Of a stretch of DNA of 64,000 bases, positions 1-64,000 are shown piece by piece. Numbering within the stretch: position 1 is the first letter of the stretch; every line of letters starts with the position of its first letter. The notes beneath the pieces are model-generated. The model was given only the letters and a program-made list of their open reading frames with translations, was not told the origin of the DNA and searched no databases. Origin of the DNA: Methylophilaceae bacterium 11. Lineage in GTDB: Bacteria; Pseudomonadota; Gammaproteobacteria; Burkholderiales; Methylophilaceae. The translations under genes and the position numbers were made by a program. The stretch covers positions 1,488,001 to 1,552,000 of the forward strand of contig JCKJ01000001.1 of NCBI GenBank assembly GCA_000525025.1. Reading direction: 5' to 3'.

Positions 1-382
1 GCAACACCACTTTTTTAGACTGTGCGATAGCTTCTGCTAACAATGCATCTGCACCCGGAGATTGCAGCTCTTGTTCTGAGAAAACAATATCCATGCCAAT
101 AGCAGCGGGCTGTTCTGCATTGAGCCGTTGGATTAATTGCGCATGGGTTGTTCTTGACCAAGGCCAGCGGCCAAGTTGAGATAAGCTATATTGGTCTATT
201 GCAACAATAATGACATCATCCGGCAGCGCTTGCGGCAGTATCTTTTGACCAATATCGAAAACCAAGTAATCCACCCGGTCCAACACATGTGTAAGGTGAA
301 TAACGAGTGTAAGCACCAGCAGAATTAGCGCCGAGGACGCTAAATCATTAAGTTTTATATGATGAAATGTAAGCCCCAGCAC
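1..382 (-). CDS. CHASE2-domain sensor protein, N-terminal part (runs off the window)
   Basis: The reading frame is open from a GTG at 382 down to base 1, about 127 residues, and has no stop inside the window. After a short hydrophobic segment (ALILLVLTLVI) it carries CHASE2 hallmarks: an AIDQYSLSQLGRWPWSR stretch and then AIGMDIVFSEQ. CHASE2 is an extracytoplasmic sensor domain usually followed by three membrane helices and a histidine kinase or adenylate/guanylate cyclase; that output part lies beyond the window. The GTG overlaps the TAG stop of the FecR/LysM gene by one base, so the two are probably translationally coupled. I found no in-frame ATG near the start. The triad response regulator, FecR/LysM, CHASE2 is a recurring proteobacterial arrangement. 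Output domain unknown. Confidence 0.8.
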   Translation of the reverse strand, partial: MLGLTFHHIKLNDLASSALILLVLTLVIHLTHVLDRVDYLVFDIGQKILPQALPDDVIIVAIDQYSLSQLGRWPWSRTTHAQLIQRLNAEQPAAIGMDIVFSEQELQSPGADALLAEAIAQSKKVVL

Positions 383-2016
383 TATTCCGGGTATGCATAG
401 AATTCATAAACCGTGGCAGCACTCACCACCCCATCGCTGTCCGCATGACGGATATATAGAGTCTGCTTTCCGTACTCTTTGAGCAAGAATTGGTAGTCCG
501 TCTCAACACCACGTTTAACCCACACATCTTTTTGCTGATTCGCATCATTGTCCAGATTAAATTGATAACTTAATCCATCCGCAGGCGGTAGCGTGTGAAT
601 GTTGACACGATTGTCAGCAACGTCTATCCAGAACTGGTGGAGATCCGGCTTGCTAGGTATAGGTCTGACGCTAAACTGCGCGACTTGATCAAACGGACCC
701 TGATCATCTCGCCCATCCGCTTGCATCTCTATACTTGCCACACGCCAATAATAAGTCGCTGGAGGCAATGACTGCACTGCCTGATACTCTGTGTTTTCGA
801 TGCGTCGCTGCTCAATGATGTGCTTAAAATCCACGTCTTTTGCAATGTCTAACTGATAGGCCTGTGCATTGGCGACTGTCTTCCATTTGAACATTGGGCG
901 CGCATCCCCAGTACGTTCACCTGCACTAGGCGAAACCAGTGCCGGCGCAAACGGCTGTGCATTCAAGGTAAAAGCATGCACACTCTCGTAACCTGCAATA
1001 CCGTATGCATCACGTGCGTGCACACTCAGATAGTAATGACCATCAGGGATATCTTCAAACACTAGCTGAGGCTTGGCTGATGTGAATTCCGCCGTCAATT
1101 GATTGATTGTGACATCGGTAGCCACTTTACCTTGCCAAGACACTGCCGCAGCCTGATCTGGCATATCGAACACCACGGGTAAATGGGTAAATTGTGAGTT
1201 AAGGCTAGTGGTATCTACAGCAGAAAGCAGCATGGTGGGTGGCATCGGTGGCTTGCCTTTTTCTGCCTGACTACCAAACCCTGCATTCACGATGACTTCA
1301 TTATCTGCTGCTTGCAAACTCACTTGACCTGCCAGCGTAGCTTGCAGGGTATGCGTGTCATCTGCATCCACGCGAAACTTCGTCCCACGTACAGCGGCGA
1401 CTGCGCTAGGCGTGATAATTTGCATGGCATTGCCTTTGATATGTTTGGGATTAGCGACCGTTTCGGCCTGACCTTGCTGCAAACGCAGCTTGGTATCCAC
1501 CATTGCGCCTCCACTATACAAGCTCATCGTATCTAATACCAACTTTGCATTGGATGCAAGGCTTGTCAGCGTGCCATCGGCAAACTGAAGCGTCACTTTA
1601 CTGTTGTCTTTGGTGATAAGGGTCGCTCCAGGACCTAGCGCTTGGCCTAGCCGTAACGGAACTAATGTTGACGGATTAGGTGCTTGCGCGCCCAGCTGCA
1701 AAAACACTTGACCACTGACCTGCACTGCCTGCGCTGAAGCTGGCACTTGTTTAACCAAAGTGAGTGGCACTTGTAAAATAAATCCAATAGGGATGCGATA
1801 AGGATCTTTAATATGATTAAGCCGCTGGAGCTTTATCCAATCATTAGGATTGATTAAATGTGCACGGGAAAAATGAATAAGATTATCGCCAGGATGCATG
1901 GCGTAACGCCATATCATATCGTTCTCAGCAGCATGCACACTCAGTGTTGAAAATGCATATAAGGCAATCAGTATTGAATGTGCAGCAGTCTTGTTTAAAC
2001 CAGCTGATACTTTCAT
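382..2016 (-). CDS. LysM and FecR domain surface protein
   Basis: 544 residues with a signal peptide ending near VHA at about residue 30. A LysM-like segment (about 36-88: HPGDNLIHFSRAHLINP then IPIGFILQVP) suggests peptidoglycan binding. A FecR domain follows (about 97-220, with LQFADGTLTSLA and ITPSAVAAVRGTKFRVD). The rest looks like fibronectin-type beta domains (for example PMFKWKTVANAQAYQLDIA near 370-390). FecR domains relay signals in iron-citrate regulation, but this LysM-linked form usually travels with CHASE2 sensors. It lies 6 bp after the response regulator gene and overlaps the CHASE2 gene by one base, so the three form an operon. Its likely role is an envelope accessory to the sensor; this is inferred from context. 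Confidence 0.85.
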   Translation of the reverse strand: MKVSAGLNKTAAHSILIALYAFSTLSVHAAENDMIWRYAMHPGDNLIHFSRAHLINPNDWIKLQRLNHIKDPYRIPIGFILQVPLTLVKQVPASAQAVQVSGQVFLQLGAQAPNPSTLVPLRLGQALGPGATLITKDNSKVTLQFADGTLTSLASNAKLVLDTMSLYSGGAMVDTKLRLQQGQAETVANPKHIKGNAMQIITPSAVAAVRGTKFRVDADDTHTLQATLAGQVSLQAADNEVIVNAGFGSQAEKGKPPMPPTMLLSAVDTTSLNSQFTHLPVVFDMPDQAAAVSWQGKVATDVTINQLTAEFTSAKPQLVFEDIPDGHYYLSVHARDAYGIAGYESVHAFTLNAQPFAPALVSPSAGERTGDARPMFKWKTVANAQAYQLDIAKDVDFKHIIEQRRIENTEYQAVQSLPPATYYWRVASIEMQADGRDDQGPFDQVAQFSVRPIPSKPDLHQFWIDVADNRVNIHTLPPADGLSYQFNLDNDANQQKDVWVKRGVETDYQFLLKEYGKQTLYIRHADSDGVVSAATVYEFYAYPE

Positions 2017-2022
2017 AAAGAA

Positions 2023-2706
2023 TTAATCCAACCGTTCTAAGCGATAACCTTGGTGATACACAGAGATCAAACGCCAACCAAAAGGTGGCAACAATTTCAG
2101 TTTACTACGCAAATGACTTACATGTACATCAATCGTACGGGTGTCGATATCTGGCGAGGAAGCCCAAACGACCTTGGTCAAGTGTGACCTAGACAATAGA
2201 ACACCCATCTGGCTAAAAAAATACAGTGCCAAATCTGTTTCTTTTTCAGTAAGCTTGATAGGATCGCCTTCAATCTCGAACTTGCGTTTGTCAAAATCCA
2301 CTTTTAAACCACCGTAAACACTGGTGTCTCGTGATGATAGCCTAGCATGATGGCGACGATACAGCGCGTTGATTCTGGCGAGCAATACTTTGGGGTTAGG
2401 TGGCTTAACAATGTAATCATCAGCGCCGGACTCAATCACAGAAACGACGTCCTCTTCTGAATCACGACACGTTAAAAATACTACTGGTGGATAATTGCCT
2501 TTTATTTTTAAACTGGCCAACACTTCGGTACCTGCCATATCCGGCACTTCCCAATCCAAAATCGCAACATCGTATTTTGCACCGTTGAGTGCTTTTAAGC
2601 ATTCACGACCAGAAGGAAAATAATCAACATCATGTCCATCGCTTTGCAAAATCGCAGTGATTTCACTGGCAAATGTTTGATCATCTTCTAAAAATGCTAT
2701 TTTCAT
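2023..2706 (-). CDS. OmpR/PhoB-family response regulator
   Basis: 227 residues. The receiver domain (1-118) has the acidic pair D8-D9, phospho-acceptor D51 (VAILDWEVPD), a conserved Thr (VVFLTCRD) and Lys (DYIVKPPNP). The C-terminal winged-helix domain (about 128-225) contains LTEKETDLALYFF and TRTIDVHVSHLRSKL, typical of OmpR-type DNA binding. It is first in the operon with the FecR/LysM and CHASE2 genes, so the CHASE2 protein may be its kinase if it has a kinase output. Target genes are unknown. Family assignment is secure. Confidence 0.93.
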   Translation of the reverse strand: MKIAFLEDDQTFASEITAILQSDGHDVDYFPSGRECLKALNGAKYDVAILDWEVPDMAGTEVLASLKIKGNYPPVVFLTCRDSEEDVVSVIESGADDYIVKPPNPKVLLARINALYRRHHARLSSRDTSVYGGLKVDFDKRKFEIEGDPIKLTEKETDLALYFFSQMGVLLSRSHLTKVVWASSPDIDTRTIDVHVSHLRSKLKLLPPFGWRLISVYHQGYRLERLD

Positions 2707-2812
2707 TCAATCACCTATCAAGATTAACGCGGGGCGCATTTTCACATAATTATATGGACGAACTGAATAGACAAATTGTTAAATTTCGTTAAGCGCTTTA
2801 GTACCTCAGCTT

Positions 2813-3673
2813 TTACGCAACAACTAAGCTGTGATGTAGAAATAACGTAGCCACCGTTAAATCCGCACTAGTACCCGGGTTAATGCCTTGGTTTTTCAAA
2901 TCACGGTCAAACGCTCTCAATGTTGGGAGATAAAGTTTAGGATTTTCTTGATTTAAAAAAGCCAGATAATGCTCACGTGCTTCTTTTTGCAACTGATCCG
3001 CCACCTCCAAGCCATATTTACGCGCAACATGACTATCGGTGTGATGCGCAAGCCAATACAAATAAACGGCTGTCGTAGCCCATGCTGGGCGGTCCCATCT
3101 CACTAGTGCTTGCTGATAGTGTGGCAACCCTTCGTGCAATATAGGGTAAAACTGATTGGCATATTGCAGCGCAATGTGATCTCTCAGTGCCGCTGCTTGC
3201 ATCGCCTCTAACAAGGTGCATTGCGCTGATTCATGAATATCATGCTGTGCACTCTGCCCCAACCCACCGGGATTCGCCAATTGAATAGCGTCGAATGCCC
3301 ATTGTGCGTCTTCAATGGTCGTATGCGCCAATACATCGGTTAGTGCAGCCTCAAAAGGCTCCGCCTGACTGTGTAGCGCAGCCTGTATCAATGGTGCACA
3401 CAACAAAATAATGCCTAAATTGGTATTGCAGCCCACGGCTTGATGCGTTGCCGCAACAGATTCGTAGATACGCTGACCCAGCGAGAAAGATGGATTTGCA
3501 ATCACATTTGCAGATACTTCTGCACTGGTGATAAATTGCTCAACGACCATGCCGTGTCCATCAGCAAAAATATGCACATTACCGGGCTTCAGCGCTTCCA
3601 GTTCAGCCATGCATGCATTCTGATACACCTTTGCAAGCCGTTGTGCAATGATGTGTTTAGGGTCGCTTACCAT
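2813..3673 (-). CDS. CitG/MdcB-like protein of the H4MPT cluster (orf5 type)
   Basis: 286 residues of the triphosphoribosyl-dephospho-CoA synthase family. The opening shows LEALKPGNVHIFADGHGM, and further on come NTNLGIILLCAPL and the C-terminal NPGTSADLTVATLFL, all characteristic. True CitG makes the citrate/malonate lyase prosthetic group, but a homologue (called orf5 in Methylobacterium extorquens) is a steady member of bacterial H4MPT gene clusters and is thought to act in methanopterin synthesis. No lyase genes are nearby, and it starts one base after the stop of the ATP-grasp gene (TGATATG). This context supports the cofactor role; the exact reaction is not known to me. Confidence 0.85.
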   Translation of the reverse strand: MVSDPKHIIAQRLAKVYQNACMAELEALKPGNVHIFADGHGMVVEQFITSAEVSANVIANPSFSLGQRIYESVAATHQAVGCNTNLGIILLCAPLIQAALHSQAEPFEAALTDVLAHTTIEDAQWAFDAIQLANPGGLGQSAQHDIHESAQCTLLEAMQAAALRDHIALQYANQFYPILHEGLPHYQQALVRWDRPAWATTAVYLYWLAHHTDSHVARKYGLEVADQLQKEAREHYLAFLNQENPKLYLPTLRAFDRDLKNQGINPGTSADLTVATLFLHHSLVVA

Positions 3674-3674
3674 A

Positions 3675-4577
3675 TCATCCGTTTGATTTATTTGATTTAT
3701 CGATTAAGTCGTCTACCAATGTTTGCGCAATATCCACAGTGCATACACTTTGTAGACCACGCCATGCAGGAATGCTATTTACTTCTAGCACCCATAATTG
3801 ATCATCCGCATCTCGGATAATATCCACTCCGCAGTAATCAATGTCAACGGCTAGCGCAGCACGCTCTGCCAACGCCTGAATCTCGTCATCTTCTACTAAT
3901 AAACATTGGGCGCCACGTGCGACATTATGCAGCCAACCCTCGCCGCTCCGCCGCATAGTAGCAACTGCTTTATTATTGACGACAAACACGCGGTAATCAT
4001 AATTATAAGCACCTGTATTCACCATTTGCTGTAAATAATACACGCCATCCACAAACATATCGCGTGGCAATGGCAGCGCATCCTGCTGCGTCACTAGGCG
4101 CACGCCTTGGCCCTGGGAGCCAAATAGCGGCTTGATAACTAACGAGGTATGCAGTTCTAGCTGGGCTGAGATAATATCGTGTGCCTGCTGCCTAGATTCA
4201 CATACCCAGGTAGCGGGCGTTGGGATGCCGTGATGTTTCAACAAAAAACTGGTCATGCCTTTGTCTACGGTACGCTCAATCGCTTTCGCATCGTTATATA
4301 TATAGGTGCCTTGCATGCGCAAAATATGCAATATATTCAAACGTGTAATGACTTGCTGCAACGTGCCGGCGGCTATGCCGCGAATAAAAGCGAAACTTGG
4401 TTGTACTGGAAAATGTGGGATATGTATGCTTGCTTGTTGCCCAGACAAATCAATCATACAGTCTTGCAACTCTACAAACACAGCTTCTACGCCACGCGCG
4501 GCAAATGCATTGCTAAGCGCAACGCCATGCCAGCCACCCTGCTGGGCGGCTTCGTCCGTAATAATGGGGATTCTCAT
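3675..4577 (-). CDS. RimK-like ATP-grasp ligase of the H4MPT cluster (orf17 type)
   Basis: 300 residues, ATP-grasp fold: glycine-rich loop VIKPLFGSQGQGVRLV at about 148-163, then the metal/ATP site region DYCGVDIIRD and LEVNSIPAWRGLQ near 250-275. It resembles RimK-type alpha-L-glutamate ligases. In M. extorquens the equivalent H4MPT-cluster gene is called orf17; archaeal relatives (MptN) add glutamate to tetrahydromethanopterin, so glutamylation of the cofactor side chain is a reasonable inference. It sits between mch and the CitG-like gene on the same strand, 52 bp after mch. Confidence 0.87.
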   Translation of the reverse strand: MRIPIITDEAAQQGGWHGVALSNAFAARGVEAVFVELQDCMIDLSGQQASIHIPHFPVQPSFAFIRGIAAGTLQQVITRLNILHILRMQGTYIYNDAKAIERTVDKGMTSFLLKHHGIPTPATWVCESRQQAHDIISAQLELHTSLVIKPLFGSQGQGVRLVTQQDALPLPRDMFVDGVYYLQQMVNTGAYNYDYRVFVVNNKAVATMRRSGEGWLHNVARGAQCLLVEDDEIQALAERAALAVDIDYCGVDIIRDADDQLWVLEVNSIPAWRGLQSVCTVDIAQTLVDDLIDKSNKSNG

Positions 4578-4629
4578 TTAGAACAAATTACTTTAACTAA
4601 TAAATTTAAAGTATTGATTTATAATATTT

Positions 4630-5604
4630 TTAGTTAAAAGACTGCTCTAACAACGATTCGTTAAATTGCCCAGCAAAATAGCTATGGCCTGTGTCTAAAT
4701 TAGTCACTGCTACTTTGGCTGGCGAGAACAATAATGGATCAATTTTATAAAAATCCATATTCACTGCTTTAAATACTTCAGCAAACGGGCGGCCGTAATC
4801 TTTAGATGAACTGCTTGGCAATGATTTTGCTAACGCTTCTGCCGCCTCATCTGTGCATTTCACATACAAATGTACAAATCCACCAAACAATATCGCATCA
4901 TTGGTTCTACCCATGCCAGTTAAAAAGTCCGGAGAAGGCGCAGGAATTGGCGCAACACCATATCCATCCACTAATTGATGCAATGGAAAATGCACTGTAT
5001 GCAATTTGTGTAAAGCCACTTCCAATACGCGCGCGGTAATTTGCACCGTCCCCGCCAAGCTTCTGGTAGGCGTTAAAATAAAGGTTAATTCATTTGCCGG
5101 AATTTGCGTGTCTCTGGCCACTTTTTCAATGACTTCTTTAGGTGGAACTTTGTCTGTTTCCAGCACCAAGACCGTTTTTTTAGCTGCATCCTGATATTGA
5201 ATCTCAGTAAAAATCTCTTCACGTTGCGCCAGCGCACGTGCAGGCCCGCTACCTAACGAGAAAAATTTCTCATGGGAGAGTGCCCAGCCCGCATACTGAC
5301 TGCCTAAGCAAGCCACTACGGGGCTCATCGCATGCACTTTCACGCTGAGTGGCCAGTTGGCAAAAGTAGTGTTGTTTTGCAAAGTAACTTGCCCAAGCCC
5401 ACCCATGCAGATCTCCGCCACAAGCCGTCCAGCCTCTAAACCGCCTTTTGCTTGAATGCCTGCATCAATCAGCGTAGCACCTGTCTCGTGTTTGGACACT
5501 ATCACCTGCAAAGCATCTGCTTGTGCGATCATCCGCTCAACTATTGGTAATGTGAGCGCATGAATACTCATTTTTGATGGATTTGTATTGTTTTGATTTT
5601 GCAT
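4630..5604 (-). CDS. mch: methenyltetrahydromethanopterin cyclohydrolase
   Basis: 324 residues, the usual Mch length. It hydrolyses methenyl-H4MPT to formyl-H4MPT in the cytoplasmic formaldehyde oxidation pathway. Recognisable family stretches are GLEAGRLVAEICMGGLGQV (about 55-73), VVACLGSQYAGWALSHEKFFSLGSGPARALA (in the 95-130 region) and DGYGVAPIPAPSPDFLTGMGRTNDAILFGG (in the 213-242 region). The ATG at 5604 follows a GGGG tract in the 21-bp gap after orfY. It is flanked by the two ATP-grasp genes orfY and orf17, the arrangement expected in methylotrophic proteobacteria. Confidence 0.96.
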   Translation of the reverse strand: MQNQNNTNPSKMSIHALTLPIVERMIAQADALQVIVSKHETGATLIDAGIQAKGGLEAGRLVAEICMGGLGQVTLQNNTTFANWPLSVKVHAMSPVVACLGSQYAGWALSHEKFFSLGSGPARALAQREEIFTEIQYQDAAKKTVLVLETDKVPPKEVIEKVARDTQIPANELTFILTPTRSLAGTVQITARVLEVALHKLHTVHFPLHQLVDGYGVAPIPAPSPDFLTGMGRTNDAILFGGFVHLYVKCTDEAAEALAKSLPSSSSKDYGRPFAEVFKAVNMDFYKIDPLLFSPAKVAVTNLDTGHSYFAGQFNESLLEQSFN

Positions 5605-5625
5605 CGGAACCCCCGTTTTACTATC

Positions 5626-6714
5626 TTAAATAATGCCAGCTCTGGCTTGTACCAAATACTTAGCTTCTTGTACATTATCTGCCGATGACGTCACCGTACA
5701 GATAGGCATACCAATCTCAAAATACTGTGATTGGCCAGGAATATCACTCACCCACTCTGGCCAAATTTTATCTTTAGCGATCTGTACTGGTTGATGCGCA
5801 TACACAATATGGTGCGCTTTAGACTGTGTGCTCAACACCAGTGTCGGCATGGCCTCAATACCAAATGCACTAACATGCGATGCCATCAATGTGCCTTTCT
5901 CTGGTGCATACAAATCCACGGTTGCACTTAGGCGTGGATTGATTTCCAGCATCACCAATTGTTCGCCATCGACCACCGCATCTACACTGTTCAAACCTTT
6001 AAGGTTGAATTGCTTACTGGCTAGCGAGACAAACCGCTTAAAGGTTTCAACCAAATGCGCACTTAAAGCAATTTGGCTGACCGCCCCACCATACTTAAAA
6101 GGCGTATGCTTATCTGCATCCACCCATTGTTCATTCATGCCAATCACTTGTACATTTTGTTCACTGGCTAAGAATAGACAAGAAACCGGTGTGCCGATTT
6201 GCATTTGTTGAAAATATTGATTAGATTTCAACGGTGCTTGATAGGTGCTAGCCCATTGGATATGCGCACCACCACTCCCGCCAACCTCTTTCACCAGCCA
6301 ATCATCTAGCACGCTGGGCTGATTCATTGAGATAGCTGGCGTTAAAAACTGATTCGCCTGACAAAACGCAGCAAATATTTCGGGATGCTTACTTGCTTTT
6401 ATAGTATCTGCAGAATTGCCTAATAAACGGAAGCGCTGACCGATGCTAGCTAGAAGATCAGGCTGCGCTTCAAACCCTGCGCCATAGCAAACACCAAAGA
6501 TATCTGCAGAATCTATTGCATCTAATGCACGCAATAAAGCTTGTGCGTCAAACTGATGGCCAGTGCAGGCCACCTGAATACATTGCTTGGCCATGGCTTG
6601 CGTGTCTTGATCGACAAACGCATCCACAGCAATCACATCAAATCCGGCATCCTTTGCAGCTTTTACGTATGGCCGGCTAGATATTGCAATAATAACGAGC
6701 GTTTTATTTGGCAT
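5626..6714 (-). CDS. ATP-grasp protein of the H4MPT cluster (orfY type)
   Basis: About 362 residues from ATG 6714 (MPNKTLVIIAISSRPYVKAA). An ATG at 6768 lies in the same frame, but it would overlap mtdB by 65 bp and the extra residues look non-native, so I prefer 6714, which leaves an 11-bp overlap with the end of mtdB. ATP-grasp features are LVKEVGGSGGAHIQWAS and MLEINPRLSATVDLYAP. OrfY is a conserved member of bacterial H4MPT clusters needed for growth on C1 compounds; it is presumed to act in cofactor synthesis, with the reaction not established to my knowledge. Confidence 0.87.
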   Translation of the reverse strand: MPNKTLVIIAISSRPYVKAAKDAGFDVIAVDAFVDQDTQAMAKQCIQVACTGHQFDAQALLRALDAIDSADIFGVCYGAGFEAQPDLLASIGQRFRLLGNSADTIKASKHPEIFAAFCQANQFLTPAISMNQPSVLDDWLVKEVGGSGGAHIQWASTYQAPLKSNQYFQQMQIGTPVSCLFLASEQNVQVIGMNEQWVDADKHTPFKYGGAVSQIALSAHLVETFKRFVSLASKQFNLKGLNSVDAVVDGEQLVMLEINPRLSATVDLYAPEKGTLMASHVSAFGIEAMPTLVLSTQSKAHHIVYAHQPVQIAKDKIWPEWVSDIPGQSQYFEIGMPICTVTSSADNVQEAKYLVQARAGII

Positions 6715-7597
6715 TTGCGCAAGCAAAGTCGTAGGCATCATGATAATCAATATGCATGGGCACATCACTACTGAGCATGCGTTGTAACAACTTATGTTGT
6801 GTTACATATTTAAGCTGACCAATGGCTAAGGCGCCGAAGCCTGCAATCGCAGTACCTGCAATCACATCTCCATTCGCCATCACATCCACACCTTCTATCG
6901 CAGAAGGCGGCACTGCATTCACATCGGCCACCACTTTTAGTGTACTAGATTGTGTGAAATGATCTACACCTAACACACGCACACCTGCCGGTGTTGCACA
7001 CAATGCAACTGTGGCTTGCGCCAACGCTGTTTTTTTGGCGGCATCGCTACTGCCATCCGCTACAGTTAATTGCACGTCATAACGTTGCTGCATGTTATCC
7101 ACATAGGCTTGCATGCTGGCTGTGTCTGCATGTGCCATCATCATAATTTTTGCGCCTTGGCGCGCAGCAATCAGTGCGGCGGTAGAGCCAACCGTGCCGC
7201 TCGCACCAAAAATCGCAATGGTTTGCTGGCCTAATGTTTGCTGGCTCTTTTGTAAATGCGCGTCTACTTTTGCCAACATTGCCGCAGCTGTTGTAAATGC
7301 GCCGGAAGGATCTGAAAACGTAGACATTTCAAACGGTTTAAACATAGCGCTTCTGGCCGCTTTTTGCATATCGAGTGCTAAGTGAATATCGCGTCCGCCG
7401 AAAAAAAATGCTTCTTGTTTAATCCCACTTGGGCTTCTAGAGAAAATCGCATCTTGCGTCAGCGCAACCACTTCATTCAACAGCACATTGGTATAAGGCA
7501 TGATCTTTTCGTACCCGGCATCAAACGCCATATTGACATCAAACGGGCTTGCATTTTTGGCTGCTGTCACAAGGTGTAATATGCTGATTTTATTCAT
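6704..7597 (-). CDS. mtdB: NAD(P)-dependent methylene-tetrahydromethanopterin dehydrogenase
   Basis: 297 residues, matching MtdB length. It oxidises methylene-H4MPT to methenyl-H4MPT. The N-terminal substrate half opens with ISILHLVTAAKNASPFDVNMA, and the Rossmann loop is GASGTVGS at 131-138. MtdC is a close NADP-specific relative and cannot be excluded by eye. The gene precedes orfY and mch, so the dehydrogenase and cyclohydrolase of the pathway are co-transcribed. A 108-bp AT-rich gap to mptG could hold its own promoter. Confidence 0.93.
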   Translation of the reverse strand: MNKISILHLVTAAKNASPFDVNMAFDAGYEKIMPYTNVLLNEVVALTQDAIFSRSPSGIKQEAFFFGGRDIHLALDMQKAARSAMFKPFEMSTFSDPSGAFTTAAAMLAKVDAHLQKSQQTLGQQTIAIFGASGTVGSTAALIAARQGAKIMMMAHADTASMQAYVDNMQQRYDVQLTVADGSSDAAKKTALAQATVALCATPAGVRVLGVDHFTQSSTLKVVADVNAVPPSAIEGVDVMANGDVIAGTAIAGFGALAIGQLKYVTQHKLLQRMLSSDVPMHIDYHDAYDFACANAK

Positions 7598-7705
7598 AAT
7601 TCGTCTTCTTATATAAAGTAATCGAAAAAATTTATTAATATTGTATTTCTAATCATGCACTTTAACCGCAACACAACGCAACCAAAGCCATGATTAACCT
7701 AGCAA

Positions 7706-8668
7706 TTAGCCTTTATTTCTAATATTAATCTGCGCACCGTGATTGTTTGCCGTACATATTTCCCATCGTAACGACATATCACTAAAGCGAGCCTGTAGGC
7801 GAGACAAATGCATTTGTGCTTCTTGTTGGTTAGCAAATACAGCAAAGCCTGTCGGGCCCCAAGAGCTTTGCCCAGCGCAGTGAATACCATGCGCCAGCAA
7901 ATCACCTAACACCGCAGTCACTTGCTTGCTAGCGTAGCGCCCTCCTTGCACTGGCGCAAAATAATCACCATTGTAAGCCTGCAATGCCGATACAGCTTTA
8001 CCAAACGTGGCTAAATCCTTCTCCACAAGCGCCGGTAATGCTTGCATCAGTAATTGGTGGCTTAATTGCTGCGTGTTTGGTAAGGCATGATCCGCCAATC
8101 GCTTGAACGCCTGCAACTCCTCGTCGCCATGCACGCCTGTGTGTTGGTCATCGAATATCAACAAAATACGCCATGCTTCTGGAAACGCATGCTGCGCAAT
8201 AATAGGCGGTACGACTGTATGAGAATTGCTACCTGCATCCAGTACAACACCACCCGTAGCAAATGTACCGATGCCAATCCCAGAGCGCGCACCGCGTCCA
8301 ATTAAGCCGGCAATATCGCGTAAAGGTAAATTTACGTTAAATAATGTACTGATTGCGGTACCAATCGCCAGTGCCATTTGCGTCCCAGAACCCAAGCCGG
8401 CATGACGAGGTATTTGCTCAATCACCCGGACATGTACAGGCGTATGTATCCCGGCATGCTGTAACAACAGTTGCTTGGTACGTTCAATATAGCTAGGCGC
8501 TGCCTTACCTTCACCGATAGATACTTCGACACGCGTATGCGGTGCTTGCAGGCTCACGCCCATGCTGCCAAAGCGGCGCCCTATCGACCCGTTAAGATCA
8601 AAAAACCCCATATGCAACCTAGCGGTGGTGATCACTTCAACGGAATGCGGTAATGAATTTGATTTCAT
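7706..8668 (-). CDS. mptG: beta-ribofuranosylaminobenzene 5'-phosphate synthase
   Basis: 320 residues of the GHMP-kinase superfamily. This enzyme (orf4 in M. extorquens) couples p-aminobenzoate with PRPP in the first committed step of methanopterin synthesis. Seen: the opening VEVITTARLHMGFFDLNGSIGRRFGSMGV, the GHMP motif PRHAGLGSGTQMALA at 88-102, GRGARSGIGIGTFATGG, and a C-terminal GQSSWGPTGFAVF. It is the most upstream gene of the H4MPT block and diverges from ppsA across 214 bp, which should contain both promoters. Confidence 0.92.
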   Translation of the reverse strand: MKSNSLPHSVEVITTARLHMGFFDLNGSIGRRFGSMGVSLQAPHTRVEVSIGEGKAAPSYIERTKQLLLQHAGIHTPVHVRVIEQIPRHAGLGSGTQMALAIGTAISTLFNVNLPLRDIAGLIGRGARSGIGIGTFATGGVVLDAGSNSHTVVPPIIAQHAFPEAWRILLIFDDQHTGVHGDEELQAFKRLADHALPNTQQLSHQLLMQALPALVEKDLATFGKAVSALQAYNGDYFAPVQGGRYASKQVTAVLGDLLAHGIHCAGQSSWGPTGFAVFANQQEAQMHLSRLQARFSDMSLRWEICTANNHGAQINIRNKG

Positions 8669-8882
8669 GATGCTCTAACAAATAAGGGTTAATTCTTGAG
8701 TGAATCGCACTATACCAAGATTTCATCAATGGTTTTAGTCAATTCTGACTAATCAAGCAACGTGACATCAGTGGCCTAATTTGGCATAATGAACGTAATA
8801 AACGCTTTAATTATATTCAATATAAACCTGTCTTCACACGCAAATTTAGTGTGGGTTGTTAAAACAATATTAAGGGATTCGT

Positions 8883-11255
8883 ATGTCTAGCCATGTCATT
8901 CCATTTGAAAATCTACGTAATAGCGATGTACCTTCGGTTGGGGGTAAAAACGCTTCACTAGGTGAAATGATTTCTCAATTAAGTGCTAAAGGCGTACGCG
9001 TTCCAACCGGTTTTGCAACAACCGCTGATGCGTACCGTGAGTTTTTATCACAAGGCGGTTTAGATAAAAAAATCAATGATTTACTAGACAAACTTAATGC
9101 AGATGATACGCAAGCGTTAGCCAAATGTGGCGCGCAAATCCGCGGCTGGATTATGGAGGCACAATTTCCGCCTGCATTACAAACAGCCATTGCAGAAAGC
9201 TATGCTCGTTTGATTGAGAAATCTGCCCCAGGCACTACCTTTGCCGTACGTTCTTCTGCGACCGCAGAAGACTTGCCAGATGCCTCATTTGCAGGCCAGC
9301 AAGAAAGCTTTTTAAACATTCACGGCTTGGACAACATTACCCACGCCATTAAAGAGGTGTTTGCCTCTTTATATAACGACCGTGCGATTTCATACCGGGT
9401 ACATAAAGGTTTTGTGCATGCCGATGTGGCGCTTTCAGCGGGTGTGCAGCAAATGGTGCGTAGCGATATCGGCTGTGCAGGTGTCATGTTTACGATTGAT
9501 ACGGAATCAGGCTTTAAAGACGTGGCATTCATTACCTCCTCATATGGCTTGGGTGAAACTGTGGTACAAGGCGCCGTCAATCCGGACGAATTCTATGTAC
9601 ACAAACCATTATTGGCACAAGGCAAACCAGCAATCGTACGCCGCACCATGGGTTCCAAACTCATCAAAATGGTGTTTTCAGATGCTACGCAAGCAGGTAA
9701 ATCAACCCATACCATTGATGTAGATCCAGTAGATTCTGACCGCTACTCACTCACGGATGCAGATATTTTGGAATTGGCTGGCTACGCCATGACCATTGAA
9801 TCTCATTACGGCTGCCCAATGGACATTGAATGGGGTAAGAACGGTTTAGATAACAAGCTGTATATCTTGCAAGCACGCCCAGAAACAGTGAAGTCACAAG
9901 AAGCCAATAACAACGTGACCGAAACATACAAATTACAAAAACACTCAGCTAAACCATTGGTTGCTGGCCGTGCCGTGACGCAAAAAGTAGGCGTGGGCCC
10001 GGTACGCATTGTGTTAGACCCTGCACAAATGCATGAAGTACAACCTGGCGATGTGCTAGTTGCCGACATGACAGACCCGAACTGGGAACCCGTGATGAAA
10101 CGTGCAAGCGCGTTGGTAACGAACCGCGGTGGCCGTACCTGCCACGCTGCGATTATTGCGCGTGAATTAGGTATTCCTGCCATTGTAGGCTCTGTGAATG
10201 CGACAGACTTGCTGCGCGAAGGCGAGATTGTGACCGTTTCATGTGCAGAAGGTGAGACTGGTTTTGTCTATCACGGTGCATTCGATTTCGAAGTCAGCAC
10301 ACAAACAAACAGTACTTTGTCTAAACCACCATGCAAAATCATGATGAACGTTGGCAACCCAGACATGGCGTTTAGCTTTGCGCAAATCCCGAATGACGGT
10401 GTTGGCCTAGCGCGCTTGGAATTTGTGATTAACAATATGGTAGGTATTCACCCGAAAGCTATTCTGAATATCGACGCCATGCCGAAAGCCATTCAAGACA
10501 CAATTAAGAGCCGTGCGCGTGGCTATGCTTCACCTAAACAGTTCTATATTGATAAAGTAGCAGAAGGTGTCGCCACCATTGGTGCAGCGTTTTACCCAAA
10601 ACCAGTCATCGTGCGTACATCTGATTTCAAATCGAACGAATACAAAAAACTGGTCGGCGGTGATATTTACGAGCCGGATGAAGAGAACCCAATGATTGGT
10701 TTCCGTGGTGCAGCACGTTACATGGCAGAGGACTTTAAAGAGTGCTTTGCTATGGAATGCCAAGCCATGAAACGTGTGCGCGATGAAATGGGTCTCACCA
10801 ATGTTGAGTTAATGATTCCATTTGTACGTACCTTAGATGAAGCGAAAGCTGTCACAGAAATCATGGCAGCCAATGGTTTAAAACGTGGTGAAAATGGCTT
10901 GCGCCTCATCATGATGTGTGAAATTCCATCGAATGCATTATTGGCTGAGCAGTTCTTAGAATACTTTGATGGATTCTCTATCGGCTCTAACGACTTAACG
11001 CAATTAACACTAGGCATGGACAGAGACTCTGGGATTTTGGCCGATGGCTTTGATGAGCGTAACGACGCAGTCAAAGTGCTACTAAAAATGGCCATCAGCA
11101 CCTGTAACCGTCTTGGTAAGTATGTGGGTATTTGCGGACAAGGCCCTTCTGACCACCCTGACTTTGCAGAATGGCTGGTTGCGGAAGGTATTCAATCCGT
11201 TTCCTTGAATCCAGATACTGTTGTTGCCACTTGGCAGCGTCTAACCAAAAAATAG
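8883..11255 (+). CDS. ppsA: phosphoenolpyruvate synthase
   Basis: 790 residues, normal for PpsA. It converts pyruvate, ATP and water to PEP, AMP and phosphate, feeding gluconeogenesis. Domains: N-terminal ATP-grasp (1-340, with GGKNASLGEMI and FAVRSSATAEDLPDASFAGQ), the phosphohistidine domain with GGRTCHAAIIARELGIPA and catalytic H421, and a C-terminal PEP-binding barrel ending with GICGQGPSD containing the active-site C751. The start has a GGGA site 9 bp upstream. It is followed 14 bp later by its regulator ppsR, the classic pair. Confidence 0.97.
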   Translation: MSSHVIPFENLRNSDVPSVGGKNASLGEMISQLSAKGVRVPTGFATTADAYREFLSQGGLDKKINDLLDKLNADDTQALAKCGAQIRGWIMEAQFPPALQTAIAESYARLIEKSAPGTTFAVRSSATAEDLPDASFAGQQESFLNIHGLDNITHAIKEVFASLYNDRAISYRVHKGFVHADVALSAGVQQMVRSDIGCAGVMFTIDTESGFKDVAFITSSYGLGETVVQGAVNPDEFYVHKPLLAQGKPAIVRRTMGSKLIKMVFSDATQAGKSTHTIDVDPVDSDRYSLTDADILELAGYAMTIESHYGCPMDIEWGKNGLDNKLYILQARPETVKSQEANNNVTETYKLQKHSAKPLVAGRAVTQKVGVGPVRIVLDPAQMHEVQPGDVLVADMTDPNWEPVMKRASALVTNRGGRTCHAAIIARELGIPAIVGSVNATDLLREGEIVTVSCAEGETGFVYHGAFDFEVSTQTNSTLSKPPCKIMMNVGNPDMAFSFAQIPNDGVGLARLEFVINNMVGIHPKAILNIDAMPKAIQDTIKSRARGYASPKQFYIDKVAEGVATIGAAFYPKPVIVRTSDFKSNEYKKLVGGDIYEPDEENPMIGFRGAARYMAEDFKECFAMECQAMKRVRDEMGLTNVELMIPFVRTLDEAKAVTEIMAANGLKRGENGLRLIMMCEIPSNALLAEQFLEYFDGFSIGSNDLTQLTLGMDRDSGILADGFDERNDAVKVLLKMAISTCNRLGKYVGICGQGPSDHPDFAEWLVAEGIQSVSLNPDTVVATWQRLTKK

Positions 11256-11268
11256 TTAGGTGGGCATT

Positions 11269-12084
11269 GTGAATCGTACCGTTTTCTTTATCTCAGATGG
11301 CACTGGCATTACTGCTGGTGCCCTCGGTAAATTGCTTGAGCACTTTCCCAGAACACACTTCACACAAGTGCGCATGCCATTTACCGACACATTAGATAAA
11401 GTGAAGTTGGCGAAACACGCAATTCAGGAAGTGACAGAAGAGGATAAAATCCGCCCAGTTGTGATTATGTCGGTAGGCAATGTTGAGCTGCGCCAAGCGT
11501 TGAAAGACATTGATGCCTACTTTATTGATTTATTCAATGTCTTTATTGATCCATTGGGTGAAGAGCTGCAACAAAAACCACTGACCGGCGCAGGCATTGC
11601 GCACAGTGTCATGGGTAGCAATTATCACGAGCGCATGGAAGCAGTGAATTTCACGCTGAACCATGATGATGGCATGACCAACTCCGGCTTAGAAGAAGCA
11701 CAGGTGATTTTGATTGGTGTATCACGCTGCGGTAAAACACCTACCAGCGTGTATTTAGCCATGCAGTTTGGTATTAAAGCCGCTAACTACCCTCTTATTC
11801 CAGAAGACTTTGAGCGCGGTTCACTGCCTGCGGTATTGCATAAGCATATCGATAAAATATTTGGATTAACCATTAAACCTGAGCGCTTGCACTCTGTGCG
11901 CAACGAGCGTCGTGCAGGTAGCTTTTATGCTTCTTTAGATAACTGTAAAAAAGAAGTCGCAACGGCCGAAAACTTAATGCGGAATGCAGGCATTACTTGG
12001 GCTGATTCTACCAGTCGCTCTGTAGAAGAACTTTCCGCCATCATTATGCAGAAGATTAGACAGCCAGCTAAAACAGCGGCCTAA
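11269..12084 (+). CDS. ppsR: PEP synthase regulatory protein (bifunctional kinase/pyrophosphorylase)
   Basis: 271 residues from GTG 11269 (MNRTVFFISDGTGITAG). The family normally begins exactly here, and AGGTGG lies 5 bp upstream; a GTG at 11260 is in frame but has no ribosome site. It belongs to the DUF299 family, which switches PpsA off by ADP-dependent phosphorylation of a threonine and on by phosphate-dependent removal. The P-loop is GVSRCGKTPTS at about 150-160. Co-transcribed with ppsA and closed by the hairpin terminator at 12095-12133. Confidence 0.95.
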   Translation: MNRTVFFISDGTGITAGALGKLLEHFPRTHFTQVRMPFTDTLDKVKLAKHAIQEVTEEDKIRPVVIMSVGNVELRQALKDIDAYFIDLFNVFIDPLGEELQQKPLTGAGIAHSVMGSNYHERMEAVNFTLNHDDGMTNSGLEEAQVILIGVSRCGKTPTSVYLAMQFGIKAANYPLIPEDFERGSLPAVLHKHIDKIFGLTIKPERLHSVRNERRAGSFYASLDNCKKEVATAENLMRNAGITWADSTSRSVEELSAIIMQKIRQPAKTAA

Positions 12085-12094
12085 TCCATCGCAA

Positions 12095-12133
12095 AATAAT
12101 AAAGCCACCCTCAAATCGGGTGGCTTTATTATT
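12095..12133 (+). terminator. bidirectional rho-independent terminator after ppsR
   Basis: A 16-bp inverted repeat (AATAATAAAGCCACCC / GGGTGGCTTTATTATT) around a 7-base loop, with A- and T-rich flanks on both sides. It serves ppsR on the plus strand and the convergent peroxidase gene, whose stop codon lies inside the right arm. Confidence 0.92.
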
Positions 12134-12704
12134 TTACAGGCTTCAAATAGGGTTTAATTTTACCTAAAATCTCTTTTGAATCCGGCAGCACACTACTCTC
12201 GTAGGCATATACCTCTTTACCACCAGGTAAAATGACATATTTATAAAAATTCCATTGTGGCGCTTGACCAGTTTTGGCAATCAATTGTTGGTACAACGGA
12301 TTAGCATTCGGGCCGGTCACATTGCTTTTTGCCATCATCGGGAATTTCACTGCATAAGTTAACTTACAAAAATCACCAATTTGCTTGTTATCGCTCAACT
12401 CCTGCTTAAAGTCGTTGGACGGAAATCCAATCACCATCAAGCCTTGGGCTTTATATTGGCTATACATACCCTCCAACGCCTCAAACTGTGGTGTGAACCC
12501 GCATTTGCTGGCCGTATTCACCACTAAAATTGGCTGCGCTTGATAATCACACAAATTAATCTTCTCACCTTGTAATGTCGTCAGTTGCTGATTATAAATA
12601 CCGTCACAAGACTGCGCGGCGTTCACATAAGTAGTGCCCAACAACAATAAGACACTACTTATGATCAAAATACTGCGCTGATATCCAGTTGCAAACTCAC
12701 CCAT
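12129..12704 (-). CDS. exported glutathione peroxidase-family protein
   Basis: 191 residues from ATG 12704. Candidate starts also exist at 12710 and 12752, but GGAG lies 7 bp before 12704 and only 1 bp before 12710. A hydrophobic signal segment (SILIISSVLLLLGTTYVNAA) implies export to the periplasm. The peroxidatic Cys sits in VVNTASKCGFTPQFEAL, followed by GFPSNDFKQEL and QWNFYKYVI, which carry the conserved Gln and Trp-Asn of the family. Such bacterial enzymes reduce peroxides mainly with thioredoxin rather than glutathione. It appears to be a single-gene unit. Confidence 0.9.
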   Translation of the reverse strand: MGEFATGYQRSILIISSVLLLLGTTYVNAAQSCDGIYNQQLTTLQGEKINLCDYQAQPILVVNTASKCGFTPQFEALEGMYSQYKAQGLMVIGFPSNDFKQELSDNKQIGDFCKLTYAVKFPMMAKSNVTGPNANPLYQQLIAKTGQAPQWNFYKYVILPGGKEVYAYESSVLPDSKEILGKIKPYLKPVK

Positions 12705-13014
12705 ATCCATACTCCTTTTTTGTTTCAACAGATTGACTGCTAACACACACAATCGTTCACCTCACATTAACGCACTATTTCTATGCGCATTTGTACTAAT
12801 ACTGTGCATTTTTCAAATATATAGCTATGCAATACATGAGGTTAAGGCACATACCACCTACTTACGTATGGCATATTAATTGCTTATATTTTCCCTGAAG
12901 TTTTACGCAAAATCGAAGTATCTCGAAAGCAACAAGCCTCTTGTACAGATTCAGATACCACATTCGCAAATACCCCCTATCGGTTAATAACCTCAAATAA
13001 CATGGAGACTTAGA
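12705..13014. other. intergenic region, no gene recognised
   Basis: 310 bp between divergent genes. AT-rich, holding the peroxidase ribosome site (GGAG near 12711-12714) and the GGAGA site at 13003-13007 before the small exported gene. I see no repeat, RNA or strong promoter that I can name. Confidence 0.5.
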
Positions 13015-13266
13015 TTGAACTTGAGTATTATTTTTACTGCCCTTGCCATTTTTTCAGGGCAAGCATTGGCTACATGCAACACCGTCATGGGTGGCTGCAC
13101 CACAGAACAAGCAGTGAATGTGGCCCCACATATGCATTCCGACAGCAATAAAGCTGCAACAGCCACACCTAGCGCGCCTAGCACTAACAACGCAGTAGTC
13201 AATAAAAATATCAAAAATGCTAACGCGGCTACCCCAGCAACAAAACCAGCCACTAAGAAAATGTAA
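13015..13266 (+). CDS. small exported low-complexity protein, function unknown
   Basis: 83 residues from TTG 13015 (MNLSIIFTALAIFSGQALA), with GGAGA 7 bp upstream, a good ribosome site for a rare start. The first 19 residues look like a signal peptide. The mature part begins with TCNTVMGGCTTEQ and is then rich in Ala, Thr, Asn, Pro and Lys, ending in a basic tail (KPATKKM). The two cysteines might form a disulphide. I do not recognise the family. The terminator at 13316-13350 supports a real transcription unit, but the TTG start keeps confidence moderate. Confidence 0.5.
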   Translation: MNLSIIFTALAIFSGQALATCNTVMGGCTTEQAVNVAPHMHSDSNKAATATPSAPSTNNAVVNKNIKNANAATPATKPATKKM

Positions 13267-13315
13267 CGGCATTTCTTCTAACCTCGCACTTTTCGATGAG
13301 GTTTGATTGCAAGAC

Positions 13316-13350
13316 AAAAACAGGCAGCTTACTTTACTGCCTGTTTTTTT
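13316..13350 (+). terminator. rho-independent terminator
   Basis: Stem AAAAACAGGCAG / CTGCCTGTTTTT with a 9-base loop, running into seven T. The A-tract on the left makes it partly bidirectional. It closes the small exported protein gene. Confidence 0.85.
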
Positions 13351-13556
13351 ATGCCCGTTCTGCAAGAACTGGTGCGAAAAATGTTAGTTTCTATACGCAT
13401 ATGTCTAAAATTTGTCAGTCATATTAACCAAACATTGATGCCTTAGCACGAATACAGGTTGGTTCAAATCAATGATAAGCGGCTTTTTTACCTCTCAGTT
13501 TTATCTATTTCGCTATTTATGCATCGTTTCTCAACAATTTAAGCCCATAACAAGCT

Positions 13557-13571
13557 TGGCACGCAATATGC
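13557..13571 (+). promoter_or_regulatory. candidate sigma-54 promoter of the 57-residue acidic protein
   Basis: TGGCACGCAATATGC: GG and GC separated by exactly 10 bases, with the full TGGCACG -24 half and ATGC instead of TTGC at -12, followed by TTTT. It lies 63 bp before the ATG at 13634. Best -24 match in the window. Read by eye only. Confidence 0.6.
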
Positions 13572-13633
13572 TTTTGTATAACTAAGTGATGAAAATTGCT
13601 TAATTACTAACAGCAAGTTGAAGGGAAAACAAC

Positions 13634-13807
13634 ATGCCAACCGAAAATGTAAAAAAAGTAGACAAAATTAAAGTGATTGATCAAATGCTAGAAGATTTTG
13701 CAGGCGATGAATTTGATGATTATCAAGAAAGCTATCGTGGCATGAGCAGTGGTAACAAACACTATTCTGCAGATGAAGACACCGTCTCTCTCGATGATAT
13801 TTATTAA
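13634..13807 (+). CDS. small acidic protein of 57 residues, function unknown
   Basis: Opens MPTENVKKVDKIKVIDQM and ends SADEDTVSLDDIY. A GAAGGGA ribosome site lies 7 bp before the ATG. The first third is basic; the rest is strongly acidic (DEFDDYQESYRGMSSGN), with no signal peptide, membrane segment or cysteine. Too short for domain assignment, and I do not recognise it. Its own candidate sigma-54 promoter at 13557 and the clean start argue for a real gene expressed under special conditions. It could be a small regulator or protein partner, but this is a guess. Confidence 0.65.
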   Translation: MPTENVKKVDKIKVIDQMLEDFAGDEFDDYQESYRGMSSGNKHYSADEDTVSLDDIY

Positions 13808-13951
13808 TCACCACGGATTGCTAAGCTTTACTTGTCACACCCGATAACCTGCGTTTGACGCACTTCATTTTCGTCTCAAGCTGCCGTTAACAGTCATACA
13901 AGAGAAGCATTTGCAAGACGCATCTCTATTGTGAGCAGAATTGAGGCCAAC

Positions 13952-14350
13952 ATGAGACTATTGAGCGCACTATTACACCACGCATGGCTTGCCATTACAC
14001 TTAAACACCATGGCGTAGGCATGCCTACCCAACCCATGGGTGCAATTGCACTTGTGAGTCTCTACATTGCTTTGCTGCTGACGAATATCAACATGCAACA
14101 CACGTTAACTATTGAAAGCGTGGTTGGTATATTGTTTGTTGCGCAATTTTATATCTTTAGCTTAAGAAACCGCATTGTGGGCCTAATCATCTTGATTGGG
14201 ATTATTGCGAACGCGCTCATGCTCTGCGCACAATGGTTAACAGACATTCCTCAGCAACAACTGTTTTTGATCACGCTATTAGAATACGTGATGATTTTTT
14301 CTGCCATGCTCAATGTCATCAAAGACCTGATGAGCACCAACCACTACTAA
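13952..14350 (+). CDS. small integral membrane protein, function unknown
   Basis: 132 residues from ATG 13952 (MRLLSALLHHAWLAI), preceded by GAGG 5 bp upstream; a GTG at 13931 is also in frame but has no clear ribosome site. Four likely membrane helices: around AIALVSLYIALLLT, VVGILFVAQFYIF, IVGLIILIGIIANALML and LFLITLLEYVMIFSAML. No recognised domain. It stands alone, with no co-directional neighbour closer than 300 bp on its 3' side. Confidence 0.6.
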   Translation: MRLLSALLHHAWLAITLKHHGVGMPTQPMGAIALVSLYIALLLTNINMQHTLTIESVVGILFVAQFYIFSLRNRIVGLIILIGIIANALMLCAQWLTDIPQQQLFLITLLEYVMIFSAMLNVIKDLMSTNHY

Positions 14351-14674
14351 TTTCTTGGCTTTGCTTGTGGATGACGTGTGAGAAACACTCGCCCGCAAAA
14401 TGCCAACAGAACAAGCATCACAAGGTAAACTTCTTGGGTAAAAAAAACCCCACACTTTCGTATGGGGCCACCCCTTGAGGAGGGAAACTAGTATGAAGAC
14501 ACGTTCACACATATTAGTCTTGACACAAAATATAATATCACACTAATGAATAGTGCGCTAATATAACAGATGGCATCATGAGTGAAATCAGAACATGAAC
14601 TGCCGCCTAAATAGGCAATCAATACTTACGCAAGCGCACAAATAACATTTCTACTTATTTACACCACCATACGC
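14351..14674. other. intergenic region with an orphan minus-strand terminator
   Basis: 324 bp. The left half contains the terminator at 14440-14467 that points leftwards although no minus-strand gene lies to its right. On the plus strand a GAGGAGGG site stands 8 bp before an ATG at 14493 that opens only a 17-codon frame. The right part is AT-rich and probably holds the promoter of the esterase gene. Confidence 0.6.
14440..14530 (-). ncRNA. candidate small RNA ending at a GNRA-loop terminator
   Basis: On the minus strand an 8-bp stem (CCCCATAC / GTGTGGGG, one G-T pair) closed by a GAAA tetraloop is followed by eight T (complement of 14440-14447). No minus-strand gene precedes it, so it may end a short transcript starting somewhere around 14530-14600. 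Just before the stem the RNA would read UUUCCCUCCUCAAGG, an unpaired anti-Shine-Dalgarno-like tract as found in some trans-acting small RNAs. The 5' end is a guess, and no promoter is certain. Confidence 0.4.
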
Positions 14675-15550
14675 GTGATTAATATTCCAAACCTAATCTC
14701 ATCCTGCATTGCATTATTGATGTTGGCAAGCACAGCTTGCTCGCCCATTAAGGTGCTGAACAGCCTCATACCATCACAGGGTTACACCATCAAAGCTGAC
14801 ATTGCATATGGCGCACTTCCGCGGCAAAAAATGGATATTTATCTTCCCAAAATGCCGATCACCGCAAACAACCCTATGCCAGTGATTGTATTTTTTTATG
14901 GGGGCAGTTGGGATTCTGGTGAAAAAGAAGACTACTTATTCGCGGCTGAAGCATTTACTTCCAAAGGCTATATGGTGGTCATCCCTAACTACCGCGTATA
15001 CCCGGATGTCAAATTTCCAGAACTCATGCAAGACCCGGTCAGCGCGGCCAAATGGGTAAAAACGCATATCGCCGAATATGGTGGTGATGCCAATCAGATC
15101 ATGATGGTAGGACACTCGGCAGGCGCACACTTACTTGTGATGCTGGCACTTAATCCCGATTACTTAGCACAAGTTTCACTCAGCCCGAATGCCTTTAGTG
15201 CTTATGTAGGGCTGGCAGGTCCGTATGATTTTCTACCGTTAAAATCTACCAGATTAAAAGAGATTTTTGGTCCGGATAAGACACAATGGACTTCCCAACC
15301 AATTCACCATGTGCGAGGCGACAACCCACCACTATTGCTAGCAGTAGGCTTAAAAGATGGGACAGTGTGGCCGCGCAACACCTTTAATTTGGCACAAGCC
15401 ATCCGTGCACAGCATGGACAAGTAGAAGTCGTTGAGTTTCCGCATTACGGACATGTTGATATGGTGGCTAAGCTTGCTAAACCATTACGAGGCAACAGTG
15501 AGCTACTGAACGCAATTGTGCAGTTTTTAGAAGCTAACCGTAATCTATAG
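14675..15550 (+). CDS. alpha/beta hydrolase (carboxylesterase type), probable lipoprotein
   Basis: 291 residues from GTG 14675. The start is followed by a hydrophobic stretch ending LMLASTAC, a plausible lipobox with Cys 22, so it is probably an envelope lipoprotein. The hydrolase part shows the oxyanion-hole motif FFYGGSWDSG, the nucleophile elbow MMVGHSAGAHLLV, and a C-terminal GHVDMVA containing the likely catalytic His. It resembles BD-FAE/kynurenine-formamidase-like esterases; the substrate is unknown. It converges on the TauE/SafE gene with a 6-bp overlap of stop regions. Confidence 0.85.
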   Translation: MINIPNLISSCIALLMLASTACSPIKVLNSLIPSQGYTIKADIAYGALPRQKMDIYLPKMPITANNPMPVIVFFYGGSWDSGEKEDYLFAAEAFTSKGYMVVIPNYRVYPDVKFPELMQDPVSAAKWVKTHIAEYGGDANQIMMVGHSAGAHLLVMLALNPDYLAQVSLSPNAFSAYVGLAGPYDFLPLKSTRLKEIFGPDKTQWTSQPIHHVRGDNPPLLLAVGLKDGTVWPRNTFNLAQAIRAQHGQVEVVEFPHYGHVDMVAKLAKPLRGNSELLNAIVQFLEANRNL

Positions 15551-16354
15551 GTGGTTGACCAACAGCTTTATACTAATCAACACTAGCAGGCACGCAAATG
15601 TGCGTCTGATAGTAGCCACTGGCAGTTTGTGCGCAAGACTTGCGCCGTAACCTACCGTAAATACACTCACAACAGAAATGCACAAGACCGCAGGCAAATA
15701 AACATAACCTACTGTAATAGGTATGCTGCTGTGCCAAGTAGCTATTGGCCCATTGAGAATATACCCTGCCGTACCGGCTATAGAGAGCGGAAAGCCTAAT
15801 GCAGCCGACGTGCCTATCGCTTTTTTAATATCGACATTACGGTAAGCAAGATAAGGCACAGTCAAAGAGCCGCCGCCAATCGACACCACTGAAGAAATCG
15901 CGCCAATAGCAAACGCAACACTAGCCAACTCCAATGGATGAATTCTCACATGCTCGACTGAGGACTGCGGTGCAGCCTTAAGCATTTGCCACGCGACAAA
16001 CACCAAAAACACAGAGAAAATCAACGACAGCACAGCACTATTGAGTTTGGCCACAACAAATGTGGTACAAAATGCGCCGAGCACCACGCCTATGGCCATA
16101 GACTTTACATAAGGCCATAACACGCCTTGTTTGCGTTGATGTGATCGCAAACTGAAAAATGAAGTAATGACAATACAGGCCATGGAAGTGCCGAGCGCAT
16201 AGTGAAAAATGAGGTCAGGCGGAAAATGTAATACGCCTAGTACTGCAGTAAAAAATGGTACTAAAACCAGCCCCCCGCCTATGCCTAGCAATCCGGATAG
16301 TACGCCTACAATGGCACCAGTCAGTAAAAAAATCAGTACGAGTTCAATGGTCAT
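15545..16354 (-). CDS. TauE/SafE (TSUP) family permease
   Basis: 269 residues with about eight membrane helices. The N-terminal helix pair contains VGVLSGLLGIGGGLVLVPFF, and the second repeat has AIGAISSVVSIGGGSLTVPYL, the duplicated glycine-rich signature of the family. Members move sulfite, sulfoacetate or other anions across the inner membrane. No sulfur-oxidation gene is adjacent, so the substrate stays open. Lone gene. Confidence 0.9.
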   Translation of the reverse strand: MTIELVLIFLLTGAIVGVLSGLLGIGGGLVLVPFFTAVLGVLHFPPDLIFHYALGTSMACIVITSFFSLRSHQRKQGVLWPYVKSMAIGVVLGAFCTTFVVAKLNSAVLSLIFSVFLVFVAWQMLKAAPQSSVEHVRIHPLELASVAFAIGAISSVVSIGGGSLTVPYLAYRNVDIKKAIGTSAALGFPLSIAGTAGYILNGPIATWHSSIPITVGYVYLPAVLCISVVSVFTVGYGASLAHKLPVATIRRTFACLLVLISIKLLVNHL

Positions 16355-16583
16355 AGCGGCAGTAAATATGGTTATTTATTCAGTATAAAAATGGAAGATA
16401 TGCTGCCTGTACATCTCAAGCTGGCAATTGGGCGAACTTGGAATGTATCACTCTATCGATATTAAATTAAATAATATTCGATTATATTTTTATACCAAAC
16501 GCAGATGAAGCCTATGATGGATGGACCACTTACGCCCAAGGCCTGCACGCATCATGTGAGATAATACTTACGGAGGATTGCCC

Positions 16584-17939
16584 ATGGACGTAAACCACAA
16601 TACACATATAAACACCCAAGCCCCTAGATCTATCTCCATCACACAAGCCATGCTTTATTGGCTCAAGTTAGGATTTATTAGCTTTGGTGGTCCGGCAGGT
16701 CAAATTGCCATCATGCATCATGACTTGGTAGAGAACAAACGTTGGATTTCCGAAAAACGCTTTCTGCATGCGCTTAATTATTGCATGGTGCTGCCCGGCC
16801 CTGAAGCACAACAGCTCGCTACTTATATTGGCTGGTTAATGCACCGTACATGGGGTGGCATCATTGCTGGCACACTGTTTTTTCTCCCCTCTTTTTTTAT
16901 TCTGGTGATACTGGCTTGGGTTTATATGGCCTATGGTGCAGTACCTGCAGTAGCTGGCGCCTTGTACGGCATTAAACCGGCAGTGGTAGCCATTGTATTA
17001 TTTGCCGCATACAGAATCGGCGTGCGCACGCTTAAAAATACAACTACGTGGACGATTGCTACATTGGCTTTTTTAGCCATTTTTGCATTAAAGCTCCCCT
17101 TCCCGCTCATTGTGCTGGCAGCTGGCTTGATTGGTTACTTGGGTGGACACTTATATCCCACGCACTTTAAAATTGGCGGCGGACATGGTGCCACTCAACA
17201 CACATACGGCCCGGCGCTGATTGATGATGACACACCTACACCGTCACACGCTTTTTTTACTTGGCGTAAAGTATGGAAAATCACGCTGATTGGGATTGGC
17301 ATTTGGTTGAGTGCAATGCTGCTATTGATTAGCAACTATGGCTGGCAAGGTGCCTTTACACAAATGGGCTGGTTCTTTACCAAAGCAGCACTACTTACCT
17401 TCGGTGGCGCGTATGCAGTACTCCCGTATGTGTATCAAGGTGCTGTAGAGCACTACCAATGGTTGAGCCCAACGCAAATGATAGATGCATTGGCATTAGG
17501 AGAAACCACTCCCGGCCCGCTGATTATGGTCGTCACATTTGTCGGCTTTGTCGGTGGCTGGGTAAGCCAGGTATTTGGTGCAGATGCCCTGCTTTCCTCT
17601 GCATTGATAGCGGCTACCGTGGTCACCTTTTTCACGTTTCTGCCAAGCTTCATTTTTATTTTGCTAGGCGGGCCATTTATTGAAACGACGCACGGCAACC
17701 TTAAATTTACCGCCCCATTGAGCGCCATTACCGCCGCTGTAGTTGGTGTAATCTTGAACCTGGCACTATTTTTTGCTTACCATGTATTTTGGTCGCCAGG
17801 TAATTCCGCAACACTGGATTGGTTCTCAGTCGCACTGACGGCAATGGCTGCGTTTGTCATCTTTAGATATAAAGCCAATGTGATTGCAGTGATTTTAGCG
17901 TGTGGATTTTTGGGGATGTTATGGCATCTTTTTTATTAA
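16584..17939 (+). CDS. chrA: chromate transporter, CHR family
   Basis: 451 residues from ATG 16584, with GGAGG 7 bp upstream; a TTG six bases earlier is not needed. Two CHR domains: the first begins WLKLGFISFGGPAGQIAIMH and includes LPGPEAQQLATYIGW; the second contains FTKAALLTFGGAYAVLPYVYQ and ALGETTPGPLIMVVTFVGF. These are the hallmark motifs of long-form ChrA, which exports chromate. About ten to twelve helices. No ChrB regulator is adjacent. The A/T-rich hairpin just after the stop (about 17934-17960) may end transcription. Confidence 0.92.
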   Translation: MDVNHNTHINTQAPRSISITQAMLYWLKLGFISFGGPAGQIAIMHHDLVENKRWISEKRFLHALNYCMVLPGPEAQQLATYIGWLMHRTWGGIIAGTLFFLPSFFILVILAWVYMAYGAVPAVAGALYGIKPAVVAIVLFAAYRIGVRTLKNTTTWTIATLAFLAIFALKLPFPLIVLAAGLIGYLGGHLYPTHFKIGGGHGATQHTYGPALIDDDTPTPSHAFFTWRKVWKITLIGIGIWLSAMLLLISNYGWQGAFTQMGWFFTKAALLTFGGAYAVLPYVYQGAVEHYQWLSPTQMIDALALGETTPGPLIMVVTFVGFVGGWVSQVFGADALLSSALIAATVVTFFTFLPSFIFILLGGPFIETTHGNLKFTAPLSAITAAVVGVILNLALFFAYHVFWSPGNSATLDWFSVALTAMAAFVIFRYKANVIAVILACGFLGMLWHLFY

Positions 17940-18053
17940 TCTATAAGATTAATAAAAATAAATAAATATTTGATTTTATTTGAAATAGTTATTTATACAT
18001 TACTAGCAAAGCGCCTTTAGTAACCACACCCCACAAAACTTATTCAATATCAT

Positions 18054-18797
18054 TCATTGTGTAGCTAGCCAGCTCTGTAATGTCAGCACCCCAAGCTGGG
18101 CATTGCCTTGTGGTGTAAGCGATTGATCATCTATCACCAAACCAAAGTATGCTGATTTATCATCCTGCACTACCTTGCGGGTATCCTGCTTGGCGCTTAG
18201 TGCTGTAGCCACAGCGTCATACAAAGAAATTTTCTGAGGACCCGCAATATCAATAATGCCATTGATAGGTTTTTCCAAGGAGATGGTGGCTAGTATCGAG
18301 GCCACATCTTCTGCTGCGATTGGTTGGAACAGTGCGGAAGTTAATCGCACGGTCTCTCCTTCTGTAGCGGCATGTGCAATGCTGGTTAAGAACTCAAAAA
18401 ACTGAGTAGCACGAACGATTGTGTAAGGAGTTCCCGACGCTTTAATCAGATTCTCTTGTACGAGTTTTGCCCGGAAATAGCCACTATCTTGTAGGTTTTC
18501 TGTGCCAACTACAGAAAGCGCAATATGATGCTTAACGCCTGCGATTTTTTCAGCCGCTGCAATGTTTTTTCCAGCAGTTTCAAAAAAATGCATGACAGCT
18601 GTATCTTCGAAAGAAGGTGAATTGGCAACGTCGACTACAATATCAGCCCCTTGTAGCACCTCTGCCAGGCCTTCGCCAGTAATGGTATTCACGCCCGAGT
18701 TTGGAGAAGCTGGCGTCACTTCATGGCCTAACTTCCGTAAATTGCCAACGAGTTTTGTTCCAATTAAACCTGTACCACCTATCACTACGATTTTCAT
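18054..18797 (-). CDS. NmrA-type atypical short-chain dehydrogenase
   Basis: 247 residues from ATG 18797, which has GAGGAA upstream and begins directly with the Rossmann motif MKIVVIGGTGLIGTKLV; an upstream in-frame ATG at 18878 would run into the divergent gene and is rejected. The NAD(P)-binding motif GGTGLIG is followed by DIVVDVANSPSFED and YFRAKLVQENLIKASGTPYTIVRATQFFEF, typical of NmrA/SDRa proteins that lack the usual YxxxK catalytic pair arrangement. Divergent from the GlxA-type regulator across 61 bp, a common layout for a regulator and its target. Confidence 0.88.
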   Translation of the reverse strand: MKIVVIGGTGLIGTKLVGNLRKLGHEVTPASPNSGVNTITGEGLAEVLQGADIVVDVANSPSFEDTAVMHFFETAGKNIAAAEKIAGVKHHIALSVVGTENLQDSGYFRAKLVQENLIKASGTPYTIVRATQFFEFLTSIAHAATEGETVRLTSALFQPIAAEDVASILATISLEKPINGIIDIAGPQKISLYDAVATALSAKQDTRKVVQDDKSAYFGLVIDDQSLTPQGNAQLGVLTLQSWLATQ

Positions 18798-18858
18798 ATT
18801 TTCTTCCTCAGTTAGCCAAATGCAAGATGTTGACGTGACATTGTAATGGTGAAAGAAT

Positions 18859-19878
18859 ATGGCGGAAATGACATACATCCCTAATTATCCGCCATCGTCC
18901 CAAAAACATGAAAAACTTGTAGTCTTCCTAGCATTTCCACACATGGGTTTACTTGATCTAACAGGAGCGCAAACTGTGTTTTGGGCGGCTTCAAGGTATA
19001 TGCAAGAAAGAGGCTTGCCACCATATGACCGACACACCATCAGCCTGAATGGCGGCCTTGTGAGCAGTGCAGAAGGTGTCGCATTGGATACAAGGACGCT
19101 AGCAGATTTTTCCGATGCTGACATCCATACCATCATTGTGCCTGGCTCCCCACACATCATCGAAGTGCTGAAGGAGTCGGCCACGCTAGCACTATGGTTA
19201 CGCAAAAGGCATGTCAGTGTTCGTCGTATTGCTTCAGTGTGTAGCGGAGCATTCCTACTAGCGCAAGCAGGCTTGCTAGAAGGCAAGCGTGTAGCTACGC
19301 ATTGGGCAATGCTGGATTTACTGCATGCACGGCACCCTTCTATCAAGGTTGATGGAGATGCCATATTCGTTCAAGAAGGCTCCATCTGGACATCAGCAGG
19401 CGTGACAGCGGGGATCGATCTGGCACTTGCACTAGTCGAAGAGGATTGTGGGCGCGATATTGCAATGAAAGTGGCACGCGAGTTAGTCGTGTACATGAAG
19501 CGCTCAGGTGGGCAATCCCAGTTCAGTGCACTGCTGCAATCGCAATCTGGTGATGCTTCGTTTGATGTACTTCACCAGTGGGTTTCGAATAATCTTCAAA
19601 TGAAAGATCTGACCATCGATACCCTTGCCGCTCAGGTATGTATGAGTCCTAGAAACTTTGCGCGTGTCTATAAGCAGAAAACTGGGAGAACGCCAGCCAA
19701 AGCGTTAGAAATATTTAGGCTTGAGGCTGCACGACGACTGTTAGAAGATTCCCTTCATAGCATTCAGGAAATCGCCAATCGATGCGGCTTTGGTGATGAG
19801 GAGCGCATGCGCATTACCTTTCATCGAAATCTGAATGTATCGCCGTCAGAATATCGAAAAAGGTTTTCAGCTAAATAG
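18859..19878 (+). CDS. GlxA-family AraC-type transcriptional regulator
   Basis: 339 residues. The N-terminal half is a DJ-1/PfpI-like domain (VVFLAFPHMGLLDLTGAQTVF, then IASVCSGAFLLAQAG with the conserved Cys and THWAMLDLL). The C-terminal half is an AraC helix-turn-helix pair (LTIDTLAAQVCMSPRNFARVYKQKTGRTPA and SIQEIANRCGFGDEERMRITF). Such proteins activate neighbouring catabolic or stress genes. It probably controls the divergent NmrA-type reductase; the ligand is unknown. Confidence 0.92.
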   Translation: MAEMTYIPNYPPSSQKHEKLVVFLAFPHMGLLDLTGAQTVFWAASRYMQERGLPPYDRHTISLNGGLVSSAEGVALDTRTLADFSDADIHTIIVPGSPHIIEVLKESATLALWLRKRHVSVRRIASVCSGAFLLAQAGLLEGKRVATHWAMLDLLHARHPSIKVDGDAIFVQEGSIWTSAGVTAGIDLALALVEEDCGRDIAMKVARELVVYMKRSGGQSQFSALLQSQSGDASFDVLHQWVSNNLQMKDLTIDTLAAQVCMSPRNFARVYKQKTGRTPAKALEIFRLEAARRLLEDSLHSIQEIANRCGFGDEERMRITFHRNLNVSPSEYRKRFSAK

Positions 19879-19940
19879 CGACTATCGGCGTGGAGATTTA
19901 GCTGGCTTCAACAGCAGCTGGGTAAGTCACCACCATCTGA

Positions 19941-19975
19941 AATAAAAATGCCCATGTTGCAATGCAAACATGGGC
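19941..19975 (-). terminator. terminator of the phosphate transporter gene
   Basis: Nine-base inverted repeat GCCCATGTT / AACATGGGC around an 8-base loop. On the minus strand it is followed by a T-rich tract (complement of AATAAAAA), fitting the end of the PiT gene at 19996. Confidence 0.8.
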
Positions 19976-19995
19976 TGCTTAAAGCACCTGGCAAA

Positions 19996-21606
19996 TTAAA
20001 ACAAGTAGGTAAATAACCAATACAGTGAGCCAGATAGCAACATGGCCATCGGCAGTGTCAACACCCAAGCCGTCAATAAGCTCTTGATTGTTGACCACTG
20101 CAGGCCAGATTTATTGGCTGCCATGGTACCGGCCACGCCAGAAGACAATACATGGGTGGTGGACACTGGCAGGCCATACATGTCTGCAGCACCAATCATA
20201 CTCATGGCGACGAGCTCAGCCGATGCACCTTGTGCATAGGTCAAATGTGTCTTACCAATTTTTTCGCCCACAGTGACGACGATACGCTTCCAGCCAACCA
20301 TGGTGCCCAAACCAAGCGCGATGGCCACTGCAACTTTGACCCATAGCGGGATAAATTTTGTAGAAGCATCTATCTCTTTTTTGAATGCAGTGACATTCTT
20401 CTTGGTATCTTCATCAAAACTAACCGCTTTATCTTTATCAATCAGGCGGATAGCCTCTGAAGTTAAGTACATATCGTTACGCACGTTGCCTACGCTTTCA
20501 CTTGGTACGCGGTCAAATGTACCGTACTCTTTTACCTGACTACCGATTTGTCCGGTAAGTGCGGCCAGCGCAGGTAATACATTGGCGTTGTATTCTTTAG
20601 TGCGGATATAGTCCGAAATGACTTGTCGTGGCTCTGCCGGTGCAGCTGCAGGCGCAATTTTCACCAATGATTGTTGTGTCACTTGCGCCACAGCAACGAA
20701 CTGCGTCATCTGGTCTACAGGCATTGCTCTATTCAAGGCATATGCCATGGGCACAGTACCCACCAATATCAGCATGATTAACCCCATGCCTTTTTGGCCA
20801 TCATTGGAACCATGCGCAAATGACACGCCAGTACAGGTGAGTATGAGTAATCCACGAATCCATACAGGTGGAGGTTTGTTACCTTTGGGCTCTGCATATA
20901 ACTCTTTATTTTTAACAAATGCTTTTAATGCCAGCAATAGCAGCGCTGCAAACACAAATCCAATCATTGGAGATAGCAACAAAGAATAGCCGACTTTAGT
21001 GGCTTGCGCCCAATCCACACCACTGGTACCTGTGCGCCCATGCATCAAGGCATTCGCCACCCCTACACCAATAATAGAGCCAATCAATGTATGGGATGAT
21101 GATGCCGGCAAACCTAGCAACCATGTGCCTAAATTCCATAGGATTGCCGCAATTAGCAACGCAAACACCATGGCAAAGCCGGCACCAGAACCCACTTGCA
21201 GAATGAGCTCAACGGGTAATAAGGAAATAATGCCGAATGCAACTACCCCACTGGAAAAGAGTACGCCCAGAAAATTGAAAAATCCTGACCACACCACGGC
21301 AAAATTGGGCGGGAGAGAATGCGTGTAAATCACGGTGGCTACTGCGTTTGCAGTATCGTGAAAGCCATTGACGAACTCAAACCCCAGTGCGATTAACAGC
21401 GCAACCCCTAACAATATATAAGGCAGTATGGTGGTGGTTTTAACGCCTGTATTCGTCACATCATTCATCAGGCTGATTGCTGTAAATGCCAAACCGCCAA
21501 TTAACAAAGCAACGAATATAATCGCTGTCATTAACCCTGGTTTATGATCAAAATTTGGTTTGATGGGTGGGCTGTAGCTAAGCGTGTTCATATTGGATCC
21601 CGACAT
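19996..21606 (-). CDS. PiT-family inorganic phosphate transporter
   Basis: 536 residues, long for the family because of a central hydrophilic insert (about 300-410). The two signature halves are seen as FEFVNGFHDTANAVATVIYT and VSFAHGSNDGQKGMGLIM, with SSSHTLIGSIIGVGVANA and VSTTHVLSSGVAGTMAANK in the paired helices. It takes up phosphate (usually as metal-phosphate) driven by the proton gradient. An alternative ATG at 21591 has GGGA six bases upstream and may be the true start. It lies 57 bp after the polyphosphate kinase gene on the same strand, linking phosphate uptake with polyphosphate use. Confidence 0.93.
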   Translation of the reverse strand: MSGSNMNTLSYSPPIKPNFDHKPGLMTAIIFVALLIGGLAFTAISLMNDVTNTGVKTTTILPYILLGVALLIALGFEFVNGFHDTANAVATVIYTHSLPPNFAVVWSGFFNFLGVLFSSGVVAFGIISLLPVELILQVGSGAGFAMVFALLIAAILWNLGTWLLGLPASSSHTLIGSIIGVGVANALMHGRTGTSGVDWAQATKVGYSLLLSPMIGFVFAALLLLALKAFVKNKELYAEPKGNKPPPVWIRGLLILTCTGVSFAHGSNDGQKGMGLIMLILVGTVPMAYALNRAMPVDQMTQFVAVAQVTQQSLVKIAPAAAPAEPRQVISDYIRTKEYNANVLPALAALTGQIGSQVKEYGTFDRVPSESVGNVRNDMYLTSEAIRLIDKDKAVSFDEDTKKNVTAFKKEIDASTKFIPLWVKVAVAIALGLGTMVGWKRIVVTVGEKIGKTHLTYAQGASAELVAMSMIGAADMYGLPVSTTHVLSSGVAGTMAANKSGLQWSTIKSLLTAWVLTLPMAMLLSGSLYWLFTYLF

Positions 21607-21663
21607 AATTGATTGTGACTATTCTTCGCTAATTTGATGTCAGTTTGATGACATAGACTGGTA

Positions 21664-22578
21664 TTAATATACTTCAGGGACAAAGAGCTCTTTAGGTACG
21701 GGCATCCGCACATAATCTTCGTGATGTTCGCGCTGTGGCAGCTCAATCACAGGCCGCTTGATTTCCTCATACGGCATCTGATTGAGCAAATGGTGGATAC
21801 AGTTTAATCTAGCTTTCTTCTTGTCCACTGCTTCCACAATGCGCCAAGGTGCTTCTTCGATATGCGTGCGTTCCAGCATGGTTTCCTTGGCTTTGGTGTA
21901 TTGCTCCCAACGACGGCGCGATTCTAAATCCATAGGACTCAACTTCCATTGCTTCAATGGGTCGTGCGCGCGCCCTAAAAAGCGTAAGTGCTGTTCTTCG
22001 TCTGAGATTGAAAACCAATACTTAATCAGCTGGATTCCAGAGCGAACCAACATACGTTCAAAATCGGGGACAGATCGAAAAAACTCTTCGTACTGCGTAT
22101 CGTCGCAAAAGCCCATCACGCGCTCGACACCGGCGCGGTTGTACCAGCTGCGATCAAACAATACAATTTCGCCTGCGGCCGGGAGGTGCGAAACGTAACG
22201 CTGGAAATACCACTGTGTACGCTCACGTTCATTGGGTGCTGGGAGTGCGGCGACTCGACAGATACGTGGATTTAATCGTTGGGTGATGCGTTTGATGACG
22301 CCACCTTTACCCGCAGCATCGCGACCTTCAAACAGGATGACTACTTTATGGCCGGTTGCAGCTACCCAGTCTTGCAGCTTAACTAATTCGCCTTGGAGCC
22401 TGAATAACTCACGGAAATACTTTTGACGGTAACTTTTTTGCTCTGCTGTTTGGTCTAAAGAACCGCTCTCTAGAATTTCAAGATCGCGATCACCGAGCTC
22501 TAACTCCAGCTCTTCATCGTAGCTATCAATCAAATCATTGTGAATACGGCGGACTATTTCATCGTTACTTAGGCTCAT
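21664..22578 (-). CDS. ppk2: polyphosphate kinase 2
   Basis: 304 residues from ATG 22578 (MSLSNDEIVRRIHND), with GGTGAG 7 bp upstream; a TTG at 22593 is also in frame. Walker A is FEGRDAAGKGGVIKRI, Walker B is FDRSWYNRAGVERVMGFC, and the lid region (RSGIQLIKYWFSISDEEQ) and LSPMDLESRRRWEQYTKAKE follow. Single-domain PPK2 enzymes phosphorylate nucleoside diphosphates or monophosphates with polyphosphate. Probably co-transcribed with the PiT phosphate transporter. Confidence 0.95.
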   Translation of the reverse strand: MSLSNDEIVRRIHNDLIDSYDEELELELGDRDLEILESGSLDQTAEQKSYRQKYFRELFRLQGELVKLQDWVAATGHKVVILFEGRDAAGKGGVIKRITQRLNPRICRVAALPAPNERERTQWYFQRYVSHLPAAGEIVLFDRSWYNRAGVERVMGFCDDTQYEEFFRSVPDFERMLVRSGIQLIKYWFSISDEEQHLRFLGRAHDPLKQWKLSPMDLESRRRWEQYTKAKETMLERTHIEEAPWRIVEAVDKKKARLNCIHHLLNQMPYEEIKRPVIELPQREHHEDYVRMPVPKELFVPEVY

Positions 22579-22658
22579 TATTATGCTCACCAACGTAGAG
22601 TGTTAAGCATAAACGGTGAAAATGACAAATTTGTGACGTATTGAAGCTACCAGCAGTT

Positions 22659-24221
22659 TTAGCGACTATGAATATTCACTTTGGGAATGCGATACGCTAG
22701 CCAAAACGCTACCAACACAAGGCCAGTAATAAACCATTGGCTGTCATGCACGGCAGTTACCAGTGCTTCTCTAGCACTGGTCAGTAAATGCAATCCTTCG
22801 CTCTGGCTTAAATGAAATAATTGTAAAAACTGCGCTGATTTTTCATGACTGAATAATATCTGTGGGTTGTCTAGGCTGGGCGCTAGTTCCGGCGCGCTTT
22901 TCAAGGTTAATAAAGTGTGTATTTTCGAGGTATATTGACTTGAAATAATTGAGCCAATCACCGCTGCACCCATCATACTTCCAACCATCCGCATTGACTG
23001 TAGCATGGCAGTAGCAATGCCAAGTTGTGTTCTAGCTGCGCTTGCTTGCACGATAAGCGTTAAGTTTGGGAGCAATAATCCGATGCCTAACCCGCCCAAT
23101 GCCATTGCGCTAAAAATCATGATATGCGCTGTTAGAATAGTGACTTGTGTCATGGCTAATGCTGATATTAAAAATGCAGCCAACCCAACATATAACACTA
23201 CGTTGGGGGAGTCTATGCGTGACATGATTCTTCCATTCACGATACTGCCCACCGTAATAAAAACGGCCAAAGGCGTAACCAAAATACCGGCTTGATTAGG
23301 GGAAAGCCCGAAGCCACCTTGAAACATGAGCGGCGCGTAATACATAATGGCAAATAAACAAAACCCCATCATGGATGACAGTGCAAAGACCGGACCCAGA
23401 ATATTATTCTTGAACATGCCTAATGGCAGAATCGGGTTCTCACAACGGCGTTCCCACCAAAATAAAGTGTAGCCAGCAATAATGCCAAGTACGCCTAATG
23501 GGATTAGCAGCACAGAATATTTATCTTGTAGCAACCATTCAACCATGAGCTGTAAGCTACCAAGGGTTAGCGCAATTAAAAAAGCGCCTAGCCAATCCAT
23601 GCGTGATGGCGGCTGATTTGAATAACGGATTTTTGGTAAAAAGTACCAAATAAACGCAAGGCTTAATATACCGACAGGTAGATTCACAAAGAATACCCAG
23701 CGCCAACCCCAATACTCCGTGAGATAGCCGCCAATCGATGGACCAACAGCGTTAGCTAACCCAAACGCGGTGCTGAATAGCACTTGCCAACGTAAACGTT
23801 CATGGGTGTCCGGAAATATGTCTGGAATGCTCGCAAAAGAGGTTGCGACTAACATGCCGCCGCCAATCCCTTGTAACGCTCTAGCAAAGACTAGTTGAAG
23901 CATACTTTGCGCCATGCCACAAAGCATGGATGCCAGTGTAAATAACACGATAGCAATGACAACAAATGGCTTACGGCCATATTCATCGCCTAATTTACCA
24001 AAGATGGGCACCGCAATGACTGAGGTAAGTAGATACGAAGTACCAACCCATGCATAGAGTTCAAACCCATTGAGCTCTGCGATGACAGTGGGCAATGCGG
24101 TGCCTATGACCGTTTGATCTAGCGCCACCATCACGAGTACGAAGCAAAGCCCCATCATGGCCAAAAGCTTTTGTCTAAAGTCCCTAGGTCTTGCTGGCGC
24201 GTCGGTGGCTTTCAATGACAT
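22659..24221 (-). CDS. MFS multidrug exporter, DHA2 (EmrB/QacA) type
   Basis: 520 residues with about 14 membrane helices. Seen: MVALDQTVIGTALPTVIAEL in helix 1, the loop motif FGKLGDEYGRKPFVV between helices 2 and 3, and FARALQGIGGGMLVATSFASIPDIF, all diagnostic of proton-driven drug:H+ antiporters of the 14-helix class. It diverges from the NemR-like regulator across 194 bp that contains a dyad operator candidate, so it is probably induced together with the electrophile-stress genes on the other side. Confidence 0.92.
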   Translation of the reverse strand: MSLKATDAPARPRDFRQKLLAMMGLCFVLVMVALDQTVIGTALPTVIAELNGFELYAWVGTSYLLTSVIAVPIFGKLGDEYGRKPFVVIAIVLFTLASMLCGMAQSMLQLVFARALQGIGGGMLVATSFASIPDIFPDTHERLRWQVLFSTAFGLANAVGPSIGGYLTEYWGWRWVFFVNLPVGILSLAFIWYFLPKIRYSNQPPSRMDWLGAFLIALTLGSLQLMVEWLLQDKYSVLLIPLGVLGIIAGYTLFWWERRCENPILPLGMFKNNILGPVFALSSMMGFCLFAIMYYAPLMFQGGFGLSPNQAGILVTPLAVFITVGSIVNGRIMSRIDSPNVVLYVGLAAFLISALAMTQVTILTAHIMIFSAMALGGLGIGLLLPNLTLIVQASAARTQLGIATAMLQSMRMVGSMMGAAVIGSIISSQYTSKIHTLLTLKSAPELAPSLDNPQILFSHEKSAQFLQLFHLSQSEGLHLLTSAREALVTAVHDSQWFITGLVLVAFWLAYRIPKVNIHSR

Positions 24222-24380
24222 CTTTTAAAATTCAATCCTAGCGAAGCTGCTGAGTTGATGCACTGAAATACATGCACTGAAAATATGAGTGTAATGGAAT
24301 TAATAATTGAATTTCTACCCTGTAGATATCTTTGTTGATATCTTTTGTATTTTTAATGGTTGAATTATTGAATAAATCAC

Positions 24381-24402
24381 TAGACAACTGGTCTACTAGT
24401 TG
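24381..24402. promoter_or_regulatory. candidate operator of the NemR-like regulator
   Basis: Two overlapping dyads: TAGAC-N5-GTCTA (24381-24395) and CAACT-N8-AGTTG (24385-24402), 14 bp before the regulator start and between it and the divergent MFS gene. The GGTCTA half recurs in a GACCGGTC palindrome at 25102-25109 upstream of the DJ-1 gene. Autoregulation is inferred. Confidence 0.6.
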
Positions 24403-24415
24403 ATATTATTGCGGC

Positions 24416-25009
24416 ATGAATACAGTAAACGACAATATGGATGTACGTAGCCATATACTGGAAACCGCTCAGAAAATTATCAGCAGAAAAGGTTATTCTG
24501 CTGTTGGTTTGAATGAGATTCTGGCAGCAGCTGACGTTCCTAAAGGCTCCTTCTATTATTACTTTAAATCTAAGGATGCCTTTGGTGAAGCCATGCTCCA
24601 AAGCTATTTTGAAGAGTATCACGCCAATATGGATGCAATACTCAACGCTGAAAATCAGACCAATAGCCAGCGCATTTTAAATTACTGGAACCATTGGCAG
24701 GAATCGCAAGCCAGCTTTGATTGCCAAGGTAAGTGTTTGGCTGTTAAGTTGGCTGCTGAAGTTGCGGACTTATCTGAAGCCATGCGCTTAGCACTTAAAT
24801 CTGGGACCGCAGGCATTATTAATCGATTAGCAGAGGCTATTGAGAGTGGGATTGCAGATGGATCATTAAAGACTAAGGTTGAGCCCAGCAGCTTAGCGCA
24901 GACACTTTATCAAATGTGGTTGGGCGCCAGTTTAATGACCAAAATTACACGAGATATGGCACCTATTCACAACGCAATGGCCACCACAAGAAGTCTGTTG
25001 CTTGTGTAA
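24416..25009 (+). CDS. TetR-family regulator, NemR-like
   Basis: 197 residues. The helix-turn-helix (about 12-55) contains GYSAVGLNEILAAADVPKGSFYYYFKSKDAFGEAML. The middle has GKCLAVKLAAEVADLSEAMR with C107, at the place of the redox-sensing Cys of Escherichia coli NemR, and a further C103; the C-terminal LYQMWLGASLMTKITR also fits NemR. NemR responds to reactive electrophiles such as methylglyoxal, quinones and hypochlorite. Divergent MFS exporter and downstream DJ-1-type gene are plausible targets. Formaldehyde-using bacteria meet such electrophiles often; the actual inducer is unknown. Confidence 0.88.
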   Translation: MNTVNDNMDVRSHILETAQKIISRKGYSAVGLNEILAAADVPKGSFYYYFKSKDAFGEAMLQSYFEEYHANMDAILNAENQTNSQRILNYWNHWQESQASFDCQGKCLAVKLAAEVADLSEAMRLALKSGTAGIINRLAEAIESGIADGSLKTKVEPSSLAQTLYQMWLGASLMTKITRDMAPIHNAMATTRSLLLV

Positions 25010-25101
25010 TTGACATTACTTTTTAATATTCATAATTTTTTATTTAACTCAGTTTTTTATACTTTATTTAAACCAGCTATTTTTTTAATTGCATTATATA
25101 C

Positions 25102-25109
25102 GACCGGTC
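25102..25109. promoter_or_regulatory. possible second site for the NemR-like regulator
   Basis: Palindrome GACCGGTC in the context ACGACCGGTCTAATTG, 56 bp before the DJ-1-type gene. It shares the GGTCTA half with the operator candidate at 24390-24395. Short, so only a suggestion. Confidence 0.4.
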
Positions 25110-25164
25110 TAATTGTTGGGAACCGAGCGTATTTTATTATCCCAACATTTAAAGGTAAACGCAT

Positions 25165-25851
25165 ATGAAAATTCTAATCGTACTCACTTCTCATGATCAA
25201 CTAGGCAGCACCGGAAGAAAAACTGGATTCTGGCTAGAAGAGCTTGCTGCCCCCTACTACATTTTTAAGGATGCAGGTGCAGAATTAGTGCTTACCTCCC
25301 CTCTTGGTGGGCAACCCCCGCTAGACCCAAAGAGCAATGAGCCTGATTTTCAAACCGAAGCGACCCATCGCTTTGAAGCCGATGCAGCAGCAAATGCTGC
25401 CTTAGCCAACACCATACGTTTAGACACGATCAATCAAGCGGATTACGATGCAGTATTTTATCCAGGTGGCCATGGCCCATTATGGGATTTGGCTGAAGAT
25501 AAGAGTTCCATACAGTTAATATCAAGTGTATTGGCAGGCCATAAACCTGTAGCATTGGTGTGCCATGCGCCTGGCGTGTTAAGACATATTAAGAATGCTG
25601 ACGGTACGCCACTTGTAAAAGGCAAGAAAGTCACGGGTTTCAAAAACTCGGAAGAAGCTGCGGTTGGGTTATTAGAGATTGTGCCATTTTTGGTAGAAGA
25701 CGAATTGATCAGCAAGGGTGGGCAATATTCCAGCGCTTCAGATTGGGCATCGTATGTGGTGCAAGACGGAAATCTTATTACGGGCCAGAACCCTGCTTCT
25801 TCTGCCGAGGCAGCGAAACAACTTCTGCAGTTTCTAAGTAAAAGGACTTGA
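25165..25851 (+). CDS. DJ-1/PfpI-family protein (Hsp31/glyoxalase III-like)
   Basis: 228 residues. Nucleophile elbow VALVCHAPGVL with C133-H134, acidic partner in GFWLEELAAPYYIF (E25/E26), and VFYPGGHGPLWDL. This set matches the type 1 glutamine-amidotransferase-like group that contains yeast Hsp31 and related glutathione-independent glyoxalases; a protein-repair or glyoxalase role in aldehyde stress is likely but unproven. Good AAAGG-type site before the ATG. Overlaps or abuts the DUF1330 gene and lies downstream of the NemR-like regulator. Confidence 0.9.
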   Translation: MKILIVLTSHDQLGSTGRKTGFWLEELAAPYYIFKDAGAELVLTSPLGGQPPLDPKSNEPDFQTEATHRFEADAAANAALANTIRLDTINQADYDAVFYPGGHGPLWDLAEDKSSIQLISSVLAGHKPVALVCHAPGVLRHIKNADGTPLVKGKKVTGFKNSEEAAVGLLEIVPFLVEDELISKGGQYSSASDWASYVVQDGNLITGQNPASSAEAAKQLLQFLSKRT

Positions 25852-25853
25852 TG

Positions 25854-26147
25854 ATGAGTGCTTATGTGGTGATGATACGGGAGCGCACACTGGACCAAGA
25901 CGAAATGGTGCTGTATGCCCAACTAGCGAAATCAGCGCGGGAGGGGCATCCGGTCACTCCTTTGGCTAGATATGGCGCGATGGAGACTTTAGAAGGTTCT
26001 CCGGCCGAAGGTTGTTTGATTCATGAGTTTCCAACAATCAAAGATGCGCAAAATTGGTACCACAGTGCCAAATATCAGGAAGCACTTAAACATCGACTTA
26101 AAGGCGCTGAATATCGTGTTTTAATCGTTGAAGGTTTAGAGGCTTAA
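25854..26147 (+). CDS. DUF1330-like small protein
   Basis: 97 residues from ATG 25854 (MSAYVVMIRERTLDQDEM), with AAAGGA 7 bp upstream inside the previous gene; an ATG at 25851 that overlaps the preceding TGA is an alternative. A ferredoxin-like alpha/beta-barrel fold is suggested by GAMETLEGSPAEGCLIHEFPTIKDAQNWYHSAKYQEALKHR (central and C-terminal part), the usual DUF1330 pattern with the conserved WY. Function unknown. Translationally coupled to the DJ-1 gene. Confidence 0.85.
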   Translation: MSAYVVMIRERTLDQDEMVLYAQLAKSAREGHPVTPLARYGAMETLEGSPAEGCLIHEFPTIKDAQNWYHSAKYQEALKHRLKGAEYRVLIVEGLEA

Positions 26148-26175
26148 GCAAATTAAATATAACAATGGACAATCA

Positions 26176-27048
26176 ATGATGGGCAATATCAATACTTACC
26201 TGATGGCTACTATGGCTGCAATATTTTGGGGTGCTAACTTTAATTTAGCTAAACCAGTGGTGGCGGAGATGGGCCCCTATATTGCTGGGGCTAGCCGCTA
26301 TATTCTTGCTGCAGCCATTATGGTGCTGATTGCGCTGATCAGAAAAGAGAACATTCCACTACGACATTTGAAGGCTTATCTGACTTTAGGCGTCGTGGGT
26401 GTTTTTGGATTTAATTTGTTTTTCTTTTTAGGGATGGAAACCACCTCTGCTATCAATGGCGCACTCATCATGGCATTAAATCCGCTATTAACAGCTATTT
26501 TGGCGTATCTCATACTGCATGACAAACCCTCTAAACAACAGATGATTGCATTCCCCATTGGCGTGGCTGGCGTAGCGATTGTTGTATTGGGTGCCGGCGC
26601 ACACTTAACACTCTCTATTGGCGACCTTTACATCTGCATAGCCAATGTAAGTTGGGCGCTGTATAACGTGCTCGTTCGTCAAGTAATGCCAAAGAATGTC
26701 AGTGGCATAGCCAATACGGCAGGCATCATGACTGTAGGTGCAATCGCATTGAGCATCGCCGCAATATTGCAAGGTGATCGCTTTGTAGTACCGACACTAG
26801 CTACGGGCGCCTCACTCGCTATGATGGCAGTGGGCGGCGGTGTCTTGGCTTATCTTTTCTGGAATGCGAGCATCGCCAAATTAGGGCCATCAAAAGCGGC
26901 GATTTTTATGAACCTAGTGCCTGTTACCTCCATGGTCATCGCTACGATTGAACGTATACCACCCAATAACGCACAGGTGCTAGGCGCTATCTTAGTCATC
27001 AGCGCGGTAACGTTTAGCTCGTTTTCACAATCAAAATCGACATCTTGA
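26176..27048 (+). CDS. EamA/DMT-family transporter
   Basis: 290 residues and ten predicted helices in two five-helix repeats. The first repeat has AAIFWGANFNLAKPVVAEMGPY and FFLGMETTSAINGALIMALNPLLTAILAYLIL; the second has ANVSWALYNVLVRQVMPK and FLNASIAKLGPS-like residues (FWNASIAKLGPSKAAIFMNL) with the typical late proline. Members export amino acids or other metabolites; the substrate is not evident. It follows the DUF1330 gene by 28 bp and ends at a clear terminator, so the DJ-1, DUF1330 and DMT genes form a unit. Confidence 0.92.
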   Translation: MMGNINTYLMATMAAIFWGANFNLAKPVVAEMGPYIAGASRYILAAAIMVLIALIRKENIPLRHLKAYLTLGVVGVFGFNLFFFLGMETTSAINGALIMALNPLLTAILAYLILHDKPSKQQMIAFPIGVAGVAIVVLGAGAHLTLSIGDLYICIANVSWALYNVLVRQVMPKNVSGIANTAGIMTVGAIALSIAAILQGDRFVVPTLATGASLAMMAVGGGVLAYLFWNASIAKLGPSKAAIFMNLVPVTSMVIATIERIPPNNAQVLGAILVISAVTFSSFSQSKSTS

Positions 27049-27069
27049 TTTGAAAATTCAAACAATATC

Positions 27070-27108
27070 AACAGCGGCAACCAATTAGAATGTATGCCGC
27101 TGTTTTTT
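27070..27108 (+). terminator. rho-independent terminator after the DMT gene
   Basis: AACAGCGGCA / TGCCGCTGTT, 10-bp perfect stem with a 15-base loop, ending in six T. Located just before the convergent PepSY gene. Confidence 0.88.
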
Positions 27109-27114
27109 CGTAAT

Positions 27115-28572
27115 TTATTGACGTAATCTACGCCAACTTAATATCACACCAGTGAGGCTGAATATAAATCCAGTGACAGTAAACAAAATCACGAGAATCG
27201 TTTTTAATTGCGGCGTTTGATTGAGCGCTGGAAAGTCCAAGGTGTGAAGGCCAGTATATAGCCAACGATATAATCGTTTTGAGTCGTTTAAAACTTCAAC
27301 GATTTGTGCGTTTCCACTATCAATATGAAACCACGTATTCTCTTTATCGTTACATACAACTCTTAATAATGGTGTACTTGATAATGGTGTACTTGATAAT
27401 GGTGTACTTGCATGATTGCTTGCATAAGCATCATTACTAGCTACAACTGTAGGTAACGCACAACTGCTGCCATCTAATAGTTGAATGTATTCAGATTTGA
27501 ATTGCGTGTATGCAAAATGACTCGCAACACCATGCTGCCCCAATATTTTTTGAGCAGCATGATGAAATGTTGCAATCACATAAGGTTTGCCTGCAAGCTG
27601 AACCCAATCTAGTTGCTTTGCACCTTGCGCGAGCGAGAGGTCAACTGTGTTGAACTGATCCCAATGTATTTCCCCACCTGCCAGCACTTTTCTTTGCGTT
27701 GCGCTCACAACGCTATTCGAGAACAACAGGCCATGGTCCATAGACAACCATCCACTGAATATATAAGTAAGCAGGAAAGCGGAAATGAATATTCCACCCA
27801 TGTGATGTAAGTAGTGCATACCACGATAAGGCGAAATAGACTTTTCATGACGCCACCTTAGCCGCATTAGCCCTAAGTAAATACCTGACAATGCTGCGAC
27901 TAATGCGATGAATGAGACTGTCCAGACTAGCCAGTTCCAAACTGCCCAGTGTTTTCTTAAAAAAGTGGGGTATATCCAATGGATAATGGATCCAACGTAA
28001 TTCCACCCCCTTTCCAGCTTATTCGTATCACGTACCACTTCGCCAGTGACATCTGAAACATACAACTCTGTTTGTTGCTTATTATTCAGTGCAATACGAT
28101 GTAGTGGCCGATATGCATCTAAACCGTTTGACACCGTCCACTGATCCACATCCTCTAAAGATGCATAGGCAATATTTGCATGGTCTATCTCACGTTGTGT
28201 TGCATGCAGATTGGCTATCTCAAGCGCAGTATCCATTGAAAGTGTGCGTAATACTTTGCCAGTGTCCGCATATATTGCAGTGATATGCGCATCATCAGTC
28301 ACAATATACATTGGGCGATTGGCAGACATGATCAACCTTGCCTTTGTAATACGATCAAACTGCGGCAACGCATGTGTAGCATCGTATAAAGATAACTTAA
28401 CACTTTGTATATCAATGGGTACTAGCCCAGTATATTTCTCCTCAGCGTTGAGTTCTGGAAAATGTACAAAGTGCAACACCAACCCTGTGACGAACCAAAG
28501 CATGAATAATAGGCAGGCTACAATACCAAGCCAACGATGCCACAGGATGAGATAGCGTAAAACGAATTTCAT
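27115..28572 (-). CDS. PepSY-associated inner-membrane protein
   Basis: 485 residues. Begins LWHRWLGIVACLLFMLWFVTGLVLHF (first helix with His), a PepSY-type periplasmic part, a helix pair near WLVWTVSFIALVAALSGIYLGLMRLRW and MHYLHHMGGIFISAFLLTYIFSGWLS with several His, and a final helix. Such proteins often sit next to TonB siderophore receptors and may reduce the ferric siderophore. It is 14 bp after the TonB receptor gene. A 15-bp unit repeated about three times (27367-27410) inserts a STPLS-rich linker between residues 385 and 405. Confidence 0.88.
   Translation of the reverse strand: MKFVLRYLILWHRWLGIVACLLFMLWFVTGLVLHFVHFPELNAEEKYTGLVPIDIQSVKLSLYDATHALPQFDRITKARLIMSANRPMYIVTDDAHITAIYADTGKVLRTLSMDTALEIANLHATQREIDHANIAYASLEDVDQWTVSNGLDAYRPLHRIALNNKQQTELYVSDVTGEVVRDTNKLERGWNYVGSIIHWIYPTFLRKHWAVWNWLVWTVSFIALVAALSGIYLGLMRLRWRHEKSISPYRGMHYLHHMGGIFISAFLLTYIFSGWLSMDHGLLFSNSVVSATQRKVLAGGEIHWDQFNTVDLSLAQGAKQLDWVQLAGKPYVIATFHHAAQKILGQHGVASHFAYTQFKSEYIQLLDGSSCALPTVVASNDAYASNHASTPLSSTPLSSTPLLRVVCNDKENTWFHIDSGNAQIVEVLNDSKRLYRWLYTGLHTLDFPALNQTPQLKTILVILFTVTGFIFSLTGVILSWRRLRQ
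27367..27410 (-). repeat. 15-bp tandem repeat inside the PepSY gene
   Basis: AATGGTGTACTTGAT is repeated almost perfectly 2.9 times, in frame, encoding S-T-P-L-S units (TPLSSTPLSSTPL). In-frame length keeps the protein intact whatever the copy number. Confidence 0.9.
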
Positions 28573-28586
28573 TGTGAGTAGACTGC

Positions 28587-30692
28587 TTAATATTTCAATT
28601 CGGCAGTAACCTCAACCCGACGTGATTCACCCAATATAAACTGCTCAACATCGTATGAAACAGGCGCATATACTTTATCTGTTAAATTACGCAAACTGGC
28701 TCTGAGCGTCGTTTTAGGGTTCACAGCCCAAGCCAAACTTGCATCGTAAATGGTATAGCCAGGCATCACGGATGTATTTGCATTATCTGCAAAACGTTTG
28801 CCTACTAGCCTTGCACCGATTCCGGCTTCCCAAGCTGGTTGCTGGTAATACACCCAAAGATTGGCAGTTTTTTCTGGCACATCAATCGGTGTGTTGCCTG
28901 CGCGATTCACCCCACCACCCTCAATCAGCTTGTCATACCGTGCATCTAATAACGCTAGGTTGAAATCAGTACGCCAATGATCCGCTGGCAAAATACTGGC
29001 TGCAAACTCAACACCGCGTGACGATTGTTTCCCACCTTGAACACGCAATATCGGGTTGTTAGGATCACGTGTGATGATGTCGTCTTTGACAATGTGATAT
29101 AGCGCAAACGTTAACTCACCCTTGCCGCCATCCAATAGATGTTTAATACCAACTTCTGCTTGTTGTGCTGAGGTTAACTTAAATGCACCGTTACTAGGGC
29201 GAATGGTGACAATAGATGACACAGGATCAGAGCCGCGGCTAAATTGTCCATATAGTGAAGATGATTTTGTAGGCTGAAATACCGTACCGATACGATAGGA
29301 GAATGGCGCATAATCGGCATCCAGATTGGCACGGCCAAGCTTACTTTCATGCTCAACGTCAATCCAATCCTGTCTCAACCCAGTGACCACTTTGAGCTGC
29401 TCTGTGATATCAAAAGCATTTTCAGCAAATAAGGCCTGTTGATTGGTCTTGGAAACAAAGTCTTTGACTGTTGGGTCAATCGTCAGGAAATTACCACGTG
29501 GAAAATTTTTGATTGGTACATTGGTAGCCGGGTCATTACCATCATAAAAATTGTCGTAGTAGCTAAAGTCAACATGTGCAATTTCATAGCCTAGCGCCCA
29601 ACGGTTTTGGTGTCCCCAAAGGGTATCGCTCGATGCCAACTCTAAGCGGTCGCCGATTTGCTTTTGCTTATGTTTAATCTCTGTATAACCAAATCGATCA
29701 ACAGTGTTGCTTGCATCATCAATCGCAAAATACTCTACATTTCGCCAGTGTCTATCTGCGTTAGACCAATAGCTGATATTGCTTAATTTGGTTGTATCGC
29801 TAATGTCCCACTCAACCTTGGCGCGCAGTCTTGAGTCTTCAAAATGTTGCTTGTTATCACTGATATTGTAGTTCTGGCGACGCAGAGACTCGTCAATGCG
29901 GCCATCTCTGAGCGGAATGCCTGTGTAACGTGTTGGATTTTCATTGGCGATATCTGCCGTTAGGTTAATGCGCAAGTTATCGTTGATGTTAAATAAGAAG
30001 CCTGTCATGAGCTTTGCGCTGTCAAAGTCACCATGGTTGACATAGCCGCTACCGCCTGTAAACGAAGCATCTGCCCTGAATGCACCCGCTTCACCCAACG
30101 CACCACTTCCACCAACGCCTGCACGATAGACACCTAACGTACCTGCACCCACCAATGCCTCAAACTGACTTTCGCGGCTTGGTGCTTTGCGAATGCTATT
30201 GATGATGCCACCTACCGTGCCATCTCCAAATAGCACCGAAGCCGGGCCACGCAGAATATCAAATTTTTGGTAACCCCATGTGTCCGATGGATACGTTAAG
30301 GTGCTTGCAGCAGTCTGCAAGCGTACGCCATCCTCAGCTTGCCCAACAGAGTTATTTCCCGTAAATCCACGTGCAGAAAACGTGACGCCAGACCCTAAGT
30401 TGCTAATATCAGTAATACCTGTTGAGCGCGAAACCGCCTCGCGCACATTATTGTCACCTCTAGCGCGTATAGTAGAAATGTCGATAGACTCTACGCTGGC
30501 TGGTGTTTCTAATGCGGTTAACCCCAACCGGCTTCCAGTCGTGTTTGTATCGGTCAATTTAAGCCCGCTATTCACACCACTCTTTCCTGTGACCACCACT
30601 GACTCTAGCAGGGCTTCCTCTTCTCCATACACATTGGTGTAATTAAGCGCTAACGCAATGGCTGACAACTGTAACAAATGATACTTATTCAT
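28587..30692 (-). CDS. TonB-dependent siderophore receptor
   Basis: 701 residues. Signal peptide to about residue 23, then the plug (about 28-170: LETPASVESIDISTIRARG, FDILRGPASVLFGDGTVGGIIN) and a beta barrel ending in an aromatic residue (VTAELKY). The plug matches the siderophore class (FhuE/FpvA-type). It is the first gene of a two-gene unit with the PepSY protein. A sigma-54-like element lies at 30853-30867, 160 bp before the start, and a leader dyad at 30820-30838. Ligand unknown. Confidence 0.92.
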   Translation of the reverse strand: MNKYHLLQLSAIALALNYTNVYGEEEALLESVVVTGKSGVNSGLKLTDTNTTGSRLGLTALETPASVESIDISTIRARGDNNVREAVSRSTGITDISNLGSGVTFSARGFTGNNSVGQAEDGVRLQTAASTLTYPSDTWGYQKFDILRGPASVLFGDGTVGGIINSIRKAPSRESQFEALVGAGTLGVYRAGVGGSGALGEAGAFRADASFTGGSGYVNHGDFDSAKLMTGFLFNINDNLRINLTADIANENPTRYTGIPLRDGRIDESLRRQNYNISDNKQHFEDSRLRAKVEWDISDTTKLSNISYWSNADRHWRNVEYFAIDDASNTVDRFGYTEIKHKQKQIGDRLELASSDTLWGHQNRWALGYEIAHVDFSYYDNFYDGNDPATNVPIKNFPRGNFLTIDPTVKDFVSKTNQQALFAENAFDITEQLKVVTGLRQDWIDVEHESKLGRANLDADYAPFSYRIGTVFQPTKSSSLYGQFSRGSDPVSSIVTIRPSNGAFKLTSAQQAEVGIKHLLDGGKGELTFALYHIVKDDIITRDPNNPILRVQGGKQSSRGVEFAASILPADHWRTDFNLALLDARYDKLIEGGGVNRAGNTPIDVPEKTANLWVYYQQPAWEAGIGARLVGKRFADNANTSVMPGYTIYDASLAWAVNPKTTLRASLRNLTDKVYAPVSYDVEQFILGESRRVEVTAELKY

Positions 30693-30819
30693 AACTCCCC
30701 TTCATTTAATCTGGCAATATTTTTTTCAATCAGCATGGCTAGCATGTTGAAATGCTGATCATCACATTCGGAATCTATATTCAGTGATTTGGCACCGCCT
30801 CTATTAGCACTTGATGTGC

Positions 30820-30838
30820 GATAGGTGGGTACCCTATA
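30820..30838 (-). promoter_or_regulatory. 19-bp leader dyad, copy 1
   Basis: GATAGGTGGGTACCCTATA: arms ATAGG-N7-CCTAT with GGGTACCC inside. Identical to 41788-41806, and in both cases 15 bp from the -12 GC, so at about +4 of the predicted transcript. Could be an operator or RNA hairpin. Confidence 0.65.
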
Positions 30839-30852
30839 AGGGGTAGGTATTG

Positions 30853-30867
30853 GCAGGAAGTGTGCCA
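30853..30867 (-). promoter_or_regulatory. candidate sigma-54 promoter, TonB siderophore receptor
   Basis: Minus strand TGGCACACTTCCTGC, with GG-N10-GC spacing and TGGCAC at -24. The leader to the ATG is about 150 bp. Confidence 0.55.
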
Positions 30868-31307
30868 ACTAAAAAGATATTGAATATCAATGGGTTGAAA
30901 ATATCGACACGCGTTGTTGCTTAAATAACAGCAGAGATTTGAAACAACTGTTTCTATGGAAACATGATAGAGGATGACTGTCTGGGTCATCCATCACCAG
31001 CAATAAATCTGGGAGACTAGCTGATCATGCCAATGTTTAGCCTAATGACTGCTTTATATCATTTTAAGCATATAGATATGACTATTAATTATTTTTAATT
31101 ATGAGATGAGTTTGCTAATGTGCAGTCATCTAAATTCCGGCCTACTGATGCGCGTACTCAATACGAGGTATTTGGGTACTAGGTATTGGGCAATTGGCAG
31201 CCATTGATTTGAAGTCTGACTAGCGCTAGACTTCAACGGCCCTTAACTGGCTTGATACACTAAAGTTAAAGCACTCTTTTACTATTACATAACAGAACCA
31301 ATCAACG

Positions 31308-32108
31308 ATGAAAAAAACCTATATTGCAGTACTCTTTTTAACTACTTTTTCTTTATATGGTTACGCGGCAGATATAGCGTCAGTCAACGGAAAACCGATT
31401 AAACAATCTCTGGTGGATTATCTTGTCAAAGATGTCAAAGACTCAGGCAACATAGTAGATGATAATGTACGGGCAACTATCGTTGATAAACTGATTACGA
31501 ATGAGTTACTCAACCAAGAGGCCTTAAAAGCTGGTGTAGAAAAGCGACCCGATTTTTTAGCAAAAGAAGAATTGGCTTTATATGACTTGCGCATAGAGGC
31601 TTATATTGCAGACTATATCAAGAAAAATCCGATTGATGATAAAGCGTTGCAGGCTGAATATGAGCGTCAAAAAACCATATTTAAGGGTAAGGATTACAAA
31701 GCCCGGCACATTTTAGTAAAAACTGAAAATGAAGCCAAAGACATCATTAAGCAGCTCGCCAAAGGCAGCGATTTCGGTGGCATTGCCAAAGAGAAATCTA
31801 TTGATACGGGTAGTGCCGAGAATGGTGGCGATTTAGGCTGGTTTCAGCCGGAAACTATGGTGAAGCCATTTAGCGATGCAGTGGCAAAACTAGACAAAGG
31901 CGCCTACACAACAACGCCAATACAAACAGATTTTGGATGGCACGTGATTAAGCTTGATGACACCAGAACTGTGCAACCAGTGTCGTTTGAATTAGCAAAA
32001 GGTGAGATAAGAAAGCTTTTGGTCAGAGAGCAGTTAATCAAGTTAGTCAGTGACTTAAAAGCCAAGGCCACCATTGTGAATAACAGCAGTGTGAAAGCTG
32101 AGAAGTAA
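31308..32108 (+). CDS. periplasmic peptidyl-prolyl isomerase, parvulin/PpiC type
   Basis: 266 residues with a signal peptide (FLTTFSLYGYAA, cut near residue 21). An N-terminal SurA-like chaperone part (22-115) is followed by a parvulin domain: KARHILVKTENEAKDI, GSDFGGIAKEKSIDTGSAENGGDLGWF and FGWHVIKLDD. It assists folding of exported and outer-membrane proteins, which suits a locus rich in TonB receptors. First of four plus-strand genes (ppiC-like, methyltransferase, VOC, sulfhydrylase), 46 bp before the next. Confidence 0.93.
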   Translation: MKKTYIAVLFLTTFSLYGYAADIASVNGKPIKQSLVDYLVKDVKDSGNIVDDNVRATIVDKLITNELLNQEALKAGVEKRPDFLAKEELALYDLRIEAYIADYIKKNPIDDKALQAEYERQKTIFKGKDYKARHILVKTENEAKDIIKQLAKGSDFGGIAKEKSIDTGSAENGGDLGWFQPETMVKPFSDAVAKLDKGAYTTTPIQTDFGWHVIKLDDTRTVQPVSFELAKGEIRKLLVREQLIKLVSDLKAKATIVNNSSVKAEK

Positions 32109-32154
32109 GATTACATCGTACATTTAATCAATTCAGAAGGCGCATTTATCCATC

Positions 32155-33051
32155 ATGTCTATCGTCAACAGCAGCCCCACACATGCTAAGTCTCATATTG
32201 CATTGACGACATTGCTTTTGCTTTGTTTAAGCGCTTGCAAGAGTGTTGCTCCATCAACAACGGCAATCTCGCCAGCTAACACCACATTGAGTAAAGCACG
32301 TATTGCACAGATTATTGCCAGCCCTGACCGCAGTGCAGCAGATAAAGCCAACGATGTGCGAAGAGAACCGGCGCTAACGCTTGCGTTTATTGGCGTTAGG
32401 CCTGGTGCAATTGCTTTAGATTTGAGTGCTGGTGGTGGTTACACTACCGAACTATTAGCGCGCGCAGTTGGATCAACTGGGCGTGTTTATGGACAAAGTG
32501 CGCCTAAAAACCTGAGCAATCAACAAAAGAATGGTGTGGCGCCAGAAGGCAATGCAACGCCTGCAATTACCCGCAATACTGAACGCGCAGCCCCTCAACC
32601 ACGACGCTCCTCTCCAGAAGCATTGGCGGAACGTGCTAAAAATCCAACTGTCAGCAATATTATTCCGGTTGTAAGAAGCTTTGAGGACCCTGTGCCTGAC
32701 GAGGTGAAACAAAATGGCTTGGATATTGTGACGCTCATGTTTAACTATCACGATATTGGGAACACCAATGTCAATCGAACAACTATGAACCGGGCAGTGT
32801 TTTCTGCACTTAAACCTGGCGGCATCTATGTGATTGCTGACCATTCAGGTCTGCCTGGTACTGGCATTTCTCAATCGGGTACGCTACACCGCATCGAAGA
32901 GCATTTTCTTCGTGAAGAAGTTGAGTCTGTGGGCTTTCAATTTGTGGCGCAAGGGAATTTTTTACGCAACCCTGCTGACCCGCGCGATAAAAATACACCT
33001 GAGCCACCGCAGCCAAAAGATGAGTTTTTTCTGAAGTTTGTCAAACCGTAA
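32155..33051 (+). CDS. predicted SAM-dependent methyltransferase, lipoprotein-like
   Basis: 298 residues. A hydrophobic leader ending LLLCLSACKS has a lipobox (C28 region). The Rossmann core shows AIALDLSAGGGYTTELLARAVGSTGRVYG (split here) corresponding to motif I, later DIVTLMFNYHDIGN and LKPGGIYVIADHSG. It belongs to the group of predicted exported methyltransferases (COG4798 type) whose substrate is unknown, and a methyltransferase in the periplasm is itself odd because SAM is cytoplasmic. It may instead be a repurposed fold. Confidence 0.8.
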   Translation: MSIVNSSPTHAKSHIALTTLLLLCLSACKSVAPSTTAISPANTTLSKARIAQIIASPDRSAADKANDVRREPALTLAFIGVRPGAIALDLSAGGGYTTELLARAVGSTGRVYGQSAPKNLSNQQKNGVAPEGNATPAITRNTERAAPQPRRSSPEALAERAKNPTVSNIIPVVRSFEDPVPDEVKQNGLDIVTLMFNYHDIGNTNVNRTTMNRAVFSALKPGGIYVIADHSGLPGTGISQSGTLHRIEEHFLREEVESVGFQFVAQGNFLRNPADPRDKNTPEPPQPKDEFFLKFVKP

Positions 33052-33142
33052 GTGATTCGCTGTTCATTACCAATCATTTGGCAATAGGGTTTCTCAAAAA
33101 CCAAAATAGCAATCATTATGTACCGGGAGTGTTGTTTGCCAG

Positions 33143-33496
33143 ATGTTTAAAAAATACGATTCAACCGTTTACTTTGTAGAGGACATACATAGCGCTGCTA
33201 AATGGTATTCCGATATCGTGGGAGTCGCAGTGAAGTACGAAAATGAAATGTATGCATATATTGAGAAAGGCGATCTAAAAATTGGTTTTCACCCCGAAGA
33301 CAAAAAGTCTTCCCATGGTGTGGCCGGCCAAACAACATATTGGCGTGTTGATTTTCTGAGAGATTCAATCGAGCTTCTTAAAAACAAAGGTGCTGTCCTC
33401 TACAGGGGGCCCCTTTGCACATCGCTAAATGAACATGTATGCATTCTAATTGACCCATTTGGTAATTCTCTAGGTTTAATCAGTGAAAATGCATAA
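33143..33496 (+). CDS. VOC (glyoxalase/bleomycin resistance) superfamily protein
   Basis: 117 residues, one VOC module: STVYFVEDIHSAAKWYSDIVGV at the start, then KIGFHP, TYWRVDF, and ILIDPFGNSLGLI at the end, the canonical metal-binding positions being H-rich or E-rich in this fold. Substrate unknown. Weak ribosome site. It lies 91 bp after the methyltransferase gene. Confidence 0.85.
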   Translation: MFKKYDSTVYFVEDIHSAAKWYSDIVGVAVKYENEMYAYIEKGDLKIGFHPEDKKSSHGVAGQTTYWRVDFLRDSIELLKNKGAVLYRGPLCTSLNEHVCILIDPFGNSLGLISENA

Positions 33497-33566
33497 CCAA
33501 GTATTGCAGTGGTCCCGCACACTGAACTTGGCCTAAACAGCAATAATTATTGAGGAGGAATACATC

Positions 33567-34838
33567 ATGAAATTGGAAACATTAGCAATACATGCTGGTT
33601 ACAGCCCAGACCCTAGTACCAAAGCAGTTGCGGTACCCATTTATCAGACCACTTCTTACGCTTTTGACAGCACGCAGCATGGCGCAGATCTATTTGACCT
33701 AAAAGTTCAGGGTAACATTTACACGCGCATCATGAACCCGACTACTGCTGTGTTGGAGCAGCGTTTGGCAGAACTGGAAGGCGGCATTGGGGCTTTAGTG
33801 GTCGCTTCTGGCATGGCCGCCATCAGTTATGCTATTCAAACGATTGCAGAGGCTGGCGACAATATCGTCTCTGTATCTACGCTCTATGGCGGCACTTATA
33901 ATCTTTTTGCACACACATTACCCAAGCAAGGCATTGAAGTGCGTTTTTTTGATTATCGCAATCCTGAAGAATTGGAAAAGCTGATTGATAACAAAACCAA
34001 ACTGGTATTTGCTGAATCTATTGGTAACCCGTTAGGCAATATTGTCGATATCAAAGCAATCAGCGATATTGCACATCGTCATGGCGTGCCTGTTGTAGTG
34101 GATAACACGGTGGCTACGCCTATTCTGCACCGCCCTTTTGAACATGGCGTCGATATCGTCGTGCACTCGCTCACTAAATATATTGGTGGTCATGGAAACT
34201 CCATCGGTGGCGCTATTGTGGATAGTGGCAAATTTCCATGGGGCGACTATAAACAACGTTTTCCAGTATTAAACTCGCCAGATCCAAGTTATCACGGCGT
34301 GAATTATGTTGAAGCACTTGGGCCTGCCGCTTACATTGCGCGTGCGCGTGTTGTACCGCTGCGTAACACAGGTGCAGCCATTAGCCCATTTAATGCCTTC
34401 TTGTTACTGCAAGGACTAGAGACGCTAGCCTTACGTATTGAAAGACACAGCGACAATGCATTGAAAGTAGCGCAATACCTACAACAGCACTCCAAAGTCA
34501 CTTGGGTCAAATATGCAGGCTTAGTGGATCACCCAGAGCATCCGCTAGTCCATCGGTATTTAAGCGGCAAAGCATCTGGGATATTATCGTTTGGTGTAAA
34601 AGGCGGCAAAGTAGGCGGTACAAAGTTTATTGATGCGCTCAAGCTCATTACACGCTTGGTGAATATAGGGGATGCCAAAAGCTTAGCATGCCACCCTGCC
34701 ACAACTACACACCGCCAACTCAATGCGGAAGAGTTGAAAAAAGCCGGCGTCAGTGAGGACATGGTGAGGATATCTGTTGGCATTGAGCATATTGACGATA
34801 TCATTGCTGATTTAGCGCAGGCGTTAGCAACAGCATAG
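33567..34838 (+). CDS. metY: O-acetylhomoserine sulfhydrylase
   Basis: 423 residues, PLP-dependent Cys/Met-metabolism family. It makes homocysteine from O-acetylhomoserine and sulfide. Opening [22 protein letters not shown]-like (seen [17 protein letters not shown]), the PLP lysine in [18 protein letters not shown], and [12 protein letters not shown] and [15 protein letters not shown] near the end. GAGGAGG ribosome site before the ATG. Closed by the terminator at 34867. Confidence 0.94.
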
Positions 34839-34866
34839 CGCTACACTTCACCTAGATATGACGTAT

Positions 34867-34900
34867 AAAAAAGCCACACTTTACTAGGTGTGGCTTTTTT
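34867..34900 (+). terminator. bidirectional terminator
   Basis: AAAAAAGCCACAC / GTGTGGCTTTTTT, a 13-bp stem with an 8-base loop. It serves metY and the convergent cytochrome operon. Confidence 0.93.
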
Positions 34901-35525
34901 AGCTTTGTGAAAGATTACGAAGCTTTGCATAGGTGGGATTGATATTTTTACTTCCTAATGATTTCCAAGCCAATGGTTTTGTATCGTTAGGATACCAATA
35001 GGTTGAGTGGCACTGCTCACAAGCATGTTCAATTTTCTCCCCTGCTTTTAGCAATGCATCTGGATTTTTCTCCTCTATTGCGGCCAAGGCTAGTTTCGCT
35101 GCGTTTTGCAACCCTATGGCTTTTTCGGAGAAGTCTTTCTGGTTACGTTGTATGGCCTTTTCTATCTCTTTTGGATCTAGCTCCACAGGATGAATAGAAG
35201 TGCTGGCTCCGGCGACTGCCACTGTGCGGTTAGGTATTTGCAATAGATTCCCCGCCTCTATTAATACAATCGCATGATTTCTTAACGTCTGCCACTCAGC
35301 ATCCGTAGTGGGCACTTTTTCTATCACACCCTCTTTGGTTGCTATAGTTGAAACTGAATTCCAAATCGGATCAACGTTCGGATCGATCACAGAAAGCATG
35401 ATCTCTTGCAATGTTGCAAATGGTTTAATGCCTGCTGCTTCTTGCGCTTGATGATTAGTCTCACTGCAAGCAGTGAGCACACCAACACTTAACCACGCCA
35501 AAAAAAATACGATACTTCTTATCAT
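34899..35525 (-). CDS. lipoprotein cytochrome c with one heme
   Basis: 208 residues. A lipobox at SVGVLTAC (C20) anchors it to a membrane. Helical middle part, one heme motif C169-E-Q-C172-H173 and a following tryptophan/tyrosine-rich YWYPNDTKPLAW, a c556/c'-like arrangement with the heme near the C-terminus. It is the last of three genes with two related small membrane proteins and may hand electrons to or from them. Partner and substrate unknown. Confidence 0.85.
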   Translation of the reverse strand: MIRSIVFFLAWLSVGVLTACSETNHQAQEAAGIKPFATLQEIMLSVIDPNVDPIWNSVSTIATKEGVIEKVPTTDAEWQTLRNHAIVLIEAGNLLQIPNRTVAVAGASTSIHPVELDPKEIEKAIQRNQKDFSEKAIGLQNAAKLALAAIEEKNPDALLKAGEKIEHACEQCHSTYWYPNDTKPLAWKSLGSKNINPTYAKLRNLSQS

Positions 35526-35589
35526 TATTAACCTTTTTAACTTTTATTTAAAAATCACTCATTTAAGAAACGACTAGTTTAAGAAACCA

Positions 35590-36066
35590 CTAATTTAAGA
35601 AACCTATGGCACGACCAGCAAAGGCGACGCCAAACCATAAGGTCAAAGACAACACTGCGGTGATACTCGCCAATATACGATTAGGTGACTCCAAGCTCGT
35701 CACTTTTCGATAAAGTGTGAACTGGATAACCAACGCTAGCCCAAGCAAAATAAATTTGAGCCAAAATGCGGGGTTAGGGTAATAAAGTGAAGCACTGGGC
35801 AGAAAAATAAATAAACCGGATAGCAATAACAGCAGAAAGCCATAAATAACCAGCGGCTTTGCGGCCTTGGCCAACTTAGGGATTGGTTGCTTGCTCAACC
35901 CTAAACCGATTAGCCTTAAATTAACCAACAAAATGGCGGTTAAAATCAGTAGAAAACCAGCAATATGAAACAATTGCGCTAACGCCCCTGCAATAGCATC
36001 TAACTGGCTGATGGATTGGCTTAAACTACTACGTTGTAACTCGTTGAATAATGATTCTGTGCTCAT
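35590..36066 (-). CDS. four-helix membrane protein, paralogue of the next gene
   Basis: 158 residues with four helices: AQLFHIAGFLLILTAILLVNLRLIGLGL, a PLVIYGFLLLLLSGLFIFL helix, a FWLKFILLGLALVIQF helix and a last one. It aligns along its length with the neighbour (H-x2-G..., NLRLIG vs TDLRLIG, PxVIYGFLLLLLSG vs PWVLSGFLITFVTG), and both keep a histidine in helix 1. Both resemble the DUF6644 family. Function unknown; the shared His and the adjacent cytochrome suggest heme binding, which is a guess. Confidence 0.8.
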   Translation of the reverse strand: MSTESLFNELQRSSLSQSISQLDAIAGALAQLFHIAGFLLILTAILLVNLRLIGLGLSKQPIPKLAKAAKPLVIYGFLLLLLSGLFIFLPSASLYYPNPAFWLKFILLGLALVIQFTLYRKVTSLESPNRILASITAVLSLTLWFGVAFAGRAIGFLN

Positions 36067-36084
36067 GGTTTTCTCTTATCAAAA

Positions 36085-36588
36085 TTAATGTTGTGTGGCT
36101 TCTAAATAGGGAATCAAACGACCGCAAATCACTACCGCCGTCCAAGAGGTAAGCGATACCCAACCTGCCAACTTAGCGCCTTTAGGAAACTGGGGCTGTA
36201 CACCCCACACATGGATGGTTCTGCCATATTTGTACTCAAACCAAAGCGCATTCAAACCGGCAAGCACAATCAGTACTAACTTGAGAGGGAATACTGGAAT
36301 CTCCCAAATCCTTGGTCCTTCCGCCCACAGCAATAAAACACCTGTCACAAACGTAATTAAAAATCCGCTTAACACCCATGGCCTTAATTGTTTCAGCACA
36401 TCGGCTACTGGCACTTCTTTTAAAAACCAACCAATCAGGCGTAAATCGGTCACAATGATCAGGCCAACCGACAGTGCAAGACCAATCAGATGCACACCTT
36501 CTAATAATGGAAACATATAGAGCGATTCTCTAAGCGCGGTTCCAAACGCGGAATCATGTAATTCTTGTAAAAATGATACGACTGACAT
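36085..36588 (-). CDS. four-helix membrane protein, DUF6644-like
   Basis: 167 residues, four helices. Helix 1 has MFPLLEGVHLIGLALSVGLI with His, followed by VTDLRLIGWFL; helix 2 is PWVLSGFLITFVTGVLLLW; then PLKLVLIVLAGLNALWFEY and a C-terminal GWVSLTSWTAVVICGRLIPY. First of the operon with its paralogue (18 bp on) and the lipoprotein cytochrome c. A sigma-54-like element sits 79 bp upstream. Function unknown. Confidence 0.82.
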   Translation of the reverse strand: MSVVSFLQELHDSAFGTALRESLYMFPLLEGVHLIGLALSVGLIIVTDLRLIGWFLKEVPVADVLKQLRPWVLSGFLITFVTGVLLLWAEGPRIWEIPVFPLKLVLIVLAGLNALWFEYKYGRTIHVWGVQPQFPKGAKLAGWVSLTSWTAVVICGRLIPYLEATQH

Positions 36589-36666
36589 TCAATTCTCCCT
36601 TAGTAATTCATCAAACACATCGAGTACTTATCTGCACTCAATATAGGTGCCATACCTATCGATATA

Positions 36667-36681
36667 GCAGTTGCCATGCCA
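36667..36681 (-). promoter_or_regulatory. candidate sigma-54 promoter, membrane protein/cytochrome operon
   Basis: Minus strand TGGCATGGCAACTGC, GG-N10-GC, 79 bp before the ATG at 36588. An ATAGG-N7-CCTAT dyad follows at 36643-36659, at about the start of the transcript. Confidence 0.6.
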
Positions 36682-36799
36682 ACCCTTACGAATCAGAAAA
36701 AACCATTGAATAAAAAACTAACTTGTTGATTTTTATATACAAAAAATCAATGTATCTAGAGAAAAACTACTGGTGGTCAATAAAAGTATTTAAGATTTT

Positions 36800-36816
36800 G
36801 TTGCTATAGAAGCAAC
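36800..36816 (-). promoter_or_regulatory. candidate activator site
   Basis: GTTGCT-ATAGA-AGCAAC, a perfect 6-bp dyad about 120 bp upstream of the sigma-54-like element, the usual distance for an enhancer-binding protein. A TTGCT-N5-AGCAA copy is found at 48920-48934. Confidence 0.4.
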
Positions 36817-37041
36817 CATAAGGATGAGTGTTGTTGTTTAAACACTCTATAGTGAGAATGGTTTAAGAAATGATGGTGAAAGCTATGCAGGCAGAGTAGT
36901 TATACGCTGCAAAAAAGGTGCGTATGTACTGCACATAGGGTGAGGTCTATTTATATTAGTTTCCTCAACCATATACACAATACACACGCGGTAAAAGCAA
37001 TACCGTTGTCGGCTCTTGCTGATCAGGAGATGTCAAACAAA

Positions 37042-37929
37042 TTAAGCTAAATGCTGGCGGAAAAACGCTACCGTACGCTCCCATGCCAGCTTAGCGGCAG
37101 CCGCATCATAACGGGGTGTAGTATCGTTATTAAAGCCATGCTGTACTTCTGGATAGATAAACGTTTGGTAATTCACTTTTGCAGCTTTTAATGCAGCCTC
37201 GTACTTAGGCCAGCCTGCATTGATGCGTTCGTCCTTACCAGCGTATTGTATTAACAGTGGCGCTTTAATTTTTGCGGCCTCTTCTTCAGTCGGTTGACCG
37301 CCATAAAAGGGTACTGCTGCCGCTAAATCTGGCAAGCGTGTTGCAAGAAAATTTGCAATCCCACCGCCATAGCAAAAACCAACCACCCCTACTTTTCCAT
37401 TGCCTTCAGGTAAGTTTTTCAGCACACCTGCTGCTGCCACAAAGTCCTCGCGTGTTTTGGTTTGATCCAGCTTTTGGAATAACTCACGCGCTTTATCCTC
37501 ATCACCTGGGTAGCCCCCTAGTGTGAACAAAGCGTCTGGCGCAAAAGCAATAAAGCCATCCACCGCCAAGCGTCTCGCAATATCTTCAATATGCGGGTTG
37601 AGGCCACGATTCTCATGCACGACCAACACAGTAGGCAATTTACCTGTGGCCTTGGCTGGAGATACCAAGTATCCACGCAACTTGCCATTGCCATTGGGTG
37701 ATGGATACTCCACATATTTTGCTTGAATGCGCACATCATCCTCATTAATTTGCTTGGCTTCAGCAAAACTTGGGCTGAGCGATTGCAATAATGCAGAAGC
37801 AGAAACACCTGCAACAGCAAATTTACCAGCGCGATTCAAAAAATCTCTTCGTGTAATATCACCATGTACAAATTGGTCAAACAACCCCAAGACTTCCGGG
37901 TGAAAATCATTCACAGTTTTACGGGTCAT
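37042..37929 (-). CDS. Tat-exported dienelactone hydrolase family protein
   Basis: 295 residues. A twin-arginine signal TRRDFLNRAGKFAVAG (R27-R28) after an unusually long n-region of 26 residues points to folded export to the periplasm. The hydrolase core has the Cys nucleophile in VGVVGFCYGGGIANF (C186), an Asp in AGKDERINAG and the His in EVQHGFNNDT, the C-D-H triad of dienelactone hydrolases. The substrate is probably a lactone or ester. It lies 36 bp downstream of the rhodanese/SMP-30 gene, whose beta-propeller family also includes lactonases, so both may act on the same compound. Confidence 0.92.
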   Translation of the reverse strand: MTRKTVNDFHPEVLGLFDQFVHGDITRRDFLNRAGKFAVAGVSASALLQSLSPSFAEAKQINEDDVRIQAKYVEYPSPNGNGKLRGYLVSPAKATGKLPTVLVVHENRGLNPHIEDIARRLAVDGFIAFAPDALFTLGGYPGDEDKARELFQKLDQTKTREDFVAAAGVLKNLPEGNGKVGVVGFCYGGGIANFLATRLPDLAAAVPFYGGQPTEEEAAKIKAPLLIQYAGKDERINAGWPKYEAALKAAKVNYQTFIYPEVQHGFNNDTTPRYDAAAAKLAWERTVAFFRQHLA

Positions 37930-37965
37930 GCTATCTCCAGTAATTTCTCAATTAATTTCTGTGCA

Positions 37966-39315
37966 CTACTTCGCGCGACCTAAATAGCCTTGGGCTAATA
38001 AAGGAATGCGGTAAGCAGCACCTCTACCAACCACAAAAAGCGTTTTCTTGTCTTTACCAGCAAACGCTAAGTTCTGAGGTTTATTTGGCAATGCAATCAC
38101 GCCCAAGGTTTCACCTTTTGCACTAAACACTTCCACACCTGCGTTCGTCGCTACGTACACTCTGTTTTCTGAGTCTACAGCAAGTCCATCCGCACCACTT
38201 GAAAACTCACCTGTGGCATTTTTAGAATAACCTGCTAATTTGGCAAAATTGCGTTTTGCACTTAATGCGCCATCGGCTTTAATGTCATAAGCAATGACAA
38301 ACTCATTGGCAGTATCTGCCACATACAATGTTTTTTCATCTGTACTTAACTGCACACCATTTGGACGTTTAAGATCATCAATCACACGCGTTGTTTTACC
38401 ATCTGGCGTAATGTAATAAACCGCTGGTCGCGCTGCCTCAGCTGCTTTATCTTCTGGTTTTGGCACAATGCCAATATCCGTAAAGTAAATGCCGCCTTTT
38501 TTATCTAGCACCAAGTCATTCGGGCGTTGGAACGGTTTGCCATCAAATTGATTAGACAACACCTTTTCCTTACCTGCCGGGTAAATAATACCGACTTGTG
38601 GTTTCAGATTTTGTACTGAAATCAGCTCACCCTTTGGGTTGAAAGCCAAACCATTGGAGCCATTACTATTTTGCAAGAAAATAGAAATGCCACGATCATC
38701 TTTCAATTGCGTAATGCGGTTTGCGCGGGTTTCAGTAAAAATAGCAGAACCATCTGGTAACGTAATTGGGCCTTCTGTGCCTTCAAAACCTTCGTACAAA
38801 AATTCGTATTTAGTCCCTTTAGCAATGACGCCAGGAATATCTTTATTCACTTCATACTTAGGTGCTGGCGGCGCAATTTTAGTGAGCACACCACCTTCAG
38901 CCTCGTAATCTTGTGCGCCAATAGCACCCGCTACTTTAAAGCCTTTGTTGATCAAAAAGTCTGCACCAGCATGCGCGCGGCCTGCATGGTTGGAGATGGT
39001 CGCAATTGCTTTGTCTTTAGGAATATAGTCTGCGTATTTTTCAAGCTCTTTGGCTTGGATATTCAAATATACGGGGAAACCACCAATCTTAATCAACTCA
39101 TCTGGGCGACGCAGATCGATTAACACCACGTCGTTTGGCTTAGCTAATAATGCATCCACTTCTGCACGGCTGAGTTTTTTTGAGATAGGTGGTTTTTTAG
39201 CTTCTTGACTAGCAGCCTGTGTATCCACTGCAGTAGTCCCAACAGCACCCCCTGCCAAAGCAAATGGTGAAGCCGATATAAATAATAGCGCGACTAATAC
39301 GTTAATTTTTTTCAT
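37966..39315 (-). CDS. exported rhodanese-like/SMP-30 (gluconolactonase-like) fusion
   Basis: 449 residues with signal peptide (FISASPFALA). Rhodanese-like domain at about 45-140 (LSRAEVDALLAKPNDVVLIDLRRPDEL, split), but the active-site loop reads TISNHAGRAH, with N109 where catalytic rhodaneses have Cys, so it is likely inactive. From about 160 the SMP-30 beta-propeller follows: EGPITLPDGSAIFTE, NGLAFNPKGELI, RPNDLVLDKKGGIYFTD, NGVQLSTDEKTLYVAD and GADGLAVDSENRVYV. These are metal-dependent lactonase motifs. First gene of the operon with the Tat hydrolase, with a strong sigma-54-like promoter 84 bp upstream. Confidence 0.9.
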   Translation of the reverse strand: MKKINVLVALLFISASPFALAGGAVGTTAVDTQAASQEAKKPPISKKLSRAEVDALLAKPNDVVLIDLRRPDELIKIGGFPVYLNIQAKELEKYADYIPKDKAIATISNHAGRAHAGADFLINKGFKVAGAIGAQDYEAEGGVLTKIAPPAPKYEVNKDIPGVIAKGTKYEFLYEGFEGTEGPITLPDGSAIFTETRANRITQLKDDRGISIFLQNSNGSNGLAFNPKGELISVQNLKPQVGIIYPAGKEKVLSNQFDGKPFQRPNDLVLDKKGGIYFTDIGIVPKPEDKAAEAARPAVYYITPDGKTTRVIDDLKRPNGVQLSTDEKTLYVADTANEFVIAYDIKADGALSAKRNFAKLAGYSKNATGEFSSGADGLAVDSENRVYVATNAGVEVFSAKGETLGVIALPNKPQNLAFAGKDKKTLFVVGRGAAYRIPLLAQGYLGRAK

Positions 39316-39398
39316 GTCATATCCTCTGATGCGTTTTAAAGTGTTACTTCGATGATGAGGGAAAATACCCTATCAATTCGATACTCCGTCATTACATC

Positions 39399-39413
39399 GC
39401 AAGGCGCATGCCA
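39399..39413 (-). promoter_or_regulatory. candidate sigma-54 promoter, rhodanese/SMP-30 operon
   Basis: Minus strand TGGCATGCGCCTTGC, matching TGGCAYG-N4-TTGC without a mismatch, 84 bp before the ATG at 39315. Confidence 0.65.
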
Positions 39414-39519
39414 ACAATTGATGACGTAGAACTTTATCGAAAAACACAAAATAAAATATGCAACTCATTGTTTTACATAAATAAAAAATAAAAATACAGC
39501 GCCATCATTTTTTAGCCAT

Positions 39520-39565
39520 AAAAAAAGGATGTTTTAAATTGCTGTGAATCCAGCAGATTTAAAAC
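39520..39565 (-). terminator. minus-strand terminator
   Basis: Stem GTTTTAAAT..GCTG / CAGC..ATTTAAAAC followed on the minus strand by seven T (complement of 39520-39526). Second hairpin after the TonB receptor gene. Confidence 0.75.
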
Positions 39566-39603
39566 ACCCCTGTTGATGCAAGTGCAAAAGCAAGTACCAG
39601 TAC

Positions 39604-39631
39604 AAAAGCAAACGTAAGTGCGTTTGCTTTT
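39604..39631 (-). terminator. minus-strand terminator of the 695-residue TonB receptor
   Basis: AAAAGCAAACG / CGTTTGCTTTT, 11-bp stem, 6-base loop, directly after the stop codon at 39637. Confidence 0.8.
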
Positions 39632-39636
39632 AACCA

Positions 39637-41724
39637 TTATTTAAATGTGTAACGTAACCCTACTCTCACAGAACGCGGCTCTAAAGGATGCACTAGTCGC
39701 CCATCAATGCCTTCGCCACCGCCACAACCCGGACCATCGAGTTTTGTACAAGCACCGCCATAATATTCAATATCATTGGCTTTACGATTGAATACATTCA
39801 ATACACTTAAAGAGGCCTGCCATTGCGGATTAAATTTGTATTCCACTTTCGCATTCGCCGTCACAAATGAAGAAGATTGTTGTTTGCCCGTTTCTTCTAG
39901 CGGATAAGCGCCAATGTAACGCACACGTACGCCACCCGACCACTGATGGCCATCATCGAAATTAGCTGCCAGTGAAGCTGTGAGTGGCACCGCATTAGGA
40001 ATGTGTTTTCCACCACTTTCCAATTGATCAAAACGCGCTTTAGATAAAGCAATATCCGCATCTAAAAATAACCAATCTGTTGCAGTTAAGTGATTTGTCC
40101 ACTCAATCCCATAACGGTTTGAACTACCTCTTGGTTCCGTCACGCCCTCATCACCGACAAACACCAATTCCGAGGAGGATTTAACTTGCCACAACGCAAA
40201 GCTGGTATGCCATCCCGGTAAAGGTGCTGCGCGCAAACCGAGCTCACCACCCTTAGCCTTAGCAATCAGTGGCACACGATCAGCAGGACTACCATCGACC
40301 ACATTCTGTGAAATAACAGCCCCTCTACTGTCATTACTATGAAAGCCACGTCCCCAGTTAGCGTAAAACTCCAATGACTTCCAAGGCGCAATCGCAATAC
40401 CCAGTTTAGGGCTAAGCTGTCCTGCAGATGCTTGACCGCCATTATTCAAATTAAATACGCCCTCTTCAGCTTGGACATCGGTATCAATATAGTCATAGCG
40501 CAACCCAACAGTACTTCTTAGCCAAGATAGCCAAGGTGTCTTTATTTCGGAATACAAAGCACTTGCCGTTTGATGCACACGGTCTTGGCGCACGGTGTTG
40601 GTTCTGTCTCGATTCTCTGTGTCATACAAACCAAGCGTGCTGATGCGATCATGTCTGAGTTGTGTACCAAGACTCACTTCACTTTGGCGCCAATGCTCAC
40701 CTAAAAACCAGCGCTTTTCTAACTGCCCGCCCAATATTGTGCGGTGATCGGCTTGCTCATGTTGGTCACCCTGCGGACCATTGATAAAGCCTGAAGGGCT
40801 ACTAAATAAATTCAGACCATAATCAATGACCCAGGCATTTGCACGCCATGCTGATTCGTCACTGGTCTGATTCCACTCACCAGATAAACTGACACGATGC
40901 GTCTCCCCACCGTCATTGGGTAACAAGGTGCCGTAACGCCCAATCTCACCGCTATCAATGGCGCGTTTAGGCACATGCTCACTCGCGACCCAGCGACTGC
41001 GGTAGGCCATGCCTGTAATAGAGAAGCCATTGTTAGCTGTACCTGAAGATACACGCACCACACCGTTCGCTTTATTCAAGTTCTCCGGTTGATCCCAAGG
41101 ACCATCGTAACCAGCGAGTTCCAACGCACCAAGCCATTGCAAGCCATTCCATTCTTGGCTTCCAGCCGCCAATAGCCGTTTATATTGATACTCCCCTAAT
41201 GTCACATCCACAAAAGGTGCATCCAGTGTTTTTTTGTAATCAATGCGTGCTGAACCCGTGGTACTAAAATCACCATCCTCTGCTGCATAAGGGCCTTTTT
41301 GGTAACGTAACCCACCAATTAATTCCGGTATTAGAAAATTGACATCCATATAGCCCTGACCATGCGCATGGCTCACCATATTCACTGGCATGCCATTCAC
41401 ATAAGTGGCAAAGTCGCTACCGTGATCCAAGTTAAAGCCGCGTAAGAAAAATTGGTTCGCTTTACCATCGCCAGAATGTTGCGTCACAATCAAACCAGGC
41501 ACTGTCTCCATGACTTCACCTGGCCGTAAAAATGGGCGATGCTCAATTTGTTTTGCTGTGACCTTACCATCCGATGCTGAATCGGCAACGCCGATCAATG
41601 CATGGACTTCGGCGCGCACCTCTATCGCGGGGAGGCTAGCTTCTTCTTGGGAATAAACTGGGTGATGAACGAGTATGCCGAATGTGGATGCCAACAATGG
41701 CCACCCATACTGTTTTAACAACAT
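39637..41724 (-). CDS. TonB-dependent receptor next to an RcnR-like sensor
   Basis: 695 residues. Signal peptide to about 26, plug (about 30-160: FLRPGEVMETVPGLIVTQHSGDGKANQF and FLRGFNLDHGSDFATYVNGMPVN regions), barrel ending SVRVGLRYTFK. The plug type (GEVMETVPGLIVTQHSG) is that of the CirA/BtuB-like group with unknown ligands rather than the siderophore class. Close to the C-terminus a loop has two cysteines (GGACTKLDGPGCGGGEG). Its neighbour upstream is the RcnR-like nickel/cobalt-type sensor, suggesting metal-related uptake; the sigma-54-like element at 41821 lies 97 bp before the start. Confidence 0.9.
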   Translation of the reverse strand: MLLKQYGWPLLASTFGILVHHPVYSQEEASLPAIEVRAEVHALIGVADSASDGKVTAKQIEHRPFLRPGEVMETVPGLIVTQHSGDGKANQFFLRGFNLDHGSDFATYVNGMPVNMVSHAHGQGYMDVNFLIPELIGGLRYQKGPYAAEDGDFSTTGSARIDYKKTLDAPFVDVTLGEYQYKRLLAAGSQEWNGLQWLGALELAGYDGPWDQPENLNKANGVVRVSSGTANNGFSITGMAYRSRWVASEHVPKRAIDSGEIGRYGTLLPNDGGETHRVSLSGEWNQTSDESAWRANAWVIDYGLNLFSSPSGFINGPQGDQHEQADHRTILGGQLEKRWFLGEHWRQSEVSLGTQLRHDRISTLGLYDTENRDRTNTVRQDRVHQTASALYSEIKTPWLSWLRSTVGLRYDYIDTDVQAEEGVFNLNNGGQASAGQLSPKLGIAIAPWKSLEFYANWGRGFHSNDSRGAVISQNVVDGSPADRVPLIAKAKGGELGLRAAPLPGWHTSFALWQVKSSSELVFVGDEGVTEPRGSSNRYGIEWTNHLTATDWLFLDADIALSKARFDQLESGGKHIPNAVPLTASLAANFDDGHQWSGGVRVRYIGAYPLEETGKQQSSSFVTANAKVEYKFNPQWQASLSVLNVFNRKANDIEYYGGACTKLDGPGCGGGEGIDGRLVHPLEPRSVRVGLRYTFK

Positions 41725-41787
41725 GAAATTTCCTCTAATTTTTAGTTTTAATCTGCAACCAACGCTATGCCTGACCTTGCATCAATG

Positions 41788-41806
41788 GATAGGTGGGTAC
41801 CCTATA
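41788..41806 (-). promoter_or_regulatory. 19-bp leader dyad, copy 2
   Basis: Same 19 bases as at 30820-30838, again 15 bp from the -12 GC of a sigma-54-like element. The rest of the two leaders is not alike, so the match is selected rather than recent duplication. Confidence 0.65.
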
Positions 41807-41820
41807 TGGCTTTAGTGTTA

Positions 41821-41835
41821 GCAGAAACCATACCA
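41821..41835 (-). promoter_or_regulatory. candidate sigma-54 promoter, 695-residue TonB receptor
   Basis: Minus strand TGGTATGGTTTCTGC, GG-N10-GC, 97 bp before the ATG. T replaces C at position 4 of the -24 half. Confidence 0.55.
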
Positions 41836-41926
41836 ACTAAAAATACGATTAAAAATCAATGTGTTATATAAAAATAGGTTCTTACGTGAAAAAATATTGT
41901 TGCGCACGCGCCAGTACGTGCACCAT

Positions 41927-41944
41927 CTGTTGCACTGACAACAG
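41927..41944 (-). promoter_or_regulatory. candidate activator site
   Basis: CTGTTG-N6-CAACAG, a perfect dyad about 92-110 bp upstream of the sigma-54-like element. It is also just downstream of the RcnR-like gene, but no T-tract follows, so a terminator is less likely. A near copy (CTGTTGCCTTAGAAACAG) is at 48987-49004. Confidence 0.4.
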
Positions 41945-41956
41945 GCTGTCTATGAC

Positions 41957-42259
41957 TTATTTAAGATAGGTTTTTAGCACATTGATGACTTCGTCTAAAT
42001 CCCGCTGATGGCTAGCTTGCTGCACATCACTGTGATGAGATGAGTGGTCATGATGATGGTGTCCTAGATGTTCGCGAATATGCCCTTCAAGTGCTTCAGA
42101 CATCAAGCCATCAATAGCACCACGCACCGAGGCAATTTGGTGTAAAAAGTGTGCGCACTCCACACCCACTAACAGTGATTTTTCAAGTGACTCTACCTGC
42201 CCTTTAATACGACTGATACGCGCAGTTAATTTCTTCTTACTTTCTGTAATATGTGACAT
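41957..42259 (-). CDS. RcnR/FrmR-family (CsoR-like) metal-sensing repressor
   Basis: 100 residues from ATG 42259 (MSHITESKKKLTARISRIKGQ), with AGG 8 bp upstream; a TTG two codons earlier is in frame. It carries H3, C35, H60 and H64, the four-ligand set of nickel/cobalt-sensing RcnR, whereas formaldehyde-sensing FrmR has no His at position 3 or 64. An extra His-rich loop GHHHHDHSSHHSD at 67-79 is not in E. coli RcnR. It probably represses a nearby metal gene, and the dyad at 42277-42329 immediately upstream may be its site. Formaldehyde sensing remains possible in a methylotroph. Confidence 0.88.
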   Translation of the reverse strand: MSHITESKKKLTARISRIKGQVESLEKSLLVGVECAHFLHQIASVRGAIDGLMSEALEGHIREHLGHHHHDHSSHHSDVQQASHQRDLDEVINVLKTYLK

Positions 42260-42276
42260 ATGCAATACCTATGAAG

Positions 42277-42329
42277 TCGATAAGTTTCTATCAATGAGAT
42301 ATTAACCCTCATTGATAGAAACTTATCGA
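42277..42329. repeat. 22-bp perfect inverted repeat upstream of the RcnR-like gene
   Basis: Left arm 42277-42298 begins TCGATAAGTTTCTATCAAT; the right arm 42308-42329 is its exact reverse complement, around the spacer ATATTAACC. No T-tract follows, so a terminator is unlikely. Each arm is itself a near-dyad (ATTGATAG-AAAC-TTATCGAT) with T-N11-A geometry as bound by LysR-type regulators. It lies 18 bp before the repressor start. Confidence 0.85.
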
Positions 42330-42369
42330 TTGGTTATGATCAATTCTAATGCGCTGGCGTTCTTGCAAA

Positions 42370-42990
42370 TTAACTTTGATATTTAATAGAACAACCGTAT
42401 GGTTTAGTGCTCGGATTAGGTACTTTTTTGCCATCGGCAAGCGCAGCCCATGTTTCTCTCACATAATTGGTCGCTTTAGCAAGATCCTCTTTTTTAGCAG
42501 TAGGGATATTGTCAATGCCACCCTTGTAAACCAATACACCTTTTGCATCTATCACAAAGATATGTGGTGTGGTTTGCGCACCGTATAGTTTGCCAATTTT
42601 TCCATCCGTATCTAGCACAACATAAGCAGGTTTTGCACCGCGCTCTTCGTTCAGTTTCAATGCGGTTGCACCATCGACATGGCCTTGTTTACCTGGTGCA
42701 GAAGAGATGATTTGCACCCAGCTAATCCCTTTGCCCGCGGCATCTTTTTGCAATTGTGGAATATTGCCACTCTCATAGTGCTTCTTCACAAACGGGCATT
42801 CGTCATTGGTCCACTCCAGCACAACTGTTTTTCCACGTAAAGTGTCTAGATTAAATTTACTCCCATCTGCAGCAGTGCCAGTAAAGCCTGGTGCAGGTTG
42901 ATCCACTAGCGGGTCAGCAAACACTGCGATGGATGCAAATGCAAAGGCAGCAGTGACTAAACCTGTGGCGATAAATTGTTTGAATTGCAT
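42370..42990 (-). CDS. exported redoxin (AhpC/TSA-type thioredoxin fold)
   Basis: 206 residues with a signal peptide (AAFAFASIAVFA). Thioredoxin fold: LRGKTVVLEWTNDECPFVKKHYES with a single C65 in ECPF instead of CxxC, then QTTPHIFVIDAKGVLVYKGGIDN, and a second Cys (C200) seven residues from the end. This form is often encoded beside DsbD-like proteins, which would keep it reduced. Last of the GlcG, DsbD, redoxin run, 22 bp after DsbD. Confidence 0.9.
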   Translation of the reverse strand: MQFKQFIATGLVTAAFAFASIAVFADPLVDQPAPGFTGTAADGSKFNLDTLRGKTVVLEWTNDECPFVKKHYESGNIPQLQKDAAGKGISWVQIISSAPGKQGHVDGATALKLNEERGAKPAYVVLDTDGKIGKLYGAQTTPHIFVIDAKGVLVYKGGIDNIPTAKKEDLAKATNYVRETWAALADGKKVPNPSTKPYGCSIKYQS

Positions 42991-43012
42991 AAAAACTCCT
43001 TTTGATTAAAAA

Positions 43013-45181
43013 TTAATGGGATGATCGAATGTTGGATAACACGATTGATGGCGTGAGAATCTGCGGCAACTCGATAGGCTTTGCGTTGTTACCTGCAGGG
43101 TAAAATACATAAAGCGGCACACCACTACGTCCAAACTTACTTAAGAGATTCGTAATGTGTGCATCTTGATTGGTCCAATCCCCCTTTAAATAGGTAATGC
43201 CTTTTTGTTGAAAGGCATTTGTCACCTCTGGCTGGCTGAGTGCTACACGTTCGTTCACCAAACAGCTAATGCACCATGCCGCTGTAAAATTTAAAAACAC
43301 CGGCTTACCTTCAGCCAAGAGTATTGCTAACTTTTCTGGTGTATAAGGCTCCCAATATTGAGTCGGACTAGCTTTAACAGACTGACTAGCTGCTTCTGGC
43401 GTGGCATCGCCCAGATAAGCATAACTGACCACCAAAGTAGTAACGAGAACGAGAGCGATTCCAACGTTTGCCGCAATCTGATTTTTTAAAGAAATTAAGC
43501 GTGTTGTGTTATACAACCATGCCGCAAACGCTATCAATACCATGCCACCTAATGCCACCGCTACTCCATTGGCACCGACCTGCTGAGCGAGCACCCAAAC
43601 CAACCAAACCGCGGCTAAATACATAGGGAACGCAAATATCTGTTTGGTACGCTCCATCCACACACCAGGTTTAGGTAACTTACGATGCAAGGCTGGCCAT
43701 GCCGTCAACAACAAATAAGGCAATGCCAAACCCAAGCCTAGGCTAAGAAATACCAACATGAGTTTTGCCGAAGATTGTGTCAGCGCATAACCAAGTGCTG
43801 CGGCCATAAAAGGGGCTGTACAAGGTGTAGCAACAACGGTGGCTAGCACGCCTGTAAAGAAACTACCTGCGTAACCTGGTTTATCTGCTAGCGCACTACC
43901 TACTCCAGCAGTAGAGCCACCAATCGAAAATACGCCGGACAAACTGAGCCCGACGGCAAACATTAAATAAGCGACTGCAATCACAAAAAGCGGGGATTGG
44001 TACTGAAAACCCCATCCGATCTCTGCACCACCTGCTTTAAGCGCAATCAGCAGCCCTGCTAACAACGCAAAGCTTGCCAATACGCCAAGCGTATACACAA
44101 CACCCTGCGCCAAAATTTGGCGCTGAGAATAATGCTCATGACTCACCAAAGATAAGGCCTTGATAGACAACACAGGAAACACGCAAGGCATTAAATTCAA
44201 CACCACACCACCCAGCAATGCCAACAATAACGCGGTTGTAAACCCTAAACTGGAAGCATCCGCCTGAGCAGTTGTATATTGTGAAGCTGCACTTGTTGCA
44301 GATGCATACGCAATCAGTGGTGTGCTAATTTGATAGCCACGCGCAACCAATGCACTCCTTTGCTTCTCCTGCACAACCAATACGCCATCTAATGTTTCAG
44401 TTGGCTTTAATGGTGCATCGCCAAGTTGAAATGCAAGTTGGATACCCGCTTTCGTTATCGTTTTTGTTTGGTCTGCACTCTGCGCAATTTTTCCCCATTG
44501 ATACGGATAAAACCAAACATCCTGAATTGCTTCACTAGTTAAATCGGATGCTGCAACATGTAATGACAGCCCAGTTTTTGTAGCTTGCAAAGATACTGGC
44601 CAAGGCGCCGCTTGTGGTTGCTGTAATAAAGCTTGATGAAGCTGAGGTTGATGAGATGGGGCACCTGATGCAGGTGCTACCGTTGGCAAACCTACTACCA
44701 CTGGCATACTAAGGGCTAAAGTCACTTGCTGAGGAATGCACTCCTCTTTGCATACCAGCCAATCGACTATCGCTGTCGTCTTAAAGGTTTCGCCAGATTT
44801 CAGGTTTGCAGCAACTTTCACCTTCACCGGCAAGGTCACTTCATCTTCATAGCCGTAATTAACAATTGGCCCCATTTTGAAACGATGAGGAATCGGCCAC
44901 AGAATCTCCCCCACTTCGGATGGCTGAGAAAATTGCCAATCCACAGTCGTCACGGTGCCAGAGTCACCAGGGTTTTGCCAATACATGTGCCAATGCGGAA
45001 TGATTTTTAAGTGCACACCGAGTGTAATCTCTTCACCTGGTGCGACTTTGCTGACAGAAGATACTAACGCTGCTTGCACTTGAGGCGTGCTGGCTTGGTG
45101 CGATGCCGCCCACACCAAAGGTATGTGGCACATTGCCAATACCAGTGAAATTAACCGCAACAAATTCAATACTCGCGTCAT
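43013..45181 (-). CDS. DsbD/ScsB-like thiol:disulfide interchange protein
   Basis: 722 residues. N-terminal periplasmic domain with C144/C148 (WLVCKEECIPQ); membrane domain of about eight helices carrying VVLNLMPCVFPVLSIKAL and VVATPCTAPFMAAALGYA, whose Cys pair carries electrons across the membrane; C-terminal thioredoxin domain with FTAAWCISCLVNERVAL (C637, C640). It passes reducing power from cytoplasmic thioredoxin to periplasmic partners. It starts 5 bp after the GlcG gene and is followed by the redoxin, its likely client. Confidence 0.94.
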   Translation of the reverse strand: MTRVLNLLRLISLVLAMCHIPLVWAASHQASTPQVQAALVSSVSKVAPGEEITLGVHLKIIPHWHMYWQNPGDSGTVTTVDWQFSQPSEVGEILWPIPHRFKMGPIVNYGYEDEVTLPVKVKVAANLKSGETFKTTAIVDWLVCKEECIPQQVTLALSMPVVVGLPTVAPASGAPSHQPQLHQALLQQPQAAPWPVSLQATKTGLSLHVAASDLTSEAIQDVWFYPYQWGKIAQSADQTKTITKAGIQLAFQLGDAPLKPTETLDGVLVVQEKQRSALVARGYQISTPLIAYASATSAASQYTTAQADASSLGFTTALLLALLGGVVLNLMPCVFPVLSIKALSLVSHEHYSQRQILAQGVVYTLGVLASFALLAGLLIALKAGGAEIGWGFQYQSPLFVIAVAYLMFAVGLSLSGVFSIGGSTAGVGSALADKPGYAGSFFTGVLATVVATPCTAPFMAAALGYALTQSSAKLMLVFLSLGLGLALPYLLLTAWPALHRKLPKPGVWMERTKQIFAFPMYLAAVWLVWVLAQQVGANGVAVALGGMVLIAFAAWLYNTTRLISLKNQIAANVGIALVLVTTLVVSYAYLGDATPEAASQSVKASPTQYWEPYTPEKLAILLAEGKPVFLNFTAAWCISCLVNERVALSQPEVTNAFQQKGITYLKGDWTNQDAHITNLLSKFGRSGVPLYVFYPAGNNAKPIELPQILTPSIVLSNIRSSH

Positions 45182-45186
45182 TCTAA

Positions 45187-45726
45187 TTACAATCTACCTT
45201 GTATTTTATTTAACCCTGCAATGGCACAAGGCTCGTCAGTACGGCCGCCACCTACGCCTATCGCCCCAATAATTTCATCACCCACTTTAATTAAAATGCC
45301 ACCTGGTCGCGCGTTATAAGTAGGCACGGCAGCAATAGCGTCCGCTAATGATTTATCTGTCTTTACTTGCTCAAATAACACACTAGTACTTTTTTTATAA
45401 TGCAAAGCCGTCACTGCTTTATTGGTGCTTGAGGCCACACCACGTGGAGAAGTACCATCTGCAGCCAGTAATACCTTTAGCACACCGGCAGAATCCACAA
45501 CGCTGACACCAATTTTCTGATCGCCATCGACAACACAAGTTTCAATGGCTACACGCGCAGCCTCTATTGCCAATTCAAGTGACGGGCCTTTTGCTGCAGG
45601 CACGCGTGCTGGATTGGCTGCGGGCGTTTCTGTTTTTACAGTTGCTGGCTCATTGCTCTCAGCAGCGATCACTAGCGTTGCAGCTCCACACAAACCTAAA
45701 AAAACAATTTTCTGTAAATAATGCAT
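45187..45726 (-). CDS. exported GlcG/HbpS family heme-binding-type protein
   Basis: 179 residues with signal peptide (LGLCGAATLVIAAES). GlcG/HbpS core: LELAIEAARVAIETC, KIGVSVVDSAGVLKVLLAADGTSP, STNKAVTALHYKKST, YNARPGGILIKVGDEIIGAIGVGGG and ending CAIAGLNKIQGRL. Members bind heme or cobalamin in some species and often accompany quinoprotein dehydrogenases and DsbD. First gene of the operon with DsbD and redoxin. Confidence 0.9.
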   Translation of the reverse strand: MHYLQKIVFLGLCGAATLVIAAESNEPATVKTETPAANPARVPAAKGPSLELAIEAARVAIETCVVDGDQKIGVSVVDSAGVLKVLLAADGTSPRGVASSTNKAVTALHYKKSTSVLFEQVKTDKSLADAIAAVPTYNARPGGILIKVGDEIIGAIGVGGGRTDEPCAIAGLNKIQGRL

Positions 45727-45769
45727 ATGTATCCTTTTCTATTTATAACTTAGTAATTCATAAGCAGAA

Positions 45770-45797
45770 AATCACTTGCACAAATGTGCAAGTGATT
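45770..45797 (-). terminator. hairpin after the 934-residue TonB receptor gene
   Basis: AATCACTTGCACA / TGTGCAAGTGATT, a 13-bp perfect inverted repeat with a 2-base centre, followed on the minus strand by TTCTGC. It separates the TonB gene from the GlcG operon. T-tract is short. Confidence 0.65.
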
Positions 45798-45879
45798 CTG
45801 CATCAATGCCAAACTAATTCATTGATTTATTGATAAAACACTTTCTTTACTTAACTTCTATATTGATAAATCTCTATAT

Positions 45880-48684
45880 TTATAGTTTTGTACGGAAAGC
45901 AAGACCAAAGGTACGTCCATAACCTGGCTGCTCACTAATTGGGCTAGTTTGGCTATAAGAGCTTGCTCCCGTTTTGTAGTCTTTATCAAAGAGGTTTCTG
46001 GCAATTAGGCTAAATTCCCATTTATCTCCAGCACTACCGATACCAATACCGCCATCTGTCAGATTGTATGAATCTTGATAGGTACTCGCTGCCTGGGTAG
46101 CACCAATGTAGGTACCAGAACGATAGGCATTATTCAGGAAGAAATGTGCACGATATCCACCACCGATAAAGTAGTTATAATCGACCCCGTAGCTCAATGT
46201 CACGCGTGGTGCACCATGCAATTGGCGGCCAGAGAAATCAACCAATACAGGGGTTGCAACGTCGGTAGTCACACTGTCAAACTCTTTATAGTACGCATCG
46301 TTATACGCACCACTCAGGTTTAAGCGCAGATTAGGTGTAGCGGCAAAGGCCGTGGTGAACTCTACACCGCGTGCAATCACTTCCGGAATATTCCCCAAGA
46401 AGCCACGCGTATTGTTTAAGTTTGTAGGAGTAGGATCTGGCACGGTGACATTACCCTGATAATCTTTGACTTGTGTGTAGTACAAGTTTGCGTTCAACAA
46501 CAACCTGTTATCTAGCAATAAAGTTTTGAAACCTACTTCAAAATCGAGTGCTTTTTCCGGCTTCACGTTCAATGGTCTGCCATAATCTGCGCTTGATGCA
46601 TCCGAGTTAAACTCTACCGCTCCAGACTTCTCACCTCTGGCAACAGACGCATATAGTAAGGTGTTGTCAGTCAGTTTGTAGCTAGGGTTAATCAACCAAC
46701 CAAGGGCGTTATCACGAATACTTCGCCCGTCACGCCAACCATAAATGCCATTAAGTCCTGCACTGTTGGTACCTATCGCTTGACGATATAAGTTTTTGGC
46801 TGCAATCCATGCAGTATCATCAGGGGTATCATCTGCTGTAGTACCAGTTAAAACACCCGGCGACAATGTCAGTCCATAATTAGTAGCTTTGGAATTATCT
46901 GTACCTGTTGCATTGGTAATCCCTTTACCGGCGCGATCCAGCTCACGTTTATTGCGCCCGTCTTTAAATTCCAATGTGTTACGCAACCCTAAGGTTAATG
47001 TTGCCTTGTCTGTCAAATGCCAGTTCACTTGACCGAATGCTGCGTAACTCTGCGTTTGTGGATTCAATACGTAGGAACGGTACACGCCATTCTGTGAATC
47101 TCTTAATAATCCAAGATAGCGTGGATCTGCTGTCAAAGCTGCGTATTGGGCATTACTTGCGTTAAAGGCACCAGCATCGGCACCAAAAGAGCTTGGGTCA
47201 TCGCTATATACTTCAGCATTCAGATAGTACAGACCTACTTGGTAATCGTAGGATTTTTCACCTAAGAAATTCAAGCGAATCTCTTGGGAGAATTGACGAT
47301 TGCTCAGTTGTTGCCCGCCATTACCAATATCAAACTTGGTAGAGCCTCCATTTTTAATATCAAACTCTTGTCCACGATAAGCAGTAATAGAAGTTAGCTT
47401 ATATTGATCATTAATATCCCAACCGACTTGCACAGAAGCGCCGCCTTGATCGGTACGCTGAGGCCTAGCTTGAGAGTCTTCAATCGAGTTACTGCCAAAT
47501 CTGGGTTGATAAGGCGTGCCATCTGCATTATTAAAGTAAGAACGTGTAGTTAAACGGCTGGTGAATGTTGTCCGCGTTCCGCCTAGTCTTGGCGTACCGT
47601 CTGCAAACGTTGCCGGTTCTTCAACTAGCAAGGATTTATTACCGTTCTCGACAGTTTGCGTGCGATCAAAAATGGTACGGATCGATAAATCATCTCTTGG
47701 TGTCAGCAAAAATTGTAAACGCCCGCCAATGCGATTGGTTTCATTCCAGGTTTCATTACTAGAAGGACCATTTGATTGCCAAGCGTTATCCAACACACCA
47801 TTTTGTTTATTTAAAAAGAATGACCCACGGTAAGCCAACAAGCCATCGACCAATGGGCCTGTGGCAGAGAACTTACCAATCATTTGGTCATATTCACCTA
47901 CTCGCCCTTCAAAGTTATAACTTGGTGTAAAGCTAGGTAACTTACTGGTGACATTAATGGCACCAAGCGTTGTGTTTTTACCTAATAATGTTCCTTGTGG
48001 ACCACGTAACACCTCAATACGGTCCAAATCGTTGAAATCATTCCAGGATTGGCCTACATAGGAGCTGACCACCCCATCTACAATCACGCCTACGCCTGGT
48101 TCCAACGTATCGTTAGCACTATTTTTACCAATACCACGAATCGAGATACTGGTTTGACGTGGATTACTACCGAATACACCTAGATTAGGGACAGCTTTTA
48201 CCAATTCATTAATGGTCACAATATTGTCACGATCCAAGCGTTTGCCGCCAATCACTTCAATTGGCAATGGAACATCTTGTGCAATTTCCTCACGGGCGCG
48301 CGCCGTTACCACGACAGAATCCAATACGTTTTGCGTGATTCGCTCTTCTTCGGCGGGTGTTGCAGCTTTTGGTGTCGATGCTGTAGCTTTCGCCTCCTCT
48401 GGTTCAGAAGCAGCTTGCTCTGACGATGATTGCGCATTGCCTGCCTGTGGCTTGATGCTTTTTTTAAGTAATTCTATCTCTTGTTTAAGACGCTCGTTCT
48501 CAGCTTGCAAATCAGCAACGCTGGCTTCGGCAAATGCAAACTGTGGCGCTAACACACTAGCGCCAACAGCGATACTGACTGCTGAAACTAACAACTTACG
48601 TTTAAATCGCGGCTTTAGCCCGTTGGTTATGGAATTTTGTTCCCTAACCGTCGTAACCGAGCCATTTGTACTATGACTACGCAT
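45880..48684 (-). CDS. TonB-dependent receptor with N-terminal coiled coil (type 1)
   Basis: 934 residues. Long n-region, signal segment (LLVSAVSIAVGASVLAPQFAFA, cut near 52), then a short coiled coil (VADLQAENERLKQEIELLKKS, split) and a Ser/Ala/Glu linker to about 118. The plug (about 118-245) has DSVVVTARAREEIAQDVPLPIEV and IEVLRGPQGTLLGKNTTLGAINV. The barrel ends FGLAFRTKL. This architecture and a barrel of over 650 residues fit receptors of the Oar/FyuA-like class for large organic ligands. It is paralogous to 59796-62606 (shared SIS-free coiled-coil layout and GRLQFLLTP motif). A sigma-54-like element lies 59 bp upstream. Confidence 0.93.
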   Translation of the reverse strand: MRSHSTNGSVTTVREQNSITNGLKPRFKRKLLVSAVSIAVGASVLAPQFAFAEASVADLQAENERLKQEIELLKKSIKPQAGNAQSSSEQAASEPEEAKATASTPKAATPAEEERITQNVLDSVVVTARAREEIAQDVPLPIEVIGGKRLDRDNIVTINELVKAVPNLGVFGSNPRQTSISIRGIGKNSANDTLEPGVGVIVDGVVSSYVGQSWNDFNDLDRIEVLRGPQGTLLGKNTTLGAINVTSKLPSFTPSYNFEGRVGEYDQMIGKFSATGPLVDGLLAYRGSFFLNKQNGVLDNAWQSNGPSSNETWNETNRIGGRLQFLLTPRDDLSIRTIFDRTQTVENGNKSLLVEEPATFADGTPRLGGTRTTFTSRLTTRSYFNNADGTPYQPRFGSNSIEDSQARPQRTDQGGASVQVGWDINDQYKLTSITAYRGQEFDIKNGGSTKFDIGNGGQQLSNRQFSQEIRLNFLGEKSYDYQVGLYYLNAEVYSDDPSSFGADAGAFNASNAQYAALTADPRYLGLLRDSQNGVYRSYVLNPQTQSYAAFGQVNWHLTDKATLTLGLRNTLEFKDGRNKRELDRAGKGITNATGTDNSKATNYGLTLSPGVLTGTTADDTPDDTAWIAAKNLYRQAIGTNSAGLNGIYGWRDGRSIRDNALGWLINPSYKLTDNTLLYASVARGEKSGAVEFNSDASSADYGRPLNVKPEKALDFEVGFKTLLLDNRLLLNANLYYTQVKDYQGNVTVPDPTPTNLNNTRGFLGNIPEVIARGVEFTTAFAATPNLRLNLSGAYNDAYYKEFDSVTTDVATPVLVDFSGRQLHGAPRVTLSYGVDYNYFIGGGYRAHFFLNNAYRSGTYIGATQAASTYQDSYNLTDGGIGIGSAGDKWEFSLIARNLFDKDYKTGASSYSQTSPISEQPGYGRTFGLAFRTKL

Positions 48685-48742
48685 GAATATCTTCCCCTAG
48701 TGGATGGTAATAAGTGCAAAATGCAATCCAGCCATACCAATG

Positions 48743-48757
48743 GCAAGAGCCATGCCA
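48743..48757 (-). promoter_or_regulatory. candidate sigma-54 promoter, 934-residue TonB receptor
   Basis: Minus strand TGGCATGGCTCTTGC, matching TGGCAYG-N4-TTGC, 59 bp before the ATG at 48684. Confidence 0.65.
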
Positions 48758-48982
48758 GCATCATGATGTGATGCAATTCGACACATAACTTCCACCACAA
48801 AGCTTATTAAAATCAACCCACTAAGCTCTTTACTTAACTTTACACTTGTTTACATTCTCAGAAAATCGACTATTGGTTTAATGGAAAACTGCTTCAACAG
48901 CACCAGACGAATTGACACATTGCTACCTCAGCAACAGCTTGTTGGCACGCGTGCATGTCCAATAATCCGCGCAACTTAAAGT

Positions 48983-49008
48983 CAGCCTGTTGCCTTAGAA
49001 ACAGGCTG
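48983..49008. promoter_or_regulatory. 9-bp perfect dyad between divergent units
   Basis: CAGCCTGTT (48983-48991) and AACAGGCTG (49000-49008), loop GCCTTAGA, then TTTTAAA. The inner CTGTTGC-N6-AACAG resembles 41927-41944 and 30914-30931. It could be an activator site shared by both promoters or a terminator. Confidence 0.4.
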
Positions 49009-49163
49009 TTTTAAACCTGCTGTTTAATCAGCAAAATCAGATAGGCCTCAGTCGCTAGAAAAAGATATACGCACTGATATCGCCATACGAAAGCACTGAT
49101 AAAACAATTGGTTAATCAAACCTTATTGTGCAAACCAAGCGCCCCCAACAGGCTAATACTACA

Positions 49164-49178
49164 TGGCATACATTCTGC
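49164..49178 (+). promoter_or_regulatory. candidate sigma-54 promoter, cytochrome b561
   Basis: Plus strand TGGCATACATTCTGC, GG-N10-GC, 95 bp before the ATG at 49274. Confidence 0.55.
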
Positions 49179-49273
49179 TAATGCATTGCTGGATATGTTG
49201 CTTAAAACTTACTTCAGTGATTGATTGGTGATTGATTTAAGTACAGTTAAAAAACTCGGGAATTTAGTTATTC

Positions 49274-49993
49274 ATGCAGAAAAAAAAGATACAAGTGTGG
49301 GATTTGCCTATTCGGCTGTTTCATTGGCTACTCGTACTCACTATTACATTGAGCTATATCAGTATCGAAATTGGCGGTGCATGGATAGATTGGCATGCGC
49401 GCCTTGGTGGATTTGCACTTGGGCTCATTGTCTTTCGCATTCTGTGGGGATTTGCAGGCAACAAGCAAGCAAGGTTTAGTCAATTTATGCCAACCCCCGC
49501 CCGCTTATTACAATACTTTAAAGGTGAGTGGCAAGGCATTGGACACTCTCCATTGGGTGGATTAGCAGTGCTTGCACTATTAGGTTTAATTTTGTTAATT
49601 GTATTAACAGGCTTATTTGCCAATGATGATGTAACGCTGACCGGCCCACTATTTCCTTTGGTGCAGCAATCCGTAAGCGACTGGATGACAGGTGTGCACG
49701 CCATTGCATTTAATGGATTGCTTGCAGTGATTGCACTGCATTTATTGGCGATTGCTTTTTACTGGGTAGTGAAAAAAAATAATCTGATACACCCCATGTT
49801 AACGGGCAAAAAAGAGATAGCGATTCTTTCTGAATCAGCGCTTATTCACGAAGAGAAAGCTAAACCGATCAACTTCATCATCAGCATAGCCATTGCCCTT
49901 TTAGTGGTGTGGCTGATATTTGGGAATGTATTTGTAGACTTACTTTCACCAGAGCCCGCTGCCAAACCTCCTGCTTCTCAACATCAATGGTAA
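49274..49993 (+). CDS. cytochrome b561-type di-heme membrane protein
   Basis: 239 residues, four main helices and an extra C-terminal helix. Begins VWDLPIRLFHWLLVLTITLSY, with further heme-ligand candidates in AWIDWHARLGGFALG, DWMTGVHAIAFNGLLAVIALHLLA. This is the bacterial b561/Ni-hydrogenase b-type subunit fold, which moves electrons between quinol and a periplasmic partner. The adjacent cytochrome c' (48 bp on) is the probable partner. The RND pump genes follow but have their own spacing. Confidence 0.92.
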   Translation: MQKKKIQVWDLPIRLFHWLLVLTITLSYISIEIGGAWIDWHARLGGFALGLIVFRILWGFAGNKQARFSQFMPTPARLLQYFKGEWQGIGHSPLGGLAVLALLGLILLIVLTGLFANDDVTLTGPLFPLVQQSVSDWMTGVHAIAFNGLLAVIALHLLAIAFYWVVKKNNLIHPMLTGKKEIAILSESALIHEEKAKPINFIISIAIALLVVWLIFGNVFVDLLSPEPAAKPPASQHQW

Positions 49994-50041
49994 TCCATTG
50001 ATAACGCCAATTTTCAACCACCATTTATTAGAGGACATTAA

Positions 50042-50509
50042 ATGAAAAAACTAAGCCTGTTACTCACATCATTAGCACTACTGAATGCGAGCTATGCTTA
50101 TGCAGGACCCATAGAAGACCAGATTAAATACCGCCAATCGGCTTATTCATTTATTGGCTGGAATACCAATAAAATCAAATCACAATTAGATAAGCCAGAA
50201 ACTTTTTCTAAAGAAGATGTGATTGCTGCTGCTAATGCGATTGCTGCTGCCGCAAACTCTGGCTTAGGCGCGTTGTACGGCCCAGGCACAGACCAGGGCG
50301 AAGGCTGGCATAAGACACGTTTAAAACCTGAGTTCTTTCAAAAACCAGAAGAAGCCAAAAAAGTAGCCATTGCTTTTAACTTAGAGGCGAATGAATTTGC
50401 CAAAGTCGCGGAAACTGGTGACCCTGTACAGATTAAAGCGAAATTTGGAAAACTCACGCAGTCATGCAAAGCCTGCCATGACAGCTTCAGAGAAAAAGAC
50501 CCCAAATAA
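50042..50509 (+). CDS. cytochrome c' / c556-type periplasmic cytochrome
   Basis: 155 residues with signal peptide ending SYAYA (about 21). Four-helix-bundle sequence (QIKYRQSAYSFIGWNTNKIKSQL, MAFNLEAN-like KVAIAFNLEANEFAKVAE) and the heme motif C142-K-A-C145-H146 near the C-terminus, typical of class II cytochromes. Class II cytochromes may bind NO or transfer electrons. Paired with the b561 gene. Confidence 0.93.
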   Translation: MKKLSLLLTSLALLNASYAYAGPIEDQIKYRQSAYSFIGWNTNKIKSQLDKPETFSKEDVIAAANAIAAAANSGLGALYGPGTDQGEGWHKTRLKPEFFQKPEEAKKVAIAFNLEANEFAKVAETGDPVQIKAKFGKLTQSCKACHDSFREKDPK

Positions 50510-50622
50510 AGATATTAAATAAAGACTTTAAGTGAATTATCTTAAGGAACGCTTGACCAAGCATTGCTTAACCAAATAACGTTTAACCACCACGTCAGCA
50601 AGTTTACGATTGAGAAGTTTGT

Positions 50623-51999
50623 ATGCAGAAACAAAATATATTGCCTAAAGTCATCATTACAATAGCCATTGTGAGCGCTATTGGCTGGTGGTATTGGCAC
50701 AAGCAAGAGGCTGCGGCACAAGCAAACAATGGTAGTGACACCTCGCAGGATAGGCGCGGTGACAAAGGTGCCGAACGTGGTGGTAAACATGGAGGCAACC
50801 GTGGTGATAAACCTACTCCGGTGGTGGTTGCAGCAGTGGTAAAAGGTGACATTCGTGTGATCCAAACCGCGCTGGGTACTGCAACACCTTCCGCAGTAGT
50901 CACTGTCTCTAGCAGAGTGAACGGTCAATTAACGCGCGTATTATTTAAAGAAGGCCAACTAGTACAAAAAGGCGAGTTACTCGCTGAGATTGACCCTAGG
51001 CCTTTTCTAACAGCGCTGACACAAGTGCAAGGTCAAGCCACACGCAATCAAGCACTTTTGAAAAATAGCCAAATCGATTTAGAGCGTTTTAAAACCCTGC
51101 AATCACAAGACTCTATCGCTTCCCAGCAAGTCGATGCACAGGCATCCCTTGTGCAGCAATACCAAGGCACCGTGCAGGCGGACCAAGGTTTGGTGGAAAA
51201 TGCAAAACTACAATTAAGCTTTACGCGCATCACCTCCCCCATCAGCGGCCGCATTGGTTTAAGACAAGTAGATGGCGGCAACAATATCACCACAACCAAC
51301 CCAATCGCGGTCATCAACGCCGTGCATCCTATTCATGTGGTGTTTACTTTGCCGGAAGACAGAGTGGCTGATTTGATTGCGCAAATACAAACGGCCAAAC
51401 AAGCAGGTAAAACTTTACCCGTAGAAGTGTGGGATAAAGCCAACAGCAAACTATTGACGACAGGCCATCTGGAAAGTTTGGATAACCAAATTGATACCAC
51501 ATCAGGCACTGTGAAAATAAAGGCGCAATTTACAAACACAGATAATGCCTTGTTTCCCAACCAGTTTGTGAATGTCAAACTGCTAAGCAATACCTTGCAC
51601 AATGTAAACGTGCTACCTAGCGCCGCCATCCAGCAAGGGAGCGCTGGTGCTTATGTTTACCGCATTCGCCAGTTGGGCAAAGGCGATAAAAACGGTGTGG
51701 AAACCGTTGCGGTACAAGCGGTTAAATTAGGTCAAGTGGATGGCGACCAAGTAGCGATTCTGGATGGCTTGAATATTGGCGACCAAGTGGTTGTCAGTGG
51801 TATCGACAAGCTAAAAGACAATGCCAAAGTGGTGATTTCTTCAGTCAGCGGAGAACGTAACGCAGCAGAGCGTGATCATTCCGGCAATAAACATAAGAAG
51901 CGGCAGCATTCACAGGCGACGCAATCCCCAAAGGCCAACACCTTCAACCGAAAGGTGCCATTGATCACCTCGTTCGGTCATGTAAACCAATCAAATTAA
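50623..51999 (+). CDS. RND efflux periplasmic adaptor, MdtA-like
   Basis: 458 residues. An N-terminal anchor helix, then a Gly/Arg/Lys/His-rich linker (about 35-65), biotinyl-lipoyl halves (VNGQLTRVLFKEGQLVQKGELLAEIDPRPF and ITSPISGRIGLRQVDGGNN), a long helical hairpin and beta-barrel/MP domain (SAAIQQGSAGAYVYRI, GDQVVVSGIDKLKDN). C-terminal tail is basic and His-rich. It links the RND pump to the outer-membrane channel. First gene of the four-gene mdtABC-like/nodT operon. Confidence 0.93.
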   Translation: MQKQNILPKVIITIAIVSAIGWWYWHKQEAAAQANNGSDTSQDRRGDKGAERGGKHGGNRGDKPTPVVVAAVVKGDIRVIQTALGTATPSAVVTVSSRVNGQLTRVLFKEGQLVQKGELLAEIDPRPFLTALTQVQGQATRNQALLKNSQIDLERFKTLQSQDSIASQQVDAQASLVQQYQGTVQADQGLVENAKLQLSFTRITSPISGRIGLRQVDGGNNITTTNPIAVINAVHPIHVVFTLPEDRVADLIAQIQTAKQAGKTLPVEVWDKANSKLLTTGHLESLDNQIDTTSGTVKIKAQFTNTDNALFPNQFVNVKLLSNTLHNVNVLPSAAIQQGSAGAYVYRIRQLGKGDKNGVETVAVQAVKLGQVDGDQVAILDGLNIGDQVVVSGIDKLKDNAKVVISSVSGERNAAERDHSGNKHKKRQHSQATQSPKANTFNRKVPLITSFGHVNQSN

Positions 52000-52033
52000 C
52001 CAATCATCATCTCTTTAGAGCAAACCTGCTGCA

Positions 52034-55000
52034 ATGAATCCTTCTAGAATTTTTATCCTGCGGCCTGTCGCAACGGCATTACTGATGATTGCCATTTTTC
52101 TATCTGGCGTATTGGCTTACAACTTGCTGCCAAAAGCAGCTTTACCGCAAGTGGATTATCCCGTTATACAGGTAGTGACTTTATACCCAGGTGCCAGCGC
52201 AGATGTGATGGCGATGACAGTAACAGCGCCTCTGGAACGGCAATTCGGTTCCATGTCTGGGCTTGTACATATGTCGTCCACCAGTTCTGGTGGCGCATCC
52301 GTAATTACCCTACAATTCACGCTTAAAAACACCTTGGATGTCGCGGTGCAATCGGTACAAGCAGCGATTAATGCCGCCACCAGTTTTTTACCTACCGATT
52401 TACCGACGCCGCCTATTTACAACAAAGTGAACCCATCGGATGCGCCGATTTTAACGCTGGCTGTTAGCTCAGAAACGCTAAGCCTGCCCAAATTGCGTGA
52501 TTTAATTGATACGCGCATGGCGCAAAAAATCGCACAGGTTTCAGGCGTGGGGCAAGTGAGTATTGATGGCGGGCAACGCCCTGCTATTCGTATTCAAGTG
52601 AACCCAACCGCCTTAGCCGCTTATGGTCTTGGCTTTGATGATATTCGAACCGTGATTGGCGGAGCCAACTCGAACCAAGCCAAAGGCAATATTGATGGCC
52701 CAAAATTAGCCTATGAATTAGAAGCCAACAGCCAACTCAAAACAGCAGACGAATATCGCAAATTAATTGTTGCGAATGTCGCTGACCGCCCTGTTCGTTT
52801 GAGCGATGTCGCAGAAATCAAAGAAGCGCAAGAAGATGCCTATATCGCAGCTTGGGCCAATCAATCACAAGCCATACTTATTAACATCAAGCGCCAGCCA
52901 GGTGCCAATGTGATTGAAGTTGTAGATCGTATTCGCAGCCTGCTGCCATCACTCAAAGCGGGCTTGCCAGCCGATGTTGATGTGATACAACTGACGGACC
53001 GCACCAATACTATTCGCAGCTCTGTGGCAGACGTTCAGTTTGAGTTGTTTTTGGCCATCGCGCTGGTAGTCATGGTGATTTTTCTATTTTTACGCACAGC
53101 CTCTGGCACATTGATTCCCAGCCTTGCCGTACCACTATCACTAGTCGGCACGTTTGGTGTGATGTATCTGGCTGGCTTTAGCATCAACAACCTCACACTG
53201 ATGGCGCTGACCATTGCCACTGGCTTTGTGGTGGATGACGCCATTGTGATGATTGAAAATATCGCGCGGCATATTGAAGAAGGTGAAACACCCTTTGATG
53301 CTGCGTTAAAAGGCTCTAAGCAAATTGGCTTTACCATTATTTCGCTTACCTTCTCATTGATTGCTGTGCTGATTCCCTTACTGTTTATGGGCGATGTAGT
53401 AGGTCGCCTATTCCGCGAATTCGCAATCACACTCGCCGTTGCTATTTTGATTTCTGCTGTGGTGTCGTTGACGCTCACGCCCATGTTGTGCGCCAGACTA
53501 CTTAAATCAGCACCAAAAAATACACAGCATAAACAAGAAAACGGCTTGCTTGCACGCGTCATCACGCATTACGGCAAATGGCTACAATGGGGATTAAGAC
53601 ATCAAAGCCTAGTCTTATTGCTGGCGACTGCAACCTTTGTACTAACGGTCATATTAACGCTGCTTATTCCCAAGGGGTTTTTCCCTGTGCAAGATACGGG
53701 TGTCATTCAAGCAATGACAGAAGTGCCAGCTTCGGCATCGTTTACGGTTGTGAGCAAACGCCAAGAAGTATTGGTAGATACCTTACTGAAAGATCCAGCG
53801 GTAGAGAGCATTTCTTCTGTGGTGGGAATCGACGGCGTGAATACCACCTTGAATAGCGGCAGGCTGCTGATTAACTTAAAGCCTTATCCAGAGCGCACAG
53901 AAACGGCAACTGAAATCATTCAAAGGCTGAATGCAGTCGCCAGCGATATTTCAGATATCAGTTTGCATATGCAACCTGTGCAGGATCTCACTTTGAGCGA
54001 CCGCATCAGCCGAACGCAGTATCAGTATCTGGTGACAAGCACAGACCCAGCTGCATTGGCAGATACCGTGCCAAAACTAGTCGAAACGCTAAGTCAGCTG
54101 CCACAGCTAGTCGATGTTGCTAGCAATCAACAAAATGATGGCTTACGTGCAGCGATTGAAGTGGACAGAGATAGCGCTGGTCGCCTTGGCATTAGCATGG
54201 CGGATGTAGACAATGCGCTGTACAGCGCTTTTGGCCAGCGTATTGTGTCCACGATATTTACCCATGCCAGCCAGTATCGGGTGATTTTAGAAGCGCAGCA
54301 AACCGAGCAGACAGGCTTAGAAGCATTGCAGCATGTGTATGTCAGCTCTAGCAATGGCAACCAAGTGCCGTTAAGCAGCTTTGCCACTATCACGCAAAAA
54401 CCCGCCACATTAGTTGAATATCGTGAAGACCAATTGCCTTCTGCCGAAATCGCTTTCAATTTGGCGGATGGATACTCTTTAGGCGACGCCGTGCAAGCGA
54501 TTGAAAACGCAACAAAGATCATCAGCATTCCACCCACCGTAATCACACGCTTTCAAGGTGCAGCATCTGCTTTTAAAGCAGCACTCTCCAATGAGCTATT
54601 TTTAATCATTGCCGCAATTATCACCATGTATATCGTGCTGGGCATATTGTACGAAAGCTATATCCATCCGCTGACCATCCTATCCACACTGCCATCTGCA
54701 GGCGTGGGCGCGCTGTTGGGATTGATGGTGATGGACAAAGAGCTCAGTGTGATTGCCATCATCGGCATTGTGTTATTGATTGGCATCGTACAAAAAAACG
54801 CCATCATGATCATTGATTTTGCATTAGAGGCGGAACGTGAGCAAAAACTATCGCCACAAGATGCTATCTATCAAGCTTGCTTACTGCGCTTTAGGCCTAT
54901 TTTAATGACGACTCTGGCGGCGCTTTTAAGTGCTGTGCCATTGGTGATGGGCGATGGCCCGGGCTCTGAGTTACGCCAACCACTGGGTATCGCCATGATT

Positions 55001-55144
55001 GGCGGTTTATTGCTCAGCCAGCTACTGACATTATTTACTACACCAGTCATCTACCTGACGTTTGACCGTATTGCTAAACGTTTTAGCAATCAACATGACA
55101 ATACCGATTTAACAAAGGCGGCTTTAAACAAGGTGGCAACATGA
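52034..55144 (+). CDS. RND efflux transporter, MdtB-like
   Basis: 1036 residues with the usual 12 helices and two large periplasmic loops. N-terminal [39 protein letters not shown] (split here), helix-4 region with the functional acidic residues [19 protein letters not shown], and the second repeat [22 protein letters not shown]. MdtB/MdtC pumps work as heterotrimers, and this one is followed directly by a second, related pump. Possible substrates: bile-type detergents, novobiocin, metals; not determinable here. Confidence 0.94.
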
Positions 55145-58100
55145 GCTGGTCCGCCGTCTTTATTCGCCGCCCAGTCGCCACATCGTTGCTGGCTGCTGCC
55201 TTGGCATTACCCGGTATAGCCGCTTTTTTTGCTTTACCTATCGCATCCCTGCCGCAAGTAGAAATGCTGAGCATCGATGTCAATGCACGTTTGCCCGGTG
55301 CAAGCGCTGAGACGGTTGCCTCATCTGTCGCTGCGCCATTAGAACGCGCGCTTGGCAATATTGCTGGTGTGAATGAGATGACATCCAGCAGCAACAAAGG
55401 CCAAACGCGTATTAGCCTACAGTTTGATTTAGAGCGTGATGCAGATGGTGCGGCGCGTGATGTGCAGGCCGCCATTAATGCCTCTAGGACATTGTTACCG
55501 TCGGGTTTGCAGAGCAACCCCACCTATCGTAAAAGCGGCCCAATGTCGATTATGTATATTGCGCTCACTTCTGATATTTACAGCCAGCCGCAATTGTATG
55601 ACATTGCCTTTACCCTGCTTGGCCAGCGCATTTCGCAAGTGGATGGCGTTGGCATGGTGAATGTAAATGGCAGCGCATTGCGCTCTGTGCGCGTAGAAGT
55701 TAATCCTACCGTGCTGAATCAATACAACGTCACGCTAGAACAAGTGCGGACTGCAATTGCAGCCGCCAATGCCAATTTACCCAAGGGATTTGTCGAAAAC
55801 GCACAGCGCCGCTGGCAAATTGATGTGAATGACCAAGCAAAACGCGCCTCAGATTATTCTGACCTCATCATCGCTTGGCGAAACGCAGCGCCCATCAGGC
55901 TAAAGGATGTAGCTGAAATAAAAGATTCCGTGCAAGAACTGAGAAGCTCAGGCAGCGTGAATGGTAGACCGGGTGTGGTATTGATGATCAATGGCATACC
56001 TGGTGCCAATTTAGTAGAAACAACCGATGCAATCAAAGCGTTGATTCCAAGATTAAAACCGTTGCTGCCAGCGGGGGTAGAGATGGAAGTCATCATTGAC
56101 CGCAGCCAGATCGTGCGCAGCTCATTGCATGAAGTAGAAATCACCTTAATGATTTCTATTGGGTTGGTGATATTAATCACCTTTATTTTTCTGCGCAATG
56201 CACGCGCCGCGCTTATCCCCAGCATTGCCATTCCCATTTCCCTATTGGGCACATTGGCCGTGATCTATCTTTGCGGTTTTAGCTTAAACAATCTATCCCT
56301 AATGGCCTTAATTATCTCTACTGGTTTTGTGGTGGATGATGCCATTGTGGTGGTAGAAAATACTATTCGGCATATTGAAAATGGCATGCAGCCTTTACAA
56401 GCTGCATTTAAAGGCGTGAAGGAGGTATCGTTTACCGTCATCGCCATGAGTGCGTCACTGGTGGCTGTATTTATACCTCTGCTATTTATGGGTGGCGTTG
56501 TGGGGCGTATGTTCAGGGAGTTCTCAATCACCTTAGCCAGCGCTGTGGTGATTTCACTGATTGTTTCACTCACCTTAACGCCCATGCTTTGCTCCCAATT
56601 GCTCAAACTGCAACCACAAGAAAATTCGCAAAAAAACCCGCTGGCGACTTGGCTAAAACAACTATTCGATATCCCGCTTCAAGCCTATCAGCGCGCTTTG
56701 GTTTGGGTGATCCGTTACCGTTTATTGACTGTGTGCCTGCTGAGCTTAGTCGTATTCATCAATGTCTATCTATACACGATTGTGCCTAAAGGGTTTTTCC
56801 CTATGCAAGACACCGGGCGCATTCAAGGGTATTTTCAAGGCGATCAAAATATTTCATTCTGGGCCATGCGCGACAAGGTCAATCAATTCATGCGCATCAT
56901 TGCAGAAGACCCTGATGTGGATGCCTATTTCGAAAATACTGGCGGGTTTGGTGGCGGCCAATCCAATACCGGCGGCATGAATATTCGCTTAAAACCACGC
57001 GCTGAGCGCGATGCTTCAGCGCAAGAAATTGTAGCCAGGTTGAGGCCAAAACTAGAAAAAATCCCTGGTGCCACACTACGCCTTAACCCGCAGCAGGAAT
57101 TCAGCATTGGCGTCAGGCCAGGCTCTGCGGAATATCAATACACCTTGCTCTCTAATAATGTGGAAGATTTAAGTACTTATATTCCGCGCTTAGCGGATGT
57201 GCTATCTAAGTTACCTCAACTGGTGGATGTCACTAGCGATGCGCAAGACAAAGGCCTGCAAACGAATCTCATTGTGGATAGAGATGCCGCCTCACGTTTT
57301 GGTATCACTCAGGTGCAAATTGATACGGCACTCAATAATGCCTTTGGACAGCGGTTAGCCTCTACCATTTATGAGCCGCTAAACCAATATTATGTGGTGC
57401 TGACTTTGGCTTCTGAGTTTGCACAAGGGCCAAAATCACTAGACCAGATTTACCTGACAACCAGCAGTAATGCGCGCATTCCGTTGTCTACTATTAGCCG
57501 ATGGGAGCTTCAAAACACGCCGCTTTCTATCAACCATGAAGGGCAATTTGCCGCAGCCACCATCTCATTCAATATCGCGCCGGGCTACGCACTAGATGCG
57601 GCAACGCAAGCCATTGAAGAAGCGTTCAGCAAGCTCAATCCACCCGATAGCATTCATGGCGCTTTTTCTGGAAAAGCAAAAGCATTCAAGGCCTCTTTGG
57701 ATAGCCAGCCTTGGTTAATCCTCACCGCGCTGATTACCATTTATATTGTGTTGGGCATATTGTATGAAAGTACGATTCATCCCATCACCATTATCTCTAC
57801 CCTACCTTCTGCAGGGATCGGCGCATTACTGGCATTGCTACTATTCAAAAGCGAGCTGACTATTATCGCCATGATTGGCATCATTTTGCTGATTGGCATT
57901 GTGATGAAAAACGCCATCATGATGATTGATGCCGCACAATTAATCGAAAAAGAACACGGCCTAACACCAGAGCAAGCTATCCAGCTGGCTTGCAGCCAAC
58001 GATTCAGGCCAATATTGATGACTACTTTTGCCGCAGTGCTAGGCGCACTGCCATTACTGCTTGGCGTGGGCGATGGTGCCGAGATTCGGCAACCATTAGG

Positions 58101-58251
58101 TATCTCCATCGTTGGTGGGCTTATTCTTGGCCAGATTCTCACCCTTTTTACCACCCCTGTTGTATACATTTATTTAGAGCGCTTACGTTTAAGGCTGCAA
58201 CGCGTTCAATCAAAACCAACTTCAACATCCACTCTTTTATCAAGCAGTTAA
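55141..58251 (+). CDS. RND efflux transporter, MdtC-like
   Basis: 1036 residues, same length as its partner but clearly diverged. Opens [27 protein letters not shown], with [19 protein letters not shown] and [22 protein letters not shown] at the matching positions. It overlaps the mdtB-like stop by four bases (ATGA), which implies translational coupling and equal stoichiometry. Together with the previous gene it forms an MdtBC-type heteromeric pump. Confidence 0.94.
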
Positions 58252-59648
58252 TGACTATGCATCATCGAAAAATCAGTTTCATTATGGCCACACTTTTTTT
58301 AAGCGGTTGCAGTGTCTGGCAGGACTACACACGCCCTACCATTGCAGTGCCCAGCACTTATAAAGAAGCAACCGAATATGAAGGTTGGAAAACGGCTGAG
58401 CCTAGTCAACCAAACATCAGTCAGGATTGGTGGCAGCTGTATGGCGATAGCACACTGAACAATTTAATTGCAGAAGCCAATCAGGCAAACAATTCCATTC
58501 AAATAGCAGAGGCTAATTACCGCCAAGCGCAGGCATTTGCAAAAGGTTCACGTGTGCCACTTTTGCCAGCGGTGGACGGTGGCGCTGCCATCACGCGCAG
58601 CCAAAATGGTCGTGCAAGTACGCGTACGGATAATAGTGTTGGCATCAGTGCCAACTGGGAAATAGATTTGTGGGGGCGTATTAAAAGAAACATTGAAGCA
58701 GGTGAGGCCAATGCCAATGCCAGCGCAGCAGATTTAGAAGCGGTGCGTTTGCTGGTACAAGCTAACCTTGCTCAAAACTATTTCCAATTACGCATATTAG
58801 ATTCGCAAAAAAAACTATTAGATAACACCGCGGAAAGCTTCGACAGATCGCTAAAACTCACCATTAATCGTTACAACGTGGGCTTGGCATCACGCACAGA
58901 AATCGCACAGGCAGAGGCACAACTAAGGACAACGCGTGCGCAATCCATTGATATATCTGCAGCCAGAAGCCAGTTAGAGCATGCCATCGCTGTGTTCCTT
59001 GGCCGCCCACCTGCCGATTTCGCATTGCCCTCTAGTCCATTCGACAATTTCACGAGCATCAAACTTCCCGCTATCCCAGCTAGCTTACCTTCTAGCCTAT
59101 TGGAAAGACGCCCGGATATTGCAGCATCAGAACGTCGTATCGCTGAAGCCAATGCGCAGATTGGCGTTGCGAGAGCTGCCCTATTCCCTACATTGAGTTT
59201 AGGTGCAAGCCTAGGTTTTGAGAGCTCAAGTATTGCTCATTTATTATCTTTGCCCAATAGAATCTGGTCGCTTGGTCCTGCATTGGCTGGCCCCATTTTT
59301 GATAATCAGCTACGCAAATCGCGGACAGAAGCCGCCATTGCCAATTACGATGCAACCGTTTCAAACTACAAACAAACAGTCTTAAGCGGCTTTCAAGAAG
59401 TTGAAGATAACCTAGCCTTATTAAGAATATTAGAAACAGAATCAAAAGAGCAAGAAACCGCCGTGCAATTTGCGCGTGAGGCCGTTGAGCAAACAGAAAA
59501 TCGCTACCGTGCCGGCATCAGCGAATATCAAAGTGTGGTGATTGTGCAATCGACTGCGCTGAATGCAGAACGTAATGCGTTATCGATTATTGGCCGAAGA
59601 TTGAATGCCAGCGTAGGATTAATGACAGCCTTGGGTGGTAAGTTCTAG
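58251..59648 (+). CDS. NodT-family outer-membrane efflux lipoprotein
   Basis: 465 residues from ATG 58251 ([10 protein letters not shown]), which overlaps the previous stop by one base (TAATG); a longer in-frame opening further upstream lies within the pump gene and is rejected. Lipobox FLSGC gives C20. Two OEP repeats: QIAEANYRQAQAFAKGSRVPLLPAV with VGISANWEIDLWGRIKR, and RPDIAASERRIAEANAQIGVARAALFP with AGPIFDNQLRKS. TolC-like channel for the pump. Confidence 0.95.
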   Translation: MTMHHRKISFIMATLFLSGCSVWQDYTRPTIAVPSTYKEATEYEGWKTAEPSQPNISQDWWQLYGDSTLNNLIAEANQANNSIQIAEANYRQAQAFAKGSRVPLLPAVDGGAAITRSQNGRASTRTDNSVGISANWEIDLWGRIKRNIEAGEANANASAADLEAVRLLVQANLAQNYFQLRILDSQKKLLDNTAESFDRSLKLTINRYNVGLASRTEIAQAEAQLRTTRAQSIDISAARSQLEHAIAVFLGRPPADFALPSSPFDNFTSIKLPAIPASLPSSLLERRPDIAASERRIAEANAQIGVARAALFPTLSLGASLGFESSSIAHLLSLPNRIWSLGPALAGPIFDNQLRKSRTEAAIANYDATVSNYKQTVLSGFQEVEDNLALLRILETESKEQETAVQFAREAVEQTENRYRAGISEYQSVVIVQSTALNAERNALSIIGRRLNASVGLMTALGGKF

Positions 59649-59742
59649 CCGATAGATGGATTGAAGATTTAACATGGGTGTGGATGTTTTATACTAAAAA
59701 TATACCCAGTATTGAATGTGACTAATTGCCACACTAATACGT

Positions 59743-59774
59743 AAAAAAGCCAGTGCTGCTACACTGGCTTTTTT
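59743..59774 (+). terminator. bidirectional terminator between the efflux operon and the TonB gene
   Basis: AAAAAAGCCAGTG / CACTGGCTTTTTT, stem of 13 bp, loop of 6. It serves both convergent units. Confidence 0.94.
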
Positions 59775-59795
59775 ATTATGATTACTAGGACAATC

Positions 59796-62606
59796 TTAAA
59801 GTTTGCTACTAAATACAATACCTACCCAACGCGGTAATGTAGGTGTGTAGCTTGCAAAGCCCTCAGGGTTATATTTTTTATCAAATGCATTCTTCACCAG
59901 TAAGTTTGCATCAAATAATCCATCTTTACGACCTAAGCCAATCGCAAAATCCACAAGACCATAACCATCCACCTTGTCGTACTCAGATGTGCTTGTATAG
60001 TAACTGCTGGTGTAGTTGTAATTGACATTGGTGTGGAAAATCTTATCGCCCAGTACTGGCAATGTATACCCAACAAATAAGTTAGTTGTAAACTTAGGTG
60101 CTCTTAATAAAGTATCGCCATTTGCATTGTAGAACCTTCTGTTAGCTGGCAAGGTTCCAGGATTCGTCTCACTTCTGAAAGCAATATACGTATCATCTGC
60201 ATACCGTGCATCGTTGTAAGCCCCTGCAAGCCTAAATGAAAAGTGCTCGATGCCGTTATAGGTAGCATCTAACTCCACACCTTTTACACGTATTTTAGGT
60301 ACGTTACCCACTTGGCTAATATAGGCCTGGCAATCAGCACCTGTACAACTTGTAGTAGCCGCATTCACCGCAGTTTGCACAGGGTCAACATTGACCACCG
60401 TTGTTTGAAAGTCTTTGACTTGGCTAATGAATGCACTTGCATTGAGCAACAAATCATTATTGAGCAAACTGGTGCGCACACCAAACTCAAGTGCAGTCGT
60501 GCGCTCTTTATCTATTAGATCAGAAGCACCTCCCGCATTCACTTGCGCAATGCCGCCTTTTTCACCGTACTGCAGAGAACCAAATACAGTGACATCCTCA
60601 TTGAGCTTATCGGTTAAAGTAATATTGGCTGTATGTACATCGCCTTTCCAAGGCTTAGCTTTGGTGATTGGGTACAACGAACCTGGCTGTAACGTACCAT
60701 TTCTCACCCTAGCAGCGTCACGTAATAGCGTTTGATTAGGTGCACCAATACCTGCATAAGTGGAGCCTGCGCCAAAGTAGCGAGCTGCCAACCTATCAGC
60801 TGCTGCAATGGCCGCAGCTGAACCACCAATACCTGTGGTGGTCGCACTATTACCAAATGCAGTGGTGAGGTCACCACCAACACCTGGGTCGATTAATAAC
60901 AGCCCTTGTTTTGTATTGCGCTCTTCATACGAAACAGCATAGCCCGTGGTTAGGGTGAGTGGCTCAGATAAGTGCCAGTCGGCCGATGCATTTACGCCAA
61001 TACTTTTATTTTCAACAATCGTACTTGTGGTTCTATAAGCTAAATTCAGTGAGTCCCTGAGCAATGCTTGACCCGCTGCTGTACCACCTAAGCTAGTGTA
61101 TAGCGCATCACTGGCTTGGAATGCGCCAGCATCGCTACCATAACGCGTGCGGCTACCAAATGAATCATTATCCGTTTTTAAGAAAATCAAGCCGCCTTGA
61201 TAATCAACTAGGCTTTTATCATCTTTTATCGAGTTGATTCTGAACTCTTGGCTCAGTTGTTTATAGTCTGTAATGTAGCCACCACTTTTGGTAATGTCGA
61301 ACGGTGTGCCTTCATCATTGGCAGCGCTAAACCAGTGGTTACGCCAACCGGTAATCGACTGCAACTCATGACCTAACACATTCCAATACAGATTCCCGGT
61401 AAGCCCCTCGGAACTCGTCACAATCGCACCATTGTTGTCTGTGTTGGTGATGTACTTATAGAAATCCGTCGATGGATTCCAGACGGCCGGCGCCTGATTA
61501 AACCAAGAACGGTTCACATATTTTTTATAGTTAACATCCACTAAACTTGCAAGTCTTGGCGTGCCGTCACTGTAAGCGCGTGGTTCAGGGTGCTTCACCG
61601 TATTACCGTTTTGATACTCAGACCCTTTGGGTTGAAGTTCATAGCTGATTTTGGCAGAAAAATTCTCTGTAGGGGTCAACAAAAATTGTATGCGGCCAAA
61701 AGTACGGTCAGTATTCTGATAGCTGGTACGCCCTTCTATATCTCTAAACTGTTCTTTAAATGGTCCATCTTGTTGCTCGCGTACAAAGCTACCACGCCAT
61801 GCCAGTAAATCATCCACAATGGGGCCGCCTACTACGGCCTGCGTTTTTAATGTATGCCACTCACCATAGGTTTGGCTTGCTTTAGCCACAGGTTGAAAGG
61901 TAGGCGCATTTGTTTTAAACGTGATTCGACCAATATTACTCGACAGACCTCCGGTAGTCCCTTGTGGGCCACGTGTTACATCGACAGTGTCAATGTCTGT
62001 ATAAATATAGCCGTTGGCCAATGGCGTATAGGCAATCCCCACGCCGTCAATCACTGGCACCACGGTAGGACCAATCTGATCGCTAGAACCAGTGGTCACT
62101 CCCCTTAAGGTTAAAGAACCTGTTCTGGGGTTGCCATAGTTAAAATTCACGTTACCAATACGCTTTAGCACTTCTGTCGCGTTTGTCGCTTGGAAAATAT
62201 TTAACTCCTCCCCACTCACAATCGAAACAGAAGCCGGTTTATCAGCCACTTTTTCTAATACACTTTTCCGACGGCTTGTCACAATCAATGCATCTAACTG
62301 GTTGGCATCCTCGGCATTTACGGTTTTATCTTTGGCAGTGCCGTTACTATTTGCGTTAGTCTCTGCACTATCCGCCCCTGCATTGCTTGAGTTTGTCTGC
62401 GTAGGTTGTTGTTTAGCAGTGGTGAGTTCTTGTTTTAATCGCGCAATTTCTTCACGGAGCTCGTTCACCAGTTGATCATCTGCCGCATAAACAGAAGTTG
62501 ACGCAACAAATGTCAAACTTGCCACTAATGCACTGATTGTTTTAAGCCTGTAGCTGGGTACGGCTGTCGGTATTTTTTGTTCTGATTGTTTCTTTAGTTT
62601 TTTCAC
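59796..62606 (-). CDS. TonB-dependent receptor with N-terminal coiled coil (type 2)
   Basis: 936 residues. Signal peptide cut near VYAAD (41), coiled coil (LVNELREEIARLKQELTTAK) and a Gln/Asn/Thr-rich linker to about 105. Plug (about 110-230) with DALIVTSRRKSVLEKVADKPASVSIV and VDVTRGPQGTTGGLSSNIGRI; note the altered GTTGG where most have GTLYG. Barrel ends VGIVFSSKL. Its linker, FGRIQFLLTPTENFSAKI and WRGSFVREQQDG match the 45880-48684 receptor, so the two are paralogues. Sigma-54-like element 42 bp upstream. Ligand unknown. Confidence 0.92.
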   Translation of the reverse strand: MKKLKKQSEQKIPTAVPSYRLKTISALVASLTFVASTSVYAADDQLVNELREEIARLKQELTTAKQQPTQTNSSNAGADSAETNANSNGTAKDKTVNAEDANQLDALIVTSRRKSVLEKVADKPASVSIVSGEELNIFQATNATEVLKRIGNVNFNYGNPRTGSLTLRGVTTGSSDQIGPTVVPVIDGVGIAYTPLANGYIYTDIDTVDVTRGPQGTTGGLSSNIGRITFKTNAPTFQPVAKASQTYGEWHTLKTQAVVGGPIVDDLLAWRGSFVREQQDGPFKEQFRDIEGRTSYQNTDRTFGRIQFLLTPTENFSAKISYELQPKGSEYQNGNTVKHPEPRAYSDGTPRLASLVDVNYKKYVNRSWFNQAPAVWNPSTDFYKYITNTDNNGAIVTSSEGLTGNLYWNVLGHELQSITGWRNHWFSAANDEGTPFDITKSGGYITDYKQLSQEFRINSIKDDKSLVDYQGGLIFLKTDNDSFGSRTRYGSDAGAFQASDALYTSLGGTAAGQALLRDSLNLAYRTTSTIVENKSIGVNASADWHLSEPLTLTTGYAVSYEERNTKQGLLLIDPGVGGDLTTAFGNSATTTGIGGSAAAIAAADRLAARYFGAGSTYAGIGAPNQTLLRDAARVRNGTLQPGSLYPITKAKPWKGDVHTANITLTDKLNEDVTVFGSLQYGEKGGIAQVNAGGASDLIDKERTTALEFGVRTSLLNNDLLLNASAFISQVKDFQTTVVNVDPVQTAVNAATTSCTGADCQAYISQVGNVPKIRVKGVELDATYNGIEHFSFRLAGAYNDARYADDTYIAFRSETNPGTLPANRRFYNANGDTLLRAPKFTTNLFVGYTLPVLGDKIFHTNVNYNYTSSYYTSTSEYDKVDGYGLVDFAIGLGRKDGLFDANLLVKNAFDKKYNPEGFASYTPTLPRWVGIVFSSKL

Positions 62607-62611
62607 TTCAT

Positions 62612-62645
62612 TTTCCCTTTGATTGATGACTAATCAGAAGGGAAA
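62612..62645. repeat. inverted repeat TTTCCCTT / AAGGGAAA
   Basis: 8-bp perfect arms separated by 18 bases, lying between the predicted -12 element and the start codon, so covering the predicted transcription start. A related AGGGAAAATA is seen in the leader of the rhodanese/SMP-30 gene (39358-39367). Function unknown. Confidence 0.5.
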
Positions 62646-62647
62646 TA

Positions 62648-62662
62648 GCAACTAGCATTCCA
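62648..62662 (-). promoter_or_regulatory. candidate sigma-54 promoter, 936-residue TonB receptor
   Basis: Minus strand TGGAATGCTAGTTGC; GG-N10-GC with TTGC at -12 and one deviation at -24 (A for C). It is 42 bp before the ATG. Confidence 0.6.
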
Positions 62663-62902
62663 GAATTACCTGACCGCATTCATTATCAACACAACTATAT
62701 GATTTATAACAATATATATTAATAATATGGAGTATTTTTTTGGCGTTGGATAAATGATTTTAAGCATTAATCTGCTAGATTTGGCACAGCACAAATACAG
62801 CCTGCTGAATTTCAGGCAGTTATCTTATATAGATGTTAATTAACCTCAAAAAGCTGCAAGTTAACAACTTTTAAGTGCTAAGTAGTGAGTTTTAATGACA
62901 AT

Positions 62903-62933
62903 AAAAAATGCCCAAAACTTAGTTTTGGGCATT
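62903..62933 (-). terminator. terminator of the secreted unknown-protein gene
   Basis: AATGCCCAAAAC / GTTTTGGGCATT, 12-bp stem with a 3-base loop. Six A at 62903-62908 give a T-tract on the minus strand. Confidence 0.92.
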
Positions 62934-62958
62934 CAGTCATACTAGAGCAGTTTTTTAT

Positions 62959-63984
62959 TTATTTAGGTCTAGCAGCGCCAATACCAAAACCGCCGTTGTT
63001 TTCTGTACAAATACGCTCTTCACGTTCTACGATTGGCTCTTTACCAGCGTGCGTGGCTAATCTAGCTTCAAAATGCCAACCATTTGGTTTGTCTTCATAG
63101 GTCCAAAGCCTTGCTGGAATCGTCACAGTAAATGGGCGTGTGTATACCGTTGGATCAGTAAACACCGCTTCATAGTTATAACGTTTACCATCATTGGAAA
63201 ATATATACTTTTCTTGAATCGTGCCGTTTTCGCTAATGAACTCTCCAGAGCGTCCAAACAAAGCTTTACCGTTGTGATTTTTAACATCCACCACCAAAGT
63301 ATTACCCTCCCAATGGCCACGTGAATCAGCATTCCATAACTTTATTTTTTCTGGCAAATGTGGCTTATTGTCCAAGTGAATAATACGTGTGCCATTATTG
63401 AAGAAAAACACCACATATCCCGGATACTGCGCGATCTCATAACCATGCCAATAAAAAGACTTGGGTACGCCACCAGGTGCGCAACGTGCTAAAGGTTCAA
63501 CGTATTTAGGTTCTGTTGGATTATGAAACCCCACTTGAAACTTCTTCACCTCTTCTAATGCCCATGGTTGAAAAGGTACTTGCCCATCGGCAGGATCACT
63601 CACGCGACTAGGTGCGCGATCTTCCCGCTTGCCTAACGGTGTGCGACGTGGCGCTGGATCATTTGGAATACCACCTTGTGGGTCCGTAAAGTTATTGTGA
63701 TTTGCAATAGTGTTTGACCAATGTCCACTAATATCTGGCTGACCATCCGCTAATTTCTTACCCGTCCATTTTCCTGAAGCAATCTTAGGAAAAGAGGTCT
63801 CATTCCTATAACTAGGGCCCTCTGCTGCTGCAGGCTGCGCTACTACAGCTTGCGGTTGCGGTTTTACTTCTTTCGTTTTAGCCTCATCCGCTGATATGGC
63901 CATCATGGGCGCAGTAGCAACAGCCAATATCAACAAATTTTTAATGCTAAGTTTTAGCTTATGATGACTTACATTATTTTTCAT
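62959..63984 (-). CDS. secreted protein of unknown function
   Basis: 341 residues from ATG 63984 (GAGG ribosome site upstream). Signal peptide to about residue 32 (AVATAPMMAISADEA), then an Ala/Pro/Gln-rich linker. The body has conserved-looking stretches GQPDISGHW, RCAPGGVPKSFYWHGYEI, GTRIIHLDNKPHLP, WNADSRGHWEGNTLVVDV, and a C-terminal ERICTENN. Related proteins of this HWEGNTLVVDV type are widespread in proteobacteria and acidobacteria and often lie beside TonB receptors, but I know no established function. It has no known catalytic motif that I recognise. The promoter is beyond the window. Confidence 0.82.
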   Translation of the reverse strand: MKNNVSHHKLKLSIKNLLILAVATAPMMAISADEAKTKEVKPQPQAVVAQPAAAEGPSYRNETSFPKIASGKWTGKKLADGQPDISGHWSNTIANHNNFTDPQGGIPNDPAPRRTPLGKREDRAPSRVSDPADGQVPFQPWALEEVKKFQVGFHNPTEPKYVEPLARCAPGGVPKSFYWHGYEIAQYPGYVVFFFNNGTRIIHLDNKPHLPEKIKLWNADSRGHWEGNTLVVDVKNHNGKALFGRSGEFISENGTIQEKYIFSNDGKRYNYEAVFTDPTVYTRPFTVTIPARLWTYEDKPNGWHFEARLATHAGKEPIVEREERICTENNGGFGIGAARPK

Positions 63985-64000
63985 ATTTCCTCTTATCGTA

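Follow-up and report, generated by a model that had tools for sequence, protein, structure and literature searches.

We analysed a window of 64,000 nucleotides from the 2.79 Mb genome of a methanol-using Methylophilus (G000 in comparisons with other genomes), in which four genes for TonB receptors lie among genes for periplasmic redox proteins (Table 1). The gene contents proposed by a first-pass annotation (four TonB receptors, a DUF6644 pair, an SMP-30 protein and cytochrome b561) were all confirmed, the one mixed case being the SMP-30 protein, whose rhodanese half had no Pfam match at E<=0.001 but was recovered in a phmmer search of solved structures (1yt8, E=1.8e-5). No Rfam family was found at gathering scores between positions 26000 and 64000, and the predicted structure of a periplasmic protein of the cluster was not used (mean pLDDT 57.8; its PDB matches were lipocalin-like, at E 0.025 or worse).

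Table 1. Genes, predicted promoters and candidate regulatory elements of the cluster (positions within the window)
Feature	Position	Strand	Remarks
PepSY_TM protein, partner of receptor 1	27115..28572	-	domain scan
TonB receptor 1, CrtA-like	28587..30692	-	sequence match
ATAGG-N7-CCTAT repeat, proposed operator	30821..30837		15 bp past receptor 1 promoter
Sigma-54 promoter (predicted), receptor 1	30853..30867	-	TGGCACACTTCCTGC; orthologous sites in G003, G058
Activator palindrome (predicted), receptor 1	30949..30964		exact
DUF6644a, DUF6644b, cytochrome c'-like genes	34899..36588	-	domain scan
ATAGG-N7-CCTAT repeat, proposed operator	36643..36659		7 bp past DUF6644 promoter
Sigma-54 promoter (predicted), DUF6644 operon	36667..36681	-	TGGCATGGCAACTGC; orthologous sites in G003, G058, G084, G062
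Activator palindrome (predicted), DUF6644 operon	36799..36814		1 mismatch
Rhodanese/SMP-30 protein and dienelactone-hydrolase-family protein	37042..39315	-	domain scan, phmmer
Sigma-54 promoter (predicted), rhodanese/SMP-30 operon	39399..39413	-	TGGCATGCGCCTTGC; no good palindrome upstream in G000
TonB receptor 2	39637..41724	-	domain scan
ATAGG-N7-CCTAT repeat, proposed operator	41789..41805		15 bp past receptor 2 promoter
Sigma-54 promoter (predicted), receptor 2	41821..41835	-	TGGTATGGTTTCTGC; G084 site identical
Activator palindrome (predicted), receptor 2	41928..41943		1 mismatch
DUF156 (CsoR/RcnR/FrmR family) repressor, 100 aa	41957..42259	-	His3-Cys35-His60-His64, His-rich insert
Receptor 3 (45880-48684), HbpS-like, DsbD-like and redoxin genes	42370..48684	-	domain scan
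Sigma-54 promoter (predicted), receptor 3	48743..48757	-	TGGCATGGCTCTTGC; pattern match
Activator palindrome (predicted), common to divergent receptor 3 and cytochrome b561 promoters	48988..49003		exact
Sigma-54 promoter (predicted), cytochrome b561/cytochrome c'	49164..49178	+	TGGCATACATTCTGC; pattern match
Cytochrome b561 and cytochrome c'	49274..50509	+	domain scan
TonB receptor 4	59796..62606	-	domain scan
Probable sigma-54 promoter, receptor 4	62648..62662	-	TGGAATGCTAGTTGC; weakest of the seven

Seven elements with the pattern TGGNAYR-N4-YTGC (GG-N10-GC) were found at exactly the coordinates and strands first reported for them, 41-160 bp before their genes and in the right orientation (40-160 bp had been given). 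The window contains nine matches against a mean of 2.08 in shuffled sequence (0/100 shuffles reached nine). The two further matches are intergenic with no obvious target (12869, +) and antisense inside an RND permease gene (54059, -). Genome-wide there are 118 matches (37 for the reversed pattern); from the 109 outside the window, 2.56 would be expected in 64 kb (Poisson P = 0.0013). The original chance expectation of about one match per window was therefore some 2.5-fold too low, which leaves unaffected the conclusion that the elements are far above chance. When the genomic matches are taken in order of coordinate, 23 of the first 30 are coding and seven intergenic, whereas eight of the nine in the window are intergenic, and the same density in coding DNA, considered earlier as evidence against promoters, was not borne out in these 30 of the 118 matches. 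Judged by eye from their translations, the genes downstream of three of the seven sampled intergenic matches encode two prepilin-like proteins and a NasT-like regulator; genes of these kinds are classical sigma-54 targets. The degeneracy of the pattern, its 118 matches and the 23/30 in coding DNA might suggest that the elements reflect chance or base composition; this is highly improbable, given nine matches against 2.1-2.6 expected and the conservation of sigma-54 sites at orthologous promoters in other genera.

Outside G000, a strict sigma-54 site was present at 20 of 35 regulon lead genes but at only 14 of 237 others (Fisher 2e-12), and of these 14, six are promoters beside an activator homolog (G008, G010, G013), and in four the gene itself has a match among the cluster proteins. 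Fifteen of the 35 orthologous lead genes are without a strict site and nine without even a relaxed one; at the DUF6644 promoter, the sites of G058 and G084 have the relaxed form. The receptor 4 site is weak in G000, where its best upstream palindrome (see below) matches at 8/12 positions, yet we accept it as a probable promoter, mainly because the orthologs in G084 and G062 also carry sites. The RpoN-controlled uptake and periplasmic redox regulon suggested by the first-pass annotation is supported by conservation across genera, and in addition by an upstream palindrome and a nearby activator gene.

The palindrome TGTTKC-N4-GMAACA (12 scored positions), a candidate activator site, was first spotted by eye in G000 and its relatives, and its longer form was then tested in other genomes. 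It matches at 11 or 12 positions upstream of six of the eight G000 promoters (the seven of the window and that of tonB), those without a good copy being the SMP-30 and receptor 4 promoters. Outside G000, exact copies occur at 11/26 regulon versus 5/231 control promoters (Fisher 4e-9), counts which are not fully independent because divergent promoters share copies, and palindrome spacing peaks at 30 (z 2.9). A looser palindrome in the window alone was not significant (14 versus 10 expected; 12/100 shuffles reach 14). With two exceptions, the palindromes examined elsewhere in G000 are intragenic or close to genes and have no fitting promoter beside them; three exact ones equal what we take to be the ParB site parS. 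The two exceptions, each with one mismatch, lie upstream of sigma-54 sites, 215 bp from that at C1:75922 and 279 bp from that at C1:732657.

The genome encodes a single RpoN and seven strong sigma-54 activators. A search for enhancer-binding activators near the locus, as proposed earlier, revealed one gene about 5 kb past the window end (C1:1556893-1558002), encoding a protein of 370 aa with a GAFTGA motif, a Pfam AAA+ domain from residue 47 followed by an HTH (its HTH_8 match is below the cut-off) and no sensor domain, a layout also seen in its homologs. The gene is located within the cluster in G000, G003, G058 and G084. Upstream of 12 sigma-54 sites in other genomes with a 67-68% identical activator, four exact palindromes were found and two more matching at 11/12 positions, and the palindrome accompanies activator homologs in G008, G010, G013 and G022 despite different target genes. 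Both the position of the gene and this co-occurrence speak against another of the seven activators driving the cluster promoters, which we regard as quite improbable, even though there are seven candidates and G089 (160 contigs, 6% contamination) has sites, palindromes and the repeat described below with a best activator match of only 45%.

In its AAA+ domain, Fis-type HTH and missing N-terminal sensor, the predicted activator resembles SfnR, the organosulfur activator of Pseudomonas and Burkholderia, itself regulated by CysB according to a reference title in PMC8234197. It shares 55% identity with a Burkholderia pyrrocinia regulator whose gene neighbours sfnG, msuE and sfnB; other relatives adjoin ssu genes (Sphingobium) or FMN reductase and SsuA-like genes (G008). 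These neighbourhoods, together with the rhodanese and thiol-redox proteins of the cluster, would fit a regulon that answers sulfur limitation, with the SfnR-like activator as main input and receptors importing organosulfur compounds instead of metal chelates. We consider this possible but doubtful, for the G000 cluster, unlike those of SfnR-type activators, consists of TonB receptors and periplasmic redox proteins, with no organosulfur gene or enzyme (sfn, msu, ssu) or SsuA-like protein among the cluster proteins scanned, and, as described below, receptor 1 resembles the copper importer CrtA and the repressor has metal-type residues.

The repressor gene lies inside the window, just upstream of receptor 2. 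Its product matches PF02583 with 67.4 bits (cut-off 22.8) and stays below the NCBIfam cut-offs for FrmR (85 of 133) and RcnR (78.1 of 138). His3, Cys35, His60 and His64 are present in 10/10 homologs, and residue 2 is Ser2 or Ala2 in all ten, so that the FrmR combination of Pro2 and Cys35 does not occur. According to PMC5146963, FrmR needs Pro2; formaldehyde sensing was set aside because this residue is absent.

In the whole 2.79 Mb, a repeat, ATAGG-N7-CCTAT, has only three copies, and all of them closely follow cluster promoters (three of the seven), at a distance of 7 or 15 bp. Outside G000, it is found in 11/35 lead-gene regions versus 1/237 control regions, the latter being a divergent region that also serves receptor 1. 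Repressor-carrying clusters (G000, G003, G058, G084, G089) have repeats, and the exact form is absent from 57-60 kb each of G062, G066 and G057, which are not among the repressor-positive genomes. Not every copy follows a promoter: two of six in G003 and one in G101 lie away from such promoters, and one in G084 precedes the receptor 4 site by about 180 bp. The looser form ATAG-N9-CTAT occurs at 30 genomic places versus 58 for the control, with no further copy in the window, which leaves the strict form as the only informative one. In geometry (17 bp with a 9-bp centre) the repeat agrees with the E. coli frm operator, given as ATAC/GTAT around 9 bp in PMC5146963. A DUF156 type I operator is expected to have a GC-rich centre; here the GC content of the centre varies. 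The protein and its proposed operator are FrmR/RcnR-like in PF02583 domain and repeat geometry, and differ in the His-rich insert, the receptors as targets and the location of the repeat at the start of sigma-54 promoters.

The repeat could instead be bound by another regulator or act in the transcript, with the DUF156 protein a bystander of a real sigma-54 regulon. Repressor-less genomes also hold repeats (mean 0.9), and more distant homologs (G004, G074, G075) have none in the 3-kb loci checked. We nevertheless find this unlikely: the repeat tracks the close homologs, lying between repressor gene and receptor 2 in G109, G101 and G089, and it has the frm operator geometry. An RNA hairpin was rejected, as the arms pair in only two of five folded leaders (-4.3 kcal/mol), no better than in shuffles.

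The sequence evidence makes it fairly likely, we think, that the cluster is a sigma-54 regulon under an SfnR-like activator, with three promoters gated by the DUF156 repressor; this judgement leaves the cargo aside. The seven elements would be -24/-12 promoters of one regulon running past the window end and comprising receptors 1-4, the DUF6644/cytochrome operon, the rhodanese/SMP-30 operon, cytochrome b561/c' and, beyond the window, tonB-exbB-exbD-DUF6152. The enhancer-binding protein would bind its palindrome about 70-250 bp upstream, often at two copies about 30 bp apart, and remodel the waiting sigma-54 polymerase. At receptor 1, receptor 2 and the DUF6644 operon, the repressor would sit on the repeat, which overlaps the predicted start or follows it closely, and would block initiation or promoter escape until a ligand frees the DNA. 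DUF156 repressors let go of DNA when their effector binds, and import would therefore be induced by its own metal. Such induction by the imported metal counts against the proposed repressor role.

The cargo is the least certain step. A chelated transition metal, with copper as the leading candidate, seems most probable, given the resemblance of receptor 1 and its PepSY_TM partner to the CrtA pair and the metal-type residues of the repressor. Receptor 1 aligns with the copper TonB transporter CrtA/BfrG over residues 27-699 (E=7e-88), a far better match than any other solved receptor, and a PepSY_TM gene directly follows in both systems (PMC12914433, as far as its available text goes). Two of the six CrtA ligand-site residues described there are clearly kept, Glu337 as Glu320 and the essential His358 as His341; Gln356, Arg395 and Tyr130 are replaced, and Trp265 apparently too. 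Receptor 1 differs from CrtA/BfrG in its predicted sigma-54 promoter. Lanthanide uptake was rejected as a theme, since the literature matches listed concern other methylotrophs and none of them links the cluster to lanthanides.

Sigma-54 promoters are usually regarded as controlled by activators alone. Compared with the first-pass annotation, we infer two new components, the activator gene outside the window and a proposed DUF156-type operator past three of the seven promoters. No DUF156 repressor at a sigma-54 promoter is described among the literature matches listed (titles and abstract openings). Sigma-54 control of TonB-system genes has been predicted for exbB in Xylella (PMC3224663) and TonB in Flavobacteriia, where a 2025 survey calls such control unconfirmed (PMC12316311); these are predictions, and the available parts of the two sources mention neither a receptor set nor an activator palindrome or a layer of repression. 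The chances seem evenly balanced that the cluster represents a class of DUF156-gated sigma-54 promoters, in which a sensorless SfnR-like activator would provide the 'on' and a metal-type repressor the 'off' signal for chelated-metal (copper) receptors and periplasmic redox proteins. The two layers would be separable in relatives: G101 and G109 have kept repressor, repeat and receptor 2 and have no sigma-54 site, and other sigma-54 clusters are without repressor and repeat. If true, this would show how a start-site repressor joins sigma-54 control at a conserved TonB receptor set, and regulator-cargo pairs open to testing would become available for the four receptors, as yet uncharacterised, and for DUF6644, DUF6152 and periplasmic proteins related to them.

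All seven elements of the form TGGNAYR-N4-YTGC (GG-N10-GC) proposed as sigma-54 promoters by the first-pass annotation (30853, 36667, 39399, 41821, 48743 and 62648, minus strand; 49164, plus strand) are real and oriented toward the genes it named. This strict pattern occurs nine times in the window, compared with a mean of 2.08 in dinucleotide shuffles (nine in 0 of 100 shuffles), and the 109 matches outside the window (1488001-1552000 of one 2.79-Mb contig) correspond to 2.56 expected per 64 kb (Poisson P = 0.0013). The earlier estimate of about one chance match in the window was too low (2.08-2.56), but the excess holds. Genome-wide there are 118 matches, against 37 for the pattern read backwards; 23 of the first 30 lie in coding DNA. 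One match in the window, at 12869-12883 (+), has no obvious target gene; its 15-mer, TGGCATATTAATTGC, has a second identical copy on the same contig (C1:1116897). All binding and expression in the proposed regulon is what we infer from sequence.

The source genome (G000) contains one copy of rpoN and ten Sigma54_activat matches above cut-off, seven of them strong (214-246 bits). An enhancer-binding activator near the locus, for which the first-pass annotation had suggested looking, is indeed encoded about 5 kb past the window end. The protein comprises 370 aa; its AAA+ domain starts at residue 47, and its C-terminus gives a Fis-type HTH match below cut-off. From there the same strand continues with tonB, exbB, exbD and DUF6152 and with three related periplasmic proteins, of which the last lies inside the window; tonB is itself preceded by a strict sigma-54 site and by a copy of the palindrome TGTTKC-N4-GMAACA, the putative activator site. 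No Pfam family matched the periplasmic proteins above its cut-off, and structure prediction, at low model confidence, suggests a weak match to a lipocalin-like fold. Past the activator (L044:9641-18989, minus strand, L044 being source-genome DNA beyond the window) lie genes for a two-component pair and for ABC transport, a GldG-like gene, a polyketide-cyclase-like gene and further genes reminiscent of PQQ alcohol dehydrogenase accessory genes. The adaptor/RND permease genes are part of the cluster in several relatives as well. The hairpin is well conserved in the related genomes G084 and G058, not in G003, and has no Rfam match; it is probably a terminator and possibly a 3'-end small RNA.

Coordinates of features in and around the cluster (window positions unless prefixed or marked)
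Feature	Position	Strand	Remark
SfnR-like activator gene	1556893-1558002 (contig)	-	One of seven strong Sigma54_activat matches
Three related periplasmic proteins	62959-63984; L044:2098-3114; L044:3166-3978	- (all)	
DUF156-family (PF02583) repressor gene	41957-42259		Directly upstream of receptor 2
CusA/CzcA-type efflux permease and adaptor, G101	L170:12923-18239	-	Directly upstream of DUF156 homolog, then receptor 2
Hairpin, then T-run	39525-39570	-	Between receptor 2 and SMP-30 promoter
Adaptor and two MdtB/MdtC-like RND permeases	50623-58251	+	After cytochrome c'

Promoters were compared in stretches of 13 genomes: eight regulon lead genes, present as 43 copies in 10 of these genomes, were set against 262 other genes with at least 60 bp upstream. 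The lead genes were picked from the G000 regulon, and because longest-ORF starts were used, the assigned start coincides with, or slightly precedes, a few of the sites. Including G000, the strict site precedes 28 of 43 lead genes and 14 of 262 others (shuffling the 43 regions gave 0.08); the count without G000 is fairer, because the pattern was derived from this genome, and still yields 20 of 35 versus 14 of 237 (Fisher, 2e-12), or 26 of 35 versus 20 of 237 for a relaxed site. Of the 14 controls that do have a strict site, six adjoin this activator (G008, G010, G013) and four match cluster proteins. Nine lead copies are without the relaxed site: tonB of G003, which taxonomic placement puts in the same genus as G000; receptor 2 of G003, G109 and G101; receptor 1 of G066 (two copies); DUF6644 of G066 and G089; and one copy of SMP-30 in G057.

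Six of the eight G000 promoters have an upstream copy of the palindrome that matches at 11 or 12 of its 12 positions, the promoters of receptor 3 and cytochrome b561 having one copy in common. Outside G000, exact copies precede 11 of 26 promoters versus 5 of 231 controls (Fisher, 4e-9), and copies within one mismatch 15 of 26 versus 8 of 231, counts that are not fully independent since divergent promoters have regions in common. At the 21 promoters that have a good copy, the distance to a second one tends to be 30-31 bp, a modest preference (z 2.9 at 30). In genomes whose activator is 67-68% identical and stands among other genes, 12 sigma-54 sites were tested: four have an exact palindrome upstream (one each in G008, G013, G010 and G022) and two more fit at 11 of 12. 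G000 carries 64 copies within one mismatch genome-wide, versus 32 for the control, and the palindrome is thus informative only in context.

The G000 genome has exactly three copies of the repeat ATAGG-N7-CCTAT, each just past a regulon promoter, 15, 7 and 15 bp after TGC; if transcription starts about 12 bases downstream of the GC, the repeat would span roughly +5 to +21 (15 bp) or -4 to +13 (7 bp). In the frame of the E. coli frm operator (ATAC/GTAT around 9 bp; PMC5146963) it reads ATAG-N9-CTAT. The promoter-repeat spacing is 7 bp at DUF6644 in G000, G003, G058 and G084, 15 bp at receptor 1 in G000, G003 and G058, and at receptor 2 15 bp in G000 and in G003 (with a degraded -12 element in G003), 14 bp in G084 and 12 bp in G089. 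With G000 set aside, 11 of 35 lead-gene regions contain the repeat versus 1 of 237 others (Fisher, 4e-10), and that one control is a divergent region that receptor 1 shares. Exceptions are one G084 repeat that precedes the receptor 4 site by about 180 bp, two of six on other contigs in G003, and one of two in the fetched stretch of G101, within an efflux gene. Its presence at only three of the seven promoters counts against the proposed second layer of control.

The repeat is the proposed operator of the DUF156-family repressor, which has homologs (E<=1e-8) in 10 of 120 family genomes. All ten have His3, Cys35, His60 and His64, as described for Salmonella RcnR, and all ten lack Pro2, which FrmR is described as requiring together with Cys35 (PMC5146963); the G000 protein falls below both NCBIfam cut-offs (FrmR, RcnR). 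Strict repeats average 3.0 in genomes with a homolog and 0.9 in the remaining 110 (P = 0.0002, uncorrected for relatedness). Within 3-kb loci around seven homologs, the repeat lies on the receptor 2 side in G109, G101 and G089 and is absent in G004, G074 and G075, while in G003 it stands farther from the repressor gene, before receptor 2. G101 and G109 possess repressor, repeat and receptor 2, with no sigma-54 site at the latter. G062, G066 and G057 possess the cluster and are not among the ten; no exact repeat was found within their fetched stretches, and 2, 4 and 1 occur elsewhere in these genomes. G089, without a close activator, speaks against the proposed regulatory scheme as a whole. In DUF156-family repressors effector binding is reported to weaken DNA binding (PMC5016687), so that a metal would switch on the importer that takes it up, which also counts against the scheme; the effector or the sign of control may differ in this repressor.

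Relatives of the activator are found in 135 plasmid records (best, 57% identical): one on a Burkholderia pyrrocinia plasmid adjoins sfnG, msuE and sfnB, and one on a Sphingobium plasmid adjoins ssuABC, ssuD and a TonB receptor. The G008 homolog has as neighbours (L078:767-8838) FMN reductase, two SsuA/NMT1-like proteins, an aldolase-II protein, an ABC ATPase and tonB-exbBD, in what is likely an organosulfur module, and this module carries sigma-54 sites. Since the scanned G000 cluster proteins included no organosulfur gene, we label the activator SfnR-like rather than assigning it to SfnR. Sulfur compounds are a second candidate cargo for the receptors, somewhat less likely than copper.

Receptors 2-4 have no close relative among solved structures. 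Receptor 1 is closest to CrtA, a copper importer of Bordetella pertussis (9rvq; E=7e-88, next best 1e-38), and, as with CrtA, a PepSY_TM gene comes next; such a gene is reported beside crtA in >75% of crtA loci (PMC12914433). By hand count on the alignment, two CrtA residues are retained, Glu337 as Glu320 (5 of 5 receptor 1 copies) and the essential His358 as His341 (4 of 5); Gln356, Arg395 and Tyr130 differ, as Trp265 apparently does, the count placing that Trp at 266 of the chain. Copper is our first, tentative guess for the cargo.
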